A stretch of 61,693 nt of DNA from Candidatus Gastranaerophilales bacterium (GTDB lineage Bacteria; Cyanobacteriota; Vampirovibrionia; Gastranaerophilales; Gastranaerophilaceae), in assembly GCA_944327275.1 (NCBI GenBank), contig CALVHB010000051.1:1-61693 (forward strand). Direction: 5' to 3'. The notes beneath the pieces are model-generated. The model was given only the letters and a program-made list of their open reading frames with translations, was not told the origin of the DNA and ran no database searches. A program made the position numbers and the translations under genes. Shown here one piece after another: positions 1-61,693 of the stretch. Numbering within the stretch: the first letter of the stretch is position 1; each line of letters starts with the position of its first letter.

Positions 1-555
1 GAGCATGATGTAAGATTTGTAGAAGATAACTGGGAATCTCCTACGCTTGGTGCCGCCGGTGTAGGCTGGGAAGTTTGGCTTGATGGAATGGAAATTACTC
101 AGTTTACATATTTTCAACAAGTCGGCGGTGTAGAAGTAAAACCAGTTGCTCTTGAATTGACTTACGGTCTTGAAAGAATTGCTATGTATTTGCAAAATAA
201 GGAATCTGTGTATGACATTATGTGGAATAATTCTCTAAAATATGGAGAAATATTCTTACAGAATGAAATAGAACAGTCTAAATATAATTTTGAAGTGAGT
301 GATGCAAAAGCTTTGTTTACAATGTTTGATTTGTATCAAAAGGAAGTTGATAATTGTATTAATGCAAAGCTTGTTTTACCTGCTTATGATTACGTATTAA
401 AATGTTCTCATACATTTAACCTTTTAGATGCTAGAGGTGTAATCAGTAAGGATGAAAGGATAAATTTCATTAACAGAGTAAGAACTATGGCATCCGCTGT
501 TGCAAGATTGTACGTAGCACAAAGAGAAGAAATGGGATTTCCTCTTTGTAAATAA
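1..555 (+). CDS. glyQ: Glycyl-tRNA synthetase alpha subunit (3' part)
   Basis: The frame is open from the first base, so the start lies outside the window; 184 residues remain. The protein charges tRNA-Gly with glycine as the alpha chain of the alpha2beta2 enzyme. The visible part has the family's conserved core, [18 protein letters not shown] followed by [16 protein letters not shown], which belongs to the class II catalytic domain, and the usual C-terminal helices ending [16 protein letters not shown]. The beta subunit (glyS), often adjacent, does not follow; an amino-acid permease does, 15 bases downstream. No internal stop or odd codon use is seen. Confidence 0.95.
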
Positions 556-570
556 TTATAAGGAAGATAA

Positions 571-2163
571 ATGGCTGAAAAATTTCACCGTGCGACATTT
601 ACGCGCAATTTTTTGAAAACTATTACCAGAATTAAGAACCCTGACGAAATGCTTGCAGAAGCAAAGGCAGAAGGTTTAGAAAAAACTCTTGGAGTTTTTG
701 ATTTAATTATTTTAGGTGTAGGAGCGATTATTGGTTCAGGTATTTTTGCGGTTGTAGGTATTGCTGCCGCAGGAAGTGCTGATGGTTCGATTATTGGTGC
801 TGGTCCTGGGCTTGTTGTATCTATGATTATCGCTGCGATTGCTTGTGTTTTTTCAGCGTTATGCTATTCAGAGTTTGCAACGATGATACCTGTAGCAGGT
901 GGTGCTTATACATACACTTTTGCAACTCTTGGAGAGTTTGCTGCTTGGATGGTAGGTTGGGTTCTAATGTTAGAGTACGCAATCGGATTCATAGCAGTTG
1001 CTTGTGCTTGGTCAAACCATTTTGTTCAATTTTTGAGCGGATTTGACAAAGTTCTTCCGCATTGTGTTGCACACCCTCCGGTATGGCTTGTAAACGATGT
1101 ATTTTCGGTTACAAAAATAGCAGCTTCTGATCCAAGTGTGCATGTACCAATGTTATTTGGAATACCTGTTAGTATAAACCTTCCTGCTATATTGATAGTT
1201 CTTCTTATAACTATGATTTTGGTAAGAGGAACTAAGGACTCTACAAAGATGGCAGGACTTATGGTATTTATAAAGTTAGCAGTAATTGCTCTTTTTGTAG
1301 TTGCTGGTGCATTTTTTGTAAGACCTGAAAACTGGACTCCTTTTGCTCCAAATGGAGCTGCCGGGATTTTTGCAGGAGCGTTTTTAATATTTTTTGCATA
1401 TATTGGATTTGATGCTTTGGCTACTGCTGCTGAAGAATGTAAAAATCCACAAAAAGATTTGCCTGTTGGAATTATTGGTTCATTGATAGTTACAACTATT
1501 GTGTATGTGTCTGTTGCTTTAGTTTTAACAGGGTTACAAGATACAAGTACAGCGGTTCCTCTAGAATTTTTAAAGGCTCCTATGGCATATTGTATGTCTA
1601 TGCTTAAAATGAATTGGGCAGCTGGTTTGATTTCTGTTGGTTCTTTAGCCGGCTTAACTTCTGTTTTGTTGGTATTAGAAATGGCTGCTACAAGAATTTT
1701 GTACGCAATGAGTAGAGATCATTTTATATCTCAAAGATTTCAAAAATTGCATCCAAAATTTAAAACCCCAGCATTTTTAACTTGGACTGTTGGTATTTTG
1801 GCTGTTGTTGGAATTTTGACTTTAAATTTAGATGTTGCAGCAGAGTTGTGTAACTATGGAACATTTACATCTTTTATAATCGTTTGTGTAGCTGTTTTAA
1901 TTTTGAGAAAAACAGATCCAGATAGACCAAGACCTTTCAAAGTACCGTTTTCTCCGGTCGTTCCTTCTTTAGGAATAATAACTTGTGGAGGTTTGATGGT
2001 ATACAAATCAATGCAACCATCAGGTTCAGCTTTACTCTTCCCTGTTTGGTTAGGTATTGGAGCTATAATTTATTTATTATACGGTTTTGTGAAAAACAGA
2101 ATAAATGAAAACAAAATTCATAATGAAAAAGTGGAACTTAAAAAACAAGAAATGATGAGATAA
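571..2163 (+). CDS. APC-family cationic amino-acid permease
   Basis: A 530-residue integral membrane protein with about 12-14 hydrophobic segments, in the YfnA/CAT branch of the APC superfamily. It should import (cationic) amino acids across the inner membrane. Family marks: an N-terminal GVGAIIGSGIFAVVG helix 1 with the broken GSGIF substrate-binding turn (about residues 49-63), AGGAYTYTFATLGEFAAW in TM3, and FFAYIGFDALATAAEE near residue 280. The ribosome site AAGGAAGATAAATG fixes the start. It sits 15 bases after glyQ and overlaps the next permease by one base (TAATG), so the pair is probably cotranscribed and translationally coupled. The substrate cannot be told from sequence. Confidence 0.93.
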   Translation: MAEKFHRATFTRNFLKTITRIKNPDEMLAEAKAEGLEKTLGVFDLIILGVGAIIGSGIFAVVGIAAAGSADGSIIGAGPGLVVSMIIAAIACVFSALCYSEFATMIPVAGGAYTYTFATLGEFAAWMVGWVLMLEYAIGFIAVACAWSNHFVQFLSGFDKVLPHCVAHPPVWLVNDVFSVTKIAASDPSVHVPMLFGIPVSINLPAILIVLLITMILVRGTKDSTKMAGLMVFIKLAVIALFVVAGAFFVRPENWTPFAPNGAAGIFAGAFLIFFAYIGFDALATAAEECKNPQKDLPVGIIGSLIVTTIVYVSVALVLTGLQDTSTAVPLEFLKAPMAYCMSMLKMNWAAGLISVGSLAGLTSVLLVLEMAATRILYAMSRDHFISQRFQKLHPKFKTPAFLTWTVGILAVVGILTLNLDVAAELCNYGTFTSFIIVCVAVLILRKTDPDRPRPFKVPFSPVVPSLGIITCGGLMVYKSMQPSGSALLFPVWLGIGAIIYLLYGFVKNRINENKIHNEKVELKKQEMMR

Positions 2164-3731
2164 TGAAATTAAATTCTATTATAAATAATGCATTTAAGAA
2201 AAAAAGCCCCGATGAGTTAATTGCAACCAGTAAAAAATCTGAGTTGAAAAAGACTTTGAATGTTTTCGACCTTATAGTACTTGGTATAGGTGCTGTAGTT
2301 GGAACAGGAATATTTACGATAATTGGATCAGCAATTCAGGGAGGACCTGAAAGTGTTGGAGCTGGGCCAGCTATCGTAATATCAATGGTACTTGCGGTAA
2401 TTGCCTGTGTATTCTCTGCTCTTTGTTACAGTGAAATTGCTGCAATGATACCTGTAGCAGGTAGTGCTTATACATATACTTACGCTACTATGGGTGAATT
2501 CATGGCTTGGATGGTTGGTTGGATATTGATGTTAGAATATGCAATCGGTAATATTACTGTCGCATGTGCATGGACCGGTTATTTTGTTCAGTTTTTAAAA
2601 GGTTTTAAGCACATTTTGCCGGATTTTGTTATAAATTTCCCAATGTGGTTACGTAACGATTACCGTTTTATGTTTGCGTATTGTGATAAATATGGTCTGG
2701 ATCCTCATAGTCAGATGCCTTTTATATTTGACAAAATTCCTTTTGCAATAAACCTTCCTGCTATGGTGATTGTATTGTTATTGACTATATTATTGGTAAA
2801 AGGTGTTAAAGAATCTACAAGATTTGCCAGTGTTATGGTTGGCGTAAATATGTTTATGATTATATCTTTTATAATCGTAGGTTCTTTTTATGTAAAACCT
2901 GAAAATTGGACTCCTTTTGCTCCTAACGGATTTGAGGGAGTATTTATGGGAGCATTTTTAATATTTTTTGCATATATTGGATTTGATGCTATTTCAACTA
3001 CAGCTGAAGAAACGGAAAATCCTCAAAGAGATTTACCTATTGCGATTTTAGGTACACTTGTTATATGTACAATTTTGTATATATGTGTAGCTTTGGTTCT
3101 TACTGGTAATGTTCCTTTAGGACAGATTGATATTCAGGCTCCTATTGCTCACGCGATGAGAGTTATTGGAATGGATTGGTTCGCAGGACTTATCTCTATT
3201 GGAGCTTTGTGTGCGTTGACTTCAGTTATTCTGATCTATCAACTGGGAACAACCAGAATTTTATATGCTATGAGTAGGGATAGATTTTTACCTAAATCAT
3301 TGCGTTTGATTCATAAAAAATACAGAACTCCTCATGTATTAACTTGGATTTCAGGTATTATAGTTATTTTATGTACATTCTTTATGGACTTAAGTATTTC
3401 CGCAGAGTTATGTAATTTTGGAACTTTCACTTCTTTCATAATAATCTGTATTGCAGTATTAATTCTTAGAAAGACTGACCCAGATAGACCAAGACCTTTT
3501 AAAGTTCCATTTTCTCCATTATTCCCAGTATTAGGAATTTTGACTTGCGGTGGACTTATGTTGTATTCAATGAAGTTTTTAACTACATCTTCTTTGTATT
3601 TCCCTCTATGGCTTTTGATGGGATTTGCAATTTACGCTGGTTATGGTTATCATCAAAAGCGTATTGAAGAAAAAGTGAAAAAGCAAAGACAACCACAAAA
3701 AAAGTCCGGTTCAGAAGTTAAAAATTATTAA
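2163..3731 (+). CDS. APC-family amino-acid permease, tandem paralogue
   Basis: 522 residues, clearly a duplicate of the preceding permease: GIGAVVGTGIFTIIG, AGSAYTYTYATMGEFMAW and FFAYIGFDAISTTAEE occupy the same positions, and the C-terminal RKTDPDRPRPFKVPFSP stretch is identical in both. The loop near residues 160-180 is longer than in its neighbour, the main length difference, and could change selectivity. The A of its ATG is the last base of the upstream stop codon. The C-terminus is rich in Lys/Gln/Glu and presumably cytoplasmic. Same family function, substrate unknown. Confidence 0.93.
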   Translation: MKLNSIINNAFKKKSPDELIATSKKSELKKTLNVFDLIVLGIGAVVGTGIFTIIGSAIQGGPESVGAGPAIVISMVLAVIACVFSALCYSEIAAMIPVAGSAYTYTYATMGEFMAWMVGWILMLEYAIGNITVACAWTGYFVQFLKGFKHILPDFVINFPMWLRNDYRFMFAYCDKYGLDPHSQMPFIFDKIPFAINLPAMVIVLLLTILLVKGVKESTRFASVMVGVNMFMIISFIIVGSFYVKPENWTPFAPNGFEGVFMGAFLIFFAYIGFDAISTTAEETENPQRDLPIAILGTLVICTILYICVALVLTGNVPLGQIDIQAPIAHAMRVIGMDWFAGLISIGALCALTSVILIYQLGTTRILYAMSRDRFLPKSLRLIHKKYRTPHVLTWISGIIVILCTFFMDLSISAELCNFGTFTSFIIICIAVLILRKTDPDRPRPFKVPFSPLFPVLGILTCGGLMLYSMKFLTTSSLYFPLWLLMGFAIYAGYGYHQKRIEEKVKKQRQPQKKSGSEVKNY

Positions 3732-3747
3732 AAAATAATTAATTCAC

Positions 3748-3775
3748 TTGAGAAAATACCTTCACCAAATATAAT
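3748..3775 (+). promoter_or_regulatory. Promoter of gpi
   Basis: TTGAGA (3748-3753), 16-base spacer, TATAAT (3770-3775). Its -10 box overlaps the left arm of the inverted repeat that follows. Confidence 0.55.
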
Positions 3776-3804
3776 AAGTGTATAAAGTCTACTTATTATT
3801 TTTA
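3771..3804 (+). terminator. Hairpin with T-run after the permease pair
   Basis: ATAATAAGT (3771-3779) and ACTTATTAT (3791-3799) form a 9-bp stem with an 11-base loop followed by T's. It can end the permease transcript. It also lies just downstream of the gpi -10 box and would be at the 5' end of that transcript. Confidence 0.5.
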
Positions 3805-3828
3805 GGGTTATTTTCAAGAGAGGTAAAC

Positions 3829-5217
3829 ATGATTAAACTAAACTACCAAAACGCTGATAAAAGTATAATCGGTGAGGAGAATGGTTTAGATATTGATGCT
3901 GAATTTTCTAATTATAAAGAACAAATTGCAAATATTATAGGGGATTTGAATAAACGAAAAGACAAACCGGGGCAGTGGCTTCAGTGGATGAATCTCGGTT
4001 ATAGCGAGGAAACTCTTTGGTATGTAAAAGAGTATGCATCTATGGTAGAAGGTCGTTTTGAAAATATTCTTGTTTTAGGGATTGGTGGTTCTGCTCTTGG
4101 TGGTATGGCTGTTACAGAGGCTCTTTTGAAACCTTATTGGAATTATTTATCTGATGAGCAGCGTAATGGTTTACCAAGATTGTTCTTTCTTGATAATATT
4201 GACCCTGATACTATAACTGGATTACTTAGCTTTTTGGATTTAAAAAAGACTTTGGTTAACGTTATTACTAAATCAGGTTCTACAGCTGAGACGATGTCTC
4301 AATTTATGATTGTGAAAAATATTTTAGAGCAGGAGCTTGGAGCTGATTATAGATACAATGTTGTTGCTACAACAGATAAGAAAACTGGGATATTGAGACA
4401 AATTGCAGAACAAGAAGGGTATAAAACATTTGTAGTACCTGATGATGTTGGTGGAAGGTTCTCGGTCTTTTCCGCTGTTGGCCTATTACCTTTTGCGTTA
4501 GTAGGTCTTGATGTCGATGAAATTGTAAATGGTATTAAGGATATGGATCTTGCATTAAAAAATACCGATATTAGAGAAAATATTGCAGCTCAAAATGCAT
4601 TGATTCATTATTTAATGGATACTAAAAAAGGCAAAAATCTTTCAGTAATGATGCCATATTCAAGTAAATTGAAATATGTTTCTGATTGGTATGTTCAGCT
4701 TTGGGCAGAATCTTTGGGGAAAAATAAAGATAAGAATGGTAATGATGTTCATATTGGACCTACTCCTATCAAGGCTTTAGGAGCTACAGATCAGCATTCT
4801 CAGATTCAGTTGTATAATGAAGGACCAAATGATAAAGTTATTAATTTTATAAGAGTAGGTGAGTTTGATAATAATCTGGAAATACCTCCAATATTTGAAT
4901 ATACAGGCATTGGTTATCTTGGAGGAAAGACAGTTAATCAACTTTTAAATGCAGAAGCGGACGCAACGAGAGTTGTTTTAGCAGATTATCAAAGACCAAA
5001 TGTGACAATCACACTTGATAGAGTTGATGGTTATAACGTAGCTCAGTTACTTTATATGTTAGAAATTCAAACTGCTATTGCAGGAGAATTGTATAATGTT
5101 GATGCATTTAATCAACCGGGGGTTGAACAGGCTAAGAATTACACTTATGCTTTAATGGGACGAAAAGGTTATGAGGAGTCTGCTCAAGTATTAAAGGAAA
5201 AAATGGCTGTTTCGTAG
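3829..5217 (+). CDS. pgi: Glucose-6-phosphate isomerase
   Basis: Interconverts glucose-6-phosphate and fructose-6-phosphate in the cytoplasm. SIS-domain marks are clear: LGIGGSALGG (phosphate binding), LDNIDPDT, VITKSGSTAET, and the C-terminal Lys-containing helix. The start MIKLNYQN is chosen because GAGAGG lies seven bases upstream; a longer frame begins at 3778 but runs through the hairpin and has no ribosome site. 462 residues, in the range of the shorter bacterial forms. With glgA, glmS and glmU elsewhere in the window it links glycolysis to glycogen and amino-sugar synthesis. Confidence 0.95.
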   Translation: MIKLNYQNADKSIIGEENGLDIDAEFSNYKEQIANIIGDLNKRKDKPGQWLQWMNLGYSEETLWYVKEYASMVEGRFENILVLGIGGSALGGMAVTEALLKPYWNYLSDEQRNGLPRLFFLDNIDPDTITGLLSFLDLKKTLVNVITKSGSTAETMSQFMIVKNILEQELGADYRYNVVATTDKKTGILRQIAEQEGYKTFVVPDDVGGRFSVFSAVGLLPFALVGLDVDEIVNGIKDMDLALKNTDIRENIAAQNALIHYLMDTKKGKNLSVMMPYSSKLKYVSDWYVQLWAESLGKNKDKNGNDVHIGPTPIKALGATDQHSQIQLYNEGPNDKVINFIRVGEFDNNLEIPPIFEYTGIGYLGGKTVNQLLNAEADATRVVLADYQRPNVTITLDRVDGYNVAQLLYMLEIQTAIAGELYNVDAFNQPGVEQAKNYTYALMGRKGYEESAQVLKEKMAVS

Positions 5218-5240
5218 TCCTTTAACTCGGGGTTAGGGTA

Positions 5241-5738
5241 ATGAGTATAATAAAAAAAATTTTAGTTTTGTTATTTTTGTTTGTGGGAATCTCGACTTGT
5301 GCTCAGACTCTTAAGACTGGTATTTCAAAAGTTGATAGGGTTCCAAATTCTTTTTATGGTAATTGGCGTGTAGTTGCAAAAATAGATAAGCAATCTCCAA
5401 ATAGTGTAAATTTTAGACCTCAAACTGTTGATTTTTGGAACTTATCAAGAAACGGTAACGTCATAAATTTAAACAACCCGTTTACAGGAGCAAGTGCTTC
5501 TGTTACAGTTGATTATGTTGAAGGAAATATCATAAGGTTCACTAAAGTCGGAGAGTATGACAATAAAAAGTTGACGGATACAGTTGATTTAAAGCTTAGT
5601 GGAGATACTTTTACCGGAATAAATTCTTTAACTCTTGAGACTTTTTCAACTTATGATAATTCTTTGATAAAAAAAGATACAGCTTTGTATATTTTAAAAG
5701 GTGAAAAAATCTCCGGTTCGAGTATAACAGGAAAATGA
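5241..5738 (+). CDS. Secreted hypothetical protein
   Basis: 165 residues with a typical signal peptide (two Lys, then a Leu/Val/Phe-rich core to about residue 20, ending STCAQT). The mature part is rich in Asn, Ser and Thr with alternating hydrophobics, suggesting a small beta-rich domain; it contains FYGNWRV, reminiscent of lipocalin-like or secreted beta-barrel domains, but I do not recognise a family. The single Cys near the cleavage point does not fit a good lipobox. The stop overlaps the upstream alternative ATG of trxB (ATGA), so the two may be cotranscribed. Confidence 0.75.
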   Translation: MSIIKKILVLLFLFVGISTCAQTLKTGISKVDRVPNSFYGNWRVVAKIDKQSPNSVNFRPQTVDFWNLSRNGNVINLNNPFTGASASVTVDYVEGNIIRFTKVGEYDNKKLTDTVDLKLSGDTFTGINSLTLETFSTYDNSLIKKDTALYILKGEKISGSSITGK

Positions 5739-5746
5739 GGAATATT

Positions 5747-6682
5747 ATGGAGCAATTAAAATTTGATACGATTATATTAGGTGGCGGTCCTGCAGGTTTA
5801 TCTGCTGCAATATATGCAAGTAGAGGTGCAGTATCCACTGCTATCGTTGATTTGAATATGTTGGGAGGACAGCCTTCAAATTATTTGGAATTGGAAAATT
5901 ATCCAGGGTTTCAAGTTGTTGGAGGGTATGACCTAATGGAAAAATTTGAGGAGCATGCTGATAAATTTGGTGTCAATAAATTCCCAATGCAAGAAATTAA
6001 AAGTGTGGATTTAAAAAATAAAAAAATTGTTACTAATGATTATGAATTTGAAGCCAAAACTATAATTATTGCAACAGGTGCCCAACCAATGAAACTTGGT
6101 GTGCCCGGAGAAAAAGAATTTGTTGGACGCGGAGTAAGTTATTGTGCTGTGTGTGATGGAGCTTTTTATAAAAATAAAATAGTTGCAGTAGTTGGCGGTG
6201 GAAATGCAGCAGTTGAAGAAGCTATGTATTTAACTAAGTTTGCAGATAAAGTTTATGTAATTCACAGACGAAATGAACTCAGAGCTGACAGGATTGTTCA
6301 GGAACGTGCTTTCAAAAATGACAAAATTGAATTCATATGGGATTCTGTTGTAAAAGAAATTATAGGTGAAAATCTAGTTAATAGTGTTGTTTTAGAAAAT
6401 GTGAAAACCAAGGAAATTTCTACTTTGGATGTTAATGGTGTATTCCCATATATTGGTATGACTCCAAATGTAGAAAATATTTCCGGTCAATTAGAACAAG
6501 ATGCAAGAGGTTTTATTGTTACAAATGATACAATGGCAACTTCTGTAGAAGGTGTATTTGCAATAGGTGATGTAAGAACAACTCCTTTAAGACAAGTAAT
6601 TACAGCAGCTGCAGATGGTGCAATTGGAGCTGTTTACGCTGTAAAATATTTAGAAGCACAAAAAGAAGCTACACCTGTATAG
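5747..6682 (+). CDS. trxB: Thioredoxin reductase
   Basis: NADPH-dependent flavoenzyme that reduces thioredoxin. Features in order: GGGPAGLSAAIYASRG (FAD-binding Rossmann motif), ATGAQP, the redox pair CAVC followed by DGAF, the second nucleotide-binding GGGNAAVEEA (NADPH), and the FAD-closing GVFAIGDVR. Length is typical (about 311 residues). I start at 5747 because GAGG lies five bases upstream; the alternative ATG at 5735 would overlap the previous stop by ATGA and add only four residues. No thioredoxin gene is adjacent. Confidence 0.95.
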   Translation: MEQLKFDTIILGGGPAGLSAAIYASRGAVSTAIVDLNMLGGQPSNYLELENYPGFQVVGGYDLMEKFEEHADKFGVNKFPMQEIKSVDLKNKKIVTNDYEFEAKTIIIATGAQPMKLGVPGEKEFVGRGVSYCAVCDGAFYKNKIVAVVGGGNAAVEEAMYLTKFADKVYVIHRRNELRADRIVQERAFKNDKIEFIWDSVVKEIIGENLVNSVVLENVKTKEISTLDVNGVFPYIGMTPNVENISGQLEQDARGFIVTNDTMATSVEGVFAIGDVRTTPLRQVITAAADGAIGAVYAVKYLEAQKEATPV

Positions 6683-6701
6683 TGCATTTTGTGAAGTTTC
6701 A

Positions 6702-6710
6702 TGTTATAAT
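6702..6710 (+). promoter_or_regulatory. Extended -10 promoter element
   Basis: TGTTATAAT is a TGn-TATAAT extended -10 motif placed to drive the gene at 6757. No good -35 is seen. It overlaps the left arm of the following hairpin. Confidence 0.4.
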
Positions 6711-6740
6711 ACGAACCTAGTCTTTTTAGGTTCGTATTTA
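6708..6740 (+). terminator. Strong hairpin after trxB
   Basis: AATACGAACCTA (6708-6719) and TAGGTTCGTATT (6727-6738) form a perfect 12-bp stem with a 7-base T-rich loop, followed by TAATTATT. Likely trxB terminator, though the T-run is short; it may instead shape the 5' leader of the next gene. Confidence 0.6.
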
Positions 6741-6756
6741 ATTATTAGGAGGGGAC

Positions 6757-7149
6757 ATGAAAGTAAGTTCTGTAAATGGTCTTTTATCGACTTATGATGT
6801 GAAAAATTCTAAATCTGTTGCTTTTGAAAAGAAGTATCCTTTGTACGACATTATGTGTATTATGTCATGCTCGTTGGCTCATAATCAGGAATCAGTTTCA
6901 AAAACGATTTCTTCTATTTTGAGTAAAGAACAACCTGCTACATATTCTCAACAGTTAATGGATTTGTATAATGTTAGGTGTATGCTATTTAAAAATTATC
7001 CAGAATTAGCTGCCGTATCTGCGAAATTTAAAACAGCTTTGAATGCTATAAATAAAGACTATACAAAATTGGACAAGTATTATGAACAGAAAACTGCAGT
7101 TGATATTGCGAAAAAATACGGAACGGATATGGTTGATATAGTCGTGTAA
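6757..7149 (+). CDS. Hypothetical 130-residue protein
   Basis: A strong ribosome site (AGGAGGGG) seven bases before ATG supports translation. The protein is soluble with no signal peptide or membrane segment, mostly alpha-helical by composition, with a Cys pair region (IMCIMSCSL) near residue 35 and many Lys/Tyr in the second half. I do not recognise a family. It stands alone between two hairpins, so it is probably monocistronic. Confidence 0.7.
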   Translation: MKVSSVNGLLSTYDVKNSKSVAFEKKYPLYDIMCIMSCSLAHNQESVSKTISSILSKEQPATYSQQLMDLYNVRCMLFKNYPELAAVSAKFKTALNAINKDYTKLDKYYEQKTAVDIAKKYGTDMVDIVV

Positions 7150-7156
7150 AAAAAAA

Positions 7157-7173
7157 GTTGCCTTTGAGGCAAC
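7157..7173. terminator. Hairpin after the 130-residue gene
   Basis: GTTGCC-TTTGA-GGCAAC, preceded by a long A-run. On the + strand the tail is only ATTAAATAA; read on the - strand it is followed by ten T's and would be a textbook terminator, although no - strand gene is nearby. The rest of 7174-7393 is AT-rich with no gene I can support. Confidence 0.5.
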
Positions 7174-7393
7174 ATTAAATAAACACGAGGATATTAAGAG
7201 AGAGAGTATAAAAAATAAACCTTTTTCTTTTAATCTTGTTCAAACCTGATGAAGAACTTGATTACAAAATATCCAATTATAAATTTTTCCGATTGTTTTT
7301 GAAATTTCCCTTACATTTATATAAAGGATTTTTATATTTTAAAATTTCCTTTTTTGTTCTTATTGTTACATTTTTGTTACAATAAATATTTTG

Positions 7394-7422
7394 TTGTCAA
7401 CCGCAGAAAAAAATGATATAAT
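7394..7422 (+). promoter_or_regulatory. Promoter of pilT
   Basis: TTGTCA (7394-7399), 17-base spacer, TATAAT (7417-7422): near-consensus housekeeping promoter, 24 bases before the pilT start. Confidence 0.75.
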
Positions 7423-7445
7423 TTTTCTTAAATTGAGAGGACTTT

Positions 7446-8561
7446 ATGGTAGAAAATTATTCTAATAGTAAATTTAATATAATTGCCTTTTTGAAAAAAG
7501 CTGTAGCTATAGGAGCTTCTGATATTCATTTGCAAGTAGATGAACATCCTGCAATTAGAATTGACGGAAGAATTACAAAAGTTGATATGCCTATATTGAC
7601 TGAGAATGATATAGCAATAGCTTACGATATATTGTTGCCGAATCATTTTAAAGGAAAAGTTAATTCTGTATTTGATTTAGATTTCGCTTATGAGATAAGA
7701 GGGGTGTCTCGTTTTAGGGTTAACTTGAGTAGGCAATTAGGAAAGAGTGCTCTCGTAATAAGAACAATTCCTTATAACATAAAAAGAGTTGCTGATTTAA
7801 TGTTGCCTGAATCTATTGAACAATTTGCAACGTTAAACAATGGGCTTGTGCTTATTACAGGTCCTACCGGATCAGGAAAATCTACCACTATTGCATCTTT
7901 GATTGACTACGTAAATATAAATTATCCAAAGCATATTATTACTATTGAAGATCCGGTGGAGTTTATATTTACAAATAAAAGGTCTATTGTATCGCAAAGG
8001 CAGGTATTGATTGATACTCCATCTTTCCCAGATGGTATCAAATATGCATTGAGACAGGACCCTGATGTTATATTTATTGGTGAAATTAGAGATAAAGAAA
8101 CTGTTGTAGCTGCCTTAAAAGCTGCAGAAACAGGTCACTTAGTATTTGCGACTATTCACACAAATGATGCTATTCAAACGGTTAATAGAATCGTTAATAT
8201 GTATGAACCGTCTGATAGAGATTTTGTAAGGTCACAGCTTGCGCAGGTATTGAGAGGTACTGTTTCTCAAAAATTAGTTCCTATTGCAAATGGAACAGGC
8301 AGACGTCCTGCTTGTGAAGTTCTTGTAGTTACTCCTACAGTGAAAGATTTTATTGAAAAAGATAATTTGAGTGATATTTATGAACTAGTTAAAAAAGGTT
8401 CGTTCAACAATATGATTACAATGAATGCATCTTTGTACAGATTGTATGAACAAGATTTGATTTCAGAAGATGTCGCAATGCAATATTCAGATAATAAAAA
8501 TGAGTTGCAACAAATGTTTAGAGGTGTATTCCACGGGACTTTCGGATCTTCAGGAAAATAA
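7446..8561 (+). CDS. pilT: PilT-like retraction ATPase
   Basis: Hexameric secretion-superfamily ATPase that powers type IV pilus retraction at the inner-membrane base. Walker A GPTGSGKSTT (about residue 140), the Asp box with TIEDPVEF, Walker B DPDVIFIGEIRD and the His box TGHLVFATIHTNDA are all present; N-terminal ASDIHLQ is typical of PilT. 371 residues, normal length. GAGAGG precedes the ATG. It is monocistronic here, away from any pilus assembly cluster, but the window has four pilin-like genes that such a system could move. Confidence 0.93.
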   Translation: MVENYSNSKFNIIAFLKKAVAIGASDIHLQVDEHPAIRIDGRITKVDMPILTENDIAIAYDILLPNHFKGKVNSVFDLDFAYEIRGVSRFRVNLSRQLGKSALVIRTIPYNIKRVADLMLPESIEQFATLNNGLVLITGPTGSGKSTTIASLIDYVNINYPKHIITIEDPVEFIFTNKRSIVSQRQVLIDTPSFPDGIKYALRQDPDVIFIGEIRDKETVVAALKAAETGHLVFATIHTNDAIQTVNRIVNMYEPSDRDFVRSQLAQVLRGTVSQKLVPIANGTGRRPACEVLVVTPTVKDFIEKDNLSDIYELVKKGSFNNMITMNASLYRLYEQDLISEDVAMQYSDNKNELQQMFRGVFHGTFGSSGK

Positions 8562-8590
8562 ATTTATAGGGATAAATTGAGATAGTTGTT

Positions 8591-9352
8591 ATGAACAATT
8601 TTGTGACTGATGCAATTAATCTTAAGTCTTATAATTTGAGTGAGGCGGATAAGATTATCGTTATGTACTCAAGAGATAAGGGGCTTATAAGGGGAGTTGC
8701 AAAAGGTGTTAAAAAACCAAAAAGTAAACTTGGAGCGAGAATGGATTTGCTTGTCGCGAATAAGTTGATGCTTTATAAAGGTAAAAATCTTGATAGAATT
8801 TGTCAGGCAGAAGCGTTAAATACTTTTCAAAAAACTCGTCAAAATATGGATAAAATTTTTTATTCCATGTATATTTCAGAGGTTGTAAGTAATTTTGGGG
8901 TAGAAGATGATCCTTGTTCTAATGAGGTTTATGATTTGTTATACAAGGCACTGGATAGAATTTCAAACGCTTCTGATACAACAGAGATTTTGATTGCTGT
9001 TATAAAATTTCAGATAAAAATGATGCAGATTTCAGGTTTTGGTATTGAACTTGATACTTGTCTTTGCTGTGGAAATCCCATTGTGTCTCAAAATATGTAT
9101 TTTTCTTCTCAGATGGGAGGAGTTGTTTGTTTGAATTGCAATGATAAGTATAAGTTGAAAACTCTTATGCATTATAAATTGAGAGATTTTTTGAATGCGT
9201 GTTTAGATTCTGATTTCGATTTTAAATCAGATTATGAGAGTAAAGCAAACGAAAAAGTTTGTATGGTGTGTTTTGAGTTGTTAAAAGAGTATATAAATAT
9301 TCATTCTTCAAAGAATTTTAAATCTGTTGAAATATTGCAGGATATAAAATAA
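8591..9352 (+). CDS. recO: DNA repair protein RecO
   Basis: Recombination mediator that, with RecR (encoded at 41456-42052), loads RecA onto SSB-coated DNA. N-terminal OB-fold start (DAINLKSYNLSEADKIIVMYSRDKG) and the C-terminal zinc site CLCCG ... CLNC are visible. 253 residues, normal. It starts 29 bases after pilT without a good ribosome site (TTGAGATAGTTGTT precedes the ATG), so its start may depend on readthrough from pilT. Confidence 0.88.
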   Translation: MNNFVTDAINLKSYNLSEADKIIVMYSRDKGLIRGVAKGVKKPKSKLGARMDLLVANKLMLYKGKNLDRICQAEALNTFQKTRQNMDKIFYSMYISEVVSNFGVEDDPCSNEVYDLLYKALDRISNASDTTEILIAVIKFQIKMMQISGFGIELDTCLCCGNPIVSQNMYFSSQMGGVVCLNCNDKYKLKTLMHYKLRDFLNACLDSDFDFKSDYESKANEKVCMVCFELLKEYINIHSSKNFKSVEILQDIK

Positions 9353-9383
9353 TTAATTAAAAATTAATTTCAATGACTTTTTC

Positions 9384-9419
9384 TAAAATAACGTTAAAAT
9401 AAATGTATAAGTTATTTTA
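9384..9419. promoter_or_regulatory. Inverted repeat before clpB (candidate operator)
   Basis: TAAAATAAC (9384-9392) and GTTATTTTA (9411-9419) are perfect inverted copies separated by 18 bases, 15 bases before the clpB ATG. It is not the CIRCE element (TTAGCACTC-N9). It could be a stress-regulator site or an AT-rich hairpin around the promoter. Confidence 0.4.
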
Positions 9420-9434
9420 AATGGAGTTTTTATC

Positions 9435-12032
9435 ATGGCAGATTTTAACAAATTTACTAATTATTCTCAGGAATTATTGAATTCTGCAAGTGCATTGATG
9501 CAGTCTTATAAAAATTCTGAGATGGAACCTGAGCATATTATGCTTGCGATGATTAAAGATAGCGGAGCGATAAAGGATTATTTGACAGAATTAAAACTTT
9601 TAAATCAAGGTTTTATAGATAAAATTGTTTCCGTTGTAAAATCTTTTCCTACTATATCAGGACCACCTTCTGGACAGTTGTTTTTGTCAAATAAAACTTA
9701 TCAGCTTTTAGATATTGCGGGTAAAACTGCAGAAGAATTTAAGGATGATTATATTAGTGCAGAAGCAATTTTGCTTGCAATGACAAAACTGGATAATAGT
9801 CCTATACAATTATTGTTAAAAAATTACAATGTTGATACGAATAAAATTTTAAATGTAATGAAAAAAATTCGAGGTAATAAGAAAGTGGATAATAAAAATG
9901 CAGAAGAAAATATGAAAGCTTTGGAAAAATATTCTACTGATTTAACAGAGCTTGCGAGAAAAGGAAAACTTGATCCTGTAATAGGCAGAGATGAAGAAGT
10001 TAGAAGAATAATTCAAGTTCTTAACAGAAGGACAAAAAATAACCCGGTACTGATTGGAGAACCTGGGGTTGGTAAAACAGCTATTGTTGAAGGGCTTGCT
10101 CAACGTATTGTTCGAGGTGATGTCCCTGAAAGTCTAAAAAATGTTAAACTTGTGTCTTTGGATATGGGTGCACTAGTTGCGGGTGCAAAATTCCGTGGAG
10201 AGTTCGAAGAAAGACTTAAGGCTGTATTAAAAGAAGTGGAAAATTCCAACGGTGAGATTGTAATGTTTATTGATGAATTACATACAGTGGTTGGAGCTGG
10301 AGCTACTGAAGGTTCTATGGATGCAGGAAATCTTTTAAAACCAATGCTTGCTAGAGGTGTTTTACGAACTATTGGTGCAACAACTGTTAATGAATATCGT
10401 AAATATATCGAAAAAGATCCTGCATTGGAAAGGAGATTTCAACCAGTGTTAGTTGGAGAACCTTCAGTTGAAGATACTATTTCTATTTTGAGAGGATTAA
10501 AAGAAAAATACGAAGTCCATCATGGAATTCGTATCTTAGATAGTGCCTTGATTGCGGCTGCAAAGCTTTCTGATAGATATATTACAGATAGATTTTTGCC
10601 AGATAAGGCTATTGATTTAATTGATGAAGCTGCATCTTCTTTAAGGATTGAAATTGATTCAATGCCTGAAGAAATTGATAAGATGATGAGACAGAAAATT
10701 CAACTTGAGATAGAACGTGAAGCTCTAAAAAAAGAAGAAGATGATGATGCTCATGCTAAAGTTGAAGATTTGACAAAGCAAATAAATGAACTTGAGGGCA
10801 AAATCTCTAAACTTAAGGCGCAATGGGAACAAGAAAAAGCTTCAATAACCGGAGAAGCTGGTATAAAAGAAGAAATTGAAAAAGTTAAAAATAAAATAGA
10901 AGAAGCAGAAAGAAATACTGACTTGCAGACTGCTGCAGAGTTAAAATATGGAAAACTTTTAGAGTTGGAAAAACAATTAAAAGCTGTTCAAAATAAGGAA
11001 AAAGCTGATAATAAACTCTTAAAAGAAGAAATTGACGATGAAGATATTGCAAATGTTGTAAGTAAATGGACAGGTATTCCTGTGAATAAACTTGTTGAAA
11101 GTGAAAAACAAAAACTTCTAAATATGGAAGATATTTTGCATAAACGTCTTGTCGGACAAGAAGAAGCTGTAGATACTGTCGCAGATGCAATAAGAAGAGC
11201 TCGTTCTGGATTAAAAGATCCTAAAAGACCAATTGGTACATTTCTATTTTTAGGTCCAACAGGGGTTGGTAAAACTGAACTGGCAAAATCTTTAGCTGAA
11301 TTTATGTTCAATGATGAAGATGCTTTAATAAGGATTGATATGTCTGAGTATATGGAAAAACATAATGTATCAAGACTTGTAGGTGCTCCTCCGGGATATG
11401 TCGGTTATGATGAGGGAGGCCAACTAACTGAAGCTGTAAGAAGAAAGCCATATTCTGTTGTGCTTTTTGATGAAATAGAAAAAGCACATCCAGATGTATT
11501 TAATATTATGCTTCAAATATTCGATGACGGCCGTCTTACTGATTCAAAGGGAAGAACTGTTGACTTTAAAAACACTTTGATTATTATGACTTCAAATATC
11601 GGTAGTGATATAATTCTTGAAAATACTTTAAATTCAATAGTTTCTCCTCAAAATTTTGAAGAAACTAAAGATAAAGTTATGGAAGTTTTGAGAAGTCGAT
11701 TTAAGCCTGAATTCTTGAATAGAATTGATGAAACTATATTTTTCAGAGCATTGAATATGCAAGATTTAACAAAAATTGTAGATATTCAAATGGATTATTT
11801 GAGAAGATTGTTAAAGGATCAAGAAATTGATTTTGAGATAACTTCTGATGCAAAAGAATTTTTAGCTACACGAGGTTTTAACCCTGTATATGGGGCAAGA
11901 CCTTTAAAAAGAGTCATCCGTCAACTTATTGAAAATCCATTATCTAAACAGATACTATCTCAAAAATTCTTGCGAGGAGATAAGGTAATGATTGATGTTG
12001 AAAATGATGAAATAGTCTTCAAAAAAGCATAA
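9435..12032 (+). CDS. clpB: Disaggregase ClpB
   Basis: AAA+ protein disaggregase working with DnaK. In order: N-terminal Clp repeat domain (to about 145), NBD1 with [13 protein letters not shown] and [11 protein letters not shown], a long coiled-coil middle domain (about 400-525, typical of ClpB and absent from ClpA), NBD2 with [25 protein letters not shown] and the C-terminal D2-small domain. 865 residues, full length. GGAG stands eight bases before the ATG. Monocistronic, closed by a bidirectional terminator. Confidence 0.96.
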
Positions 12033-12033
12033 A

Positions 12034-12061
12034 AAAAAGACCTCTATAAGAGGTCTTTTTT
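12034..12061. terminator. Bidirectional terminator, clpB / secreted gene
   Basis: GACCTCT-ATA-AGAGGTC flanked by A-run and T-run serves clpB (+) and the converging gene at 12065-12895 (-). Confidence 0.85.
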
Positions 12062-12064
12062 ATT

Positions 12065-12895
12065 TTAACCAAATATTAAATTCGATATCGTCCTTTCTGG
12101 AATAATTTCCACTTCTTTACCTTTGAAAAGTACTCCGCAGTAGTTAAAGAATTGCGCTGTCCTGTTTCCTTTAAATTTGAGAATTTCAAAGCCGTCTATT
12201 GTTAAAGGACTGGATATTGTAATTAATTTACCATCTACATTTTTAGTTTTGAAATTTTTAAACTCAATTTGAGCATTATCATAAGCCCATCCGTTTTCAC
12301 TAACATAATCAACTTTTCCTATTACAGGAGTTCCCTTTTTTATATAAAGTTTTTTATTTTTATACACATCTTTGGAGGCAACAAATTTTACATTATCTCC
12401 AACTTCAATTTCATCAAAACATGTAGATATTTTTTGAGCCGGTTTAATTTTAACGGGCTTGTCTTCAGAACTTATAAAGTCAGAGTAAAATAATGTTATT
12501 TCACTTTTATTAGGTAAAAGTACAACCTCTCCGCCTCTAATAAAATCTACAACTGGAACCAATCCGAATTCTGCAAGATTTTGGTATCTTGTATGTTCAT
12601 TACCCTTTAGCGATACTGTTCCATTTAGTATTTTGTTAGAATCTTTATATTTAAAATTTCCTATTTCAATAGTTGCTTCTTGTCCGTTAAAACCGTTTGG
12701 AGATAATTCTTTTATTTCACCTATGATAATTTTTCCGGAACTAATTTCTTTAAAAAGTACAGAATCTCCTTCTTTTAGGTGTTTGTCTGCTGTTGAAATC
12801 TTTTTTGCGGGTGTCATTGTAACAGCGATATCTTCAGCATATGCTGATATCCCTATTAGCAGAACACTTAATAATATCAATTTCTTAATAAGCAT
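12065..12895 (-). CDS. Secreted protein with two repeated beta domains, unknown
   Basis: 276 residues with a signal peptide (KKLILLSVLLIGISAYAED). The mature part contains two similar halves: 'TPAKKISTADKHLKEGDSVLFKE' near residue 30 and 'KPAQKISTCFDEIEVGDNVKF' near 150, each followed by GxPV/GKI and 'NGF/NGW' segments, so it looks like an internal duplication of a small beta domain. I know no family name. Its ATG overlaps the stop of the upstream metalloprotease (TAATG), so they are cotranslated and likely act together in the envelope. Confidence 0.75.
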   Translation of the reverse strand: MLIKKLILLSVLLIGISAYAEDIAVTMTPAKKISTADKHLKEGDSVLFKEISSGKIIIGEIKELSPNGFNGQEATIEIGNFKYKDSNKILNGTVSLKGNEHTRYQNLAEFGLVPVVDFIRGGEVVLLPNKSEITLFYSDFISSEDKPVKIKPAQKISTCFDEIEVGDNVKFVASKDVYKNKKLYIKKGTPVIGKVDYVSENGWAYDNAQIEFKNFKTKNVDGKLITISSPLTIDGFEILKFKGNRTAQFFNYCGVLFKGKEVEIIPERTISNLIFG

Positions 12896-13605
12896 TATAA
12901 ATCTCCATTTTCCATTTGTTTCATCTTACGCTTCTTTTGTTTTTGTTGAAAAGCAGCTATGTCTTTTTGCATAGAGTATTTGAAATTTTTATATGACGTT
13001 GTATTTGTAAGTGGAGAGTTTAAATATTGAGGATATTTTACGTAAATATATTTGTACATATCAAATAGTCTTTTAGATCCTTTTGGATGAGTGTATGTAA
13101 ATCCCCAATCCCATACAGGTTCGCCAAATATTTTATTCCCCATAGTTATTGCTGCAATAGGGTCGTATCCTGCTTTTACCATATAGTCGATTCCGTTTAA
13201 ATCAGCTTTTTGTTCATATTTTTTTGAGTTAGCTTTCATCGCCATATATTTAATCATTCCACCGTATGCTTCTACTGAATGTGCAATTTCATGCGATAGT
13301 ACGTATGCTAATTCATCATCGTTATCGATATATAAAAACATTCCTGGATATATGGTAACAGTTTTGTCATAAAGGTTTGAATTTGCATTTACATGTTTTT
13401 TAGAACTGTCTACAAAAATAGGTACTCTTTTAGGTATTCTATTTGTTATCATTATTTTTTGTCCTACTTCTAGAACTTTTTCTTCATCAATCCCTTTTTT
13501 TCTCCAGAAATTGCTCATATTTACGTTTCTAATTACGACAACTTCTTCTGCTATAGAGCAAGTACCAATAAGTAGTACGCCAAGCAGTGCTAAAATCTTT
13601 TTCAT
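12895..13605 (-). CDS. M48-type secreted zinc metalloprotease
   Basis: 236 residues with an N-terminal signal peptide (ILALLGVLLIGTCSIAEE). The catalytic HEIAH motif occurs in 'YVLSHEIAHSVEAYGG' (about residues 106-110) and the third-ligand helix 'QKADLNGIDYMVKAGYDP' follows, the usual M48 (BepA/LoiP/Oma1-like) pattern. Predicted periplasmic or outer-membrane-facing protease for envelope quality control. GAGGAG precedes the ATG. A TATAAT box lies 28 bases upstream (13633-13638, reverse). Coupled to the following unknown secreted protein. Confidence 0.88.
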   Translation of the reverse strand: MKKILALLGVLLIGTCSIAEEVVVIRNVNMSNFWRKKGIDEEKVLEVGQKIMITNRIPKRVPIFVDSSKKHVNANSNLYDKTVTIYPGMFLYIDNDDELAYVLSHEIAHSVEAYGGMIKYMAMKANSKKYEQKADLNGIDYMVKAGYDPIAAITMGNKIFGEPVWDWGFTYTHPKGSKRLFDMYKYIYVKYPQYLNSPLTNTTSYKNFKYSMQKDIAAFQQKQKKRKMKQMENGDL

Positions 13606-13710
13606 AATAACTCCTCTTCTTAACTATTCTCGATTATACTACTATAGCAAACACTATTTTTCAAGGTAATGTAAAACTTTTATAAGGATATTTAATTTTG
13701 AATATTTCAA

Positions 13711-13719
13711 TGCTATAAT
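13711..13719 (+). promoter_or_regulatory. Extended -10 promoter of glmS
   Basis: TGCTATAAT fits the TGn-TATAAT extended -10. No strong -35 at 17 bases (TTTAAT at best). Confidence 0.5.
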
Positions 13720-13757
13720 GTTTTCAATCGTTGATATTTTTTTTGGAGAGATAATAT

Positions 13758-15602
13758 ATGTGTGGAATAGTAGGATATGTAGGTAACAAGTCTGTTGTAG
13801 ATATATTAGTGGATGGTCTGGAACAGTTAGAGTACAGAGGATATGATTCTTCTGGTGTTGCTGTAATGTGTAGTGATGAAATTAAAGTTTATAAAGCAAT
13901 TGGTAAATTGCAAAATTTGAGAGATGAATTGCATGGACATGAGAGTGAATATATCAATTCTACAATGGGTATTGGGCATATCAGATGGGCAACTCATGGA
14001 GCTCCGACTCTTTTGAATGCTCACCCTCATACTTGTACTTGTGGAAATCTTGTTGTTGTACATAACGGTATCATTGAAAATTACAAAGAATTGAGAGAAG
14101 AGTTGTCTGAAAGTGGTTGTAAATTCAGATCTCAGACTGATACTGAAGCGGTAGCTCATTTAGTTGCAAGAAAATATGCAGAATGCCATGATTTGACAGA
14201 AGCAGTTAGATTAGCTTCAGAAGAAATTGAAGGGGCTTATGCTTTATGTGTTATGCATAATGATTGCAAGAACAAACTTGTTATAACAAAACGTAATGCA
14301 CCTTTATTAATAGGTATTGGTGAAGGTGAATTTTTTGCAGCTTCAGACGTTCCTGCTATCATTAAACATACTAAAAAAGCTGTTTATCTTACAGATAATC
14401 AAATAGCAACATTAACTCCTGATTCTATGTGTATTATCAATGCAAAGGGTGAAAAAGTTGAACCTAAAGTAGAAATTTTACCTTGGGAACCTGTTGCTTT
14501 GAGTAAGATGGGTTACAAACATTTTATGTTGAAAGAAATCCATGAACAACCGGATGTTATCAGGAATATTCTTGTAGGTAGATTGCATGCTCCGGATGAG
14601 AATATTATTTTGAATGAAGTGAAATTAGATAAAGATACTCTTAAAAATCTAAACAGAATTCAGATTATAGCTTGCGGGACATCTTTACATGCGGCTATGG
14701 TTGGTAAATATCTGATTGAAAGTTTTTGTGGAATTGCTGTAGATGTTGAGGCTTCAAGTGAATACATATACAGAAAAACTGTAACCGATGAACATACTTT
14801 GGTAATAGGAGTATCTCAATCAGGTGAAACAGCAGATACTCTTACTGCAATAAAACAAGCTAAAGCTAAAGGGTCTCATATTTTGATTATCACAAACAGA
14901 CCTGATAGTGCAATGGCAAGAGAAGCCGATAGTTTGGTTCCTGTAAATGCCGGTATTGAGGTATCTGTTGCCGCAACTAAGTCTTATATAGCTCAGTTAA
15001 TGGCTTTTTATCTATTATCTTTGTATATGGCTGAAATAAAAGATAGCATTGCTGCATCTACATTAAATTCGCTAAAAGCAGAGTTAATGATTTTGCCACA
15101 GAAAATTGAACAAATTTTGGCCCAAAAAGAAGATATTCAAAAAGTTGCGAGAGCTTATGCAAATACAAAAGACTTTATTTACATTGCTCGAGGAATAAAT
15201 TTTGCGACAGCTCTAGAAGGTGCTTTAAAATTGAAAGAAATTAGTTATATAAATGCTACTGGTTATCCTGCTGGAGAATTGAAACATGGACCTATTGCGA
15301 TGTTAGATGAAACTATGCCTGTGCTATCAATTCTTATGAATGGCTCCGTATATGACAAATTGCTTTCAAATAGTGAAGAAGCAAAAGCAAGAAACGCAAG
15401 AATGGTTGCTTTGACAAATTCTAAGGATGAAAAATTAGATGATTTGTTTGAGCATATAATTAGAGTTCCTGACGTTCAAGAGCTTTTCTCTCCTATAATA
15501 GCTGCAATTCCTTTGCAACTGATAGCTTATTATATTGCAGAATTTTTAGGTAAGGACGTTGATCAACCAAGAAATTTAGCAAAATCTGTTACTGTAGAGT
15601 AG
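13758..15602 (+). CDS. glmS: Glutamine-fructose-6-phosphate aminotransferase
   Basis: Makes glucosamine-6-phosphate from fructose-6-phosphate and glutamine, the entry to UDP-GlcNAc; glmU at 33241-34521 finishes the route. The N-terminal Ntn-type glutaminase starts MCGIVGYVG with Cys2 as nucleophile; two SIS domains follow (CGTSLHAAM, GVSQSGETADT, ALKLKEISY) and the C-terminus has the conserved DQPRNLAKSVTVE. 614 residues, full length. GGAGAG precedes the start. I see no glmS ribozyme core upstream: the gap from 13606 is short and mostly promoter. Confidence 0.97.
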   Translation: MCGIVGYVGNKSVVDILVDGLEQLEYRGYDSSGVAVMCSDEIKVYKAIGKLQNLRDELHGHESEYINSTMGIGHIRWATHGAPTLLNAHPHTCTCGNLVVVHNGIIENYKELREELSESGCKFRSQTDTEAVAHLVARKYAECHDLTEAVRLASEEIEGAYALCVMHNDCKNKLVITKRNAPLLIGIGEGEFFAASDVPAIIKHTKKAVYLTDNQIATLTPDSMCIINAKGEKVEPKVEILPWEPVALSKMGYKHFMLKEIHEQPDVIRNILVGRLHAPDENIILNEVKLDKDTLKNLNRIQIIACGTSLHAAMVGKYLIESFCGIAVDVEASSEYIYRKTVTDEHTLVIGVSQSGETADTLTAIKQAKAKGSHILIITNRPDSAMAREADSLVPVNAGIEVSVAATKSYIAQLMAFYLLSLYMAEIKDSIAASTLNSLKAELMILPQKIEQILAQKEDIQKVARAYANTKDFIYIARGINFATALEGALKLKEISYINATGYPAGELKHGPIAMLDETMPVLSILMNGSVYDKLLSNSEEAKARNARMVALTNSKDEKLDDLFEHIIRVPDVQELFSPIIAAIPLQLIAYYIAEFLGKDVDQPRNLAKSVTVE

Positions 15603-15637
15603 ATAAAAAAAGGAGATTTTAAAATCTCCTTTTTTTA
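15603..15637. terminator. Bidirectional terminator, glmS / pilin-like
   Basis: AAAAAAGGAGATTTT directly followed by its perfect complement AAAATCTCCTTTTTT; serves both converging genes. Confidence 0.85.
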
Positions 15638-15650
15638 TAAATAAATTTTT

Positions 15651-16337
15651 TTACCAAGGATAGCTATCTTTTATTTCCCAGCCGTCCATTTCAATGAGTG
15701 CTCCACAATATGAGCCAGCGCCACCTGTTTTATTACAGCTATTTCTTAATATTGTATCTCTGTCAGATTGTGAAAAATTGTACATATGTAGTTTATAGAA
15801 ATAATCCTTTTTTGAACTATAGCCATATGTCGCAACAAAAATATCGCGTCCATATGTGTTTTTACCTTTAGTTCCGTTAATGTCTATGTATACCAAAAAT
15901 ATTCTTCGATCACTACTATCGTATGCAAAAGTGCTGTATATATACCCTTGTGATGTTTGAAAATAGTATTGTGCTGCAGAAGTATCGGCCCCATTCATTT
16001 GTTTGGGAGGTCTCTTGTATCCTGCTATTATCCAACTACCATATCTATTAATATTTGTATCTTTGAAAAAGGGTATTATGTATTTATTTGCAAACTGTTC
16101 TGCGCTCATGCTTCCTTTTTCGAAACAGTCCCAAGTCTCCATATCACCATATTCAACTTGAGCAAGATTTGCAGTTTGTTGCAAAAGATTATAAGCTTGT
16201 TGAAGTCGTTTTGCAGTTTCTTTTTTTTGATATTTGGTGATTATAGTTGGCAACGTTAAAGCTGCAACAATACCAATAATACCAAGTGTAATTAATGTTT
16301 CTGCTAATGTAAAAGCATTTTTCTTGTGATGTATCAT
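15651..16337 (-). CDS. Type IV pilin-like protein (leader-ORF type)
   Basis: 228 residues. A short basic leader (MIHHKKNA) is followed by FTLAETLITLGIIGIVAALTLP, the prepilin cleavage site plus N-methylated hydrophobic helix with Glu at +5. The globular part has the motif 'DINGTKGKNTYGRDIF' and ends 'MDGWEIKDSYPW', both shared with the other pilin-like genes here. Cys pairs near the C-terminus suggest a disulphide. There is no ribosome site; a TACAAT box ends six bases before the ATG, so the mRNA is probably leaderless. A short ORF with a C10 run lies upstream. Role in a pilus or pseudopilus is inferred. Confidence 0.88.
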   Translation of the reverse strand: MIHHKKNAFTLAETLITLGIIGIVAALTLPTIITKYQKKETAKRLQQAYNLLQQTANLAQVEYGDMETWDCFEKGSMSAEQFANKYIIPFFKDTNINRYGSWIIAGYKRPPKQMNGADTSAAQYYFQTSQGYIYSTFAYDSSDRRIFLVYIDINGTKGKNTYGRDIFVATYGYSSKKDYFYKLHMYNFSQSDRDTILRNSCNKTGGAGSYCGALIEMDGWEIKDSYPW

Positions 16338-16343
16338 ATCAAT

Positions 16344-16372
16344 ATTGTAGCAAAAATACTGCTTCTTGTAAA
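16344..16372 (-). promoter_or_regulatory. Leaderless promoter of pilin-like gene
   Basis: On the - strand TTTACA, 17-base spacer, TACAAT, then six bases (ATTGAT) and the ATG. Confidence 0.6.
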
Positions 16373-16393
16373 TAAAATCGCCTAAAAAGTCCT

Positions 16394-16447
16394 CTATCCC
16401 GAAGTTTTAGGGGGGGGGGCAATCTCTGAGCTTCTTTTCCAAAACAT
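16394..16447 (-). CDS. Short leader ORF with C10 run
   Basis: ATG to TAG, 17 residues: MFWKRSSEIAPPPKTSG. A good ribosome site (GGAGGA) precedes the ATG, and a TTGACA-17-GATAAT promoter lies upstream. Proline codons come from a run of ten C's; one extra C would stop translation right after the prolines. It occupies the same place before its pilin-like gene as the MKKVSLSSISGGG ORFs at 29057 and 34653. Too short for a known family; a leader peptide is inferred. Confidence 0.45.
   Translation of the reverse strand: MFWKRSSEIAPPPKTSG
16410..16419. repeat. G10 homopolymer
   Basis: Ten G's on the + strand (C10 in the leader ORF). Two more runs of exactly ten are at 29086 and 34682, all before pilin-like genes. 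Confidence 0.9.
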
Positions 16448-16472
16448 ATGCTATCCTCCATTTTTTTACTTT

Positions 16473-16501
16473 ATTATCTATGCAATTTTACAATTTGTCA
16501 A
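16473..16501 (-). promoter_or_regulatory. Promoter of the C10 leader ORF
   Basis: Read on the - strand: consensus TTGACA, 17-base spacer, GATAAT. It overlaps the divergent promoter at 16487-16514. Confidence 0.7.
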
Positions 16502-16514
16502 TTTGTTATATTAT
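16487..16514 (+). promoter_or_regulatory. Leaderless promoter of small ORF
   Basis: TTTACA (16487-16492), 16-base spacer, TATTAT (16509-16514), then six bases and ATG 16521. Confidence 0.5.
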
Positions 16515-16520
16515 TTAGAT

Positions 16521-16682
16521 ATGATTATTTCAGAAATTATAAAAATATCTAAGCCAAATAATTTTGATAATTTATATATTGAAAATGCTCTCGAAAATTT
16601 AGGTATTGTACCTATTCGCTGGGCTATTGTTGAAATAAATAATGAAAATATTTCTGTCAGTGTCTCTTATGAAACTAATTAA
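16521..16682 (+). CDS. Small acidic 53-residue protein upstream of metK
   Basis: ATG to TAA, 53 residues, beginning MIISEIIKISKPNNFDN and ending NNENISVSVSYETN. It has a plausible amphipathic pattern and a central 'NLGIVPIRWAIVEI' that reads like a small beta-alpha unit. No ribosome site, but the -10 box is six bases before ATG, as for other probable leaderless genes here. I do not recognise it. It could be cotranscribed with metK through the structured leader that follows. Confidence 0.55.
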   Translation: MIISEIIKISKPNNFDNLYIENALENLGIVPIRWAIVEINNENISVSVSYETN

Positions 16683-16691
16683 TATATATTA

Positions 16692-16717
16692 ATACTTTAT
16701 TTGATTTTATAAAGTAT
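16692..16717 (+). promoter_or_regulatory. Hairpin between small ORF and metK leader
   Basis: ATACTTTAT-TTGATTTT-ATAAAGTAT, a 9-bp AT stem with no T-run after it. It may close the small ORF's transcript weakly or belong to the metK leader. Confidence 0.35.
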
Positions 16718-16803
16718 CTGATGTACACTTTTTACTAGTGATATTGCCGGGTCGGAATTAAAAACCTTACCGGCGGGTTGACGGTGATAGGGTTCGCCGG
16801 ACC
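16718..16803 (+). promoter_or_regulatory. GC-rich structured leader of metK (candidate riboswitch)
   Basis: A GC-rich patch in AT-rich surroundings. GCCGG (16746-16750) can pair with CCGGC (16770-16774); the same CCGGCG (16770-16775) can instead pair with CGCCGG (16795-16800). The two stems exclude each other, as in a switch. The second stem ends 12 bases before the metK ribosome site AAGGAG. No T-run follows, so control would be at translation. I cannot match it to SAM-I or SAM-III as I remember them. Ligand (for example S-adenosylmethionine) is a guess from the gene. Confidence 0.5.
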
Positions 16804-16830
16804 AAAATACAAATTAAGGAGAATTTTTAA

Positions 16831-18105
16831 ATGACACCAAGAAATTTTTTATTCACTTCTGAATCAGTTACAGAAGGACACCCCGACAAAGTTTGCGATC
16901 AGATTTCTGACGCTATTTTGGACGAATTTTTGACAAAGTACCCTCAATCAAGAGTTGCTGCTGAAACTACAGTAACTACTGGTATGGCGCTTGTATGTGG
17001 CGAAATTACTTCTGATTGTTATGTAGATATTCCTTCAGTAGTAAGAAATACTATTAAAAATATCGGATATTCTGGAGCTTCAGGTGGCGGATTTGATGCT
17101 GATACTTGTGCGGTTTTGACAAGCATTGATGAACAATCTTGCGATATAGCAGGCGGCGTTAATAAAGCTCTTGAAACTAGATCTGATAATGCTGATACTT
17201 CAGTTTCTGAAACAGAAAATATTGGCGCAGGAGACCAAGGTATTATGTTTGGTTACGCTTGTAATGAAACTCCTGAGTTAATGCCTTTACCTATCAGCTT
17301 GGCTCATAAATTATCATATAGATTAGCTCAAGTTAGAAAACAAGGAATTCTTAAATATTTAAGACCTGATGGAAAATCTCAGGTTACTGTTGAATATGTT
17401 GATGGAAAACCTTCAAGAATTCACACTGTGTTAATTTCAACTCAACATGACCCTGAAATTAACGGAGTTTCAGATAATTCAAAAGTTCAAGAAATTATAA
17501 GAAATGATATTAAAAAATATGTAATAGACTACGTTTTTGAAAACGAGGCAATAAAACTTGACAGTGAAACAAAAATTCTTGTTAACCCATCTGGACGTTT
17601 TGTTGTTGGTGGACCTCAAGGTGATGCTGGTTTGACAGGACGTAAAATTATTGTTGATACATATGGCGGTTATTCTCGTCACGGTGGCGGAGCTTTCTCC
17701 GGAAAGGATCCTACAAAAGTTGATAGATCTGCTGCTTATGCTTCTCGTTGGGTTGCAAAAAATATTGTTGCAGCTGGATTAGCTGAAAAATGTGAAATTG
17801 AACTTGCTTATGCAATCGGTGTTGCAGAGCCTATCTCAATTATGGTTGATACTTTTGGAACTGGTAAAATTTCTGATGATGAGATTTCTGCATTAGTTTC
17901 AAAGAACTTTGATTTGAGACCTGCTGCAATTATTAACCAGTTTGATTTGCGTGGCTTGCCAGCTAAAAACGGTGGTAAATTCTATCAGTTGTTGGCAGCT
18001 TACGGCCATATGGGCAGAACAGATATTGATGTTCCTTGGGAAAGGGTTGATAAAGCAGATGCTTTAAAATCAGCTTCTTGCTCTTGCGGATGTTGTTTAT
18101 CTTAA
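16831..18105 (+). CDS. metK: S-adenosylmethionine synthetase
   Basis: Makes S-adenosylmethionine from methionine and ATP. Signature residues: '[17 protein letters not shown]' at the N-terminus, the second signature '[12 protein letters not shown]' near residue 130, and the P-loop-like [19 protein letters not shown] near 280. 424 residues, slightly long because of a C-terminal tail ending [12 protein letters not shown], a cluster of four Cys in the last eight residues that could bind metal or be redox-active and is unusual for the family. AAGGAG precedes the ATG. Confidence 0.97.
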
Positions 18106-18114
18106 TATAATTAT

Positions 18115-18146
18115 AAAAAAAGCGATCGTAATGATCGCTTTTTTTA
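18115..18146 (+). terminator. metK terminator
   Basis: AAAAAAAGCGATC-GTAAT-GATCGCTTTTTTT: strong stem with T-run. Confidence 0.9.
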
Positions 18147-18201
18147 TAGCAAAAATTTTTATTTTTATGTTTTATACACTACAATTCAATAAGGAGATAC
18201 T

Positions 18202-18840
18202 ATGTTACCTGTTTTACCTCAAATAAGTCCAAAAAATGTAATGCCAAATCCGATAACAAGTTTTACACCCAATAGATACGTTCCTTTGTTGATGCCTAAT
18301 GATGCGATACATCCACAGGCTAGTATAATAGGCAATGTTATTATTGGTAAAGATGTTAATATTGCTCCTTTTGCTTCTGTCAGAGGGGATGAGGGTACTC
18401 CTATTTTTATAGGGGAAGGCTCAAATATACAAGATGGTGTTGTTATACATGGTCTAAAACATGGTAGAGTAAAACAGGATAATCAAGATTATTCTGTGTA
18501 TGTAGGAAAAGATGTGAGTTTAGCTCATCAATCTCAAGTTCATGGCCCTGCCAAAATTGGAGATAATGTATTTGTAGGGATGCAGTCTTTTGTGTATAAA
18601 TCTGAAGTTGGAAATAATGTAGTAATAGAACCTGCTGCGAAAGTTATTGGAGTGAAAATTGCAGACAACAGATATGTGCCTGCTGGTGAAGTTATAAAAA
18701 CTCAAGAACAAGCTGATAAATTACCTGTTATTACTAAGGATTATATAAACAAAGATATGAATCATGAAGTTGTTGAAGTTAACAAAGAATTGGCTTATTC
18801 ATATCCTGCAAATTATTATTTAGCCAGTTGGACTAATTAA
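18202..18840 (+). CDS. Gamma-class carbonic anhydrase-like hexapeptide protein
   Basis: 212 residues of left-handed beta helix repeats ('IIGNVIIGKDVNIAPFASVRGD' onward). The metal ligands expected of gamma carbonic anhydrases appear as His in 'VVIHGLKHGRV', 'LAHQSQVHGPA'. The domain resembles the N-terminal half of cyanobacterial CcmM, but there is no RbcS-like repeat, as expected without carboxysomes. Catalysis (CO2 to bicarbonate) is inferred from the ligands. Bicarbonate would feed the acetyl-CoA carboxylase encoded at 43-45 kb. AAGGAG sets the start; the 3' end overlaps the converging yibE/F gene by eight bases. Confidence 0.85.
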   Translation: MLPVLPQISPKNVMPNPITSFTPNRYVPLLMPNDAIHPQASIIGNVIIGKDVNIAPFASVRGDEGTPIFIGEGSNIQDGVVIHGLKHGRVKQDNQDYSVYVGKDVSLAHQSQVHGPAKIGDNVFVGMQSFVYKSEVGNNVVIEPAAKVIGVKIADNRYVPAGEVIKTQEQADKLPVITKDYINKDMNHEVVEVNKELAYSYPANYYLASWTN

Positions 18841-19972
18841 TATCAATTTTGTCTAATTTAATCTCGTTTTTATTTTTATGAGATTTTCTTTTTATTAAAA
18901 CCGCTGCGATTATTGCTGTTATGGGAACACAAGCAAGTATTGCTATGCTACCGATAAGTGCTGAAAGTATTTCTGTTGCAACTTGGTTGAGGTTAAAAAA
19001 TTTATTGACATCTATATTATTTGCTAAAAGAACCAAAGGTAGTGAGCTGCCAAGGTAGACCAAGATTAGAGTGTTTGACATTGTGCCTATTATATCTCTT
19101 CCAACATTCATTCCTGATTTGAAAAGTTGTTTTACTGATAGAGAATTGTCTGTTTCGTAAATTTCATTTATAGTGCTTGCTATTGATACGGACGTATCCA
19201 TCAAAGCTCCTAGTGCAGCAATAACCATTGAAGCAGAGAGTATTCCTGTAAAACTTAAATCGGGTCTTGCAGTGTATAAAAACATATTTTCTTCACCCGC
19301 AAATCCTGTTAAATGTGCAAAATATATTGCAAGCATTGAAAGAGCTCCTGCAAATATTAAACTTGAAGAGGTTCCAATAATTGCGGAAGAACTTTTGGAG
19401 TTAAATCCGCCAACAAGATATATTGTGATAATTGTTGATAATATTCCGACAAGAACAGAGGAAGCTATAGGGCAAAAACCGTTTAATATCATTGGCATTA
19501 GCATAAAGAATATTAAAGCTATTGTTGATATTATAGAAACTATGCTTGTGATCCCTTTTTTATGTCCTATTAAAATCAGCATAAAAAAGAATATCCCGGT
19601 AAACAAAAATATTTGGTTATCTCGTTTAATATCTGCTATAAAAAAATCTACATCTTCTGCAGTTGCAACTGTCTCAGAAACTGGTTCTACGTGTAAAATT
19701 ACTTTATCTCCCTTTGATAAATTTATATCATATGCAGGATTGCCGGTTAACATATTGTCAACTATCCTTTCTGAACCTTTAAATTGGCCTGATAGAACTT
19801 TAATTGTAACTTCTTGTTTTGTAGTTTCTGTTTGATTTATTTCATTTGTATCTTGATATTTTATTTCTTCTACAATTCCTACTTCAGATGGAAGTACTGG
19901 TTTTGTTTCATCTGCAAATATTGGGTTTATAAATCCAATTAGTGTTAAAATTGTTATTAATAATATTCTCAT
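18833..19972 (-). CDS. YibE/F family membrane protein
   Basis: 379 residues. Signal-like N-terminus (MRILLITILTLIGFINPIFADE), a periplasmic domain of about 100 residues with 'GDKVILHVEP', then eight or so membrane helices with the family's 'GHKKGITSIVSIISTIALIFF' and 'GALMDTSVSIASTINEI' stretches. Function of YibE/F proteins is not established; transport is suspected. I start at 19972 because GGAGAT precedes this ATG; an upstream frame to 20029 has no ribosome site and no signal sequence. Confidence 0.85.
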   Translation of the reverse strand: MRILLITILTLIGFINPIFADETKPVLPSEVGIVEEIKYQDTNEINQTETTKQEVTIKVLSGQFKGSERIVDNMLTGNPAYDINLSKGDKVILHVEPVSETVATAEDVDFFIADIKRDNQIFLFTGIFFFMLILIGHKKGITSIVSIISTIALIFFMLMPMILNGFCPIASSVLVGILSTIITIYLVGGFNSKSSSAIIGTSSSLIFAGALSMLAIYFAHLTGFAGEENMFLYTARPDLSFTGILSASMVIAALGALMDTSVSIASTINEIYETDNSLSVKQLFKSGMNVGRDIIGTMSNTLILVYLGSSLPLVLLANNIDVNKFFNLNQVATEILSALIGSIAILACVPITAIIAAVLIKRKSHKNKNEIKLDKIDIN

Positions 19973-20016
19973 AATATCTCCAATCCTTGTAAAAAGATTA
20001 CCATAAAAAATAAATT

Positions 20017-20045
20017 TTGAAATAATCACATTTATATGTTATAAT
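20017..20045 (+). promoter_or_regulatory. Promoter of pilin-like gene 20070
   Basis: TTGAAA (20017-20022), 17-base spacer, TATAAT (20040-20045): near consensus. Confidence 0.8.
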
Positions 20046-20069
20046 AGTTAATATTTATAGAGGAAGTAA

Positions 20070-20753
20070 TTGGGGGATTTTATATTGTTTTTAAATTTTA
20101 AAAGGAGCAAAGTTTTAGGTTTTACTCTAGCTGAAGTTTTGGTAACTGTTGGTATAATTGGTGTTGTTGCAGCTTTAACTATGCCAACATTAGTTCAAAA
20201 TCATCAAAGAAAAGTCTATGTTACTCAACTGAGAAAAGTTTGTACAGAGCTTGAACAGTCTTTTGTAAGGTACATAAATGACAGAAATGCCGTAAATTTA
20301 AGAGAAGCAGGTAATTTAACTACAACAGATGGTATTGCAAGTTTTTTTAACAGATACTTTAATGTTGTAAAAGAATGTAATGATAGCTTTTGTTTTACAG
20401 ATTATAAATGTTTAGATGGAGACTGTTACGGAGGGTATTTTAATACAGAAAGGTCAGTTAATCTATCATCAGGGACGTTAATAGGATTTAATGAAGCTGG
20501 TGTGGATAATTTATTTATTAACTTTCTTGTTGATGTTAATGGAGAACAAGGCCCCAACATCGCAGGTAGAGACATCTTTTTTATAACCGCAGATGTAAAT
20601 GGTAAGCTTGAAGATTTTGGTTATATGTTTGCCCAAATTGTTGGTGGTGGTCAAGATATTGATAGAGAGGATATATTCGAACAAGGTTGTGCAAGCCAAG
20701 GGCTTGGCTGTTATGGAAAAGTTGTATTAGACGGATGGGAAATGAAATACTAG
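20070..20753 (+). CDS. Type IV pilin-like protein
   Basis: About 227 residues from a TTG start with AGAGGAAG upstream. Leader to KRSKVLG, then [22 protein letters not shown] (prepilin site, Glu +5). The globular part has Cys-rich loops ('[19 protein letters not shown]'), the '[18 protein letters not shown]' motif and ends '[10 protein letters not shown]'. Unlike the three other pilin-like genes it has a normal promoter with a leader and ribosome site, and no G10 leader ORF. The 3' end overlaps ruvB by four bases, tail to tail. Confidence 0.87.
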
Positions 20754-21829
20754 TAGAATAAACTTTTTTGCTCGTTTATATCAATATTTTTGTAACCCAG
20801 ATGTCTGTATGTTGCAGGTGAAACTTTTCTCCCGCGAGGGGTTCTTTGTAGCAGACCAGCTTGGAGTAGGAAAGGTTCGCAAACATCTTCAATTGTTCTT
20901 ACGTCTTCCCCTATAGCTGCTGCTATTGTTTCTATTCCTACAGGACCTCCATCATATTTTTCAATAATGAGTTTTAGAAGGCTTCTATCTGTACTGTCTA
21001 GGCCGTAGTTGTCAATTTTTAAAATATCTAAAGATTTGTTAGCGATATCTTCAGTTATTCGTCCATCATGTTTTACCAGAGCATAATCTGCAACTCGTTT
21101 TACAAGTCTGTTTGCTATACGAGGGGTTCCTCTTGAACGCTTTGCGATTGCATGTGCTCCTTGTTCTGAAATTTCAATATTTAAAATTCCGGCAGTTCTT
21201 TTTATAACTTGTGCAAGTTCATCTTCTGTGTAGAATTCCAATCTATGTATTATTCCAAATCTATCTCTTAAAGGACCCGACAATTCACCTGCTTTTGTTG
21301 TTGCGCCAATGAGAGTAAATTTGGGGAGGGGAACTCTTAATGTTTTAACAGTTTGAGCTTTCCCTGTTGTCATGTCTAAGAAAAAATCTTCCATTGCTGG
21401 GTATAAAATTTCTTCTGCAACTTTGTTAAGTCTGTGTATTTCGTCAATAAACAGTATTTCTCCACCTTTTAAAGACATTAATATTCCGATTATATCTCTA
21501 GGTCTTTCAAGTGCAGGTGCAGAGGTTATTTTGATATCTACTCCCATTTGTTCTGCAATAACTCCTGCAAGTGTAGTTTTCCCAAGACCTGGAGGACCGT
21601 AAAATAAAAGATGGTCTAGAGGTAACTCTCTTTTTTTTGCAGCAGCAATAGAAATTTTTAAAGTTTCCTTGAGAGCAGTTTGCCCAATGTAGGTGTCAAA
21701 CGATTTTGGACGAATACAGTTTTCAAAATTTTTGTCATTTTCAAGGCATTCACATTTTAGAACAGAATGTTTTTTCTTTTCTGCTATATTTTTGCTCTTA
21801 AAATCATTGTCGTCTGCAATTATACTCAT
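20750..21829 (-). CDS. ruvB: Holliday junction helicase RuvB
   Basis: AAA+ motor that drives branch migration with RuvA. Walker [13 protein letters not shown], Walker [12 protein letters not shown], sensor [19 protein letters not shown] and the C-terminal winged helix '[15 protein letters not shown]' are present. 359 residues; the first about 35 (rich in Lys/Asp/Cys) extend beyond the usual N-terminus. GAGGAAAG precedes ATG. ruvA and ruvC are not in the window. Confidence 0.95.
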
Positions 21830-21897
21830 TGTCTTTCCTCAATATTTATGATATCATAAACTTATTAATTAGAACAGTTCGTTAAGAAGGAGAAGCT

Positions 21898-23067
21898 ATG
21901 AAAATATCAGAACGTTTAGAAAAAATCCCACCTTATTTGTTTGCGGAAATAGATAGAAAAATTGCAGAAGCAAAGGCAAAAGGTGTAGATATTATAAGTT
22001 TAGGCATTGGGGATCCTGACTCTCCTACACTGCAGCCAGTTGTTGATGAAATGCATAGAGCTATTGATAATCCGAAAAATCACGATTATCCGCCTTATAA
22101 CGGAACTGAAAAATTTAGAAAGGCAGCTTGCGGATGGATGAAAAAACGTTTTGGTGTTGAACTTGATCCGGACAAAGAAATGCTTGCTAATATTGGCTCA
22201 AAGGAAGCTATTGCACATATCTTTTTTGCATTTGTTGATAAAGGTGACTATACTTTAGTACCTGATCCGGGATACCCTGTGTATCATAATGCTACAATTT
22301 TTGCTGGCGGTACTCCTTATGAAATGCCATTGTTGGAAGAAAATGGCTTTTTACCTGATTTTGATAAAATCCCTGAAGATATTGCTAAAAAGTCAAAGTT
22401 GATGTTTTTAAATTATCCAAATAACCCGACAAGTGCAGTTGCGGACTTGGATTTCTTCAAAAAAGCTGTTGATTTCTGTAAAAAATATGATATATTACTA
22501 TGTTCTGATATGGCATATTCTGAAATGACATTTGATGGTTATAAAGCTCCATCTGTTCTTCAGGTAGAAGGAGCAAAAGATGTTGCAATTGAGTTTTATT
22601 CTCATTCAAAATCATACAATATGACAGGATGGAGAGTCGGTTTTGTATGCGGTAATGCTGATGCTGTAAAAGCTTTAGGTACAATAAAAAATAATATCGA
22701 TTCAGGAACTTTTAAAGCGATTCAAGATGCAGCAGCTGTTGCTTTTGATGTTGATGAAAAATATATTATTGATTTGAATAAAATGTATCAAGAACGTAGA
22801 GATGCGGCAGAAGAAGGGTTTAGAGAACTTGGTTGGGATATAAAACCTTCAAAAGCAACATTTTATCTCTGGCTGCCTGTTCCAAAAGGTATGTCTTCCG
22901 AAGAATTTGTTACTGTGATGTTGGAAAAAGCTCATGTGGTTGTTCCTCCAGGAAATGGTTATGGAAAATATGGAGAAGGCTACTTTAGAGTTGCTCTGAC
23001 AAAAGATGTTGATACAATTAAAGAATGTATTAGAAGAATGAAACAGGCAGGAATTAGGTATAATTAG
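21898..23067 (+). CDS. dapL: LL-diaminopimelate aminotransferase
   Basis: PLP-dependent class I/II aminotransferase. The start 'RLEKIPPYLFAEIDRKIAEAKAKG' and 'LGIGDPDSPT' are typical of DapL, which converts tetrahydrodipicolinate to LL-diaminopimelate in one step for lysine and peptidoglycan; this route is shared by cyanobacteria, chlamydiae and plants. The PLP lysine lies in 'SHSKSYNMTGWRVGF' (about residue 236); 'NYPNNPT' binds the cofactor. 389 residues, full. AGAAGGAGAAG precedes ATG. A broader aminotransferase role is possible. Confidence 0.88.
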   Translation: MKISERLEKIPPYLFAEIDRKIAEAKAKGVDIISLGIGDPDSPTLQPVVDEMHRAIDNPKNHDYPPYNGTEKFRKAACGWMKKRFGVELDPDKEMLANIGSKEAIAHIFFAFVDKGDYTLVPDPGYPVYHNATIFAGGTPYEMPLLEENGFLPDFDKIPEDIAKKSKLMFLNYPNNPTSAVADLDFFKKAVDFCKKYDILLCSDMAYSEMTFDGYKAPSVLQVEGAKDVAIEFYSHSKSYNMTGWRVGFVCGNADAVKALGTIKNNIDSGTFKAIQDAAAVAFDVDEKYIIDLNKMYQERRDAAEEGFRELGWDIKPSKATFYLWLPVPKGMSSEEFVTVMLEKAHVVVPPGNGYGKYGEGYFRVALTKDVDTIKECIRRMKQAGIRYN

Positions 23068-23077
23068 TTCCTAATAA

Positions 23078-23106
23078 TTGCTTAAAAGCTGGTAGGATGG
23101 TATAAT
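23078..23106 (+). promoter_or_regulatory. Leaderless promoter of the zinc-ribbon/TPR gene
   Basis: TTGCTT (23078-23083), 17-base spacer, TATAAT (23101-23106), six bases, then ATG 23113. Confidence 0.65.
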
Positions 23107-23112
23107 TTTCAT

Positions 23113-26100
23113 ATGGAATGTCCAAAATGCGGTTATGAAATAGACGATAAAGCCATGGTATGCCCGAATTGTAAAAAGGTTCTAAAGCTGGTATGCCCGA
23201 TTTGTCGTACTGTTAATGATTCTAATACTTGTAAAAAATGTGGTTATGTGATTATTTCAAAATGCCATAACTGTGGGAAAATTAATCAAACTATCAATAA
23301 AAAATGCAGAAAATGCGGCTTTGATACAGAAAAAAGTGTAATAATGAATGAGTCAAATTCTGATGATTTTGTAATTTTGACTATTGATTTTCCTAATATT
23401 GATGAAATAAAAAATATTCTTGGTTCAGTTAAACTTTTGAATAAGTTTAAAGTAAACCTTGATAAAATTATTCTTGAATATACTAAATCAGTTAAGTTAA
23501 GACGACAAATTATTGGAAGTACTTATGTCATAAGATTTGATAAAGATTATACCTTTAACAGTTCTGCTGATTCTGCAGTCAAGGGTGCAATTGAGTTGTT
23601 GAATAAAATTACTGCAATGAACTGTAAGTTGACTCAAAAGAAAAATTCTACTGTTCGTTGCAATATGTTTTTATTGAAACGTTCTTTAGACTCAGATCCT
23701 AATAATTTGGATTCAGGTTTTAATATTAGCCTATTGAATAATATTTCAAAGAAAAAAAATGACAAAATCTTAAATACCTTCCAAGTTCTGGTTGATGATT
23801 CTGTTTCAAGTGTACTTGGCAGTGATTATCATTTGTCACCTTTGAATTCTGTTCTGGTTAATAATGAAATGGAAATGTTTTATGAACTTGATTTAAGGGA
23901 ATTTGTTAAAGTTGAATATCCTGTAGAAGAAGAGGATGAGGTTGAGATTCCTAATTTTGTTCAAAATATGCTTATAGAACAAGATAAATTGGACGGAGAA
24001 GCTTTAAATAACCTTAGTTCTACTGATTCTGATGCTATTTATGATATTGAAACAATAAATTTTGATGAAATAAATAGTGAATTCATGCGGGTTGAAAATG
24101 TTGATGTATTGTTTCATGTATTAAATAAATTTCAGACAACTCCTAAAGGTATAGTTGCTATTAAAGCTCATGAAATGTATAGACCGTATTCTTTGAAAGT
24201 TTTGAATACTCTTTCAGATACAGGAAAGTTTAATAATATAATTTCTATTACTTGTTATGATGAAATGAAATATTCACCTTATTCATTTTTTAGAGATTTA
24301 GTCTCTGCTATTTTTGAATATACTGTTTCTCAAAAGCTTTTTTATCAAAATGATTTTTCAATGTTTAAATCTGTAGATCCGGATGGATTGATTAGGGATT
24401 TGATAATGTTGCAAAAAAGAGAAAATCAAAATAATGAGGATACAAGATATGTTTATTTTGATATTTTCTTGACATTGTTACAGGTAATTCCAAAGACTGT
24501 TATTTTTATTGAAGATTTTGACAAAATTGATACAAGTTCATATGATGTTTTGAAATTCTTATTTGGAGCATTTGAACAATTAGATATAAGCTTTTTAATT
24601 ACTTATAGTAAAGATTTTTCATTGCATAAGGATTGTCATTTCTTGTTAAGTAAACCTTATTACACAGAAATATCTTTGAAACCAACACCTTTTGAAAAGT
24701 TAATTGAAAATAATAAAATTTATTATAGAAATATATTAAATAATTTTTATTTCCATAGAATTGCTAAATACGCTTGTGGTAGTTCATTGTTTATAGATAT
24801 TGCAATTCAATACTTAATTGAATCGGGAGTATTTGCTGCAGATGACGATAGTATTGAAATGATTAATCCTAAGACAATAATTATTCCATCAAATTTGAAC
24901 AGATTAGTTGCAAGAAGGTTAAATTTGTTAAAAGATGATGTAGATGCTATGAAGTTTTTGACATCAGTTATTCTTTTAGGTACTCGTGTTGATATGGCAA
25001 CTGTAGACAGCTTAGAGTATAAAAATAAAACTGAAATAATAGAAAAACTTTCAAATATGGGGTATATGTATCAATTTAATAACTGTATATATTTCCCTAA
25101 TTACAATTTAATAAGAGATAATTTATTACAGACAATAAATAAAATATACTTGAAAGATGTTGCAAAGGATTTATTTGAAAAGGTCTTCAATGATGATATG
25201 CCTAGCCCTGTTAAGGCATATTTGCACGGCTTGTTGGGTGATGTTGAAAGTGAAAGAAAACAATGGGAATTATTGGCTGATATAAACTTGTCTTTGGGAG
25301 ATTTTAGTTCGTATTTGAATTGTACTAATAAAATTTTGGAATTACTTGATAAAAATACTGACCCTGAGCAAGCAGAAGATGTTCAAGCATACAAGTTAAA
25401 GTTGTATGAGGATATTTCAAATAATTTATATGATTATGTGCCTGATAAAACATCTGAAATTGCTGAAGAAACATTGAAAAATCTTGAAGCTACAAAGGAT
25501 ACAGATAAGATTATTCTACTATGTAATAAGATGATAAATGGTGCTTTAGGGACTGGTGATTATAATCATGCTTTAGAACTAACGTATAAAGTATTAGCCT
25601 TACTCCCTTATTCTTCACTAAATCCTTCTGATCCTACTTTTAACAAGTACTTTTTCTTGATGTCATTAGTTCACATCCAAATATTGTTTAATGTCGGCGC
25701 TTTAAAAGATTCTTTGGATATCGGATATAAGGTTCTAAATTTTGTAAATGACAGTACATTGCCAATGTTAAAACCTGATTATTTTACTGATGAAGATTTT
25801 AGAGCATTAGTTATTGATTCAGTTGGTTATGCTGCTTTGGCTAATGTATTGTTATTATTTGGTAATGTTGAACAGTTTTTGGAAATTGTAAGAAAGGATT
25901 TATCTGGAGTTCCAAAGTCTTATGATTTATTTGTTGCGTTGCAAGATTTAATGCATGGTCGGACTATTTCTGTTGAAGGGTTGAATGTTGATGAAAATGA
26001 CCGTTTTGGAATGGTTGTATTGAATATTATCAATGCATTTTTATTATCTGATGGTGATTATAATATTTTTGCAGAACATATTTATAAGGCAAAAATTTCT

Positions 26101-26628
26101 GCAAAAATTACAAAATTGCATCAATTAGAATTGTTCGCAGATTTATTAATTGGTTATGCATATATGCAATTAGGTTCTTATAAGAAAGCAGAATCGATTG
26201 TATATAAAATAATTAAAACTACTAATTCAAACGGAATGACTACATTATTATATGTGGCTTGGTTTGTTATGGGTGAATTGAATTTAAAACAACACAAATA
26301 TGATGTCGCATTTGGCATTGTTAATAATTCATTGATTCAGTTGGAAAAAAATAACATAACAAGTGAATATCTTTTAATGTTATTTAAATATAGTATGTAC
26401 AAGATCATGATGTTTAAAAAACAATATGACATTGCTGATATATGTATAAATCATGCAAAGTACATAGCAGCTAAGTATGGTATAATGTTTAATTTTGATA
26501 CAAATGCAGAACATTACGCAACTGTTGAACAAGATCAGATGGCTTTTGACAGTGTTGAAGATAATTTAAACGATGTCCAGTGTGAAGATAATTCTAAAAA
26601 TTCAGTAGTAGAGGAGAGTGAAGAATAA
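23113..26628 (+). CDS. Large zinc-ribbon, degenerate cyclase/ATPase and TPR protein
   Basis: 1171 residues. Residues 1-75 hold four zinc-ribbon pairs (CPKCGYE, CPNCKK, CPICRTV, CHNCGK and more). About 85-200 reads like a decayed class III cyclase-type alpha/beta domain. About 330-600 looks like an AAA_16/STAND-type ATPase: a Walker-B-like VIFIEDFDKID is present but the expected P-loop position reads KGIVAIKAHEMYRPYS with no GKS/T, so nucleotide binding is doubtful. From about 700 to 1130 it is helical with TPR-like repeats. Overall plan matches the predicted-ATPase/adenylate-cyclase scaffolds, probably a signalling scaffold. Ends one base into glgA's ATG (TAATG), so coupled to glycogen synthesis. 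Confidence 0.75.
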   Translation: MECPKCGYEIDDKAMVCPNCKKVLKLVCPICRTVNDSNTCKKCGYVIISKCHNCGKINQTINKKCRKCGFDTEKSVIMNESNSDDFVILTIDFPNIDEIKNILGSVKLLNKFKVNLDKIILEYTKSVKLRRQIIGSTYVIRFDKDYTFNSSADSAVKGAIELLNKITAMNCKLTQKKNSTVRCNMFLLKRSLDSDPNNLDSGFNISLLNNISKKKNDKILNTFQVLVDDSVSSVLGSDYHLSPLNSVLVNNEMEMFYELDLREFVKVEYPVEEEDEVEIPNFVQNMLIEQDKLDGEALNNLSSTDSDAIYDIETINFDEINSEFMRVENVDVLFHVLNKFQTTPKGIVAIKAHEMYRPYSLKVLNTLSDTGKFNNIISITCYDEMKYSPYSFFRDLVSAIFEYTVSQKLFYQNDFSMFKSVDPDGLIRDLIMLQKRENQNNEDTRYVYFDIFLTLLQVIPKTVIFIEDFDKIDTSSYDVLKFLFGAFEQLDISFLITYSKDFSLHKDCHFLLSKPYYTEISLKPTPFEKLIENNKIYYRNILNNFYFHRIAKYACGSSLFIDIAIQYLIESGVFAADDDSIEMINPKTIIIPSNLNRLVARRLNLLKDDVDAMKFLTSVILLGTRVDMATVDSLEYKNKTEIIEKLSNMGYMYQFNNCIYFPNYNLIRDNLLQTINKIYLKDVAKDLFEKVFNDDMPSPVKAYLHGLLGDVESERKQWELLADINLSLGDFSSYLNCTNKILELLDKNTDPEQAEDVQAYKLKLYEDISNNLYDYVPDKTSEIAEETLKNLEATKDTDKIILLCNKMINGALGTGDYNHALELTYKVLALLPYSSLNPSDPTFNKYFFLMSLVHIQILFNVGALKDSLDIGYKVLNFVNDSTLPMLKPDYFTDEDFRALVIDSVGYAALANVLLLFGNVEQFLEIVRKDLSGVPKSYDLFVALQDLMHGRTISVEGLNVDENDRFGMVVLNIINAFLLSDGDYNIFAEHIYKAKISAKITKLHQLELFADLLIGYAYMQLGSYKKAESIVYKIIKTTNSNGMTTLLYVAWFVMGELNLKQHKYDVAFGIVNNSLIQLEKNNITSEYLLMLFKYSMYKIMMFKKQYDIADICINHAKYIAAKYGIMFNFDTNAEHYATVEQDQMAFDSVEDNLNDVQCEDNSKNSVVEESEE

Positions 26629-28070
26629 TGAAAATTTTATTTGCAGCAGCTGAAGTAGCACCTTTTTCAAAAGCAGGGGGACTTGCTGATGTTGTAGGAA
26701 GCTTGCCTAAATACATTGAGAAAGATGCAGAAATAGCGATTTTTACTCCTTTACATGGACTTATTGATGTTAATAAATATGGTATTAAAGAACTTGAAAA
26801 TTCCGAAATGTGGTTAACCTTTAACGGAATGGGACATAAGTTTAAATTATTCATGTGTAAATTACCGGGGTCTGATATAAACGTATTTTTTGTGCACAAT
26901 GATTGGTATTTTACCTGTTTTAAAGAAGTATATCCAAAATGGCTGGATCCTAGATATGAACATGAACGTTATATAGCTTTTTCTTTAGCTACTATGGAGT
27001 ATGCAAAATTGTTAAACTTCCGTGCTGATGTAATTCACGCTAATGATTGGCATACTGCTATGATACCTGTATATCTTCACAGTAATTATAGATTTGATGA
27101 TTTTTGGGAGAACACAAAAACTGTATTTGAAATTCATAATTTAGCCTATCAAGGTGTGTGGTTTGAAGATGTTCTAGATTTTGCTAATATGCGCAAAGAT
27201 ATTGTCTATAATGAATGGGGTGTAGAGCATTTTGGAAAAGTAAATTGGATGAAAGGTGCAATAAATTATTCAGATAAGGTTGTTGCAGTATCACCAACTT
27301 ATGCTAAAGAGATTTTAACCGGTGAATACGGTGAGGGTATGGACTATACTCTTAGGATGAATCAACATAAACTTGTTGGTATACTTAACGGAATTGATTA
27401 TGATGTTTTCAATCCTAAGTCTGATAAGAATATTGTAAAAAATTACGATGTAAAGACTTGTTCAAATAAAGAGGAAAATAAAAAATACCTCTGCGATTAT
27501 TTTGGATTAAAGTATGATCCTCAGCGACCTCTATTTGCGATGGTTTCAAGACTTGTTGGTCAAAAAGGTATCGATCTAATTCGTCAGTGCGAAGGAGAAT
27601 TGAAAAATATAAATGCCGATTTTATATTCCTTGGTAGTGGTGAAAAAGATTATGAAAATCTTTTAATTTGGTTGTCAAATAATTCTTCAAATATACGTGC
27701 ATATATTGGATATAAAGGAGATTTGGCTAACAAAATATATGCAGGCAGTGATTTTTATTTGATGCCATCTAGATTTGAACCTTGTGGTTTGAGTCAGTTA
27801 ATTGCAATGCGATATGGAACTTTACCTGTTGTGCGAGCAACAGGCGGTCTTGAAGATACAGTTGTTGGCTATCCAATGGAAAATTCTACTGGATTTAAAT
27901 TCTGGGGGTATAATGGTTGGGATATGATGCAGGCTATTAATTGTGCTATCGGGGTATATGGTGATAAATATACTTTCAACGCTATGAGAAAATCTGCCAT
28001 GGATGCTGATTTTTCTTGGAAAAAGAGTTCGAAGTTATATCTTGATATGTATAAAAGTCTTTCTAATTAA
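26628..28070 (+). CDS. glgA: Glycogen synthase (ADP-glucose type)
   Basis: GT5 glycosyltransferase adding glucose from ADP-glucose to glycogen. The N-terminal ADP-glucose site KAGGLADVVGSLPK and the C-terminal 'MPSRFEPCGLSQL' with catalytic Glu are clear; 480 residues, full length. Its ATG shares a base with the stop of the large TPR protein, so translation is coupled; no promoter of its own is seen. A scaffold-glycogen link is inferred only from this overlap. Confidence 0.95.
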   Translation: MKILFAAAEVAPFSKAGGLADVVGSLPKYIEKDAEIAIFTPLHGLIDVNKYGIKELENSEMWLTFNGMGHKFKLFMCKLPGSDINVFFVHNDWYFTCFKEVYPKWLDPRYEHERYIAFSLATMEYAKLLNFRADVIHANDWHTAMIPVYLHSNYRFDDFWENTKTVFEIHNLAYQGVWFEDVLDFANMRKDIVYNEWGVEHFGKVNWMKGAINYSDKVVAVSPTYAKEILTGEYGEGMDYTLRMNQHKLVGILNGIDYDVFNPKSDKNIVKNYDVKTCSNKEENKKYLCDYFGLKYDPQRPLFAMVSRLVGQKGIDLIRQCEGELKNINADFIFLGSGEKDYENLLIWLSNNSSNIRAYIGYKGDLANKIYAGSDFYLMPSRFEPCGLSQLIAMRYGTLPVVRATGGLEDTVVGYPMENSTGFKFWGYNGWDMMQAINCAIGVYGDKYTFNAMRKSAMDADFSWKKSSKLYLDMYKSLSN

Positions 28071-28077
28071 TTTAAAC

Positions 28078-28105
28078 TTGTCAAAAATTTTCTGTAGGGC
28101 ATACT
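28078..28105 (+). promoter_or_regulatory. Leaderless promoter of EamA gene
   Basis: TTGTCA (28078-28083), 16-base spacer, CATACT (28100-28105), then six bases and ATG 28112. Confidence 0.45.
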
Positions 28106-28111
28106 GTTGTT

Positions 28112-28996
28112 ATGGAAAATGCTTTACGTAAGGATTATTTAAAATTACATGTGTCAGTTTTGTTAGCTGGGTTTACCGGTATATTTGGAAAACTTATTAC
28201 ACTGAATGAGGTTCTTTTAGTGTGGTATCGGTTGTTTTTTTCTCTGGTGATTTTTTACTTATTATTGCTAATTTATAGGAAAGTTCCAAAAGATTCTCTC
28301 AAAGATATTACTAAGATTTCTTGTATCGGGGCTCTTTTAGGCCTTCATTTTTTATTATTTTTTGCAAGCATAAAGTATGCAAATGTATCTGTAGGAGTTG
28401 TTTGCTATTCTCTTGTTGGATTTTTTACTGTGATATTTGAGCCATTGCTATGTAAAAAGAAATTGTCTTTAATTGAATTGTTTTACAGTCTTATAGCAGT
28501 TGTTGGCATAAGTTTAATATTTAACATTGATACTCATTATCGTTTTGGTATAATTCTTGGGGTTTTATCTTCTGCTGTATTTGCTATTTATACTATTTTG
28601 AATAAAACGGTTGGAGAAAGTCGAAATGTTAAAAGTCTCCTCTTATATGAACTTTTTGGAGGGACCTTATTTGTAAGTATGGTTATCCCATTTTTTCTTT
28701 GGTTTGGAAATGTTGAGTTTGTATTACCATCTATTACTAATATTTTTTATCTTTTTATACTTGTATTTTTTTGTACTATCGGTCTTTATATTTTACATAT
28801 TCAAGTATTAAAAACAATTCCGGCATTTACTGTGAGTTTGTGTGGTAATCTAGAGCCTGTTTACGGGATTCTGTTAGCAGTTATTTTTCTTGGAGAAGCA
28901 AGAGAATTGTCATTAACTTTTTTTATAGGAATGTTTTTAATCCTTTTATCTGTTTTTTTACAAACTGGAAGTTCAAAAAAAGTGTCTAATGCTTAA
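28112..28996 (+). CDS. EamA/DMT-family transporter
   Basis: 294 residues with ten predicted membrane helices in two five-helix halves, the EamA (drug/metabolite transporter) plan: 'VSVLLAGFTGIFGKLI' and 'LLLYELFGGTLFVSMV' mark the repeats, and 'LCGNLEPVYGILLAVIFLGEA' is the conserved C-terminal signature. Substrate unknown (amino acids or metabolites in relatives). No ribosome site; probable leaderless start. Confidence 0.88.
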   Translation: MENALRKDYLKLHVSVLLAGFTGIFGKLITLNEVLLVWYRLFFSLVIFYLLLLIYRKVPKDSLKDITKISCIGALLGLHFLLFFASIKYANVSVGVVCYSLVGFFTVIFEPLLCKKKLSLIELFYSLIAVVGISLIFNIDTHYRFGIILGVLSSAVFAIYTILNKTVGESRNVKSLLLYELFGGTLFVSMVIPFFLWFGNVEFVLPSITNIFYLFILVFFCTIGLYILHIQVLKTIPAFTVSLCGNLEPVYGILLAVIFLGEARELSLTFFIGMFLILLSVFLQTGSSKKVSNA

Positions 28997-29056
28997 CTTT
29001 ATTTTTTTTTATTAATATGATATTATAGATTTGTGATATTTAGAAAGGAGCAATAT

Positions 29057-29104
29057 ATGAAAAAGGTTAGCTTGTCAAGCATTTCGGGGGGGGGGCATTT
29101 CTAG
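29057..29104 (+). CDS. Short leader ORF with G10 run
   Basis: 15 residues, MKKVSLSSISGGGHF, from ATG to TAG with AAAGGAG upstream. The three glycines are encoded by the G10 run. The same first 13 residues are encoded at 34653. GGAGC at the ribosome site and GCTCC just after the stop (29106-29110) could pair and hide the site. Lys-Lys start and Gly-Gly-Gly end recall secreted peptide leaders, but I have no proof it is more than a regulatory leader. Confidence 0.5.
   Translation: MKKVSLSSISGGGHF
29086..29095 (+). repeat. G10 homopolymer
   Basis: Ten consecutive G's inside the leader ORF. Confidence 0.9.
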
Positions 29105-29126
29105 GCTCCATACAAGGATTTAGGAC

Positions 29127-29154
29127 TTGTAAAAATAGCAAAATAAAGTATAAT
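29127..29154 (+). promoter_or_regulatory. Leaderless promoter of pilin-like gene
   Basis: TTGTAA (29127-29132), 16-base spacer, TATAAT (29149-29154), six bases (AGTGAT), ATG 29161. The same layout is kept at 34723-34750. Confidence 0.65.
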
Positions 29155-29160
29155 AGTGAT

Positions 29161-29880
29161 ATGAAATATCACAATAAAAGGTTTGGTTTTACATTAGCAG
29201 AAGTTTTAATAACTTTAGGAGTAATAGGTGTCTTAGCTGCATTGGTTATACAGAATATTGTGGTAAGTTATCAGAAAAAAGAAACGGTTGAAAAACTAAA
29301 AGTTGCTTTTACTCTTTTTTCTGGTGCATTAGAAAGAGCTAGAAGTGATTATGGGGATGTATATATGACTTTTGATATGTATAAAGATTTCTATCTATAT
29401 CGTAAGATATATATTGATCCTTACCTTACAGGTGTTCAACCATATAAAGGGAAACCTTTAAAAGTTTATTCATCTAATGGGTCTATTAATACATATTTTG
29501 GTTACACAAATAATGACATGTGTTTGCCTAATGGCTTTTGTTATATATTTAAGGGGAATGGAGGGTATTTCCCTGATACAGATTATGAATTTATGAATTA
29601 TTTATATCTTATAGTAGATTTGAATGGTCCTAAAAAACCAAATAGAGCTGGACGAGATATATTTTATTTTGCAATAAATGTTCCATTTAGAGAAGGTGGA
29701 ACAGCAAAGAAACTCCCATTATTGTCAGGATACGTTTATGCAACATCTGAAAGAACGACGAGGGAAGAAATGATAAAAAATTGTCGCGGAGACACTGTGG
29801 GATGGAGTGCAGGCTCAATGTGTACCCTACTAATAATGAATGATGGATGGGAAATTAAAGATGATTACCCTTGGAAATAG
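29161..29880 (+). CDS. Type IV pilin-like protein (G10 leader type)
   Basis: 239 residues. MKYHNKRFG leader, then FTLAEVLITLGVIGVLAALVIQ (prepilin site, Glu +5). The helix end 'LVIQN' departs from the usual ALTMP. The body has 'DLNGPKKPNRAGRDIFYF' and ends 'MNDGWEIKDDYPWK', as in the gene at 15651-16337. Cys residues near 120 and the C-terminus may form disulphides. No ribosome site. Its N-terminal codons are shared almost base for base with 34757. Confidence 0.88.
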   Translation: MKYHNKRFGFTLAEVLITLGVIGVLAALVIQNIVVSYQKKETVEKLKVAFTLFSGALERARSDYGDVYMTFDMYKDFYLYRKIYIDPYLTGVQPYKGKPLKVYSSNGSINTYFGYTNNDMCLPNGFCYIFKGNGGYFPDTDYEFMNYLYLIVDLNGPKKPNRAGRDIFYFAINVPFREGGTAKKLPLLSGYVYATSERTTREEMIKNCRGDTVGWSAGSMCTLLIMNDGWEIKDDYPWK

Positions 29881-29883
29881 TAA

Positions 29884-29912
29884 TTAAAAAGAGACTTTAT
29901 GTCTCTTTTTAA
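29884..29912. terminator. Bidirectional terminator, pilin-like / typA
   Basis: AAAAAGAGAC-TTTAT-GTCTCTTTTT between the converging genes; it reaches the typA stop. Confidence 0.85.
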
Positions 29913-31708
29913 TTATATATTTTTTTAGTTAAATCAGCTTTTCTGATTCTTACATTTTCAGGAGTTATTTCAACAAGTTCATCATCTCCAATGTATTCCA
30001 TACATTCTTCTAGAGACATTTCTTTATGAGCTTGTAGGGTTACCATAACATCAGCTGTTGCACTTCTCATGTTGGTTAATTTCTTAGTCTTACAAATGTT
30101 GACTACGATATCTTGCGGTTTGTTGCATTCTCCTATAATCATTCCTCTATATACCTTAGTCTTAGGAGTTACGAAAAATACTCCTCTATCTTCGTATTGA
30201 GCTAATGCGTAAGGTATAGCTTCACCTTGTTCATGAGCAATAATTGAGCCGTTTCTTTGACGAGGAATATCTCCGGCATAAGGTCTGTATTCCAAATATG
30301 TATGATACATGATTCCTTCTCCGCGAGTCATTCTAATAAATTCACTTCTAAATCCTATTAGTCCTCTTGCAGGGATGTGGAAAACCATTGTAGTACGACC
30401 TTTGGCATTATTCATTTCCTTCATTTCAGCTTTTCTTCCAGAAAGACGGTCTATACAGCTTCCTGCGTAACCTTCAGGAACATCTACAATAAGATTTTCA
30501 TATGGTTCACAATGTTGTCCGTCTATGTTTTTGTAAATTACTTCAGGTTTGGAAACTTGGAATTCATATCCTTCACGGCGCATTGTCTCGATCAATATTC
30601 CAAGATGTAACTCTCCTCTGCCAGATACTCTAAATACATCAGTCGAGTCAGTATCTTCTACTCTCAAACTTACATTTTTTTCAAGTTCGTCATACAATCT
30701 TTTTCTTAATTGTCTTGAAGTTACAAACTTTCCTTCTGTTCCGGCAAAAGGACTGTCATTTACTGAAAAATTCATTTGCAAAGTAGGTTCATCAACTTTT
30801 ATTAAAGGTAAAGGTTGAGGGTTTGCTAAAGAACAGATGCTTTCTCCTATTTGAACATCCGCAAATCCTGCAATCCCAACAATATCGCCTGCAAAAGCTT
30901 CATCAATTTCAACTCTGCCTAAATCGTGGAATCCAAAAAGTTTTGTAATCTTTCCTTTTTCTTGAGAACCATCTGCATGAACTACACATACTTGTTCTTG
31001 AGATTTAACAGAACCGTTTTCTATACGTCCTATAACAATTCTTCCTACATATTCGTTATAATCAAGAGTTGTAGCTCTGAATTGGAACGGTTTTGAAGAA
31101 TCACATTTTGGAGGCTGAATATTTTCTAAGATACAGTCAAGTAAAGGTACCATATCTTTTCTTTCATCTTCTAAATCTTTTATTGCAAAACCGTTTAAGC
31201 TGCTTGAGAATATAAACGGAAAGTCTATTAAATCTTCTCTGTCAGTAAGTTCTGTAAATAAATCAAATACTTTATCAAGAGCAGTAAAAGGCTCAGCAGC
31301 AGGTTTATCAATTTTGTTGATTACTACTATAATTTTAAGTCCTAATTCAAGTGCTTTTGACAGTACAAATCTGGTTTGCGGCATTGGTCCTTCTGCAGCA
31401 TCCACAATAAGTAGAGCGCCATCAACCATTCCAAGTACACGTTCTACTTCACCTCCAAAATCAGCGTGACCTGGGGTGTCTACGACGTTAATTTTTGTGT
31501 TTTTGTAATTAATTGAAATGTTTTTTGAAAGGATTGTAATTCCTCGTTCTCTTTCCAAATCGTTACTATCTAACACGCGTTCCTGAACTTGTTGGTTTGC
31601 TCTGAATGCTCCTGCTTGTTTCAATAAACAGTCTACAAGTGTAGTTTTCCCGTGGTCTACGTGAGCAATAATTGCTATATTCCTAATATTTTCGTTTTGA
31701 GTTGTCAT
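29909..31708 (-). CDS. typA: Ribosome-associated GTPase TypA/BipA
   Basis: Translational GTPase of the EF-G/LepA group that helps 50S assembly and stress growth. [12 protein letters not shown] (G1), RGITILSKN (G2), [11 protein letters not shown] (G3), NKIDKPAA (G4); C-terminal domain with '[22 protein letters not shown]' specific for TypA. 599 residues, full length. CAGGGA precedes ATG. Not part of an operon. Confidence 0.96.
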
Positions 31709-31785
31709 AATTCCCTGCCATTTATAAATTGTTTAGTGTAATATTTACACTCATATTTTATATTAGTAATAATAAATTTTCAAGA

Positions 31786-33186
31786 TTAATGTGTATTTTT
31801 GTTAGGCTTGTAAGCTATGTATGCAAAAGTAAGACAGGCAAGCCCAAATAGTATTCCAAAGCACATTGTAGTTCTGTAAGAAGATAAAAATGCTAAATCA
31901 TATACTTTGCCATTTTCTATAAAAATATTTCTAAATGTTTCAAATAATGTTATAGTTACTGCCACCCCAAGAATATTTCCCATATTTCTTGATAAAGCCA
32001 ATATCCCAGAAGCTATTCCGACTTCGTATTTTGGAACACTTGTCATAATTGCATTATTGGAAGGAGACTGGAATAATCCGTTTCCTATTCCCATGAGTCC
32101 GGAGGCAAAAATGATTTGCCACATTGCAACATTTTTGTTGTATATAGTGAATAGTAAAAGTGCAATGCAGTATAGAATCGGACCTGCTATTGTGAGATAC
32201 CTGCTTCCGTATTTCCCGGATAATCTCCCTGCGATTGGTGCTATTACTGATAGAGTAACAGAATATGGTAATATCAATAAACCTGTTACAAGTGCATTAT
32301 ATTTAAGAATTTCTTGTAAGAAAAATGGTAATAATATGCTGTTAGTGTACATTGCCATATAAGAAGTCATAACTGCCAGATTACCATAGGTAAAAGGTTT
32401 TATTTTAAACATTGAAAAATCGATTAAAGGGTAGTTGATTTTGTGGTCTCTGATATAAAATAGTATTCCAAATATTAATGTAATTATGCCCAGAGAAATT
32501 ATTTTTAAAGAGTTCCACCCCCAGCTGTGCCCTTCTGAAATTGCAAGTAAAAGAGCGAATAAACTTATTGTAAAATATATAAATCCTCTGTAATCAAATT
32601 TGAACCTTTTAATATCTATTTTTGCATGGTGAGGAAGAACTCTATAGGCATAATAAGCTCCTAACAGAGCTACAGGGATGCAAGGGATGAATACAGAATG
32701 CCATCCAAATGAATTTATTAAAATCCCTCCTAAAGCAGGACCGCTCATTCCTCCGATTGCGACCAAACATCCATTTAGTCCAAGAGCTTTCCCTCGTCTT
32801 TCATTTTTAAAAATGGTTGCGATAATTGCTTGAGCATTAGATAACATAATTGAAGCGCCAAGAGCTTCAAGACATCTATATGCTATAAGTAATTCAAAAT
32901 TTGCTGCGGTTGTATTCAAAAATGCACCAAGTGCAAAGACTCCAAAGCCTACTGAATATAACTTATTTTTAGGAAAAATATCGCCAAGTTTCCCGAAAAA
33001 TGGCAAAAATACCGTAAGCACAAGCATATAGGCAATCATTACCCACTGAATTTGCCCCATTGTAACATGTAAATCTACAGACATTGGATAAAGAGCAAGG
33101 TTTACAGTGGTAGAATCAAGCATGGCAATAAAATTGCCGACAGCAGTGATTACAAACATTGTCCATTTAATTTCTTTTGTGCTCAT
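31786..33186 (-). CDS. MFS transporter, DHA2-like (14 TM)
   Basis: 466 residues with about 14 membrane helices. 'DSTTVNLALYPMSVDL' in TM1 and 'GKLGDIFPKNKLYSVGF' (motif A) place it in the DHA2 drug:H+ antiporter family (EmrB/QacA-like). Probable efflux of toxic compounds; substrate unknown. No ribosome site; TAAAAT lies seven bases before ATG, so leaderless start is possible. Confidence 0.9.
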   Translation of the reverse strand: MSTKEIKWTMFVITAVGNFIAMLDSTTVNLALYPMSVDLHVTMGQIQWVMIAYMLVLTVFLPFFGKLGDIFPKNKLYSVGFGVFALGAFLNTTAANFELLIAYRCLEALGASIMLSNAQAIIATIFKNERRGKALGLNGCLVAIGGMSGPALGGILINSFGWHSVFIPCIPVALLGAYYAYRVLPHHAKIDIKRFKFDYRGFIYFTISLFALLLAISEGHSWGWNSLKIISLGIITLIFGILFYIRDHKINYPLIDFSMFKIKPFTYGNLAVMTSYMAMYTNSILLPFFLQEILKYNALVTGLLILPYSVTLSVIAPIAGRLSGKYGSRYLTIAGPILYCIALLLFTIYNKNVAMWQIIFASGLMGIGNGLFQSPSNNAIMTSVPKYEVGIASGILALSRNMGNILGVAVTITLFETFRNIFIENGKVYDLAFLSSYRTTMCFGILFGLACLTFAYIAYKPNKNTH

Positions 33187-33204
33187 AGTTTTAATTTTAT
33201 CATT

Positions 33205-33230
33205 AAAAAATTCCCTATTAAGGGAACTTT
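33205..33230 (-). terminator. glmU terminator
   Basis: On the - strand TTCCCT-TAAT-AGGGAA followed by TTTTTTAA; it lies between glmU and the MFS gene. Confidence 0.75.
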
Positions 33231-33240
33231 TATATAATGT

Positions 33241-34521
33241 TTACTTTCTGTTTTTTACCCAATTTTCAAGTATTCTTAATGGGGCTCTCGTAATTCCAAG
33301 TGCCCATTCGCCAATGTTTTTAGTGATAACACTTCCTGCTCCGATATTTGTACCTTCCCCAATTTCTACAGGTGCTACAAGCACAGTATTAGAACCGATT
33401 TTTACATTATCCTTTAAAATTGTTTTACTTTTTGTTTTTGTAATCGGATCGTAATTTGCAGTAATAGTGCCGGCTCCGATGTTTATATGCGCACCTAGTT
33501 CTGCATCTCCAATATAGCTTAAGTGCCCTGCATTTGTATTATGGTCAATTTTAGCTTTTTTTACTTCTACAAAGTTACCTATTTTGCAGTTGTCAGATAT
33601 TTCAACATCGCCTCTAAGGTGAGCACAAGGACCGATTTTACAGTTTTTACCGATTTTATTTGTGCCTTCAATATAAGTTGACGGATAAATTATTGTATCT
33701 GCTCCAATTTCGGTATCTTCAGAAATCCAAGTAGATGAAGGATCTACAATTGTAACTCCATTATCCATTAATGAATTCAACTTTCTTTCATTCATTATTT
33801 TTGTTGCAGTTGCAAGGTTCGAACGAGAATTAATACCGTAAATTTCATCACTATTTTCTAAAATATACGCGTTAACGTTGAGCTTATTCTTTTTCCCCCA
33901 AGCAATAATATCTGTAAGGTAATATTCACCTTGTGCATTGTTACTTGTTAACTGAGAAAAAGCAGGTTTGATTTTGCCCCAGTTAAGACAATATATTCCT
34001 GCATTTACTTCTTTTACAGCTTTTTCATCAGGAGTTGCATCCTTTTCTTCGACAATACATTTTAGGGAATTATCAGTATCTCTTATTATTCTTCCATAAT
34101 TTGTAGGGTTTTCAAAAATTGTGCTCATTACAGTTAAATCTGAATTCTTAGAGTTGTGGTACTCTACAAATTGTTTCAAAGTGGCTTCTGTAATTAATGG
34201 AGTATCTCCGCACAATATAATAACCTGACCTTCAAAATCTTCTAATTCGGGGCATACCATCGATACAGCATGTCCTGTTCCTAATTGTGGAGATTGCAAA
34301 ACCGTTTTTGCCGATTCATAATTTTTTTCAATAAACTCGGTTACTTCTTCTGCGTGGTGTCCTACTATTACAAAAGATTCATTTACTATATTTTTTACGT
34401 TGTCTAAAACATATCCAAGTAAAGGCTTTTCAAATATTTTATGTAAAACTTTTGAAGTATTAGATTTCATTCTAGTACCTTTACCGGCTGCTAATATTAC
34501 GGCTTTGATTTTTTGTTCCAT
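33241..34521 (-). CDS. glmU: Bifunctional GlmU (GlcN-1-P acetyltransferase / uridyltransferase)
   Basis: Makes UDP-GlcNAc for peptidoglycan and lipopolysaccharide. N-terminal nucleotidyltransferase 'VILAAGKGTRMKS' (about 9-21) and 'LCGDTPLI'; C-terminal hexapeptide-repeat acetyltransferase with 'GHLSYIGDAELG' and 'GAGTITANYD' near 330-360. 426 residues, slightly shorter than the E. coli protein (456) but with both domains. GAGAGGG precedes ATG. Confidence 0.95.
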   Translation of the reverse strand: MEQKIKAVILAAGKGTRMKSNTSKVLHKIFEKPLLGYVLDNVKNIVNESFVIVGHHAEEVTEFIEKNYESAKTVLQSPQLGTGHAVSMVCPELEDFEGQVIILCGDTPLITEATLKQFVEYHNSKNSDLTVMSTIFENPTNYGRIIRDTDNSLKCIVEEKDATPDEKAVKEVNAGIYCLNWGKIKPAFSQLTSNNAQGEYYLTDIIAWGKKNKLNVNAYILENSDEIYGINSRSNLATATKIMNERKLNSLMDNGVTIVDPSSTWISEDTEIGADTIIYPSTYIEGTNKIGKNCKIGPCAHLRGDVEISDNCKIGNFVEVKKAKIDHNTNAGHLSYIGDAELGAHINIGAGTITANYDPITKTKSKTILKDNVKIGSNTVLVAPVEIGEGTNIGAGSVITKNIGEWALGITRAPLRILENWVKNRK

Positions 34522-34590
34522 ATTCCCTCTCCAATAATCTTTTTCTTCGTTAATTTTACTATTTTAAAAAATTAGTGTCAATTTAAAAAT

Positions 34591-34619
34591 TTGAAAATTG
34601 AGTAAAATCATGTTATATT
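34591..34619 (+). promoter_or_regulatory. Promoter of second G10 leader ORF
   Basis: TTGAAA (34591-34596), 17-base spacer, TATATT (34614-34619). Confidence 0.7.
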
Positions 34620-34652
34620 AATATGGTTGTACAATTTAAAAAGGAGCAATAT

Positions 34653-34694
34653 ATGAAAAAGGTTAGTTTGTCAAGCATTTCGGGGGGGGGGTAA
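34653..34694 (+). CDS. Short leader ORF with G10 run, second copy
   Basis: 13 residues, MKKVSLSSISGGG, stopping (TAA) directly after the G10 run. AAAAAGGAGC precedes ATG; GCTCC follows the stop and can pair with GGAGC. The run length puts the stop in frame right after the glycines; a run one base shorter or longer would read through into another frame. Confidence 0.5.
   Translation: MKKVSLSSISGGG
34682..34691 (+). repeat. G10 homopolymer
   Basis: Third run of exactly ten G's in the window. Confidence 0.9.
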
Positions 34695-34722
34695 CTCTAA
34701 GCTCCATACAAGGATATAGGAC

Positions 34723-34750
34723 TTGTAAAATGGATAAAATAATGTATAAT
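34723..34750 (+). promoter_or_regulatory. Leaderless promoter of pilin-like gene
   Basis: TTGTAA (34723-34728), 16-base spacer, TATAAT (34745-34750), six bases (AGTGAT), ATG 34757. Confidence 0.65.
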
Positions 34751-34756
34751 AGTGAT

Positions 34757-35488
34757 ATGAAATATCACAATAAAAGGTTTGGTTTTACATTAGCAGAAGT
34801 TTTAATAACTCTCGGCGTGATTGGTGTTGTAGCAGCATTAACTATGCCATCAATAATAAATGATATAAGAAATAAGCAGCTGCATACAGCATTTAAAGCC
34901 GCTTATTCAATATTTAGTCAAGCTATGATAAATATGCGAGAAGAAGAAGGTACAGGACTAAGAAAGGCTTTTGCAACTTATGACTTGTCTCTTCATGCTT
35001 ATCCGCGAGCAGAAGAATTCTATCAAAAATTCTATGCGTATTCAAAATTACAAGTAATTGGTGAATGTAAGTATAGTGGAAAGATAAGAAATTTCAATAA
35101 AACAGCGGATGCTTACACTTCTTGGTCAGGGAATAGTCACAAGGAAAGTTTTGAAGATTTGTTATCAAACGGTATGTGCTCAAATATCCTAATCAATGCA
35201 GGACAAATAAATATTGCAGTAGATGTTAATGGAACTCGAGGTCCAAATCAGTTAGGTCATGACATATTTTACTTTAAGGTAGATGATAATGATGTTTTGC
35301 AGCCTCAAAAGATGTCAAGGGAATATACAGAGGAAGAACTGGAAGATGAACAATTTTCATTTGTTTCAGGTGCACCTTGCTCTTACACCTCAAAACAGCA
35401 AGGTAACGGATGCGGTTGTGCATATTATGCATTAATCGATCAAGCACCGAATGACCCATCAAAAAGTTATTGGGAGTCTTTACCTTAG
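34757..35488 (+). CDS. Type IV pilin-like protein (G10 leader type)
   Basis: 243 residues from MKYHNKRFG, then [22 protein letters not shown]. The longer frame from 34730 is rejected because it crosses the -10 box. Body carries 'DVNGTRGPNQLGHDIFYF' (His where the others have Arg) but, unlike the paralogues, it ends 'GCGCAYYALIDQAPNDP...YWESLP' with a Cys-Gly-Cys and no DGWEIKD. So it shares its first part with 29161 and differs in the tip, which would suit antigenic or ligand variation. Confidence 0.87.
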   Translation: MKYHNKRFGFTLAEVLITLGVIGVVAALTMPSIINDIRNKQLHTAFKAAYSIFSQAMINMREEEGTGLRKAFATYDLSLHAYPRAEEFYQKFYAYSKLQVIGECKYSGKIRNFNKTADAYTSWSGNSHKESFEDLLSNGMCSNILINAGQINIAVDVNGTRGPNQLGHDIFYFKVDDNDVLQPQKMSREYTEEELEDEQFSFVSGAPCSYTSKQQGNGCGCAYYALIDQAPNDPSKSYWESLP

Positions 35489-35490
35489 TT

Positions 35491-35518
35491 TTGATTAACT
35501 TTATATTTATTGTATAAT
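35491..35518 (+). promoter_or_regulatory. Leaderless promoter of mnmA
   Basis: TTGATT (35491-35496), 16-base spacer, TATAAT (35513-35518), six bases (CGTGAT), ATG 35525. The -35 begins three bases after the pilin stop. Confidence 0.65.
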
Positions 35519-35524
35519 CGTGAT

Positions 35525-36580
35525 ATGGAAGGATTAAGAAAAAAAGCTGTTGTTGCAATGAGTGGTGGACTTGATAGCTCTGTGACTGCTCTTTTGCTCC
35601 AAAAAGCCGGCTATCAAGTTATCGGCTTGACTGCTAAGATGGTTGATAGTCAGCCTGCAATGGATGTTATTGAAAATGCAAAAAGAGTTGCGGATAAGTT
35701 AGGTATTGAACTTTTCGTATTTGATGCTGTAAAAATTTTTCAAGAAAAAATAATAGACTATTTTGTTGACTCTTATAAAAAAGGTTTGACTCCAAATCCT
35801 TGTATAATGTGTAATCAGTTCGTAAAATGGGGCGTTTTATTTGATTATGCTTTTGATGAGTTAGAGGCAGATGTGTTTGCAACCGGTCATTATGCAGATA
35901 TTAGAAAAGATGGCAACTTATTTAAGCTGTATCCTGCAAAAGATGAACATAAAGACCAGTTGTATTTTTTATATAGATTGTCTCAAAAACAGTTGTCAAA
36001 AACAGTTTTCCCTTTATTCAATTATAGTAAAGATGAAGTAAGAAAAATTGCAATAGAATATGATTTACCTCCAAAAGATTCAAAGGAAAGTCAGGATATT
36101 TGTTTTATTCAGAAACCTATGACCGCAAAGAAATTTTTGTCTGAAAATTTAGGTGAGAATAAAGGTGATTTTATTGATGTTTTGACTGGTAAAAAGTGGG
36201 GTGAGCACCAAGGATGTTATCAATATACAATCGGTCAGCGAAAGGGTATAGGAATTGCAGCCCCTTATCCGCTTTACGTAATCGATATTGATGCTGAAAG
36301 AAATATTGTGTATGTTGGTAGGGATGAAGATAATTTTAGAAAAACCTTAAAGTTGGTAGACTTAAATCTGACGTATCCGTTAGAAAAACATGAATTTGAT
36401 GCTTGGGTAAAAATTAGATACAATATGCCGCATAAAAAGGCCCATATTAGACTTCTTGGAGATTTTGCAGATGTTGAATTTTATGAACCGGTAAACTCCA
36501 TTACTAACGGACAATCAGGTGTAATATATGATTTTGATGATAAACATTTAATTGGCGGCGGTTTTGTAAAAAGAATTTAG
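35525..36580 (+). CDS. mnmA: tRNA 2-thiouridylase MnmA
   Basis: Adds sulphur to U34 of Glu, Gln and Lys tRNAs. PP-loop 'AMSGGLDSSVTALLL' (about 10-24), catalytic Cys in 'PNPCIMCNQFVKWG' and 'ESQDICFI', and the conserved 'YQYTIGQRKGIGIA' with 'YVIDID'. 351 residues, normal length. Start MEGLRKK chosen over 35510 because the longer frame overlaps the -10 box. Confidence 0.94.
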   Translation: MEGLRKKAVVAMSGGLDSSVTALLLQKAGYQVIGLTAKMVDSQPAMDVIENAKRVADKLGIELFVFDAVKIFQEKIIDYFVDSYKKGLTPNPCIMCNQFVKWGVLFDYAFDELEADVFATGHYADIRKDGNLFKLYPAKDEHKDQLYFLYRLSQKQLSKTVFPLFNYSKDEVRKIAIEYDLPPKDSKESQDICFIQKPMTAKKFLSENLGENKGDFIDVLTGKKWGEHQGCYQYTIGQRKGIGIAAPYPLYVIDIDAERNIVYVGRDEDNFRKTLKLVDLNLTYPLEKHEFDAWVKIRYNMPHKKAHIRLLGDFADVEFYEPVNSITNGQSGVIYDFDDKHLIGGGFVKRI

Positions 36581-36740
36581 ATTGTATTTTCTCGATTTTT
36601 AATTTGTTAAGTTTTATTAAAATAGTATTTCTTGATATGTTTGTGTTTTTGCTTGTTTAAATATTTCTTTTTCCCCTGAATAAGCAATTTTTGTGTGTAT
36701 ATTTTTTTTATTAATATATCAAGTTAACAAGGGGGATAAA

Positions 36741-36890
36741 ATGGGGAACAAAAATGATTTGAGAGTGGATTACGGCATTACTTATAATCCATCACAGGTT
36801 AATAGTTTAAAAAAAGATGGTGATAAAATAAAAATAGATTTAAAAAACGGAGTTACAATTTTTACTTCTCCTCAAAAAAAAAGAAAATAA
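36741..36890 (+). CDS. Frame-disrupted gene, 5' part
   Basis: 49 residues from ATG with AAGGGGG upstream; an earlier in-frame ATG at 36693 has no ribosome site. The frame stops soon after a run of nine A's (36874-36882). If one A is skipped, the reading continues without a stop (QKKENNAVIEANNP...) directly into the frame at 36949-37440, giving about 232 residues. So this is the N-terminal piece of one gene, not a separate protein. No family recognised; the start KNDLRVDYGITYNPSQVNSLKKDG is hydrophilic. Confidence 0.65.
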   Translation: MGNKNDLRVDYGITYNPSQVNSLKKDGDKIKIDLKNGVTIFTSPQKKRK

Positions 36891-36948
36891 TGCTGTTATA
36901 GAAGCTAATAATCCGACTAGTGATAACAATTATGCAACAAAAACATCA

Positions 36949-37440
36949 TTGAAAAATTTTAAAACCGGAAATTTGAGAGTTTTTGGTACGATTTATGCTG
37001 ATAAGTTGGATATTGATAACTCTAACATTTCACGAGTTACATTAGATAGTTATTCTAACAGCCGTCCAGCAGATTCCGCAAATAAAAAATCTCTCGAAGG
37101 AGATGAGTTAACCGTAAATAATTCAAAAGGCGATGGTGCGTATTTGTTTAATGGGGTTTTAGTTGCTGAAAAAATAAATATAACTAATTCTGAAGATTTT
37201 GATGTCGCACCGGCTGGATGCCCGCACGAAGGACAGTTGTTCCCTAGCTTAGCTGTTCCTTTCGGGAATTCTATTGTAAATTTAAACTACAATTTATATA
37301 CAAAAGGTACTGTGTTAAATCAACAAAATTGTGTTGATATTGAACAGATTGGTCCTAGTTTTGAAAAAAACAAATTAAATAATTCTAATCAAAAGTATAC
37401 TTTTTTAAGTTTTGATAAAATACAAAAAAGAAGTTGTTAA
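36949..37440 (+). CDS. Frame-disrupted gene, 3' part
   Basis: 163 residues in the +1 frame relative to the 5' part. The only start is a TTG with no ribosome site, which supports continuation from 36741 rather than independent expression. Asn/Ser/Asp-rich, with 'RVFGTIYADKLDI' and 'GVLVAEKINI' repeats resembling a short beta-solenoid or adhesin tip; one Cys-Pro-His motif (AGCPHEGQ) and a terminal Cys. No signal peptide. Function unknown. Confidence 0.65.
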   Translation: MKNFKTGNLRVFGTIYADKLDIDNSNISRVTLDSYSNSRPADSANKKSLEGDELTVNNSKGDGAYLFNGVLVAEKINITNSEDFDVAPAGCPHEGQLFPSLAVPFGNSIVNLNYNLYTKGTVLNQQNCVDIEQIGPSFEKNKLNNSNQKYTFLSFDKIQKRSC

Positions 37441-37455
37441 GACTTCTTTTTTTGT
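37421..37455 (+). terminator. Terminator of disrupted gene
   Basis: ACAAAAAAGAAGT / ACTTCTTTTTTTGT stem overlapping the stop, with T-rich tail. Confidence 0.75.
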
Positions 37456-37553
37456 ATTATTAATTAGCATATTTAAAATTTGATTTTTGAGAATCTTTTC
37501 TTTACTTTTATTTTTTTCGGCTGTATCATGTTTCTGCATAGGGAGAGGGAAAT

Positions 37554-38975
37554 ATGTATAATCCAAAATCAGAAAAAGCAGAAGAATTTATTTCTCACAA
37601 AGAGATTTTAGAAACTTTAGAATATGCTGATGCAAATAAAAATAATCTGAGTCTAATTAACGAAATTTTAGAAAAAGCAAAGTTGGGAAAAGGTCTTTCG
37701 CATAGAGAAGCATCTGTTCTTTTGTCTTGCGAAATTGAAGAAAAAAATAGAGAAATATTCGAACTTGCTAAAAAAATAAAGCAAGACTATTACGGGAATA
37801 GAATTGTTTTATTTGCTCCTTTGTATTTGTCAAATTATTGTGTAAATGGTTGTGTATATTGCCCTTATCATGCAAAAAATAAACATATTCCTCGTAGAAA
37901 GTTATCTCAGGATGAGATAAAAAATGAGGTTATAGCTCTTCAAGATATGGGCCATAAAAGGTTGGCTATAGAAGCTGGCGAAGACCCTGTTAATAATCCC
38001 TTAGAATATATTTTAGAGTCAATTAAAACAATTTACAGCATAAAACATAAAAATGGTTCTATTCGTAGGGTAAATGTTAATATTGCAGCGACAACCGTTG
38101 AAAATTATAAAAAATTGCATGAAGCAGGAATCGGAACTTATATTCTATTTCAAGAAACTTATCACAAAGAAAGTTATGAAAAACTTCATCCTACAGGTCC
38201 AAAACATAATTATAACTATCATACAGAAGCCATGGATAGAGCTATGCAAGGTGGCATTGATGATGTCGGTTTAGGTGTGTTATTTGGACTTGAATTGTAT
38301 CGTTATGAATTTGCCGGTTTATTGATGCATGCAGAGCATTTAGAAGCTGTTTATGGTGTAGGTCCTCATACTATAAGTGTTCCAAGAATTAGAAAAGCCG
38401 ATGACATTGATCCTGATGTGTTTGATAATGGTATTGATGATGATACATTTGCAAAAATTGTTGCTTGTATAAGAATCGCAGTTCCTTATACAGGTATGAT
38501 TGTATCTACAAGAGAGAGTGCAGAGTGTCGAAAACGTGTTCTTGAATTGGGAATATCTCAAATTTCAGGTGGTTCAAAAACAAGTGTTGGTGGATATTTT
38601 AATCCAATGCCGGAAAAGGAAGATTCTGCACAATTTGATGTATCTGATAGAAGACCTCTTGATGAGGTTATAAAATGGCTTATGGAACTGGGTTATCTGC
38701 CTAGTTTTTGTACCGCTTGTTATCGTAATGGTCGTACAGGGGACAGGTTTATGGAAATTTGCAAAGAAAAACAAATTCATAATTTTTGTCACCCAAACGC
38801 GATTTTGACATTAAAAGAATATTTGGAGGATTATGCTTCTGAAGAAACTAAAAAAGTTGGAAACGACTTGATTAAACACGAATTAAGAGTCTTAGAATCT
38901 CCTGAATGTGTTAAATTGAAAGTAGCTGAAGATTTGGAAAAAATCGAGCAGGGCGGTAGAGATTATAATTTCTAG
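37554..38975 (+). CDS. hydG: [FeFe]-hydrogenase maturase HydG
   Basis: Radical-SAM tyrosine lyase that makes the CO and CN ligands of the [FeFe]-hydrogenase H-cluster. The radical-SAM cluster CVNGCVYC matches the HydG form (CX3CX2C), and the C-terminal auxiliary cluster motif 'FCTACYRNGRTGDRF...HNFC' (CX2CX22C) distinguishes it from ThiH. 473 residues, normal. GAGAGGG precedes ATG. hydE, hydF and the hydrogenase itself are not in the window. The organism should therefore evolve or use H2 in fermentation. Overlaps the converging formyltransferase by four bases. Confidence 0.95.
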   Translation: MYNPKSEKAEEFISHKEILETLEYADANKNNLSLINEILEKAKLGKGLSHREASVLLSCEIEEKNREIFELAKKIKQDYYGNRIVLFAPLYLSNYCVNGCVYCPYHAKNKHIPRRKLSQDEIKNEVIALQDMGHKRLAIEAGEDPVNNPLEYILESIKTIYSIKHKNGSIRRVNVNIAATTVENYKKLHEAGIGTYILFQETYHKESYEKLHPTGPKHNYNYHTEAMDRAMQGGIDDVGLGVLFGLELYRYEFAGLLMHAEHLEAVYGVGPHTISVPRIRKADDIDPDVFDNGIDDDTFAKIVACIRIAVPYTGMIVSTRESAECRKRVLELGISQISGGSKTSVGGYFNPMPEKEDSAQFDVSDRRPLDEVIKWLMELGYLPSFCTACYRNGRTGDRFMEICKEKQIHNFCHPNAILTLKEYLEDYASEETKKVGNDLIKHELRVLESPECVKLKVAEDLEKIEQGGRDYNF

Positions 38976-39949
38976 AATTTTATTCTTTTGATAAATTCTT
39001 GAGTAAAAGGTTTATTGAAAAATCCATAAAGATGAGTTCCGACCATTTTAATGGATTTTTTATCTTTACACATTACAGTAATTGCTCTTGATTTGTAATT
39101 TGTGTTTATTATTTGTCCGACATTTGCTATTTTAATATTATTTTTTTCAAGAATTTTGGAAGTTTGTATGGCGTCTATGACGTGCAATTTATATGGATTT
39201 GGTATAAAAAATTTATTTTTATAACTTACATAACAAGGAAGCCAGGGATGAAGAGCTCTTATTCTTGCAACAATTTCATCAGAAGTTTCTTTTTCAAAGT
39301 CTAGCATCATATCATCAGATGTTATATTCGGGAAATATGTTGCTTCATTTTCATTTTGTTCTACCGGAATTATTATTCCGGTATTAAGTTTTTGCAAAAC
39401 TTCTGCACACATAAGTCTAGCTTGGAAGACAGTTCTTTCTTTTAGTTCTTTTGAGGTGTCTCCTGGGAAAATTTTTATAGTTTTTTGCGCAAGTATGGCT
39501 CCTTTATCAAATTCTTCGTTCATAAGGTGAAAAGTTATACCTGATTTTGTTTCTCTGTGAAGAATTGTTTGTAAATAAGGATTTGGTCCTCTATATTTGG
39601 GAAGATAGGATGGATGTACATTGACACAAGCAATTACAGGGAGGTTTATAGTCTCTTTTTTTAGTTTTTCAGGCCAAGTACCAACTATGATTACATCTAC
39701 GTTGAGTTTTATTATTTCTTTTTTAAATTCTTCAGAATTTGCACTATTACATTTTATTTCATGTATTTTGTGTTGTTTTATTATTGTAACATCATTTGAA
39801 GCCTTGAAGAAATCTCTTAAAGCAAGCAAAAATTTAGGCATAACAATTCTTTCATATCTAAGTACTCCTACAATTTGAGATTTAGCATCAAGTGTACCTT
39901 CAATAAGATTAGAAAGCATTTCACCTTTTCCTAAAATAACAACACGCAT
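38972..39949 (-). CDS. Formyltransferase-family protein
   Basis: 325 residues. The N-terminal formyl_trans_N fold has 'VVILGKGEMLSNLI', the catalytic 'CVNVHPSYLPKYRGPNPY' (Asn-His pair) and 'GITFHLMNEEFDKGAIL', as in methionyl-tRNA formyltransferase and ArnA. The C-terminal part has 'RIRALHPWLPCYVSYKN', like the Fmt C-terminal domain. Could be a second Fmt or a sugar/amine N-formyltransferase; the substrate is not clear. AAGGAG precedes ATG. It is followed 18 bases upstream by smpB's stop on the same strand. Confidence 0.82.
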   Translation of the reverse strand: MRVVILGKGEMLSNLIEGTLDAKSQIVGVLRYERIVMPKFLLALRDFFKASNDVTIIKQHKIHEIKCNSANSEEFKKEIIKLNVDVIIVGTWPEKLKKETINLPVIACVNVHPSYLPKYRGPNPYLQTILHRETKSGITFHLMNEEFDKGAILAQKTIKIFPGDTSKELKERTVFQARLMCAEVLQKLNTGIIIPVEQNENEATYFPNITSDDMMLDFEKETSDEIVARIRALHPWLPCYVSYKNKFFIPNPYKLHVIDAIQTSKILEKNNIKIANVGQIINTNYKSRAITVMCKDKKSIKMVGTHLYGFFNKPFTQEFIKRIKF

Positions 39950-39967
39950 AAAAACTCCTTTGTGTAA

Positions 39968-40420
39968 TTAGTATCTTATTTTTGAAGCTCTATCCATTTC
40001 TCTTTTTTGATCTTTTCTAGCGATATCATCTCTTTTGTCATGAATCTTTTTACCTTTAGCGAGACCTATTTCTACTTTTGCAAAACCATGGGACAGAAAT
40101 ACTTCGAGAGGTACGATTGTATAATTATCTTGTTTTACTTTAGTTTGCATTTTAAGAATTTCTTTTTTGTTAAGTAGTAATTTCCTAACTCTTTCTGCAT
40201 CGTGATTAAACCTATTTCCTTGTTCGTATGGGGAAATATGGCATTTGTATAGAAAAATTTCATTATCTTCAATTTTGCAGAAACTATCTTTTAGATTGAT
40301 TGCATTTTTTCTGATAGATTTAATTTCTGTTCCAGTTAAAACAATTCCGGCTATATATTTTTCAAGAATAGAATAGTCGTGGAATGCTTTTTTATTCGTA
40401 GTGATAATTTTTCTTTCCAT
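39968..40420 (-). CDS. smpB: tmRNA-binding protein SmpB
   Basis: Carries tmRNA to stalled ribosomes. 'NKKAFHDYSILEKYIAGIVLTGTEIKSIR' and the C-terminal 'GKKIHDKRDDIARKD' tail are typical. 150 residues, full. No ribosome site; TATAAT (40427-40432, reverse) ends six bases before ATG, so a leaderless message is likely. No tmRNA gene is seen nearby. Confidence 0.95.
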   Translation of the reverse strand: MERKIITTNKKAFHDYSILEKYIAGIVLTGTEIKSIRKNAINLKDSFCKIEDNEIFLYKCHISPYEQGNRFNHDAERVRKLLLNKKEILKMQTKVKQDNYTIVPLEVFLSHGFAKVEIGLAKGKKIHDKRDDIARKDQKREMDRASKIRY

Positions 40421-40426
40421 AAAATG

Positions 40427-40432
40427 ATTATA
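40427..40432 (-). promoter_or_regulatory. -10 box of smpB (leaderless)
   Basis: TATAAT on the - strand, six bases before ATG; the -35 is weak (GTTCAG at 17). Confidence 0.5.
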
Positions 40433-40445
40433 TCACAGAATTTGA

Positions 40446-41402
40446 CTAACTGAACAAAAAGCATTTTACTTTATGGTTGGCACCTGTTTCTTGAGGTATA
40501 GAGTGTTTACATTTTTCCATTACATACGGGCATCTTGTATGAAATTTACAACCTTGAGGTAAATCTGCTGGAGATGGCAGATCTCCTTTTAAAATTACTT
40601 TTTTATTTGTTTTGTTAATTTCAGGAACAGAGCTTAATAGAGCTTTTGTATAAGGGTGTAATGGACTATTGAATATATCTTCAGTTTTGCCTATTTCAAC
40701 TATTTCTCCAAGGTACATTACAGCAATTCGGTCTGCAAGATAGCGAATTACACTCATATCATGAGTTATTAATAAGAATGTAAGGTTGTATTTTTCTTTT
40801 AATTCTTTTAGTAGATTTATTACCTGAGCTTGAATACTTACATCTAATGCACTTACCGGTTCATCAGCTAATATAAATTCTGGATTAATAATTAGCGCTC
40901 TTGCAATAGCTATTCTTTGCCTTTGTCCTCCTGAAAATTCATGTGGGAATAATTTTAAGCAAGATTCATCAAGTCCAACAAGTTTAATTTTTTCTTTTAC
41001 GATGTCTGAAATTTCTTTTCTTGAAAATTTAGTATTTATTTCAAGAGGTTCTTTGAGAATATCAAAGATCTTCATTTTTGGATTTAAGCTTGCATATGGA
41101 TTTTGAAAAATCATTTGAGCTTGGCAGCGAAAACTTTTAAGCTCATCTTTTGATAACTTGATAATATTTTTTGATTTGAAAAATATTTCTCCGGATTTAA
41201 CTCGTTCTAGTTGTAAAATTGCTTTTGCAAGTGTTGATTTTCCACAGCCTGATTCGCCTGCAATAGCTAAAATTTCTCCTTTATGAATATCAAGGTTTAC
41301 ATTATTCACGGCATGAATAATCTTGTCTTGTGATAGTATCCCGTTTTTTGTTTTGTATTCAACAAATAAATTTTTAATTTCAATTAAATTTTCCATAACC
41401 AT
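40446..41402 (-). CDS. Oligopeptide/dipeptide ABC transporter ATPase (OppF/DppF-like)
   Basis: 318 residues. Walker A GESGCGKSTLAKA, signature LSGG-type 'FSGGQRQRIAIARAL', Walker B 'FILADEPVSALDV', and the C-terminal oligopeptide domain with 'LKGDLPSPADLPQGCKFHTRCPY' whose Cys cluster (CKFHTRCPY...C...C) is typical of OppD/F and may bind an FeS cluster. Energises peptide uptake at the inner membrane. No permease or partner ATPase is next to it. A TAGAAT box with TTGATT -35 lies six bases before the first ATG; a second ATG is two codons in. Confidence 0.92.
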   Translation of the reverse strand: MVMENLIEIKNLFVEYKTKNGILSQDKIIHAVNNVNLDIHKGEILAIAGESGCGKSTLAKAILQLERVKSGEIFFKSKNIIKLSKDELKSFRCQAQMIFQNPYASLNPKMKIFDILKEPLEINTKFSRKEISDIVKEKIKLVGLDESCLKLFPHEFSGGQRQRIAIARALIINPEFILADEPVSALDVSIQAQVINLLKELKEKYNLTFLLITHDMSVIRYLADRIAVMYLGEIVEIGKTEDIFNSPLHPYTKALLSSVPEINKTNKKVILKGDLPSPADLPQGCKFHTRCPYVMEKCKHSIPQETGANHKVKCFLFS

Positions 41403-41408
41403 AAGGAA

Positions 41409-41437
41409 ATTCTATCTTATATAAACGCAGAAATCAA
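41409..41437 (-). promoter_or_regulatory. Leaderless promoter of ABC ATPase
   Basis: On the - strand TTGATT, 17-base spacer, TAGAAT, six bases, ATG. Confidence 0.65.
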
Positions 41438-41455
41438 TTACACTGTTATTTAATC

Positions 41456-42052
41456 TTATAGTTCTCGTCTACCTTCTATAGCTCTTGCTAGAGTGATTTC
41501 ATCTGCATATTCCAAATCTGCTCCAACAGGAAGCCCAAAAGCTATTCTGGAAATTTTTATCCCGAAAGGCTTGATTAATTTATTCAAATAAAGGCTTGTA
41601 GCTTCTCCTTCCACAGACGGGCTAAGCGCAAGAATTACTTCCTTTACTTCATCATTAGTAAGTCTGTTTAAAAGTTCTTTAACTCTTATATCATCAGCAC
41701 CAATCCCATCCATTGGAGAAATTAGTCCTTGTAATACATGATAAAGTCCTTTGTATTCATTAGTTTTTTCAATAGCAATTAAGTCTTTAGTTTCTGCAAC
41801 CACACAAATGGTTGTTCTGTCTCTTTGTGTGGATTGGCAAATTTCGCATGGACTTGATGAAGACATATTAAAACAAATTTCACAAGTTCTGGTATTTTCC
41901 TTTGCTTCAATCATGCTTTTTGCAAATTTTTCAACCTCACTCAATGGCATTCTAAGAAGATAGAATGCCATTCTTTGAGCAGATTTTGGTCCTACAGAAG
42001 GAAACTTTTGAAAATGTTCAATTAATGTTGCTATTGACTTTGGGTATATCAT
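41456..42052 (-). CDS. recR: Recombination protein RecR
   Basis: Partner of RecO in loading RecA. N-terminal HhH 'FPSVGPKSAQRMAFYLL', zinc site CEICFN...CEIC, Toprim 'VVAETKDLIAIEK' and C-terminal Walker-B-like 'ADLEYADEITLARAI'. 198 residues, full. Start codon shares a base with the ybaB stop (TAATG), the common ybaB-recR pair. Confidence 0.96.
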   Translation of the reverse strand: MIYPKSIATLIEHFQKFPSVGPKSAQRMAFYLLRMPLSEVEKFAKSMIEAKENTRTCEICFNMSSSSPCEICQSTQRDRTTICVVAETKDLIAIEKTNEYKGLYHVLQGLISPMDGIGADDIRVKELLNRLTNDEVKEVILALSPSVEGEATSLYLNKLIKPFGIKISRIAFGLPVGADLEYADEITLARAIEGRREL

Positions 42053-42387
42053 TAGAAGTTAAGTCCCGGAATGTTTATACCACCTGTAACAGCTTTCATT
42101 TTCTTTTCCATTTCTTTTGAAGCTTTGTCACTTGCATCAAATATTGCTGTAGATATTATATCTTCAAGCATTTCAATAGTTTCAGAATCAACAGAAGAAG
42201 GATCTTCTGGATTGATTGCTTCCGGTTTCAATGTAATTGATTTAAATTTACCTTGGCCATCACAAACAACTTTTACTGCTCCTGATGCAGATTCTCCAAC
42301 GATTTCTGTCTTTGCTAGTTCAGCTTGAGTGTCTTTAAGTTTTTGTTGCAAGTTTTGTGCTTGCTTCATCATTTGCATAATGTTCAT
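42052..42387 (-). CDS. ybaB: Nucleoid-associated protein YbaB/EbfC
   Basis: 111-residue DNA-binding dimer. Begins MNIMQMMKQAQNLQQKLKDTQAEL and has 'GKFKSITLKPEAI' typical of the family; ends in a flexible GGINIPG tail. AGGAGAG precedes ATG. Translationally coupled to recR. Confidence 0.93.
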   Translation of the reverse strand: MNIMQMMKQAQNLQQKLKDTQAELAKTEIVGESASGAVKVVCDGQGKFKSITLKPEAINPEDPSSVDSETIEMLEDIISTAIFDASDKASKEMEKKMKAVTGGINIPGLNF

Positions 42388-42438
42388 TTTTCTTCTCTCC
42401 TAAGTCTTAAAAATATAGATTTTCTTTACCATTTATTA

Positions 42439-42444
42439 TATAAT
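42439..42444 (+). promoter_or_regulatory. -10 box of matrixin-like gene (leaderless)
   Basis: TATAAT ending six bases (AAAAAT) before ATG 42451; -35 weak. The region is divergent from ybaB. Confidence 0.5.
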
Positions 42445-42450
42445 AAAAAT

Positions 42451-43236
42451 ATGCAAAAGTACACTTATGTTGCTGAATCTTTAAAAAACGGGCGTATAAT
42501 GCGCTGGACTTTTATGCCTTTAAAGGTATTTATTGCTCCTATGAAATTTTATTCTAAGCAAGGTGAGGAGTACAAGTATCGACAGATGGTACTGAGGGCT
42601 CTTGATGAGTGGCAAAGGGCTACAAAGGGTAGAGTTGCATTTAAAGTTGTTAATAACTTATTGGAATCAAATGTAAATATTGATTGGAAAAGGGTTGAAA
42701 GAAAGGCTTTAGGTCATTGTTATTTTAATTACGACTCCTCAAACAGACTTTATAGTGCAGAAGTCGCAATAGGACTTACTGAGGGGTTGGTGCATGCAGA
42801 TTATATGGATGAAAGTGAAGTATATCATACTATTTTACATGAAATTGGTCATGCAATAGGTCTTGGTCACAGTTATAATCCGGCTGATATAATGTATACG
42901 CCTCATCAAAGAGGAGTAAATTCTATATCAAAGGGAGATGTTCTTACTGTTAACTGGCTTTATAGTCTTCCTCAAGGTGCTTCAACTGCAGAAGTTGCTT
43001 CAAAGTATAGTATTGGAGGATCTGATATTGATGAAATAATTGCGAAATTTATTAATAAAAAATCTCCTACTGAATTTGAAAAAGTTAAAGCGTCTGTAAA
43101 ATTGCCCAAGAGAGATCTTTTAGAAGAACAAGAAGCAATTGCGAATTTGCGAAAATACCATATGGCATTGCAAAATGTACAAATTTCTGAGGAAATGAAA
43201 AAATTCTTTCTAAGCAAAAATAGGAAAGATAGTTAA
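42451..43236 (+). CDS. Matrixin-like zinc metalloprotease
   Basis: 261 residues from MQKYTYVAES. The zinc motif HEIGHAIGLGHS (HExxHxxGxxH, about residues 131-141) followed by a Met-turn-like 'ADIMYTP' places it in the M10/metzincin group. There is no signal peptide: the first residues are charged and the longer upstream frame (from 42325) is not coding. So it is either cytoplasmic, exported by another route, or misassigned as secreted in relatives. The C-terminal 60 residues are charged and helical. Probable leaderless mRNA. Confidence 0.82.
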   Translation: MQKYTYVAESLKNGRIMRWTFMPLKVFIAPMKFYSKQGEEYKYRQMVLRALDEWQRATKGRVAFKVVNNLLESNVNIDWKRVERKALGHCYFNYDSSNRLYSAEVAIGLTEGLVHADYMDESEVYHTILHEIGHAIGLGHSYNPADIMYTPHQRGVNSISKGDVLTVNWLYSLPQGASTAEVASKYSIGGSDIDEIIAKFINKKSPTEFEKVKASVKLPKRDLLEEQEAIANLRKYHMALQNVQISEEMKKFFLSKNRKDS

Positions 43237-43298
43237 GCTTTTTATACCGTTGAAATTGTTTAAAATTTTATCCTATATGTAAAATTTTGCTATCAAAT

Positions 43299-43327
43299 TT
43301 GATAACTTTTCTTTTTCTGTGTATAAT
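43299..43327 (+). promoter_or_regulatory. Promoter of accD-accA-prmA-kdsB
   Basis: TTGATA (43299-43304), 17-base spacer, TATAAT (43322-43327); 41 bases of leader to accD. Confidence 0.75.
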
Positions 43328-43368
43328 CGTTTTGTATTAATAATAAATTTTTTATAGGGATATATTAT

Positions 43369-44241
43369 ATGACAGTTCAAGATTGGTTTGAAAAACGTAA
43401 ACAAGCTCAAATTCAAAGAAGAGAGTTGGAAGGTAGAGTTGAGTTAGATATGGATCCTAATTTGTGGACAAAGTGTGTTCATTGTGATGCTCAACTATTA
43501 AAAGAAGATTTAGTAAATAACGATATGGTTTGTCCTATTTGTGACTATCATTTTAGGATAAATGCCAGAACTCGTATAAAGCAGTTGTTCGACGAAAATT
43601 CATTTGAAGAACTTTTTACGGAAATTAAACCTACTGATCCATTAGAATTTGTGGATACAGAAAGTTATAAAGACAGATTGAAAAAAGCTAATGAAAAGAC
43701 AGGCCTTGATGATGCAGTAATAACAGGTATTGCAACAATTGAGGGAAATAAAGTGGCAACTGCCGTTATGGATTTTGATTTCATGGGCGGTTCTATGGGC
43801 AGTGTAGTTGGTGAAAAAGTTACCAGAATTATTGAAAAAGCTATTGAGTTAAGATTGCCCGTATTAGCTATTACATCTTCAGGTGGTGCGAGGATGCAGG
43901 AAAGTGCGTTAAGTCTTATGCAAATGGCAAAAACCTCCTGTGCAGTTTCTAGATTAGATGATGAAGGGTTGTTGTATATAAACCTATTAACTGAACCTAC
44001 ATTTGGTGGTGTAACTGCAAGTTTTGGGATGTTAGGCGATATTATTGTTGCCGAACAAGGTGCAAGAATTGGTTTTGCAGGAAGAAGAGTTATTGAACAG
44101 ACAATTAGACAAAAGCTTCCTTCTGATTTCCAAACTGCAGAGTATTTACTTAAATATGGACAAGTTGATGTAGTATCTTCTCGTAAAAATTTAAGAGCTA
44201 CTTTGGCTAAAATTCTAGATATGCATAAAGTTGAACAGTAA
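43369..44241 (+). CDS. accD: Acetyl-CoA carboxylase carboxyltransferase beta
   Basis: Transfers carboxyl from biotin to acetyl-CoA for fatty acid synthesis with AccA. N-terminal zinc ribbon CVHCDAQL...CPICDYHF, then the crotonase-type fold with 'ITSSGGARMQES' and 'PTFGGVTASFGMLGD'. 290 residues, normal. First gene of a four-gene operon; the gap to accA is 15 bases. Confidence 0.96.
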   Translation: MTVQDWFEKRKQAQIQRRELEGRVELDMDPNLWTKCVHCDAQLLKEDLVNNDMVCPICDYHFRINARTRIKQLFDENSFEELFTEIKPTDPLEFVDTESYKDRLKKANEKTGLDDAVITGIATIEGNKVATAVMDFDFMGGSMGSVVGEKVTRIIEKAIELRLPVLAITSSGGARMQESALSLMQMAKTSCAVSRLDDEGLLYINLLTEPTFGGVTASFGMLGDIIVAEQGARIGFAGRRVIEQTIRQKLPSDFQTAEYLLKYGQVDVVSSRKNLRATLAKILDMHKVEQ

Positions 44242-44256
44242 GAGGATTTTATAATT

Positions 44257-45210
44257 ATGACAGCAGTTTTGGATTTTGAAAAACCGATATTAGAAATTCA
44301 GGAAAAAATAGAAGAATTAAAAAAAATAAGTTTGGAGTCAGGCATGGATCTAAATAAGGAAATTGAAACTTTTGAGCAACAAGCTGAGGATTACAGAAAA
44401 GAATTGTATTCAAATTTGAAGCCTTCGCAAAAGTTGCAAATTGCAAGACATCCAGAAAGACCTAATTTTTTGGATTATGTAAATAATATTTGTGAAGATT
44501 TTATTGAGCTCCATGGTGATAGAGAAGGTATGGATGATAGGGCAATAATCGGGGGACTTGCCAAGATCGATGGTAGACCGGTTATGATTATCGGTACTAT
44601 GAAAGGGAAATCTACAAAAGAAAATTTAGAGTATAATTTTGGGATGCCTCAACCACAAGGTTACAGAAAGGCTCTAAGACTTTTTAAACACGCTAATAAA
44701 TTTAATTTACCAATAATTACATTGATTGATACCCCTGGTGCTTATCCTGGAATTAGTGCGGAAGAAACAAATCAAGGTGGAGCAATTGCTGTAAACTTGA
44801 GAGATATGGCTAAGCTAGAAGTGCCAGTTATAGCTATTATTACAGGTGAAGGCTGTTCAGGTGGTGCACTCGGTTTGGCTGTTGCTGATAAAGTATTTTT
44901 GTTAGAGCATGCTTATTATACCGTTATTTCTCCTGAAGGTTGTGCATCAATTTTATGGAGAGATGCAGCAAAGGCTTCTGAAGCAGCTGATGCATTGAAA
45001 ATTACAGCAAAAGATTTAATGCAGTTTGATATCGTTGATGGAGAAATAAAAGAACCTGTTGGAGGAGCTCATACCAATTATGAAGAAGTTTCTGAAAATA
45101 TGAAGAAAACGATTCTTGATAGTATTGAAGAATTGTCAAAATTATCTCCAAAAGAATTAAAAGAACAAAGATATCAAAAATTTAGAAAAATGGGCGTATT
45201 TTTACAGTAA
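44257..45210 (+). CDS. accA: Acetyl-CoA carboxylase carboxyltransferase alpha
   Basis: Partner of AccD. 'LDFEKPILEIQEKIEELKK' N-terminal coiled coil, 'PQPQGYRKALRLFKHA' and 'TLIDTPGAYPGISAEE' and 'GEGCSGGALGLAVAD' in the catalytic crotonase fold. 317 residues, full. Stop and prmA start share a base (TAATG). Confidence 0.96.
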   Translation: MTAVLDFEKPILEIQEKIEELKKISLESGMDLNKEIETFEQQAEDYRKELYSNLKPSQKLQIARHPERPNFLDYVNNICEDFIELHGDREGMDDRAIIGGLAKIDGRPVMIIGTMKGKSTKENLEYNFGMPQPQGYRKALRLFKHANKFNLPIITLIDTPGAYPGISAEETNQGGAIAVNLRDMAKLEVPVIAIITGEGCSGGALGLAVADKVFLLEHAYYTVISPEGCASILWRDAAKASEAADALKITAKDLMQFDIVDGEIKEPVGGAHTNYEEVSENMKKTILDSIEELSKLSPKELKEQRYQKFRKMGVFLQ

Positions 45211-46109
45211 TGAATAATTATTTTGAACTACAAATAAAAATTAATCCTGAAATAGAAGATATTGTTTCAGAGTTCTGCTTTGAGACGCTTCCTTGTGAAG
45301 GGGTTCTTTTAGCAGAGGAGACTTATAAAGATTTAGAAATGATATCTACCACAGAAGGGACTTTGAAAGTGTTTTTGACTGAGGAGCCTAAAAATCTTGA
45401 GCAAATTTTAACTCAAGAGCGTGCTCTTTTGAAATCAAGAGGTTTGTCAGATGAAGAATTAGGTAGTTGGGAGTACGTTATTTCTAACAAGCCTAATGAA
45501 GATTGGTCAAAGAAATGGAAGGGAAAATGGGGTGTTACTCATGTTTCTGAAAAAATAACTATAGTTCCTGATTGGATAGAGTATTCTCCAAGTAACGAAG
45601 AAGTTGCAGTTATAAGACTTGAACCAGGGTGTGCATTTGGGACAGGAACTCATCAAACGACACAATTATGTATGAAAGCAATAGAAAAATATATGCCTAA
45701 AGATGCGAAAGTTGCTGATATTGGTATGGGGTCAGGAATTTTGGCTATATGTGCTAAAAAATTTGGAGCTTCTTATGCATACGGCTGTGATAATGATGAT
45801 ACAGTGATAGATGTCGCTAAAGAAAATGCATTAAAAAATAACGTAGAATGTAGCTTTGAATTAAATACTGCTGACAAAATTAATGAAAAATTTGATTTTA
45901 TTTTAGCTAATATTCTTCATAATGTTTTGGCTGAAATTATGGGTGATTTAAAAAATATTATGTTTGATAATGCAATAATGGTTTTATCTGGAATTTTAGA
46001 TGAGAAAAAGCCTGTTGTATTAGAAGCAATAAAAAAATATAATTTACAGTTGGTTGAAGAAGTGCACCAAGATCAATGGGTTGCACTGGTAGTAAGGAAG
46101 GAAATATAA
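45210..46109 (+). CDS. prmA: Ribosomal protein L11 methyltransferase
   Basis: SAM-dependent methyltransferase; conserved 'LEPGCAFGTGTHQTTQLC', motif I 'VADIGMGSGILAICAKKFG' (G instead of the usual C after DIG) and 'ILANILHNVL' (N-x-P-like motif here as ANIL). 299 residues. Coupled at both ends by TAATG overlaps with accA and kdsB. Confidence 0.93.
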   Translation: MNNYFELQIKINPEIEDIVSEFCFETLPCEGVLLAEETYKDLEMISTTEGTLKVFLTEEPKNLEQILTQERALLKSRGLSDEELGSWEYVISNKPNEDWSKKWKGKWGVTHVSEKITIVPDWIEYSPSNEEVAVIRLEPGCAFGTGTHQTTQLCMKAIEKYMPKDAKVADIGMGSGILAICAKKFGASYAYGCDNDDTVIDVAKENALKNNVECSFELNTADKINEKFDFILANILHNVLAEIMGDLKNIMFDNAIMVLSGILDEKKPVVLEAIKKYNLQLVEEVHQDQWVALVVRKEI

Positions 46110-46843
46110 TGTCTAAAACCGCAATAATAATACCTGCAAGATATGGCTCTTCAAGATTGGAGGGTAAACCTTTGATTGTTGTCGAAGGTAAAACAATTAT
46201 TCAGTGGGTTTATGAAAAGGCTCAACAGGCAAAGTTGGCTGATTTGATTATTGTTGCGACTGATGATGAAAGAATATTCAATACTGTGAAGTCATTTGGA
46301 GGAAATGTTGAAATGACTTCAAAAGAACATAAATGTGGTTCTGATAGAATTAAAGAAGTTGTTATGCGTCATCCGGAGATTTCTTTTATTATAAATCTTC
46401 AGGGGGATGAACCTCTAATAAAACCAGAGAGTATAGATGAATTAATAAATCATGTAAAAAATGATGAAAAGGCTGATATTGCAACTTTAATTAGAATTAT
46501 AGATGACGAAATGGAATGTCAGAATCCTAATTTGGTAAAATGTGTTGTGGATAATTCTGGTTTTGCGATGTATTTTTCTCGTTCTAAAATCCCTTTTGAA
46601 AGGAATTCTGGCAAAGCTCCTATTTATGGCCACCTTGGAATTTATGGCTATAAAAGAGACGCTCTTATAAAAATGACAGAGTTACCACAATCTTCATATG
46701 AAATGGCAGAAAGTTTGGAGCAGTTGAGAGCATTACAAAACGGTCTTAGAATAAAGACTTCTGTTGTCGACTTTGTTCCTGTAGGAATTGATACTGCACA
46801 GGATTTAGAACATTTTAAAAAGATAATATCTAAGGCTGTTTGA
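46109..46843 (+). CDS. kdsB: CMP-KDO synthetase
   Basis: 3-deoxy-manno-octulosonate cytidylyltransferase, activating KDO for lipid A-core; its presence implies an LPS outer membrane. 'IIPARYGSSRLEGKPL', 'IINLQGDEPLI' and 'YGHLGIYGYKRDAL' are family marks. 244 residues, full. Start MSKTAIII is chosen because it overlaps the prmA stop and AGGAAGG lies upstream; the longer frame from 46076 is inside prmA. Last gene of the accD operon. Confidence 0.95.
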   Translation: MSKTAIIIPARYGSSRLEGKPLIVVEGKTIIQWVYEKAQQAKLADLIIVATDDERIFNTVKSFGGNVEMTSKEHKCGSDRIKEVVMRHPEISFIINLQGDEPLIKPESIDELINHVKNDEKADIATLIRIIDDEMECQNPNLVKCVVDNSGFAMYFSRSKIPFERNSGKAPIYGHLGIYGYKRDALIKMTELPQSSYEMAESLEQLRALQNGLRIKTSVVDFVPVGIDTAQDLEHFKKIISKAV

Positions 46844-47054
46844 AAAAATTGCTGGGACTAGTATTGAAGAGGTTAGCCATTTTTAACAACATATTTAGAC
46901 TAACCCTTTCTTTTTGGTTTTCTACCCTGCTTATAAATTCTCTGGAACAGCACAATTTTTCTGCCATTGCTTCTTGAGATATTTTTGCAGACTTTCTAAA
47001 TTTCTTAATATTTAGTGAAATAATGTTGTGATATTGTAAATCTATATTGTCCAT
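46830..47054 (-). CDS. Small Xre-family HTH regulator
   Basis: 74 residues, a single HTH_3 domain: 'LNIKKFRKSAKISQEAMAEKLCCSREFISRVENQKERVSLNMLLKMANLFNTSP'. One of the shortest forms of the family, no effector domain. Converges on kdsB with a 14-base overlap. A TATAAT box (47067-47072, reverse) lies 12 bases upstream of the ATG; no ribosome site. Target unknown. Confidence 0.82.
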   Translation of the reverse strand: MDNIDLQYHNIISLNIKKFRKSAKISQEAMAEKLCCSREFISRVENQKERVSLNMLLKMANLFNTSPSNFFKQP

Positions 47055-47288
47055 ATATCTATTTAAACTTCATATTATAATTAAAGCTATGAAGATATAC
47101 ATCACCTTAATGTCTAATTTTTTGTTTAGTAGTACTAGGGGATAAAATTTTAAAAAAGTACTTGCAATTTTTTGTAAATTAAATTAATATATAGATACAA
47201 TTATTAAAAAAAATTTAGAAAAATAAATATTTTGTAATATTTAAGTTATTGGTAGTGTTAGATTATTTTAATAAAGGAAATGAAGACT

Positions 47289-48038
47289 ATGACAGAAAAT
47301 GCAGAAATGCCTAATGAAACGGAAGATCGTCAAAGAATACTTTTGGCTGATGATGAAGCGAGTATCAGACGTATTTTGGAAACACGATTAAAGATGGCTG
47401 GTTATGATGTATATACTGCTCAAGATGGTGAAGAAGCTGTAAATGCATTCAATAAATATAATCCTGATTTGGTTGTTCTAGATGTTATGATGCCAAAAAT
47501 GGATGGTTATGGGGTAACAAGAGAAATAAGAAGAACATCTGATGTTCCAATAATTATTCTTACAGCATTGGGAGATGTCTCTGAAAGAATTACAGGTCTT
47601 GAGTTGGGTGCTGATGATTACGTAATTAAGCCGTTTTCACCAAAAGAATTGGAAGCGCGTGTAAAAGCTGTTCTTAGAAGAACAAATAATAGAGAAACAG
47701 TTACTCCTGCAGGAAAGGTTACTAAAAACGTAATTACTACCGGAAATATAAAAATTGATACAGCTCGTCGTCAAGTATTCAGAAAGAATGAAAGAATTCG
47801 CTTGACAGGTATGGAGTTTAGTCTTCTTGAATTATTAGTAAACAATTCAGGTCAAGCATTTTCAAGAAACGAAATTCTTCAGCATGTATGGGCTTACCCA
47901 CCTGATCATAGAATTGATACAAGAGTTGTTGATGTCCATATTTCGAGATTACGTTCAAAGCTGGAATCAGATCCAGCAAATCCGGAATTAATACTAACAG
48001 CTCGTGGTATTGGGTATATGTTTCAACGTATAAGTTAA
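47289..48038 (+). CDS. rpaB: OmpR-family response regulator, RpaB-like
   Basis: 249 residues. Receiver with acidic pair DDE (about 21-23), phospho-Asp in 'VVLDVMMPKMDGYG' (D65) and Lys in 'VIKPFSPKELEARVKAVLRR', then winged-helix DNA-binding domain ending 'RGIGYMFQRIS'. The stretch 'EASIRRILETRLKMAGYDV' and 'GDVSERITGLELGADDYVIKPFSPKELEAR' closely matches cyanobacterial RpaB/Ycf27, an essential regulator. No histidine kinase adjacent. I start at 47289 because AAGGA is too close to the ATG at 47280. Confidence 0.88.
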   Translation: MTENAEMPNETEDRQRILLADDEASIRRILETRLKMAGYDVYTAQDGEEAVNAFNKYNPDLVVLDVMMPKMDGYGVTREIRRTSDVPIIILTALGDVSERITGLELGADDYVIKPFSPKELEARVKAVLRRTNNRETVTPAGKVTKNVITTGNIKIDTARRQVFRKNERIRLTGMEFSLLELLVNNSGQAFSRNEILQHVWAYPPDHRIDTRVVDVHISRLRSKLESDPANPELILTARGIGYMFQRIS

Positions 48039-48042
48039 GTTA

Positions 48043-48075
48043 AAAAAAATCCGCGAATATCGCGGATTTTTTTTT
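48043..48075 (+). terminator. rpaB terminator
   Basis: ATCCGCGA-ATA-TCGCGGAT followed by nine T's. Confidence 0.9.
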
Positions 48076-48129
48076 ATCCAAAAGTCTTGATTTCAATAAT
48101 TTTTATGTTAATATAAGAAAGAAGCTTAT

Positions 48130-48206
48130 GGCGTCTGTCGTCAAGCGGTTAAGACCTCGGATTGTGGTTCCGATATGCATGGGTTCGAATCCCATCAGAC
48201 GCCCCA
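48130..48206 (+). tRNA. tRNA-His (GTG)
   Basis: Acceptor stem GCGTCTG (48131-48137) with CAGACGC (48196-48202), the His-specific extra G at 48130 facing C73 at 48203, encoded CCA (48204-48206). Anticodon stem TCGGA/TCCGA with loop TTGTGGT gives anticodon GTG; T-arm GGGTTCGAATCCC. A complete functional gene; its 3' end is an integration target. Confidence 0.97.
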
Positions 48207-49864
48207 TTTATTAAAATTGACCCTTCGGGGTCTTTTTTATTAGGTATAATGCTCGTTTCGAGGGTTCTAACCTTAGAATTTACCCCAAGATTTATTTGAC
48301 TGAGTAAATATTCTGTAAGTTCACTATTAGCAGTACTTTTCAGGGTTCTAACTTTATTATTGGTTTCTTTGTTTTTTTGTGCGACTTTTATTAACCGTAG
48401 TGTTTCAAAGATTGGTTTTAGTTTAACCGATAGGTTATTTTCTGAATATTCGATTTTTTCTATAACCATTCTTAAAAGCAAGCGTTTATCGTCAGTTGAT
48501 GCTTTGATAAATAATTCTGGTATTCTGTTGCAAAATCCAAGTAGTAAATCAATGTTTTTATATATTGCCCTGTTGATCTTGCAGCTTTCCTTTATATCTA
48601 TTGAAAGCATATCTCTTTCTTGCTGCCATTTTGAGCTTTGTCTGTTAAATGTTTCATCAGTAAATGAATCTGGTAGTTTGCCAAGTAATTTTTCTTCATA
48701 ACTTTTAGCTATGAGATGATCGAGGTCTTTAATTCGTTTGATTTTATTATCTAATATTTTATTTTCTTCCTTATAAATTTCATCAAGATTTGAAATTATT
48801 TTGTTTTTTAGAGCTTTAATAACTTCTGCTGGTATATATATGCTGTCTAAAATATTTTGGAAAGCATGATCTATAACCTCTTCTCGTATAATCAAGCCTT
48901 TTAGACTTGTATGCATTTTCTTTCTATTTGTGCAGTGGTAATATATGTAGTTTCCACTATTGTGAGCTCCCTTTTTTACTTCAGCTGTCATATAGCAACC
49001 GCATTTGGCACATTTGATAAAATTTGTATAAGTGAAATTATTGAAATTTTGCTTAGGCTTGTTGGTCAATCCAAATTTTGATTGTACTTGGTAGAATGTG
49101 GCTTTGTCTATAATGGGTTTGTGTTTGCCTGTATAACGTGTTCCTGCCCACATAAAGTCTCCAATATAAAAAATGTTTTTAAGTATTTCTTCAATTTTTC
49201 TAGCCCTATATGCTTTTCCGTATTTATCTTTGAAACCTTCAAGAAACATTTTTTCTCCAAGACTATCAAGTGAATACATTCCAGATGCGTAGTACTCAAA
49301 GATCCTTTTAACATAAAAGGTGTTAGCTTCGTCAATAACGATAATACCTTTATCTTCTGAATTCCTTTTGTTTAGATAGCCGATAGGTGCTTTACCTGGG
49401 AAATATCCTTCTTCTGCTTTTCTGCGTAAACCGAGTTTTGTTCTTTGAGATCCTTTGTCTATTTCGTATGCACTTGTAGCTCGTGTTATTTTACGCATTA
49501 ACTTGCCTTCAGGTGTTGTTTCATTATTTTCCTCAGAAGAAAGAGGGGTTATTTCGTATTTGTCGAAGAGCGTACCAAGCTTAACATAATCTGCATCTTC
49601 TCCTCTTGATAGTCTATCCCATTTCCAGAAAATAAGAGCATCAATATTTTTAGAATTAAGTTTAATGTACTTAAACATCTCTTGTAGTGCAGGTCTGTTA
49701 AGATTTTTCCCACTTTTCCCTTCTTCCGTAAATATTTTTATGGTGCTGTAATTGTTCTGTTTTGCATATTCTAAGCAGCGTTGAGTCTGAGCTTCAATAC
49801 TGTATCCCTTAGTTGCTTGTTCTTCCGTTGATACCCTAACATAAATAATTGCATTTTTAGTCAT
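48149..49864 (-). CDS. Large serine recombinase (integrase of the element)
   Basis: 571 residues. Resolvase domain 'AIIYVRVSTEEQATKG' with catalytic Ser at about residue 12, 'WKWDRLSRGED', then the recombinase domain ('GLRRKAEEGYFPGKAPIGYLN'), a zinc ribbon CAKCGCYMT...YHCTN and a coiled coil. The start MTKN is chosen because it overlaps the small ORF upstream by eight bases. Its last 18 codons (GASDGIRTHAYRNHNPRS) are antisense to tRNA-His, so the gene has no stop of its own before the junction. Its tail contains the motif VRTL/VRTL/IRTH at 27-codon intervals. Predicted to integrate and excise the element. Confidence 0.93.
   Translation of the reverse strand: MTKNAIIYVRVSTEEQATKGYSIEAQTQRCLEYAKQNNYSTIKIFTEEGKSGKNLNRPALQEMFKYIKLNSKNIDALIFWKWDRLSRGEDADYVKLGTLFDKYEITPLSSEENNETTPEGKLMRKITRATSAYEIDKGSQRTKLGLRRKAEEGYFPGKAPIGYLNKRNSEDKGIIVIDEANTFYVKRIFEYYASGMYSLDSLGEKMFLEGFKDKYGKAYRARKIEEILKNIFYIGDFMWAGTRYTGKHKPIIDKATFYQVQSKFGLTNKPKQNFNNFTYTNFIKCAKCGCYMTAEVKKGAHNSGNYIYYHCTNRKKMHTSLKGLIIREEVIDHAFQNILDSIYIPAEVIKALKNKIISNLDEIYKEENKILDNKIKRIKDLDHLIAKSYEEKLLGKLPDSFTDETFNRQSSKWQQERDMLSIDIKESCKINRAIYKNIDLLLGFCNRIPELFIKASTDDKRLLLRMVIEKIEYSENNLSVKLKPIFETLRLIKVAQKNKETNNKVRTLKSTANSELTEYLLSQINLGVNSKVRTLETSIIPNKKDPEGSILINGASDGIRTHAYRNHNPRS
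48192..48209 (+). repeat. Left attachment-like repeat (attL)
   Basis: CCATCAGACGCCCCATTT at the tRNA 3' end matches 61560-61577 at 15 of 18 positions. Confidence 0.6.
48219..48239 (+). terminator. tRNA-His terminator
   Basis: GACCC-TTCG-GGGTC then six T's. Confidence 0.85.
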
Positions 49865-50009
49865 TCTTATAGTTCTCTTTATTTGTATTATCCTCAAGTC
49901 CGATCTGTGAAACTAAACTGATGAAATCAATAAGCGAATTTTCATCACTTTCGTTTAGGTTTAGTATATCATATGTTTCAAAAGTTACAATAATTTCCTT
50001 TTTTTCCAT
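49857..50009 (-). CDS. Small acidic protein coupled to the serine recombinase
   Basis: 50 residues, beginning MEKKEIIVTFETYDILNL and ending EDNTNKENYKND. It overlaps the recombinase start by eight bases (ATGACTAA), which implies translational coupling and supports it as a real gene. AGAGAG lies upstream. Acidic, probably an amphipathic helix. Could be a regulator of the recombinase or a directionality factor; no family recognised. Confidence 0.6.
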   Translation of the reverse strand: MEKKEIIVTFETYDILNLNESDENSLIDFISLVSQIGLEDNTNKENYKND

Positions 50010-50135
50010 TTTAATCTCTCTTTTAATTTAATAAAAGATTTAATTTTTGGAAAATTTGGGCTATTTTCTTAAAGAAAACGGTACTTTTGTGTTAACTTTA
50101 GTAAATTTTTATTGTTTTTTCTCGGTAACTGCACA

Positions 50136-50161
50136 TCTAAAAAAAGTATAAGATTTTTAGA
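50136..50161. promoter_or_regulatory. Dyad 1 upstream of resolvase
   Basis: TCTAAAAA (50136-50143) and TTTTTAGA (50154-50161), 10-base gap. Related in sequence to dyad 2. Confidence 0.4.
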
Positions 50162-50216
50162 CAAATTTTTTATGGTGAAAATATCGATTAATCTGTTCAT
50201 GAATTTATGTAAAAAT

Positions 50217-50247
50217 GTCTAATAAATATACTGGATATTTTTTAGAC
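50217..50247. promoter_or_regulatory. Dyad 2 upstream of resolvase
   Basis: GTCTAATAAATA and TATTTTTTAGAC, 7-base gap, with one mismatch. It overlaps the -35 region of the resolvase promoter (TATAAT at 50255-50260). TTTTTAGACAAA occurs in both dyads. Possible res subsites and autoregulation. Confidence 0.45.
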
Positions 50248-50278
50248 AAAGTTCTATAATATTAATAGGAGGATTCAT

Positions 50279-50890
50279 ATGCCAAAGACTTTTGCTTATA
50301 TCAGAGTTTCCACTCAGGAACAGAAAGAAGACCGACAGTTGGATGCTTTAAAGACCTTAAATGTTGATGAGGTTGTTATTGAAAAAGCTAGTGGTAAAAA
50401 TTTTATCGGACGAGAAAAGTATCAAAATTTGAAAAAGTGTTTAAGAGCAGGTGATACATTAATTGTACATTCAATAGATCGTTTAGGGCGTAATTATACT
50501 GATATAAGTAAAGAATGGGACTATTTAAACCAACAAGGGGTTTATATTCAAGTTTTGGATATGCCTATATTGAATACAAAAGATGCAGATAATGATGTCT
50601 CACGTAAATTGATTAAAGATATTGTTTTAAAGTTGTTATCCTATGTTGCAGAAAAGGAAAGAGAAAATATATCAAGGCGACAAAGAGAGGGGATAAAAGC
50701 AGCACAAGAACGGGGTGTTGTTATATTTGGCCGCCCAAAATTAAAATCTTCAAATCTTCCAAAAGCTTTTAAAAAAGCCTATGAGCTATATATTAGAAAG
50801 GAAATCAAGGCTCAGGATGCTATTAATATGTGCAAGCTAAAGCGTGCAACTTTTTATAATTATGTAAAGCTGATGAGAGATAATACTTAA
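50279..50890 (+). CDS. Small serine resolvase/invertase
   Basis: 203 residues: 'FAYIRVSTQEQKEDRQLDAL' with catalytic Ser near residue 10, 'IVHSIDRLGRNYTD', 'EKERENISRRQREGIKAAQERG' and a C-terminal HTH. This is the Tn3/Hin-type size and plan, unlike the large recombinase next door. GGAGGA precedes ATG. Its last four bases overlap the converging tyrosine recombinase. Could resolve cointegrates or invert a segment. Confidence 0.93.
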   Translation: MPKTFAYIRVSTQEQKEDRQLDALKTLNVDEVVIEKASGKNFIGREKYQNLKKCLRAGDTLIVHSIDRLGRNYTDISKEWDYLNQQGVYIQVLDMPILNTKDADNDVSRKLIKDIVLKLLSYVAEKERENISRRQREGIKAAQERGVVIFGRPKLKSSNLPKAFKKAYELYIRKEIKAQDAINMCKLKRATFYNYVKLMRDNT

Positions 50891-51966
50891 AAGGAGATTT
50901 GAGTTTTTTGTCTTTTCAACAATTCTTTAATCAACTCTTCATCAGAAAAACTGCTTAAATCTCTATCGCAGGTATACATGTCTTTGATAATCACTGTATA
51001 TCTTTCTGGTTTCATATTTGCATACTGTTCTAAAATTGTTTCGAGTTCCGCATGACCGACATTTTGACTTAATGCTTTTAACTGCAATCCGTTTCTTACA
51101 TATACAAGTCCTGTGTATATTGAATAATGACGGAATGCATGGGGATTATATTTTTCAATTCCTGCTTTTGTTTCAATATCTTCTATTAATTTGTTGTATG
51201 CGGTATCTTTTAGAAATGTTTTTTCTACTTCAGTATGGCCGGCATATTCTTTTATTTTAGGGAATAGAGGACTAGCATCATCAAACCCATAGTCATTTTT
51301 TAATGTATTAATCCAATCAGAAACAATCAAATAACATTCAGGGTTAAATTCCATAAACTGAGTTATTATATAATTGTCAAATTTTGTATGTACCCCTTCA
51401 AGCGGATCCTGATAAAATCTATGCTTGTCCAAATCCACAAGTTTTAATGTGGCAGTAGCCGCTGCTGAAATTCTAGATGCTGTTAAAATTAAAAAAGCAA
51501 TAAGAGCTCTATCTCTTTTTTCTTTCATTGTTTCAGCCGGTAGTGCAAATATTTTATCAATTTCTTCATCCGTTGGAAAATCGACAATTTCTTGTCGGTT
51601 TGCAAGCCTTTTGTCAGTTAAAGTTGGTTCTAAGCTATCTAGATCAATAATTTTTTGTTTTTTACCTTTAACCTTTGCTTTATTCAAATACCAATACAGA
51701 AAATCTTTAACGTTAGTCAAGTAATTGTTTCTCGTACTAGGGCCAATGTCGAGACTTCTAAGGTGTGTATAAAATCTTTCTCCATTAGTGCTACTGAATT
51801 CACTAAAATCTATATAGCCGTTCACTTCATCAAATAAATTGATAGATGCAATTTTAGCTTTTGCCGTAGACTCCTTAACCTTATCCTTTTTCAATGTTGA
51901 AAGATAGTCTTTGTATTCCAGTTTAATTTCTTCATTTTTTGGATTATATTTTGATTCCTTAACCAT
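50887..51966 (-). CDS. Tyrosine recombinase / phage-type integrase
   Basis: 359 residues. SAM-like N-terminal core-binding domain, then the catalytic domain: first Arg in 'ILTASRISAAATATL', HAFRHY (HxxR), 'GHAELETILEQYA' with the terminal His and nucleophile Tyr. Members of this family often use tRNA genes as attachment sites, so it and the serine recombinase compete as candidate drivers of integration. No ribosome site of note upstream. Confidence 0.9.
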   Translation of the reverse strand: MVKESKYNPKNEEIKLEYKDYLSTLKKDKVKESTAKAKIASINLFDEVNGYIDFSEFSSTNGERFYTHLRSLDIGPSTRNNYLTNVKDFLYWYLNKAKVKGKKQKIIDLDSLEPTLTDKRLANRQEIVDFPTDEEIDKIFALPAETMKEKRDRALIAFLILTASRISAAATATLKLVDLDKHRFYQDPLEGVHTKFDNYIITQFMEFNPECYLIVSDWINTLKNDYGFDDASPLFPKIKEYAGHTEVEKTFLKDTAYNKLIEDIETKAGIEKYNPHAFRHYSIYTGLVYVRNGLQLKALSQNVGHAELETILEQYANMKPERYTVIIKDMYTCDRDLSSFSDEELIKELLKRQKTQISF

Positions 51967-52091
51967 AGAAAAATTTTAACATGAAAATTTTTCAAAACCA
52001 GCTTTTTGTGAAGTTGCGGGCGAAACATATTAGCTCTCTACTAAGTTTCTGTTTCTCTGATTTTTCACACCTTTTTTCTGCAAAAAAGTAA

Positions 52092-52118
52092 TAAAAAAAG
52101 CTGGCATATAGCCAGCTT
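52092..52118 (-). terminator. Terminator of HTH/zinc gene
   Basis: AAGCTGGC-TATAT-GCCAGCTT on the - strand, followed by TTTTTTTATT. Confidence 0.85.
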
Positions 52119-52140
52119 AATGAATATGTAATTTAGATTT

Positions 52141-52566
52141 TTAATCAGTTGCAGCAGCTTCTAAAAATTTTTCTTTATCTTTTTGACTGCCGAATCGATT
52201 CATTTGTTTTTTACAAATAGGACATGTAGCTTTAAGTAGTATGCTGCCTTTTCTAACTTTTTTATCACTATTAGAAAAATCATACACCTCTACTTGTCCG
52301 TTAAGGGGTTTTCTTTTACTATCGCAATGAACGCAATAAAACTCATTAGGTTTGAGGCTCCCCTTTTTACGTTGTTCCCGTTTCCCCTTTTCATATTCAA
52401 TAAACTCGTTTCCGACAATGTAGAAAGTTCCTTTCATGGTAATGACCGGTAGATCATCTTTAATTTTGTAGTAAAGTGCTCTGCTTGTGATCCCTAATTT
52501 TTCTGCTAGCTCTCTAACCCTGTACCTTTTTGTAGGAGCTACTTTGTTCAATTTGATTTTTGTCAT
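52141..52566 (-). CDS. HTH and zinc-ribbon regulator
   Basis: 141 residues. N-terminal winged/MerR-like HTH: 'YRVRELAEKLGITSRALYYKIKDDLPVITMKGTFYIVGNEFIEYEKG' as in excisionase-type DNA binders. Then zinc ribbon CVHCDSKR...CPICKKQM. Likely a DNA-binding regulator or directionality factor of the element. GGAGAG precedes ATG, inside the right arm of an inverted repeat. Confidence 0.82.
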   Translation of the reverse strand: MTKIKLNKVAPTKRYRVRELAEKLGITSRALYYKIKDDLPVITMKGTFYIVGNEFIEYEKGKREQRKKGSLKPNEFYCVHCDSKRKPLNGQVEVYDFSNSDKKVRKGSILLKATCPICKKQMNRFGSQKDKEKFLEAAATD

Positions 52567-52570
52567 GTTT

Positions 52571-52607
52571 TTCTCTCCTTTTATTTAATATAAATTTTTG
52601 GAGAGAA
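52571..52607 (-). promoter_or_regulatory. SD-covering inverted repeat, copy 1
   Basis: TTCTCTCC (52571-52578 on +) and GGAGAGAA (52600-52607), perfect 8-bp arms with a 21-base AT loop. On the - strand the downstream arm contains the ribosome site GGAGAG of the HTH gene. Paralogue at 61414-61454 has changed arms that still pair. Confidence 0.55.
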
Positions 52608-52839
52608 GTTTCAGGGAACTACATATTTTAAGTTTTGCATAATTTTCAATTTGCACATTGAAGCAGCAATTAGCATGCTAATAACTACATAGATTTGCAT
52701 ACTTTAATATAAAGTTTCACAATAGGTTTAGCAGATGGTTCTCTGTTCTTTTGGCATAAAAATAATCCCGATAATACAGTATATAGGGATTATGATTATA
52801 AATATGCACAAATTTTCCGTATATTTATCGTATTAAAAA

Positions 52840-55800
52840 TCAAATTGACAATTTGAATTCTTCCCAATTTTTTACTGGTTCGCTTGGAAACCTTACTCCT
52901 ATTGCATCAAAATGCTGTTTTCCACAATGAATTTTTAATTTTTCAGGGCTCCTTAAAGCAAATAGACTAGTTGTTCCTTTGCTTTCAAGTACAAAGTATA
53001 ACTTTTGTTCTCCATTTTTTTCTAAAAATACAGCCCAGTCAGGGTTATAAGTTCCTATCGGAGTGTCAATCTTAAATCTGTTAGGTATCTTGAAGAACAT
53101 TTTAACATCAGGGTCTTCATCTAAATTCTTAGCAAATTTACTTTCTACTCCGCTATCATACAGCACATAATCGTAAACGCTATGTTCTACTTTTACTGCA
53201 TTTTTATCAAGATTTGCAATTAATTCTGTACTGTCAAAGATCTCTTGAACATAATATTCTTCTCCTGCGAGTTTAACATACTTGATGCCATCAATAGCTA
53301 GAGAATGTCTGTTCTTTGATATAATTTCAAGAGCTTTTTCATAAAAATATTGTGGATTATTTATGAAGTCTTGGAGTCTGCCACTTTCTTTAATTATTCT
53401 GATTACTGTTGCTCGTTTTAATAATGTTTCATTAGAAATTAATCGTACAATATCAGGTAATGTATCATAAGTTCCTGATAAGTTAGTTGTCTTTATGTAT
53501 TTTTCAGTATGAGAGATACCTCTGTTTTCAATTTCAAGTTCAGCTGTTTTAGATACTAATTTTGCCATAGGTATAGTATCCATGTTGCTCAAATCTTCAA
53601 CACACAATTTTACCAATTCTTCTATATCAAAGTTTACCCTATAAGTAGTCTTCTGTTTTATCTTATCCCACAGCTCCTTAAACTCAGGAGACAATACAGC
53701 TTGTTTTTTCAATCTTACTGTAACTTCCCTTGAAGCATCTCTAATAACTGGTCTGTTATCTGCCTTTTCAAGTGCTTGGACTATAGCTCTTGCCTTAGTA
53801 TCTCCCCAGCGTTTTATTAAATCGAGTTTGCCTGAAACTAATTGAGCCTTCATAGTATCCTTGATTTTACCATCTTTACTAATAACCTTAGCGTCTTTCA
53901 GTTCTTCCATTACTTCGGAAGCCTCTTCATGAGTAAAGTATGGCTTTTCTTCAATTATTGTTTCAGTACATTTGACTTCTTTTAATGTTTCAATGGTCAG
54001 TGGTTTAGCTTGTCTAACCATCTTATGTACTTCTTTCTTCAAAGGTTCTGATATTGTAGGAAGTTCAAGTTTATCAAGTTTGTCCTCTAATTTACTCTTG
54101 TCTTTAATTGTTCCATCAAAATCTACAACATCATTCTTTACCAACGTATTAAATACATCCAAAGCATCGGACTCATTCATCTGGTGTTCGATTTCGGTCT
54201 TTTCTTCATAGGTCAAATCCATCAATGCACTAAGTTGAAGAACTCCAAACTTCATTCCTGTTTCTTGTTCTATTTCTTTCTGTAGAGTCTCCGCAAATTC
54301 AGAGAAACTTTCATTCGCCATAACATGAAGTATGTTTACGTTCCTATCTTCAATGCGTTCACCATCTTGGTTTACACACAATCTTAAACCTCTACCAATT
54401 TTTTGACGACACGTAAACGCTGATTTTTGCTCAATTAAAGTGCAAACTTGAAATACATTAGGGTTGTCCCATCCTTCTTTAAGTGCGGAGTGTGAGAATA
54501 TAAATCGTAAAGGACATTCAAAAGACAATAACATTTCTTTATCACGCATAATTAGGTTATATGTATCATTATCTGCAAGAGTATCTCCTTTAGTATTTTT
54601 ATACACTCCTTTTTTATCTTGAGAAAAATAACCATTATGACATTTTTCAACGTCTGTATTGAAGTAAATTTTTAATGCTTCATATTTTGGTTTGTTAATA
54701 AGTTCTTGGTAACACTCTTCAAACATTTGAGCATAAATTCCCTTCTCTCCTGTTTCTGTCCGATACTTTTTAACTTCATCAATAAAGAATAGTGATAGGA
54801 CTTTTATACCTTTCTCGTAGTATCTCAATTCTTTGTCTAGGTGTGCTTCTATAGTTCTATATATCTGAGCACGTTTCATTAGAGTATCATCAACACTACC
54901 TATAGCTTTTCCTAAACTTACTGTTTCTGAATTAGAAAATTCGATACATTCAAAGCCTTTTGTACAATCGATTCCTTCAATAACATAGTCTTGATACAAT
55001 TCACGATTTCCCGATAGTGTATAGAGGTTATCTCCAGCATGTACGGTTTTTGTTACTCGCTCAACTTTACCGTCTTTCCCTTGAATGTCAAGTTCAATTC
55101 TTGCCGAAAAGCCGTTTTCATTAGATACAGATTTTAAACATATATAAGGCTTGTTAAAGTCGTTAGCTATTGAGTTAGAAGAGACACAAATCTGTTTTAC
55201 CAATCCCATTTGATAAGCGTCCACAGGAGTCAAGCGGTACAGCAAGTTGATCTTTTCTCTGTGGGTAGCAGAGTATCTTAAAACGCATAATGGATTCAGG
55301 GACTGGATTGCTTCTTTTGCTTTTTGTGTATTATCTACAGACTGAGGTTCGTCAATAATGACAACAGGATTTGTGTCTTTGATATATCTCATGGCTGTTT
55401 CACCATTCAACTTGTCTTGTTCTTGATTGATGATATTTTCAGCTTTTTTGAATGCGTCAATGTTGATAATCATTATTTCAATATTGTCAGAAGTTGCAAA
55501 TTGTCTCACATCAGAGAGTTTTGATGAGTTATAAATAAAGTATCTGTAAGGTACTGAGTCATAGAGGGTTTTAAAGTGTTCTTCTGTAACCTGTAAAGAC
55601 TTATACACACCTTCTCTAATTGCAACTGATGGCACAACTATTATAAATTTAGTGAAGCCGTAACGCTTATTCAATTCTAAAATTGTTTTTGTATAAACAT
55701 AGGTTTTCCCGGTTCCTGTTTCCATCTCAATGGAATACTGTCTTTCGTCAAAGTTTCTTGATAAAGGAAGCTTAAATTTTCTCTGAACATTATGCATGTT

Positions 55801-55989
55801 TGCAATAAGCGTATCTTGGTCTATGATAAGTTTGTTGCCAAAACCAAAATCATTCTGCAATAGATTCTTTTGAGAAAAATTTTCATCAATAGAGAATGTT
55901 GCACTAGCCTTCTCTTGACCTAAAAACAGTTCTGCTACTGCGTTTACTGCTTCTGTTTGAAATTCTTGATTCTTAAATTTTAGCTTCAA
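52840..55989 (-). CDS. res: Type III restriction enzyme Res subunit
   Basis: 1049 residues from a TTG start with AAGGAA upstream. N-terminal 'FKNQEFQTEAVNAVAELF', Walker A 'METGTGKTYVYTK' (about 91-97), DEAD-like 'VVIIDEPQSVD', motif VI region 'QKIGRGLRLCV', and C-terminal nuclease 'YNPDWAVFLEKNGEQKLYFVLESKGT' (PD-x-ESK, about 995-1020). ATP-dependent translocase/nuclease acting with Mod on two sites. The reading frame is intact. Third gene of the operon, 75 bases after the YaaC-like gene. Confidence 0.95.
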   Translation of the reverse strand: MKLKFKNQEFQTEAVNAVAELFLGQEKASATFSIDENFSQKNLLQNDFGFGNKLIIDQDTLIANMHNVQRKFKLPLSRNFDERQYSIEMETGTGKTYVYTKTILELNKRYGFTKFIIVVPSVAIREGVYKSLQVTEEHFKTLYDSVPYRYFIYNSSKLSDVRQFATSDNIEIMIINIDAFKKAENIINQEQDKLNGETAMRYIKDTNPVVIIDEPQSVDNTQKAKEAIQSLNPLCVLRYSATHREKINLLYRLTPVDAYQMGLVKQICVSSNSIANDFNKPYICLKSVSNENGFSARIELDIQGKDGKVERVTKTVHAGDNLYTLSGNRELYQDYVIEGIDCTKGFECIEFSNSETVSLGKAIGSVDDTLMKRAQIYRTIEAHLDKELRYYEKGIKVLSLFFIDEVKKYRTETGEKGIYAQMFEECYQELINKPKYEALKIYFNTDVEKCHNGYFSQDKKGVYKNTKGDTLADNDTYNLIMRDKEMLLSFECPLRFIFSHSALKEGWDNPNVFQVCTLIEQKSAFTCRQKIGRGLRLCVNQDGERIEDRNVNILHVMANESFSEFAETLQKEIEQETGMKFGVLQLSALMDLTYEEKTEIEHQMNESDALDVFNTLVKNDVVDFDGTIKDKSKLEDKLDKLELPTISEPLKKEVHKMVRQAKPLTIETLKEVKCTETIIEEKPYFTHEEASEVMEELKDAKVISKDGKIKDTMKAQLVSGKLDLIKRWGDTKARAIVQALEKADNRPVIRDASREVTVRLKKQAVLSPEFKELWDKIKQKTTYRVNFDIEELVKLCVEDLSNMDTIPMAKLVSKTAELEIENRGISHTEKYIKTTNLSGTYDTLPDIVRLISNETLLKRATVIRIIKESGRLQDFINNPQYFYEKALEIISKNRHSLAIDGIKYVKLAGEEYYVQEIFDSTELIANLDKNAVKVEHSVYDYVLYDSGVESKFAKNLDEDPDVKMFFKIPNRFKIDTPIGTYNPDWAVFLEKNGEQKLYFVLESKGTTSLFALRSPEKLKIHCGKQHFDAIGVRFPSEPVKNWEEFKLSI

Positions 55990-56064
55990 TTCTTTATTCC
56001 TTTATTTTTGATTTATTTTATTATTTTTATGTTAATTATTGAAAAATTCTAATTTCCTCTTTTA

Positions 56065-57609
56065 TTACCACATAGATGATGATACATGTAACTTTTGTCC
56101 TGTCAGTTTTTCGTAAAATATGTGTGGAACTACTTTTTCTATTATCATAGCAAATTGTAAACATACTGTATAATATTTATCCAATTCTCCATCTTGCATT
56201 CTTCTCCATAAGTTAGGATAATATCTTACTATTATTGAAAATGTGTATAAAATCATAACAGTATATACAATCCAGTCATCCCTTAACCCTGGTAATGGGA
56301 TAATAATACTTTGAGAACAAAAAGAACTTTTATACAAATTAAGGTTGCGATACCAATAACTATCAGAAGAATGTTTTACAAATATGCTATAGCGTTTATA
56401 TGTAATGCCATCATCATTCTCATCAAATTGATCTCTCTCGTTAAGGTTTTCTGATGCTTGCTCGATATCACCTATCAGTGCTTTAACCATATCTAAATTT
56501 GAACAACCTGATTTATCAACTAAACTAATATAAGACCCTTCATTTTTGGTAGTATAGCCCGAAGTTCTACTGGTTATACCGCTTTTTTGATTTAGTCTAT
56601 CGGAATAATATGGTTCAAAGAAGCCTGTTGTATACTGTGGGTTTATCATTCTCATAAGGAATGCTAGCTCTGGTATTCTCGCTAAGATATCATTAAATAA
56701 GTAGCAATACTGATTTAGGTCATTATCCTCGCGTACGCGTCTTTCAGGAAAGTCATTAGTCCTGTAACCTAATACATTTAACCATTTTGCAAATAATCCA
56801 TTTCTAAGAATACAGGTATATAATGAGTTTATACTATAATCCCTCTCTGGAATGTATATATGCAAACCATGCCCATATTTTGTAATTTCTTCAACGGCCT
56901 TTAAATCCACATATTGATCTGAGTTCATTAAAATATCAGCTTCAATAAATGCAAGAGTACCATAATAAAGATTTAACAGTCTTTGAGTTAAATTCTGAGT
57001 TTGTGCAGAATCAAAATAATCACAAGAATTCTGCATCAAGAATGCTACACCTTTTGACTTACTCTCAATTAATTCTGAAGATAGTTCGGGGTAACGCTCT
57101 ATCAAGAAACGCTTACAAACCTCTGAGCTTTTTAATGCTTTAATTAACATCCAGTATTGTTCAGAAGGATTCTCGGCTGTCAAATACATTCTAACAGGAG
57201 TTTTAACACAGCCTCTGCAATTTGTTTGTGATGTATTAACATCTTCTATTGCACATTCGTTATTCCAGTCCTTTAGTATGTTTATAAAGTTAGCTGCAAG
57301 TTCAAGAGGTTTATTAAAGTCTGAAGAGAAAGGACAATTTGGGATAAAGCTCATTCCATTTATCAAACAAGCATCAGTCCGTTGTTGAATAATTGAATAA
57401 ACTTCTTTTCTTGTTTGTTGAGAATAAAGTATAGCAAATCTTTTAATCCATTTCCCTCTACATATTTTAATAACAAGGTATTCACCAGGTTCCACAATAT
57501 CTTCAATTTCCCAAAACCATCCATGACTTTCAAGCAAAGGTGCAGTCTGTCGTAGAAAATCTTTTTTTAATAGATCCATTCTAATTTGAAAACCATTATC
57601 TCTCAACAA
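56065..57609 (-). CDS. YaaC-like protein inside the type III R-M operon
   Basis: 514 residues from TTG with AGAGGTG upstream, 10 bases after mod. The middle and C-terminal parts follow the YaaC pattern: 'LYYGTLAFIEADIL', 'ITKYGHGLHIY', 'ARIPELAFLM', 'FSIIVRYYPNLWRRM' and a final 'IFYEKLTGQKL'. It is longer than Bacillus YaaC by an N-terminal domain of about 130 residues with a Cys motif (TNCRGCVKTPVR). YaaC function is unknown; I am unsure of the HEPN-type relation some would suspect. Being between mod and res, it probably belongs to the defence system. Assignment is from memory. Confidence 0.7.
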   Translation of the reverse strand: MLRDNGFQIRMDLLKKDFLRQTAPLLESHGWFWEIEDIVEPGEYLVIKICRGKWIKRFAILYSQQTRKEVYSIIQQRTDACLINGMSFIPNCPFSSDFNKPLELAANFINILKDWNNECAIEDVNTSQTNCRGCVKTPVRMYLTAENPSEQYWMLIKALKSSEVCKRFLIERYPELSSELIESKSKGVAFLMQNSCDYFDSAQTQNLTQRLLNLYYGTLAFIEADILMNSDQYVDLKAVEEITKYGHGLHIYIPERDYSINSLYTCILRNGLFAKWLNVLGYRTNDFPERRVREDNDLNQYCYLFNDILARIPELAFLMRMINPQYTTGFFEPYYSDRLNQKSGITSRTSGYTTKNEGSYISLVDKSGCSNLDMVKALIGDIEQASENLNERDQFDENDDGITYKRYSIFVKHSSDSYWYRNLNLYKSSFCSQSIIIPLPGLRDDWIVYTVMILYTFSIIVRYYPNLWRRMQDGELDKYYTVCLQFAMIIEKVVPHIFYEKLTGQKLHVSSSMW

Positions 57610-57619
57610 GGTACACCTC

Positions 57620-59470
57620 TTACAACAACTTCATCTCAATATTGTGGTCTTTCAAGATGTAATGAGCATTGGAAAGAGCTACATCGTCTTTAAAGGCTTG
57701 TTCTGATGCTACAATTCTTGTTGGTTTGTACTCTTCGCACATAGTTTTCATATCATCTGCGGTTATGCCATCACTTCCATAATCAAGACAAATAAGAGTA
57801 TAAGCATTATTATCTTCTATAAGGTATGCTTTTTTATTATTTATATTCACCTCTTTGGTAGGAATATCAAGTTTTATGCCTAATTTAAGCATAGCTTCAT
57901 ACACTACATCTAAATCATTTCGGTCAGGCTTAATTGTTTCGTTTAACATCGCAAATCTTTTTTGCAATTCTTCAACATCTTCTGTTGGTGTGCTATCCCA
58001 TTTTATAAGATTTGATGTATCAAGTTTGAATACTTTGAAACCTACATCAACTGAGCTGTTTTGTTCTGCAATTTTCTTACCTGCACGTCTTATGCGTTCT
58101 TTTCCTATTTCGCAAATGTTTTTGTAGCCTGCTTTATATGCTTCTGATTTTTCATCACACAACTCAGGAAGCTGAACACAAATAAATCTACGATTACCGC
58201 CATCTTCTGCATTGAGTTGCATAACAGCATGCGCTGTAGTTGCTGAGCCTGAAAAGAAGTCAAGTACGATGTCATTAACTTCTGGACATCCAATTCTAAT
58301 GAATGGATTAATAACTGTTGTTGGTTTTGCGTATTCAAATATCCCTTTTTTTTCAAATAAGTTGTCTATTTCGCTTGCAGAAGTAGATGAGTAACCAAAG
58401 TCGGTTAATATTGTTGGCAATGTTAAGCCTTGTCGAACTTCAGACAAATATCTTTTTAGATATGGTGCTCCTGTTTGTTCTCTATAACCTATTCGCCCTT
58501 CTTTAATATATGTATTCATTTTATCCCTATTAAACAACCAGCATCTACCTTCTGAAGGCCAATATTCTTTATTATTGCTTGGGTTAATCACTGGGTAAAT
58601 ACATGACTCAACTATTCTTCCGCCTTTTCCATTTGCACTTAAATCCGAAGCTGCCCAAGGCCCTCTTGGGTCGTTATCAGGGTTTGTGTATCTTTCTATT
58701 GACTTTGAATCCCTTGGTAGTAGGCCAAGTTTAATATTAGAAATGTTTTTAGCATAAATTAGAATAAATTCATGGATTCTTCCAATATTTCTATCATTGG
58801 GAGGAGTTGCTCGTTTCTTCCAAATTAAGCATTCGACAAAATTCTCCTCTCCAAAAACTTCATCACAGAGTTTTCTTAGATTGGTAACTTCATTATCATC
58901 AATAGAGATAAATATCACACCGTCATCTCTAAGTAGATTAGAGGCAAGCCTTAAACGTGGATACATCATATTGAGCCAATTAGTATGATAACGTCCCATT
59001 GTTTCGGGATTGGATTTTGTAGTTTGTTGAGTAACTTCTTTGTACTTAGCAATAGGGTCTTTGAAATCGTCTTCATAGACAAAATCATTCCCTGTATTGT
59101 AAGGTGGGTCTATGTATATCATTTTAATTTTTCGATAGTAGGCTGTTTGTAAGAGCTTCAAGACTTCAAGGTTATCACCTTCTATGTAGATATTATTTGT
59201 GGTATCAAAATTTACACTATCTTCAGAACATGGTCTTAGTGTTCCGGTTGAACGTTTTCCTGCTATTCTGTAGCACTCGGATTTGCCTTTCCACTCGAAC
59301 TTATACTTTTCAAAGTCATTATCAATGTACTCTCCGCACAAGTTAAGGAGTTTATCTATATCAAGTTTTCCCTCTGCAAAACACTCCGGAAAAACTCTTT
59401 TCAATTTTTCCTTATTCACCACTTCAATATCCATGCTAAGCCCGCTAAGTTTTTCAATATTTTCTACCAT
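57620..59470 (-). CDS. mod: Type III DNA methyltransferase Mod subunit
   Basis: 616 residues. Beta-class N6-adenine methyltransferase: catalytic motif IV 'MIYIDPPYNTGNDF' (about 118-125) comes before SAM motif I 'LDFFSGSATTAHAV' (about 405-411), with the target-recognition region between. It recognises the site and protects one strand; needed by Res. Both halves are complete. Start MVENIEKLSG; MDIEVVNKEK is an alternative start. Operon order mod-yaaC-res. Confidence 0.95.
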   Translation of the reverse strand: MVENIEKLSGLSMDIEVVNKEKLKRVFPECFAEGKLDIDKLLNLCGEYIDNDFEKYKFEWKGKSECYRIAGKRSTGTLRPCSEDSVNFDTTNNIYIEGDNLEVLKLLQTAYYRKIKMIYIDPPYNTGNDFVYEDDFKDPIAKYKEVTQQTTKSNPETMGRYHTNWLNMMYPRLRLASNLLRDDGVIFISIDDNEVTNLRKLCDEVFGEENFVECLIWKKRATPPNDRNIGRIHEFILIYAKNISNIKLGLLPRDSKSIERYTNPDNDPRGPWAASDLSANGKGGRIVESCIYPVINPSNNKEYWPSEGRCWLFNRDKMNTYIKEGRIGYREQTGAPYLKRYLSEVRQGLTLPTILTDFGYSSTSASEIDNLFEKKGIFEYAKPTTVINPFIRIGCPEVNDIVLDFFSGSATTAHAVMQLNAEDGGNRRFICVQLPELCDEKSEAYKAGYKNICEIGKERIRRAGKKIAEQNSSVDVGFKVFKLDTSNLIKWDSTPTEDVEELQKRFAMLNETIKPDRNDLDVVYEAMLKLGIKLDIPTKEVNINNKKAYLIEDNNAYTLICLDYGSDGITADDMKTMCEEYKPTRIVASEQAFKDDVALSNAHYILKDHNIEMKLL

Positions 59471-59614
59471 ATAAAATCCCTACTCTTAAAATGTTTTCTT
59501 TATCATAGCATAAAAAGAACTATCTGCGGTTATAGTAGAAAAATTGATTTGTACTAGTCCATTTAATATCTATATATCTTGATGGTATTCAAGATAAAAT
59601 ATTGCAAACGATTC

Positions 59615-60028
59615 TTAAGTTCTTTCATAGATGTTATGTTGAGAATCATACAATAAAATATTAAACACATTTTCTTCATCAAAAAAGCCAACAAAACGAC
59701 CTTCTTTGAGACCTGGTATTTTAAATTGAGTTAAGTCAACAGCGTCGTATTCTGCTAGAATAGAAATATTTTTAGTAACAGCATGGCAATGAAAAATTTT
59801 CGGATTTTGTTTTATTTCTCCCCAAGTAAGTTTTGAAAATTCTCGTATGCATTTAAAGAAGTTATAAAGGGAATGCCTTTCTTCATTAGCATGTTCTTCT
59901 GAAAAATATTCATTATTTTCGATATATCTAACAAATGAAAACTTTGGATACAATTGATTATATCCATTGTTTTGTCCAAAATTTATTTTTGGCTTTTTGG
60001 AGGGTATTTTAAACTTAGATTTACTCAT
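59615..60028 (-). CDS. Putative toxin of the Panacea TA pair
   Basis: 137 residues from MSKSKFKIPSKK; the start overlaps the antitoxin stop by eight bases (ATGAGTAA). A longer frame to 60097 lies inside the antitoxin gene. Sequence is of a single small domain with 'SFVRYIEN', 'RHSLYNFFKCIREFSKLTWGEIKQ', 'FHCHAV' and 'VGFFDEENVFNILLYDSQHNIYE', basic and aromatic rich, similar in shape to small proteins found next to DUF4065 antitoxins. Activity unknown; toxin role is inferred from context. Confidence 0.72.
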   Translation of the reverse strand: MSKSKFKIPSKKPKINFGQNNGYNQLYPKFSFVRYIENNEYFSEEHANEERHSLYNFFKCIREFSKLTWGEIKQNPKIFHCHAVTKNISILAEYDAVDLTQFKIPGLKEGRFVGFFDEENVFNILLYDSQHNIYERT

Positions 60029-60497
60029 TATCAAGCATTTTTGTATAAAATCTGTACATTGTATCGGTATTAATAACAGTTCCATATCCTTTAGCAATTG
60101 CTTCTTGCCAAGGTTCTTCTTGATGAGTTATTGCAACTAGTTCAGTTGCAGAGTAACTCAAGAATGTTTCACAAAATTCGTCTAGATATTCTTTAACATT
60201 GTCACATAAATCAGAAAAGTCTTGTTCCAAGTCACAAGCTATATCAATAGGAGTACGTCCAAAACTTTTAAACTTTTCATATACACTTACAACAACAGGA
60301 CCGTATTGCCAAGCAACAATATCATCATCAAATAACTTAGTATTATCATTATTTACAAGGAACCAAGCTTGAGCATAATATAATAATTTTTGCAATTTTA
60401 AATTGGTAATGGTATCCCCATTACTTTGAGCTACACATATTATATATTTTGAAATATCTATTGCATTATGAGTCTTATTAGGCATTGCTGTTGTCAT
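60021..60497 (-). CDS. DUF4065 (Panacea/SocA-like) antitoxin
   Basis: 158 residues. Typical start 'DISKYIICVAQSNGDTITNLKLQKLLYYAQAWFLVNNDN', 'DDIVAWQYGPVVVSVYEKFKSFG', and 'HQEEPWQEAI' near the end are marks of DUF4065, now called Panacea, an antitoxin domain paired with many toxins. It is the upstream gene and overlaps the putative toxin. AAGGT near ATG. A short phage-associated or adaptor role is the alternative (GepA/SocA). Confidence 0.88.
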   Translation of the reverse strand: MTTAMPNKTHNAIDISKYIICVAQSNGDTITNLKLQKLLYYAQAWFLVNNDNTKLFDDDIVAWQYGPVVVSVYEKFKSFGRTPIDIACDLEQDFSDLCDNVKEYLDEFCETFLSYSATELVAITHQEEPWQEAIAKGYGTVINTDTMYRFYTKMLDNE

Positions 60498-60750
60498 CGT
60501 TACTTAACCTTATGTCTTTTACATCCACTTATAGTATATAAAAATTTTGTCAGATATTAGTTGCTATGTTTGGTGGATTTTGTTACAAATTTATACGCTA
60601 TTTATATTAGAATAGTATATTATAACATTTGATTGCAAAATCTGTCAAACAATACTCTATCAATCTTATACCCAATTTAACTACTATTCTATCTTATTGA
60701 TTAATTACATAGAGTTTATTATTATTATATCTTTCTTACCCTCTTTTATT

Positions 60751-60785
60751 AAATTAATTCAAGTCTATGTTGTGTGAATTAATTT
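60751..60785. promoter_or_regulatory. 11-bp inverted repeat in gap
   Basis: AAATTAATTCA (60751-60761) and TGAATTAATTT (60775-60785), perfect, 13-base loop. Operator or hairpin. Confidence 0.45.
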
Positions 60786-60917
60786 CGTGCAAAAAGTATA
60801 CCACACTATTATGCAGGAGTAAATAATTGCCTCATCAATTATTAACTTTAGTTACACGTATTTCAATGAGTATATCAATTCATTGTAGATACTTATTATA
60901 AGATATTAAAAATGAAA

Positions 60918-60939
60918 AGGAGTGGTCAGCACCACTCCT
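60918..60939 (-). terminator. Terminator of unknown gene 60969-61412
   Basis: AGGAGTGGT-GCTG-ACCACTCCT on the - strand, then TTTTCATTTTT. Confidence 0.8.
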
Positions 60940-60968
60940 AGAAAATGAACCCCGACATATGATAAAGT

Positions 60969-61412
60969 TTAGATCCTGCCCTTATAGATTAATACTCTTG
61001 CCTTGTTATAATCTTTTTTCCAGTTCTCTATAGTATAAAATAATTCATCATCGGTTTTAGAGTTGTCATCCCACACCAGATAACCTATTATGGGTACATT
61101 CTGTTTTGTTTTTGAAATAACATCTAAATTAAAAAATCTATAAGACGCATCAAGTAAATTGTCTTCAAAATTCATCACTTGCTGCTTGTATTCAGCATCA
61201 TTCTCTGTTTGCTCAAAAGTTACAAACACTACATACGGTTGATCCTCCAAACTCGATTTGAGTGAAGCTGGCTGAGTAAAACTTTCAGCAGCACCATCTG
61301 TGCTTTCTCTTAATCTCTTTGCTGCCTTGGTAAATCCATAAGCCTCAAATAATCTTGCATACTCAGCGTTCAAGTCTTTGATACTTGTTTTTGAAGATGT
61401 TGTTTTGTTCAT
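60969..61412 (-). CDS. Hypothetical element protein
   Basis: 147 residues from MNKTTSSKTSIKD. N-terminal Ala/Arg helix 'EYARLFEAYGFTKAAKRLRE', then a mixed alpha/beta domain 'YVVFVTFEQTE...', 'NVPIIGYLVWDDNSKTD', ending in 'YNKARVLIYKGRI'. No family recognised. AAGGAG precedes the ATG, inside an inverted repeat that is the paralogue of the one before the HTH/zinc gene, so the two may share a control. Confidence 0.7.
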   Translation of the reverse strand: MNKTTSSKTSIKDLNAEYARLFEAYGFTKAAKRLRESTDGAAESFTQPASLKSSLEDQPYVVFVTFEQTENDAEYKQQVMNFEDNLLDASYRFFNLDVISKTKQNVPIIGYLVWDDNSKTDDELFYTIENWKKDYNKARVLIYKGRI

Positions 61413-61413
61413 T

Positions 61414-61454
61414 AGTTTTCTCCTTTTATTTAATATAAAAAGTTTGAGAAAACT
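61414..61454 (-). promoter_or_regulatory. SD-covering inverted repeat, copy 2
   Basis: AGTTTTCTC (61414-61422 on +) and GAGAAAACT (61446-61454), perfect 9-bp arms, 23-base AT loop containing TATATTAAATAAAA like copy 1. Includes the GGAGAAAA ribosome site. Confidence 0.55.
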
Positions 61455-61543
61455 TCAGCGTAACTTTAAGCATAATGAAAGCGTTTTATGTTATTCATAG
61501 TTTCTATTTCATGCAAAGCATAGTGAGCCAGATCAGAGTAAAA

Positions 61544-61577
61544 AGGTTCTAACCTTATACCATTGGCCGCCCCATTT
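61544..61577 (+). repeat. Right attachment-like repeat, degenerate tRNA-His 3' end
   Basis: AGGTTCTAACC (T-arm-like) followed by CCATTGGCCGCCCCATTT (61560-61577), 15 of 18 bases as in the tRNA-His 3' end, then a terminator hairpin as at the real tRNA. Confidence 0.6.
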
Positions 61578-61582
61578 TTAAA

Positions 61583-61608
61583 AATAGACCTCTAAAGAGG
61601 TCTATTTT
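61583..61608. terminator. Hairpin after the attachment repeat
   Basis: AATAGACCTCT / AGAGGTCTATT with T's on both sides; corresponds in place to the tRNA-His terminator and ends the recombinase tail gene. Confidence 0.75.
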
Positions 61609-61693
61609 ATTTTAATATCAACACTTTTTAGGGTTCGAACTTGGTTATTTAGGATTTTAGCTTTTATAATCGGTATAACTTCTTGAACAGGTT
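61602..61693 (-). CDS. Tail of a second large serine recombinase
   Basis: Only the last 29 residues are inside the window: PVQEVIPIIKAK then ILNNQVRTLKSVDIKIK and a TAG stop. 'NNQVRTLKS' matches 'NNKVRTLKS' of the recombinase at 48149-49864, and the gene stands in the same position relative to a tRNA-His-like 3' end. The rest lies beyond 61693. So a second related element probably follows in tandem. Confidence 0.6.
   Translation of the reverse strand, partial: PVQEVIPIIKAKILNNQVRTLKSVDIKIK

Follow-up and report, generated by a model that had tools for sequence, protein, structure and literature searches.

Ten-base G or C tracts in the leaders of prepilin-type genes of Gastranaerophilales as candidate slipped-strand switches

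Why should three short leader reading frames in a stretch of AT-rich bacterial DNA each carry a G or C run of exactly ten residues just ahead of a pilin-like gene? The window, i.e., the whole stretch of 61,693 nt analyzed here, comes from a Candidatus Gastranaerophilales bacterium (contig CALVHB010000051.1 of assembly GCA_944327275.1), and its sole G or C runs of eight or more bases are three of exactly ten, read as G on the plus strand, at 16410-16419, 29086-29095 and 34682-34691. An earlier, sequence-only reading of this DNA had reported the exact length of ten, called such runs unexpected in AT-rich DNA, and placed around each of them a leader ORF with its ribosome site and stop, followed by a pilin-like gene with its own leaderless promoter. 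All of this was borne out by our analysis. The window contains nine overlapping G8 matches against 0.18 expected, and none of 100 shuffles reached nine; that is, the tracts are longer than chance would provide, as in contingency genes. All three downstream proteins match PF07963 above its cut-off and thus carry the prepilin N-terminal methylation motif, and a leaderless-type promoter/start (TATAATnnTGATATG) precedes the three pilins with 0, 0 and 1 mismatches. The parts of the three loci are as follows.

29047..29051, plus strand: GGAGC ribosome site of leader 1 (sequence).
29057..29104, plus strand: leader ORF 1 (MKKVSLSSISGGGHF), the off-frame reading at ten G (sequence, frame script).
29086..29095, plus strand: G10 tract of leader 1, with flanks TTTC..CATTTCTAGGC that agree with the genus motif (run scan).
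29096..29187, plus strand: spacer 1, 92 nt, free of stops in the pilin frame and containing the leaderless-type promoter.
29149..29163, plus strand: TATAATAGTGATATG, leaderless-type promoter and second start of pilin 1 (0 mismatches).
29161..29880, plus strand: prepilin-type gene 1, 239 aa from the internal start, with FTLAE from 29188 (PF07963).
34643..34647, plus strand: GGAGC ribosome site of leader 2 (sequence).
34653..34694, plus strand: leader ORF 2 (MKKVSLSSISGGG), the off-frame reading at ten G (sequence, frame script).
34682..34691, plus strand: G10 tract of leader 2, with TTTC upstream and T (not C) downstream (run scan).
34692..34783, plus strand: spacer 2, 92 nt, free of stops in the pilin frame and containing the leaderless-type promoter.
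34745..34759, plus strand: TATAATAGTGATATG, leaderless-type promoter and second start of pilin 2 (0 mismatches).
34730..35488, plus strand: prepilin-type gene 2, 252 aa by the first ATG; the start equivalent to that of gene 1 is 34757 (PF07963).
16455..16459, minus strand: GGAGG ribosome site of leader 3 (sequence).
16394..16447, minus strand: leader ORF 3 (MFWKRSSEIAPPPKTSG), C-type orientation (sequence, frame script).
16410..16419, minus strand: C10 tract on the coding strand, with a TAA directly after it that closes the joining frame (run scan, frame script).
16335..16349, minus strand: TACAATATTGATATG, leaderless-type promoter and start of pilin 3 (1 mismatch).
15651..16337, minus strand: prepilin-type gene 3, 228 aa (PF07963).

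At the loci starting at 29057 and 34653, one more G would bring leader and pilin into a single frame; at the third, starting at 16394, the joining frame is closed by the TAA right after the run. Hence, a change in tract length would open or close a frame at two of the three window loci. The sequence-only reading had correctly pointed out that a one-base change at 34653 would give the leader peptide a new end, but had overlooked that one further G would also fuse leader and pilin, both there and at 29057. The internal leaderless-type start of these two loci may also allow expression independently of the tract, and the locus at 16394 is probably either decayed or expressed from its internal start.

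To define the leader-pilin relation more broadly, we selected loci with a prepilin motif at most 600 nt downstream of a tract and an SD and start upstream from which the reading stays open as far as the tract; how the leader and pilin frames relate played no part in the selection, and starts were assigned by a spacing-aware choice. This yielded 161 loci (102 G-type and 59 C-type, i.e., with G or C on the coding strand), a mixed sample drawn from the tracts of the window's genome (G000), portions of G004, G013 and G021, individual loci in other genomes and wider-motif loci (including L127-L159), and which also takes in loci picked for lengths of 9, 10 and 11. Among the 117 ten-base loci with a pilin and a start, 104 need one more base to bring leader and pilin into the same frame, eight need none and five need two, compared with a mean of 40.4 loci one base short (sd 5.1, maximum 59 in 10,000) when the spacers were permuted among the same loci. 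The result is similar when loci alike in type, leader length and spacer length are counted once (n=87; 74 need one base, eight none and five two). In this mixed sample, 14 of the 23 eleven-base pilin loci are in frame (three need one base and six need two), and 15 of the 18 nine-base loci need two bases and the other three need one; the remaining three loci of the 161 have lengths of 8, 12 or 13. The G-type leaders reach the tract in all three codon phases (31, 22 and 15 loci), yet hold the same +1 relation, which is also common to the G-type and C-type loci despite their opposite orientation. A change of length would switch the frame at most of the ten-base loci, as in contingency genes. The window's own genome follows the rule without exception: all 22 of its ten-base loci for which a start was assigned lack one base, its sole nine-base locus is two short, and no in-frame pilin tract was found in it.

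The frame that would be joined is also kept open. In the 103 spacers that measure 60 nt or more, 15 stops in 5,713 codons fall in the pilin frame, against 425 in 5,638 and 559 in 5,677 codons for the other two frames; 98 of these spacers have no stop at all in the pilin frame, compared to one and one in the other frames. Between tract and FTLAE, an in-frame ATG is missing from 87 of 156 loci, and in 62 of 156 ATG, GTG and TTG are all missing in frame (five N-containing loci were left out), and an internal leaderless-type start was found by a loose pattern in 35 of the 161 loci, those of the window among them. A run fixed in length and prone to slippage, followed by an open shifted frame, is also what programmed recoding would call for, and we return to this alternative below.

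We read 797 kb of G042, a relative in the window's genus, as an unselected stretch. It contains 65 tracts of at least eight bases, 58 of them of ten. Wherever a ten-base tract could be given both a pilin and a start (46 loci), it falls one base short and the frame is open, the other 12 ten-base tracts having no such assignment; the pilin tracts of other lengths (four of eleven and one of eight) are all in frame. In a separate scan of the G042 pilins, 52 of 75 had a tract at most 700 nt away and 23 had none. None of the 47 ten-base pilins is shorter than 120 residues, and an SD and start in frame (leaderless-type starts not counted) precede only two of these 47 vs. 21 of the 23 tract-free pilins, where the SD/start lies 12-36 nt before FTLAE in 20 and 72 nt in one. 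With the +1 offset holding in this stretch as in the mixed sample, the slippage-based switch becomes the best supported of the ideas put forward in the sequence-only reading.

The runs are not a peculiarity of the window. Its genome has 26 runs of at least nine bases (24 of ten, one of nine and one of twelve; no eleven-base run was found there), and, rather than being absent in relatives, which the sequence-only reading had considered as a possible objection, they number 1,621 of ten, 148 of nine and 150 of eleven bases over 33 genomes of the genus (genome rows summed). Tracts with C on both sides count 1,458 of ten in the 33 genomes, and 79 of nine and 95 of eleven by eye among the matches listed. 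Four of the 33 genomes (G012, G023, G039 and G045) have no ten-base run. Among 15 sampled genomes of other genera, nine have a run of at least nine bases and none exceeds ten overlapping matches. The wider motif occurs in at least 113 stretches, and the 80 named ones include Candidatus Gastranaerophilales, Melainabacteria assemblies and 'Fusobacterium sp. CAG:439'; unrelated genomes that match the loose pattern as well probably do so by chance. A scan of viral contigs for the motif gave seven stretches. In the eight genomes compared for PF07963 matches (E up to 1), a big pilin repertoire mostly accompanies the tracts (55 matches in the window's genome, 107 in G002 and at least 150 each in G004 and G042, with 18 in G012, 23 in G023 and 10 in G045), the exception being G039, with 100 matches and no ten-base tract. 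Thus, the three runs of the window are real and part of a genus-wide pattern.

Both types of loci share one motif, which reads TC-G10-CA..TTCT.AGCTT on the G strand whether G lies on the coding strand (100 distinct loci) or on the anticoding strand (59 distinct loci). The tract begins about 28 nt past the start codon in both types, the leader measures 21-36 nt in 142 of the 161 loci (counted from lists), and G10 reads as Gly and C10 as Pro. Since the same double-stranded sequence is used in either orientation, the motif would seem to have its role at the level of DNA; tracts with TC..CA flanks were also found in unrelated genes. The two orientations do not favor a secreted peptide ending in Gly, another function suggested in the sequence-only reading, given that the leaders of the 59 C-type loci encode Pro and that the off-frame ends vary by locus. 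Nor do they favor a G-quadruplex, since the coding strand carries C in these 59 loci, and a lone G10 is short for an intramolecular quadruplex.

Tract length does vary between related genomes. When ten tracts were matched between G042 and G004 (flanks 80-99% identical), eight were 10/10, one 10/11 and one 10/9. Further, the proteins P0059, P0058 and P0060 agree at every one of 276 residues starting just after the tract, while the leader of P0060 is in a different frame from that of P0059 (from protein letters, not DNA). The P0060 leader fits, in 18 of 19 codons and again from protein letters, the leader DNA of P0053 shifted by one base, P0053 being a related pilin 88% identical over the 276-residue stretch. 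Identical bodies with leaders in different frames require P0059 and P0060 to have different tract lengths. The relative G002 has one C-G10-C site and tracts of nine (5), ten (12), eleven (15) and twelve or more bases (at least 41, with 100 of 114 matches listed), its longer tracts being of scattered length and adjoining pilins and other genes. Of 22 G-type pilin loci of this genome, a sample chosen for long tracts and from which one closed C9 match was dropped, 15 need two bases (i.e., are one too long), three need one and four are in frame.

As a control, we took 36 ten-base, N-free tracts of the fetched relatives that have no pilin assignment. By a loose rule 28 of them lie inside some ORF (16 in frame, six in need of one base and six of two), and 12 have 50 or more codons of an ORF on either side. 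Ten of these 12 are in frame, L221 needing one base and L227 two; three of the ten are the copies in G004 of genes also read in G042. As deep-lying tracts of other genes are mostly in frame as called, systematic under-calling of tract length is disfavored.

Taken together, it is fairly probable, judging from the sequence comparisons above, that the G10 and C10 runs in the pilin leaders act as slipped-strand switches that are off at ten bases and on at eleven (or eight). Under this model, translation would begin at the ribosome site and start upstream of the tract. At ten bases the leader would stop soon after the tract and the pilin would be silent or expressed at a low level; after the gain of one base the leader would read on, mostly free of stops, into the prepilin N-terminus, and at eleven (or eight) bases leader and pilin would be translated together. 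Replication slippage would alter the length in living cells, with each cell displaying a small and changing part of a large pilin repertoire, and, by analogy with the Bifidobacterium breve pili discussed below, ten would be the resting state, as the longest quiet length next to an unstable eleven. Slippage at replication appears the most likely source of the change, given a double-stranded motif that occurs in either orientation, the existence of length variants and the scattered lengths in G002. MutL was found in 31 of the 33 genomes, so that slippage would work against mismatch repair; loss of mismatch repair as the cause is rejected on the same count. Several observations count against a switch, namely the in-frame share of the eleven-base loci (14/23), the window's genome having no in-frame pilin tract, the internal leaderless-type start of some loci, and G002 being mostly off by the opposite step (15/22). 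Further, hypermutable tracts do not usually peak so sharply at one length, and the peak at ten is not explained by slippage alone.

The main rival, which we regard as rather unlikely, is programmed recoding, in which the tract stays fixed at ten and every pilin would be made at a set low rate, with RNA polymerase adding a base or the ribosome slipping back by one at G10 or C10. The near fixation of ten and the almost constant need for one more nucleotide (equivalent to a -1 ribosomal shift) speak for it, and the intact bodies of all 47 ten-base G042 pilins, although off under the switch model, would equally fit steady expression by recoding. Against it, the motif is the same double-stranded sequence both ways, hence the RNAs differ (G10/Gly or C10/Pro), the deep ten-base tracts of other genes are already in frame in ten of 12 cases, the G002 loci are mostly offset by the opposite step, and tract length variants exist. 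Less likely again is a dedicated factor that would read TC-G10-CA-n-TTCT-n-AGCTT either way, keep the tract at ten or reset it and add or remove single bases as required, i.e., a site-directed one-base DNA switch parking the whole pilin repertoire one base out of frame.

It is improbable that the G10 motif serves instead as a crossover point for swapping pilin leaders or bodies by recombination or gene conversion, a scheme whose model would be the guanine-rich site that reportedly lies at pilE of Neisseria. A large family of paralogs whose 5' ends carry one double-stranded motif in either orientation would suit such a role, as would the near-identical leader copies of the window's genome (C24:15, C24:905 and C40:69), but the leaders reach the tract in three codon phases, so that free exchange would break frames, and unrelated genes also contain tracts with these TC..CA flanks. 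Very unlikely is the leader-peptide attenuator offered in the sequence-only reading, in which tract length would move the leader stop and so alter a terminator or ribosome-site hairpin ahead of a self-starting pilin, although such a switch has been published for pil1 of Streptococcus gallolyticus (PMC3894217, as far as the available portion goes). The GGAGC and GCTCC segments noted in the two plus-strand loci are indeed present and are paired in the predicted folds of two window loci, but the pairing is not locus-specific: across 64 ten-base G-type loci, the ribosome site pairs with its own post-tract partner over 6.23 bases and with shuffled partners over 6.23 bases, showing no conserved alternative structure over the ribosome site. 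What is conserved is the open fused frame through the spacer, and 45 of the 47 ten-base G042 pilins have no in-frame SD and start downstream of the tract. Least probable of all is the assembly artefact that the sequence-only reading had also envisaged, since under-called tracts of eleven would put nearly all pilins in frame but would leave unexplained that deep tracts of other genes are in frame as called (10/12), that lengths of 9, 11, 12 and more are called too, and that the offset is equal in contigs from several projects.

If the slipped-strand reading is right, these uncultured bacteria possess what is, to our knowledge, one of the larger on/off sets of surface genes, most members of which sit one base from expression, and this bears on how such a bacterium varies its surface. 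The system also offers a direct test of how tract length stays so even at ten, and asks why off is the resting state of the pilins while the deep-lying tracts of other genes are mostly on at rest. In the databases, several proteins of this pilin family begin inside or after the tract; therefore, annotation of the group would benefit from a tract rule.

As for known systems, our literature search found no paper on phase variation in Gastranaerophilales, and the literature matches listed contain no description of a genus-wide prepilin array with one length, one offset and an orientation-free motif. Homopolymer phase variation itself is known; what is unusual here is the scale, the uniform length, the orientation-free motif and the shared offset. 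Within the same genomes, the short-leader prepilins share the SD, the start and the GFTLAE-type N-terminus with the tract-bearing ones and differ in lacking a tract within 700 nt and in having their SD and start in frame (the 21 of 23 in G042). The contingency loci of Campylobacter and Neisseria are alike in that poly-G in surface-related genes switches translation by frame. Tract length and on-length differ between genes there, whereas a single length and a single frame offset prevail here over genes and species. The pil1 locus of S. gallolyticus likewise has a short, repeat-containing leader ahead of its pilus genes, but uses GCAGA repeats and a terminator (according to the available part of PMC3894217), while the leader here would be joined to the prepilin. 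The closest parallel is B. breve UCC2003, in light of which the earlier statement that nothing known describes this arrangement was too strong. According to the available portion of that report (PMC9187656), G-tracts switch two sortase pilus loci of the strain (bbr_0113 and bbr_1889) on and off, a tract of G10 or G11 keeping the pilin body apart from an upstream ORF that bears the signal until slippage joins them. The loci are off at the annotated length, G10 is far steadier than G11 (about 93% of the sampled population was G10 at one locus, the G11 locus being strongly mixed), and the main productive change is the loss of one base; neither a shared flanking motif nor use in both orientations is noted in that portion. 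In the genus studied here, by comparison, the genes are of the prepilin type, the tracts number from dozens to more than 100 in many genomes, and the genes would be turned on by the gain of a base.

Near-identical tract-bearing leaders in the window's own genome are located at contig ends or close by (C24:15, C24:905 and C40:69), suggesting a recent duplication of the pilins that also broke the assembly. At five loci (L039, L127, L157, L186 and L188), in-frame inserts lengthen the prepilin leader and create a second FTLAE-like stretch (e.g., FTLAEGATHV...RRAAFTLAEV), while the pilin frame stays open.

Two further elements are found in the window:

29156-29172 and 34752-34768, perfect inverted repeat GTGATAT-GAA-ATATCAC, overlapping the internal pilin start codon
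35513-35527, leaderless-type promoter TATAATnnTGATATG, the same type as at the pilins, at a tRNA methyltransferase-like gene (ORF 35510-36580)

The inverted repeat is a possible operator. The promoter pattern, scanned across the window with up to two mismatches, gave 17 matches vs. 7.15 expected.

Ten-base tracts also occur, in frame, inside other genes:

L172, 3446-3455, glycosyltransferase-like ORF
L400, 16066-16075, glycosyltransferase-like ORF
L428, 8437-8446, another long ORF

These are probably phase-variable genes with "on" as the resting state.

Within the same genus, G039 has 100 pilin matches (PF07963, E up to 1), yet zero ten-base tracts. The C-G10-C motif (ten G flanked by C) is nearly absent from another relative, G002, whose tracts (L327-L366) are longer, scattered in length, and located at pilins as well as many other genes, that is, a classic-looking set.
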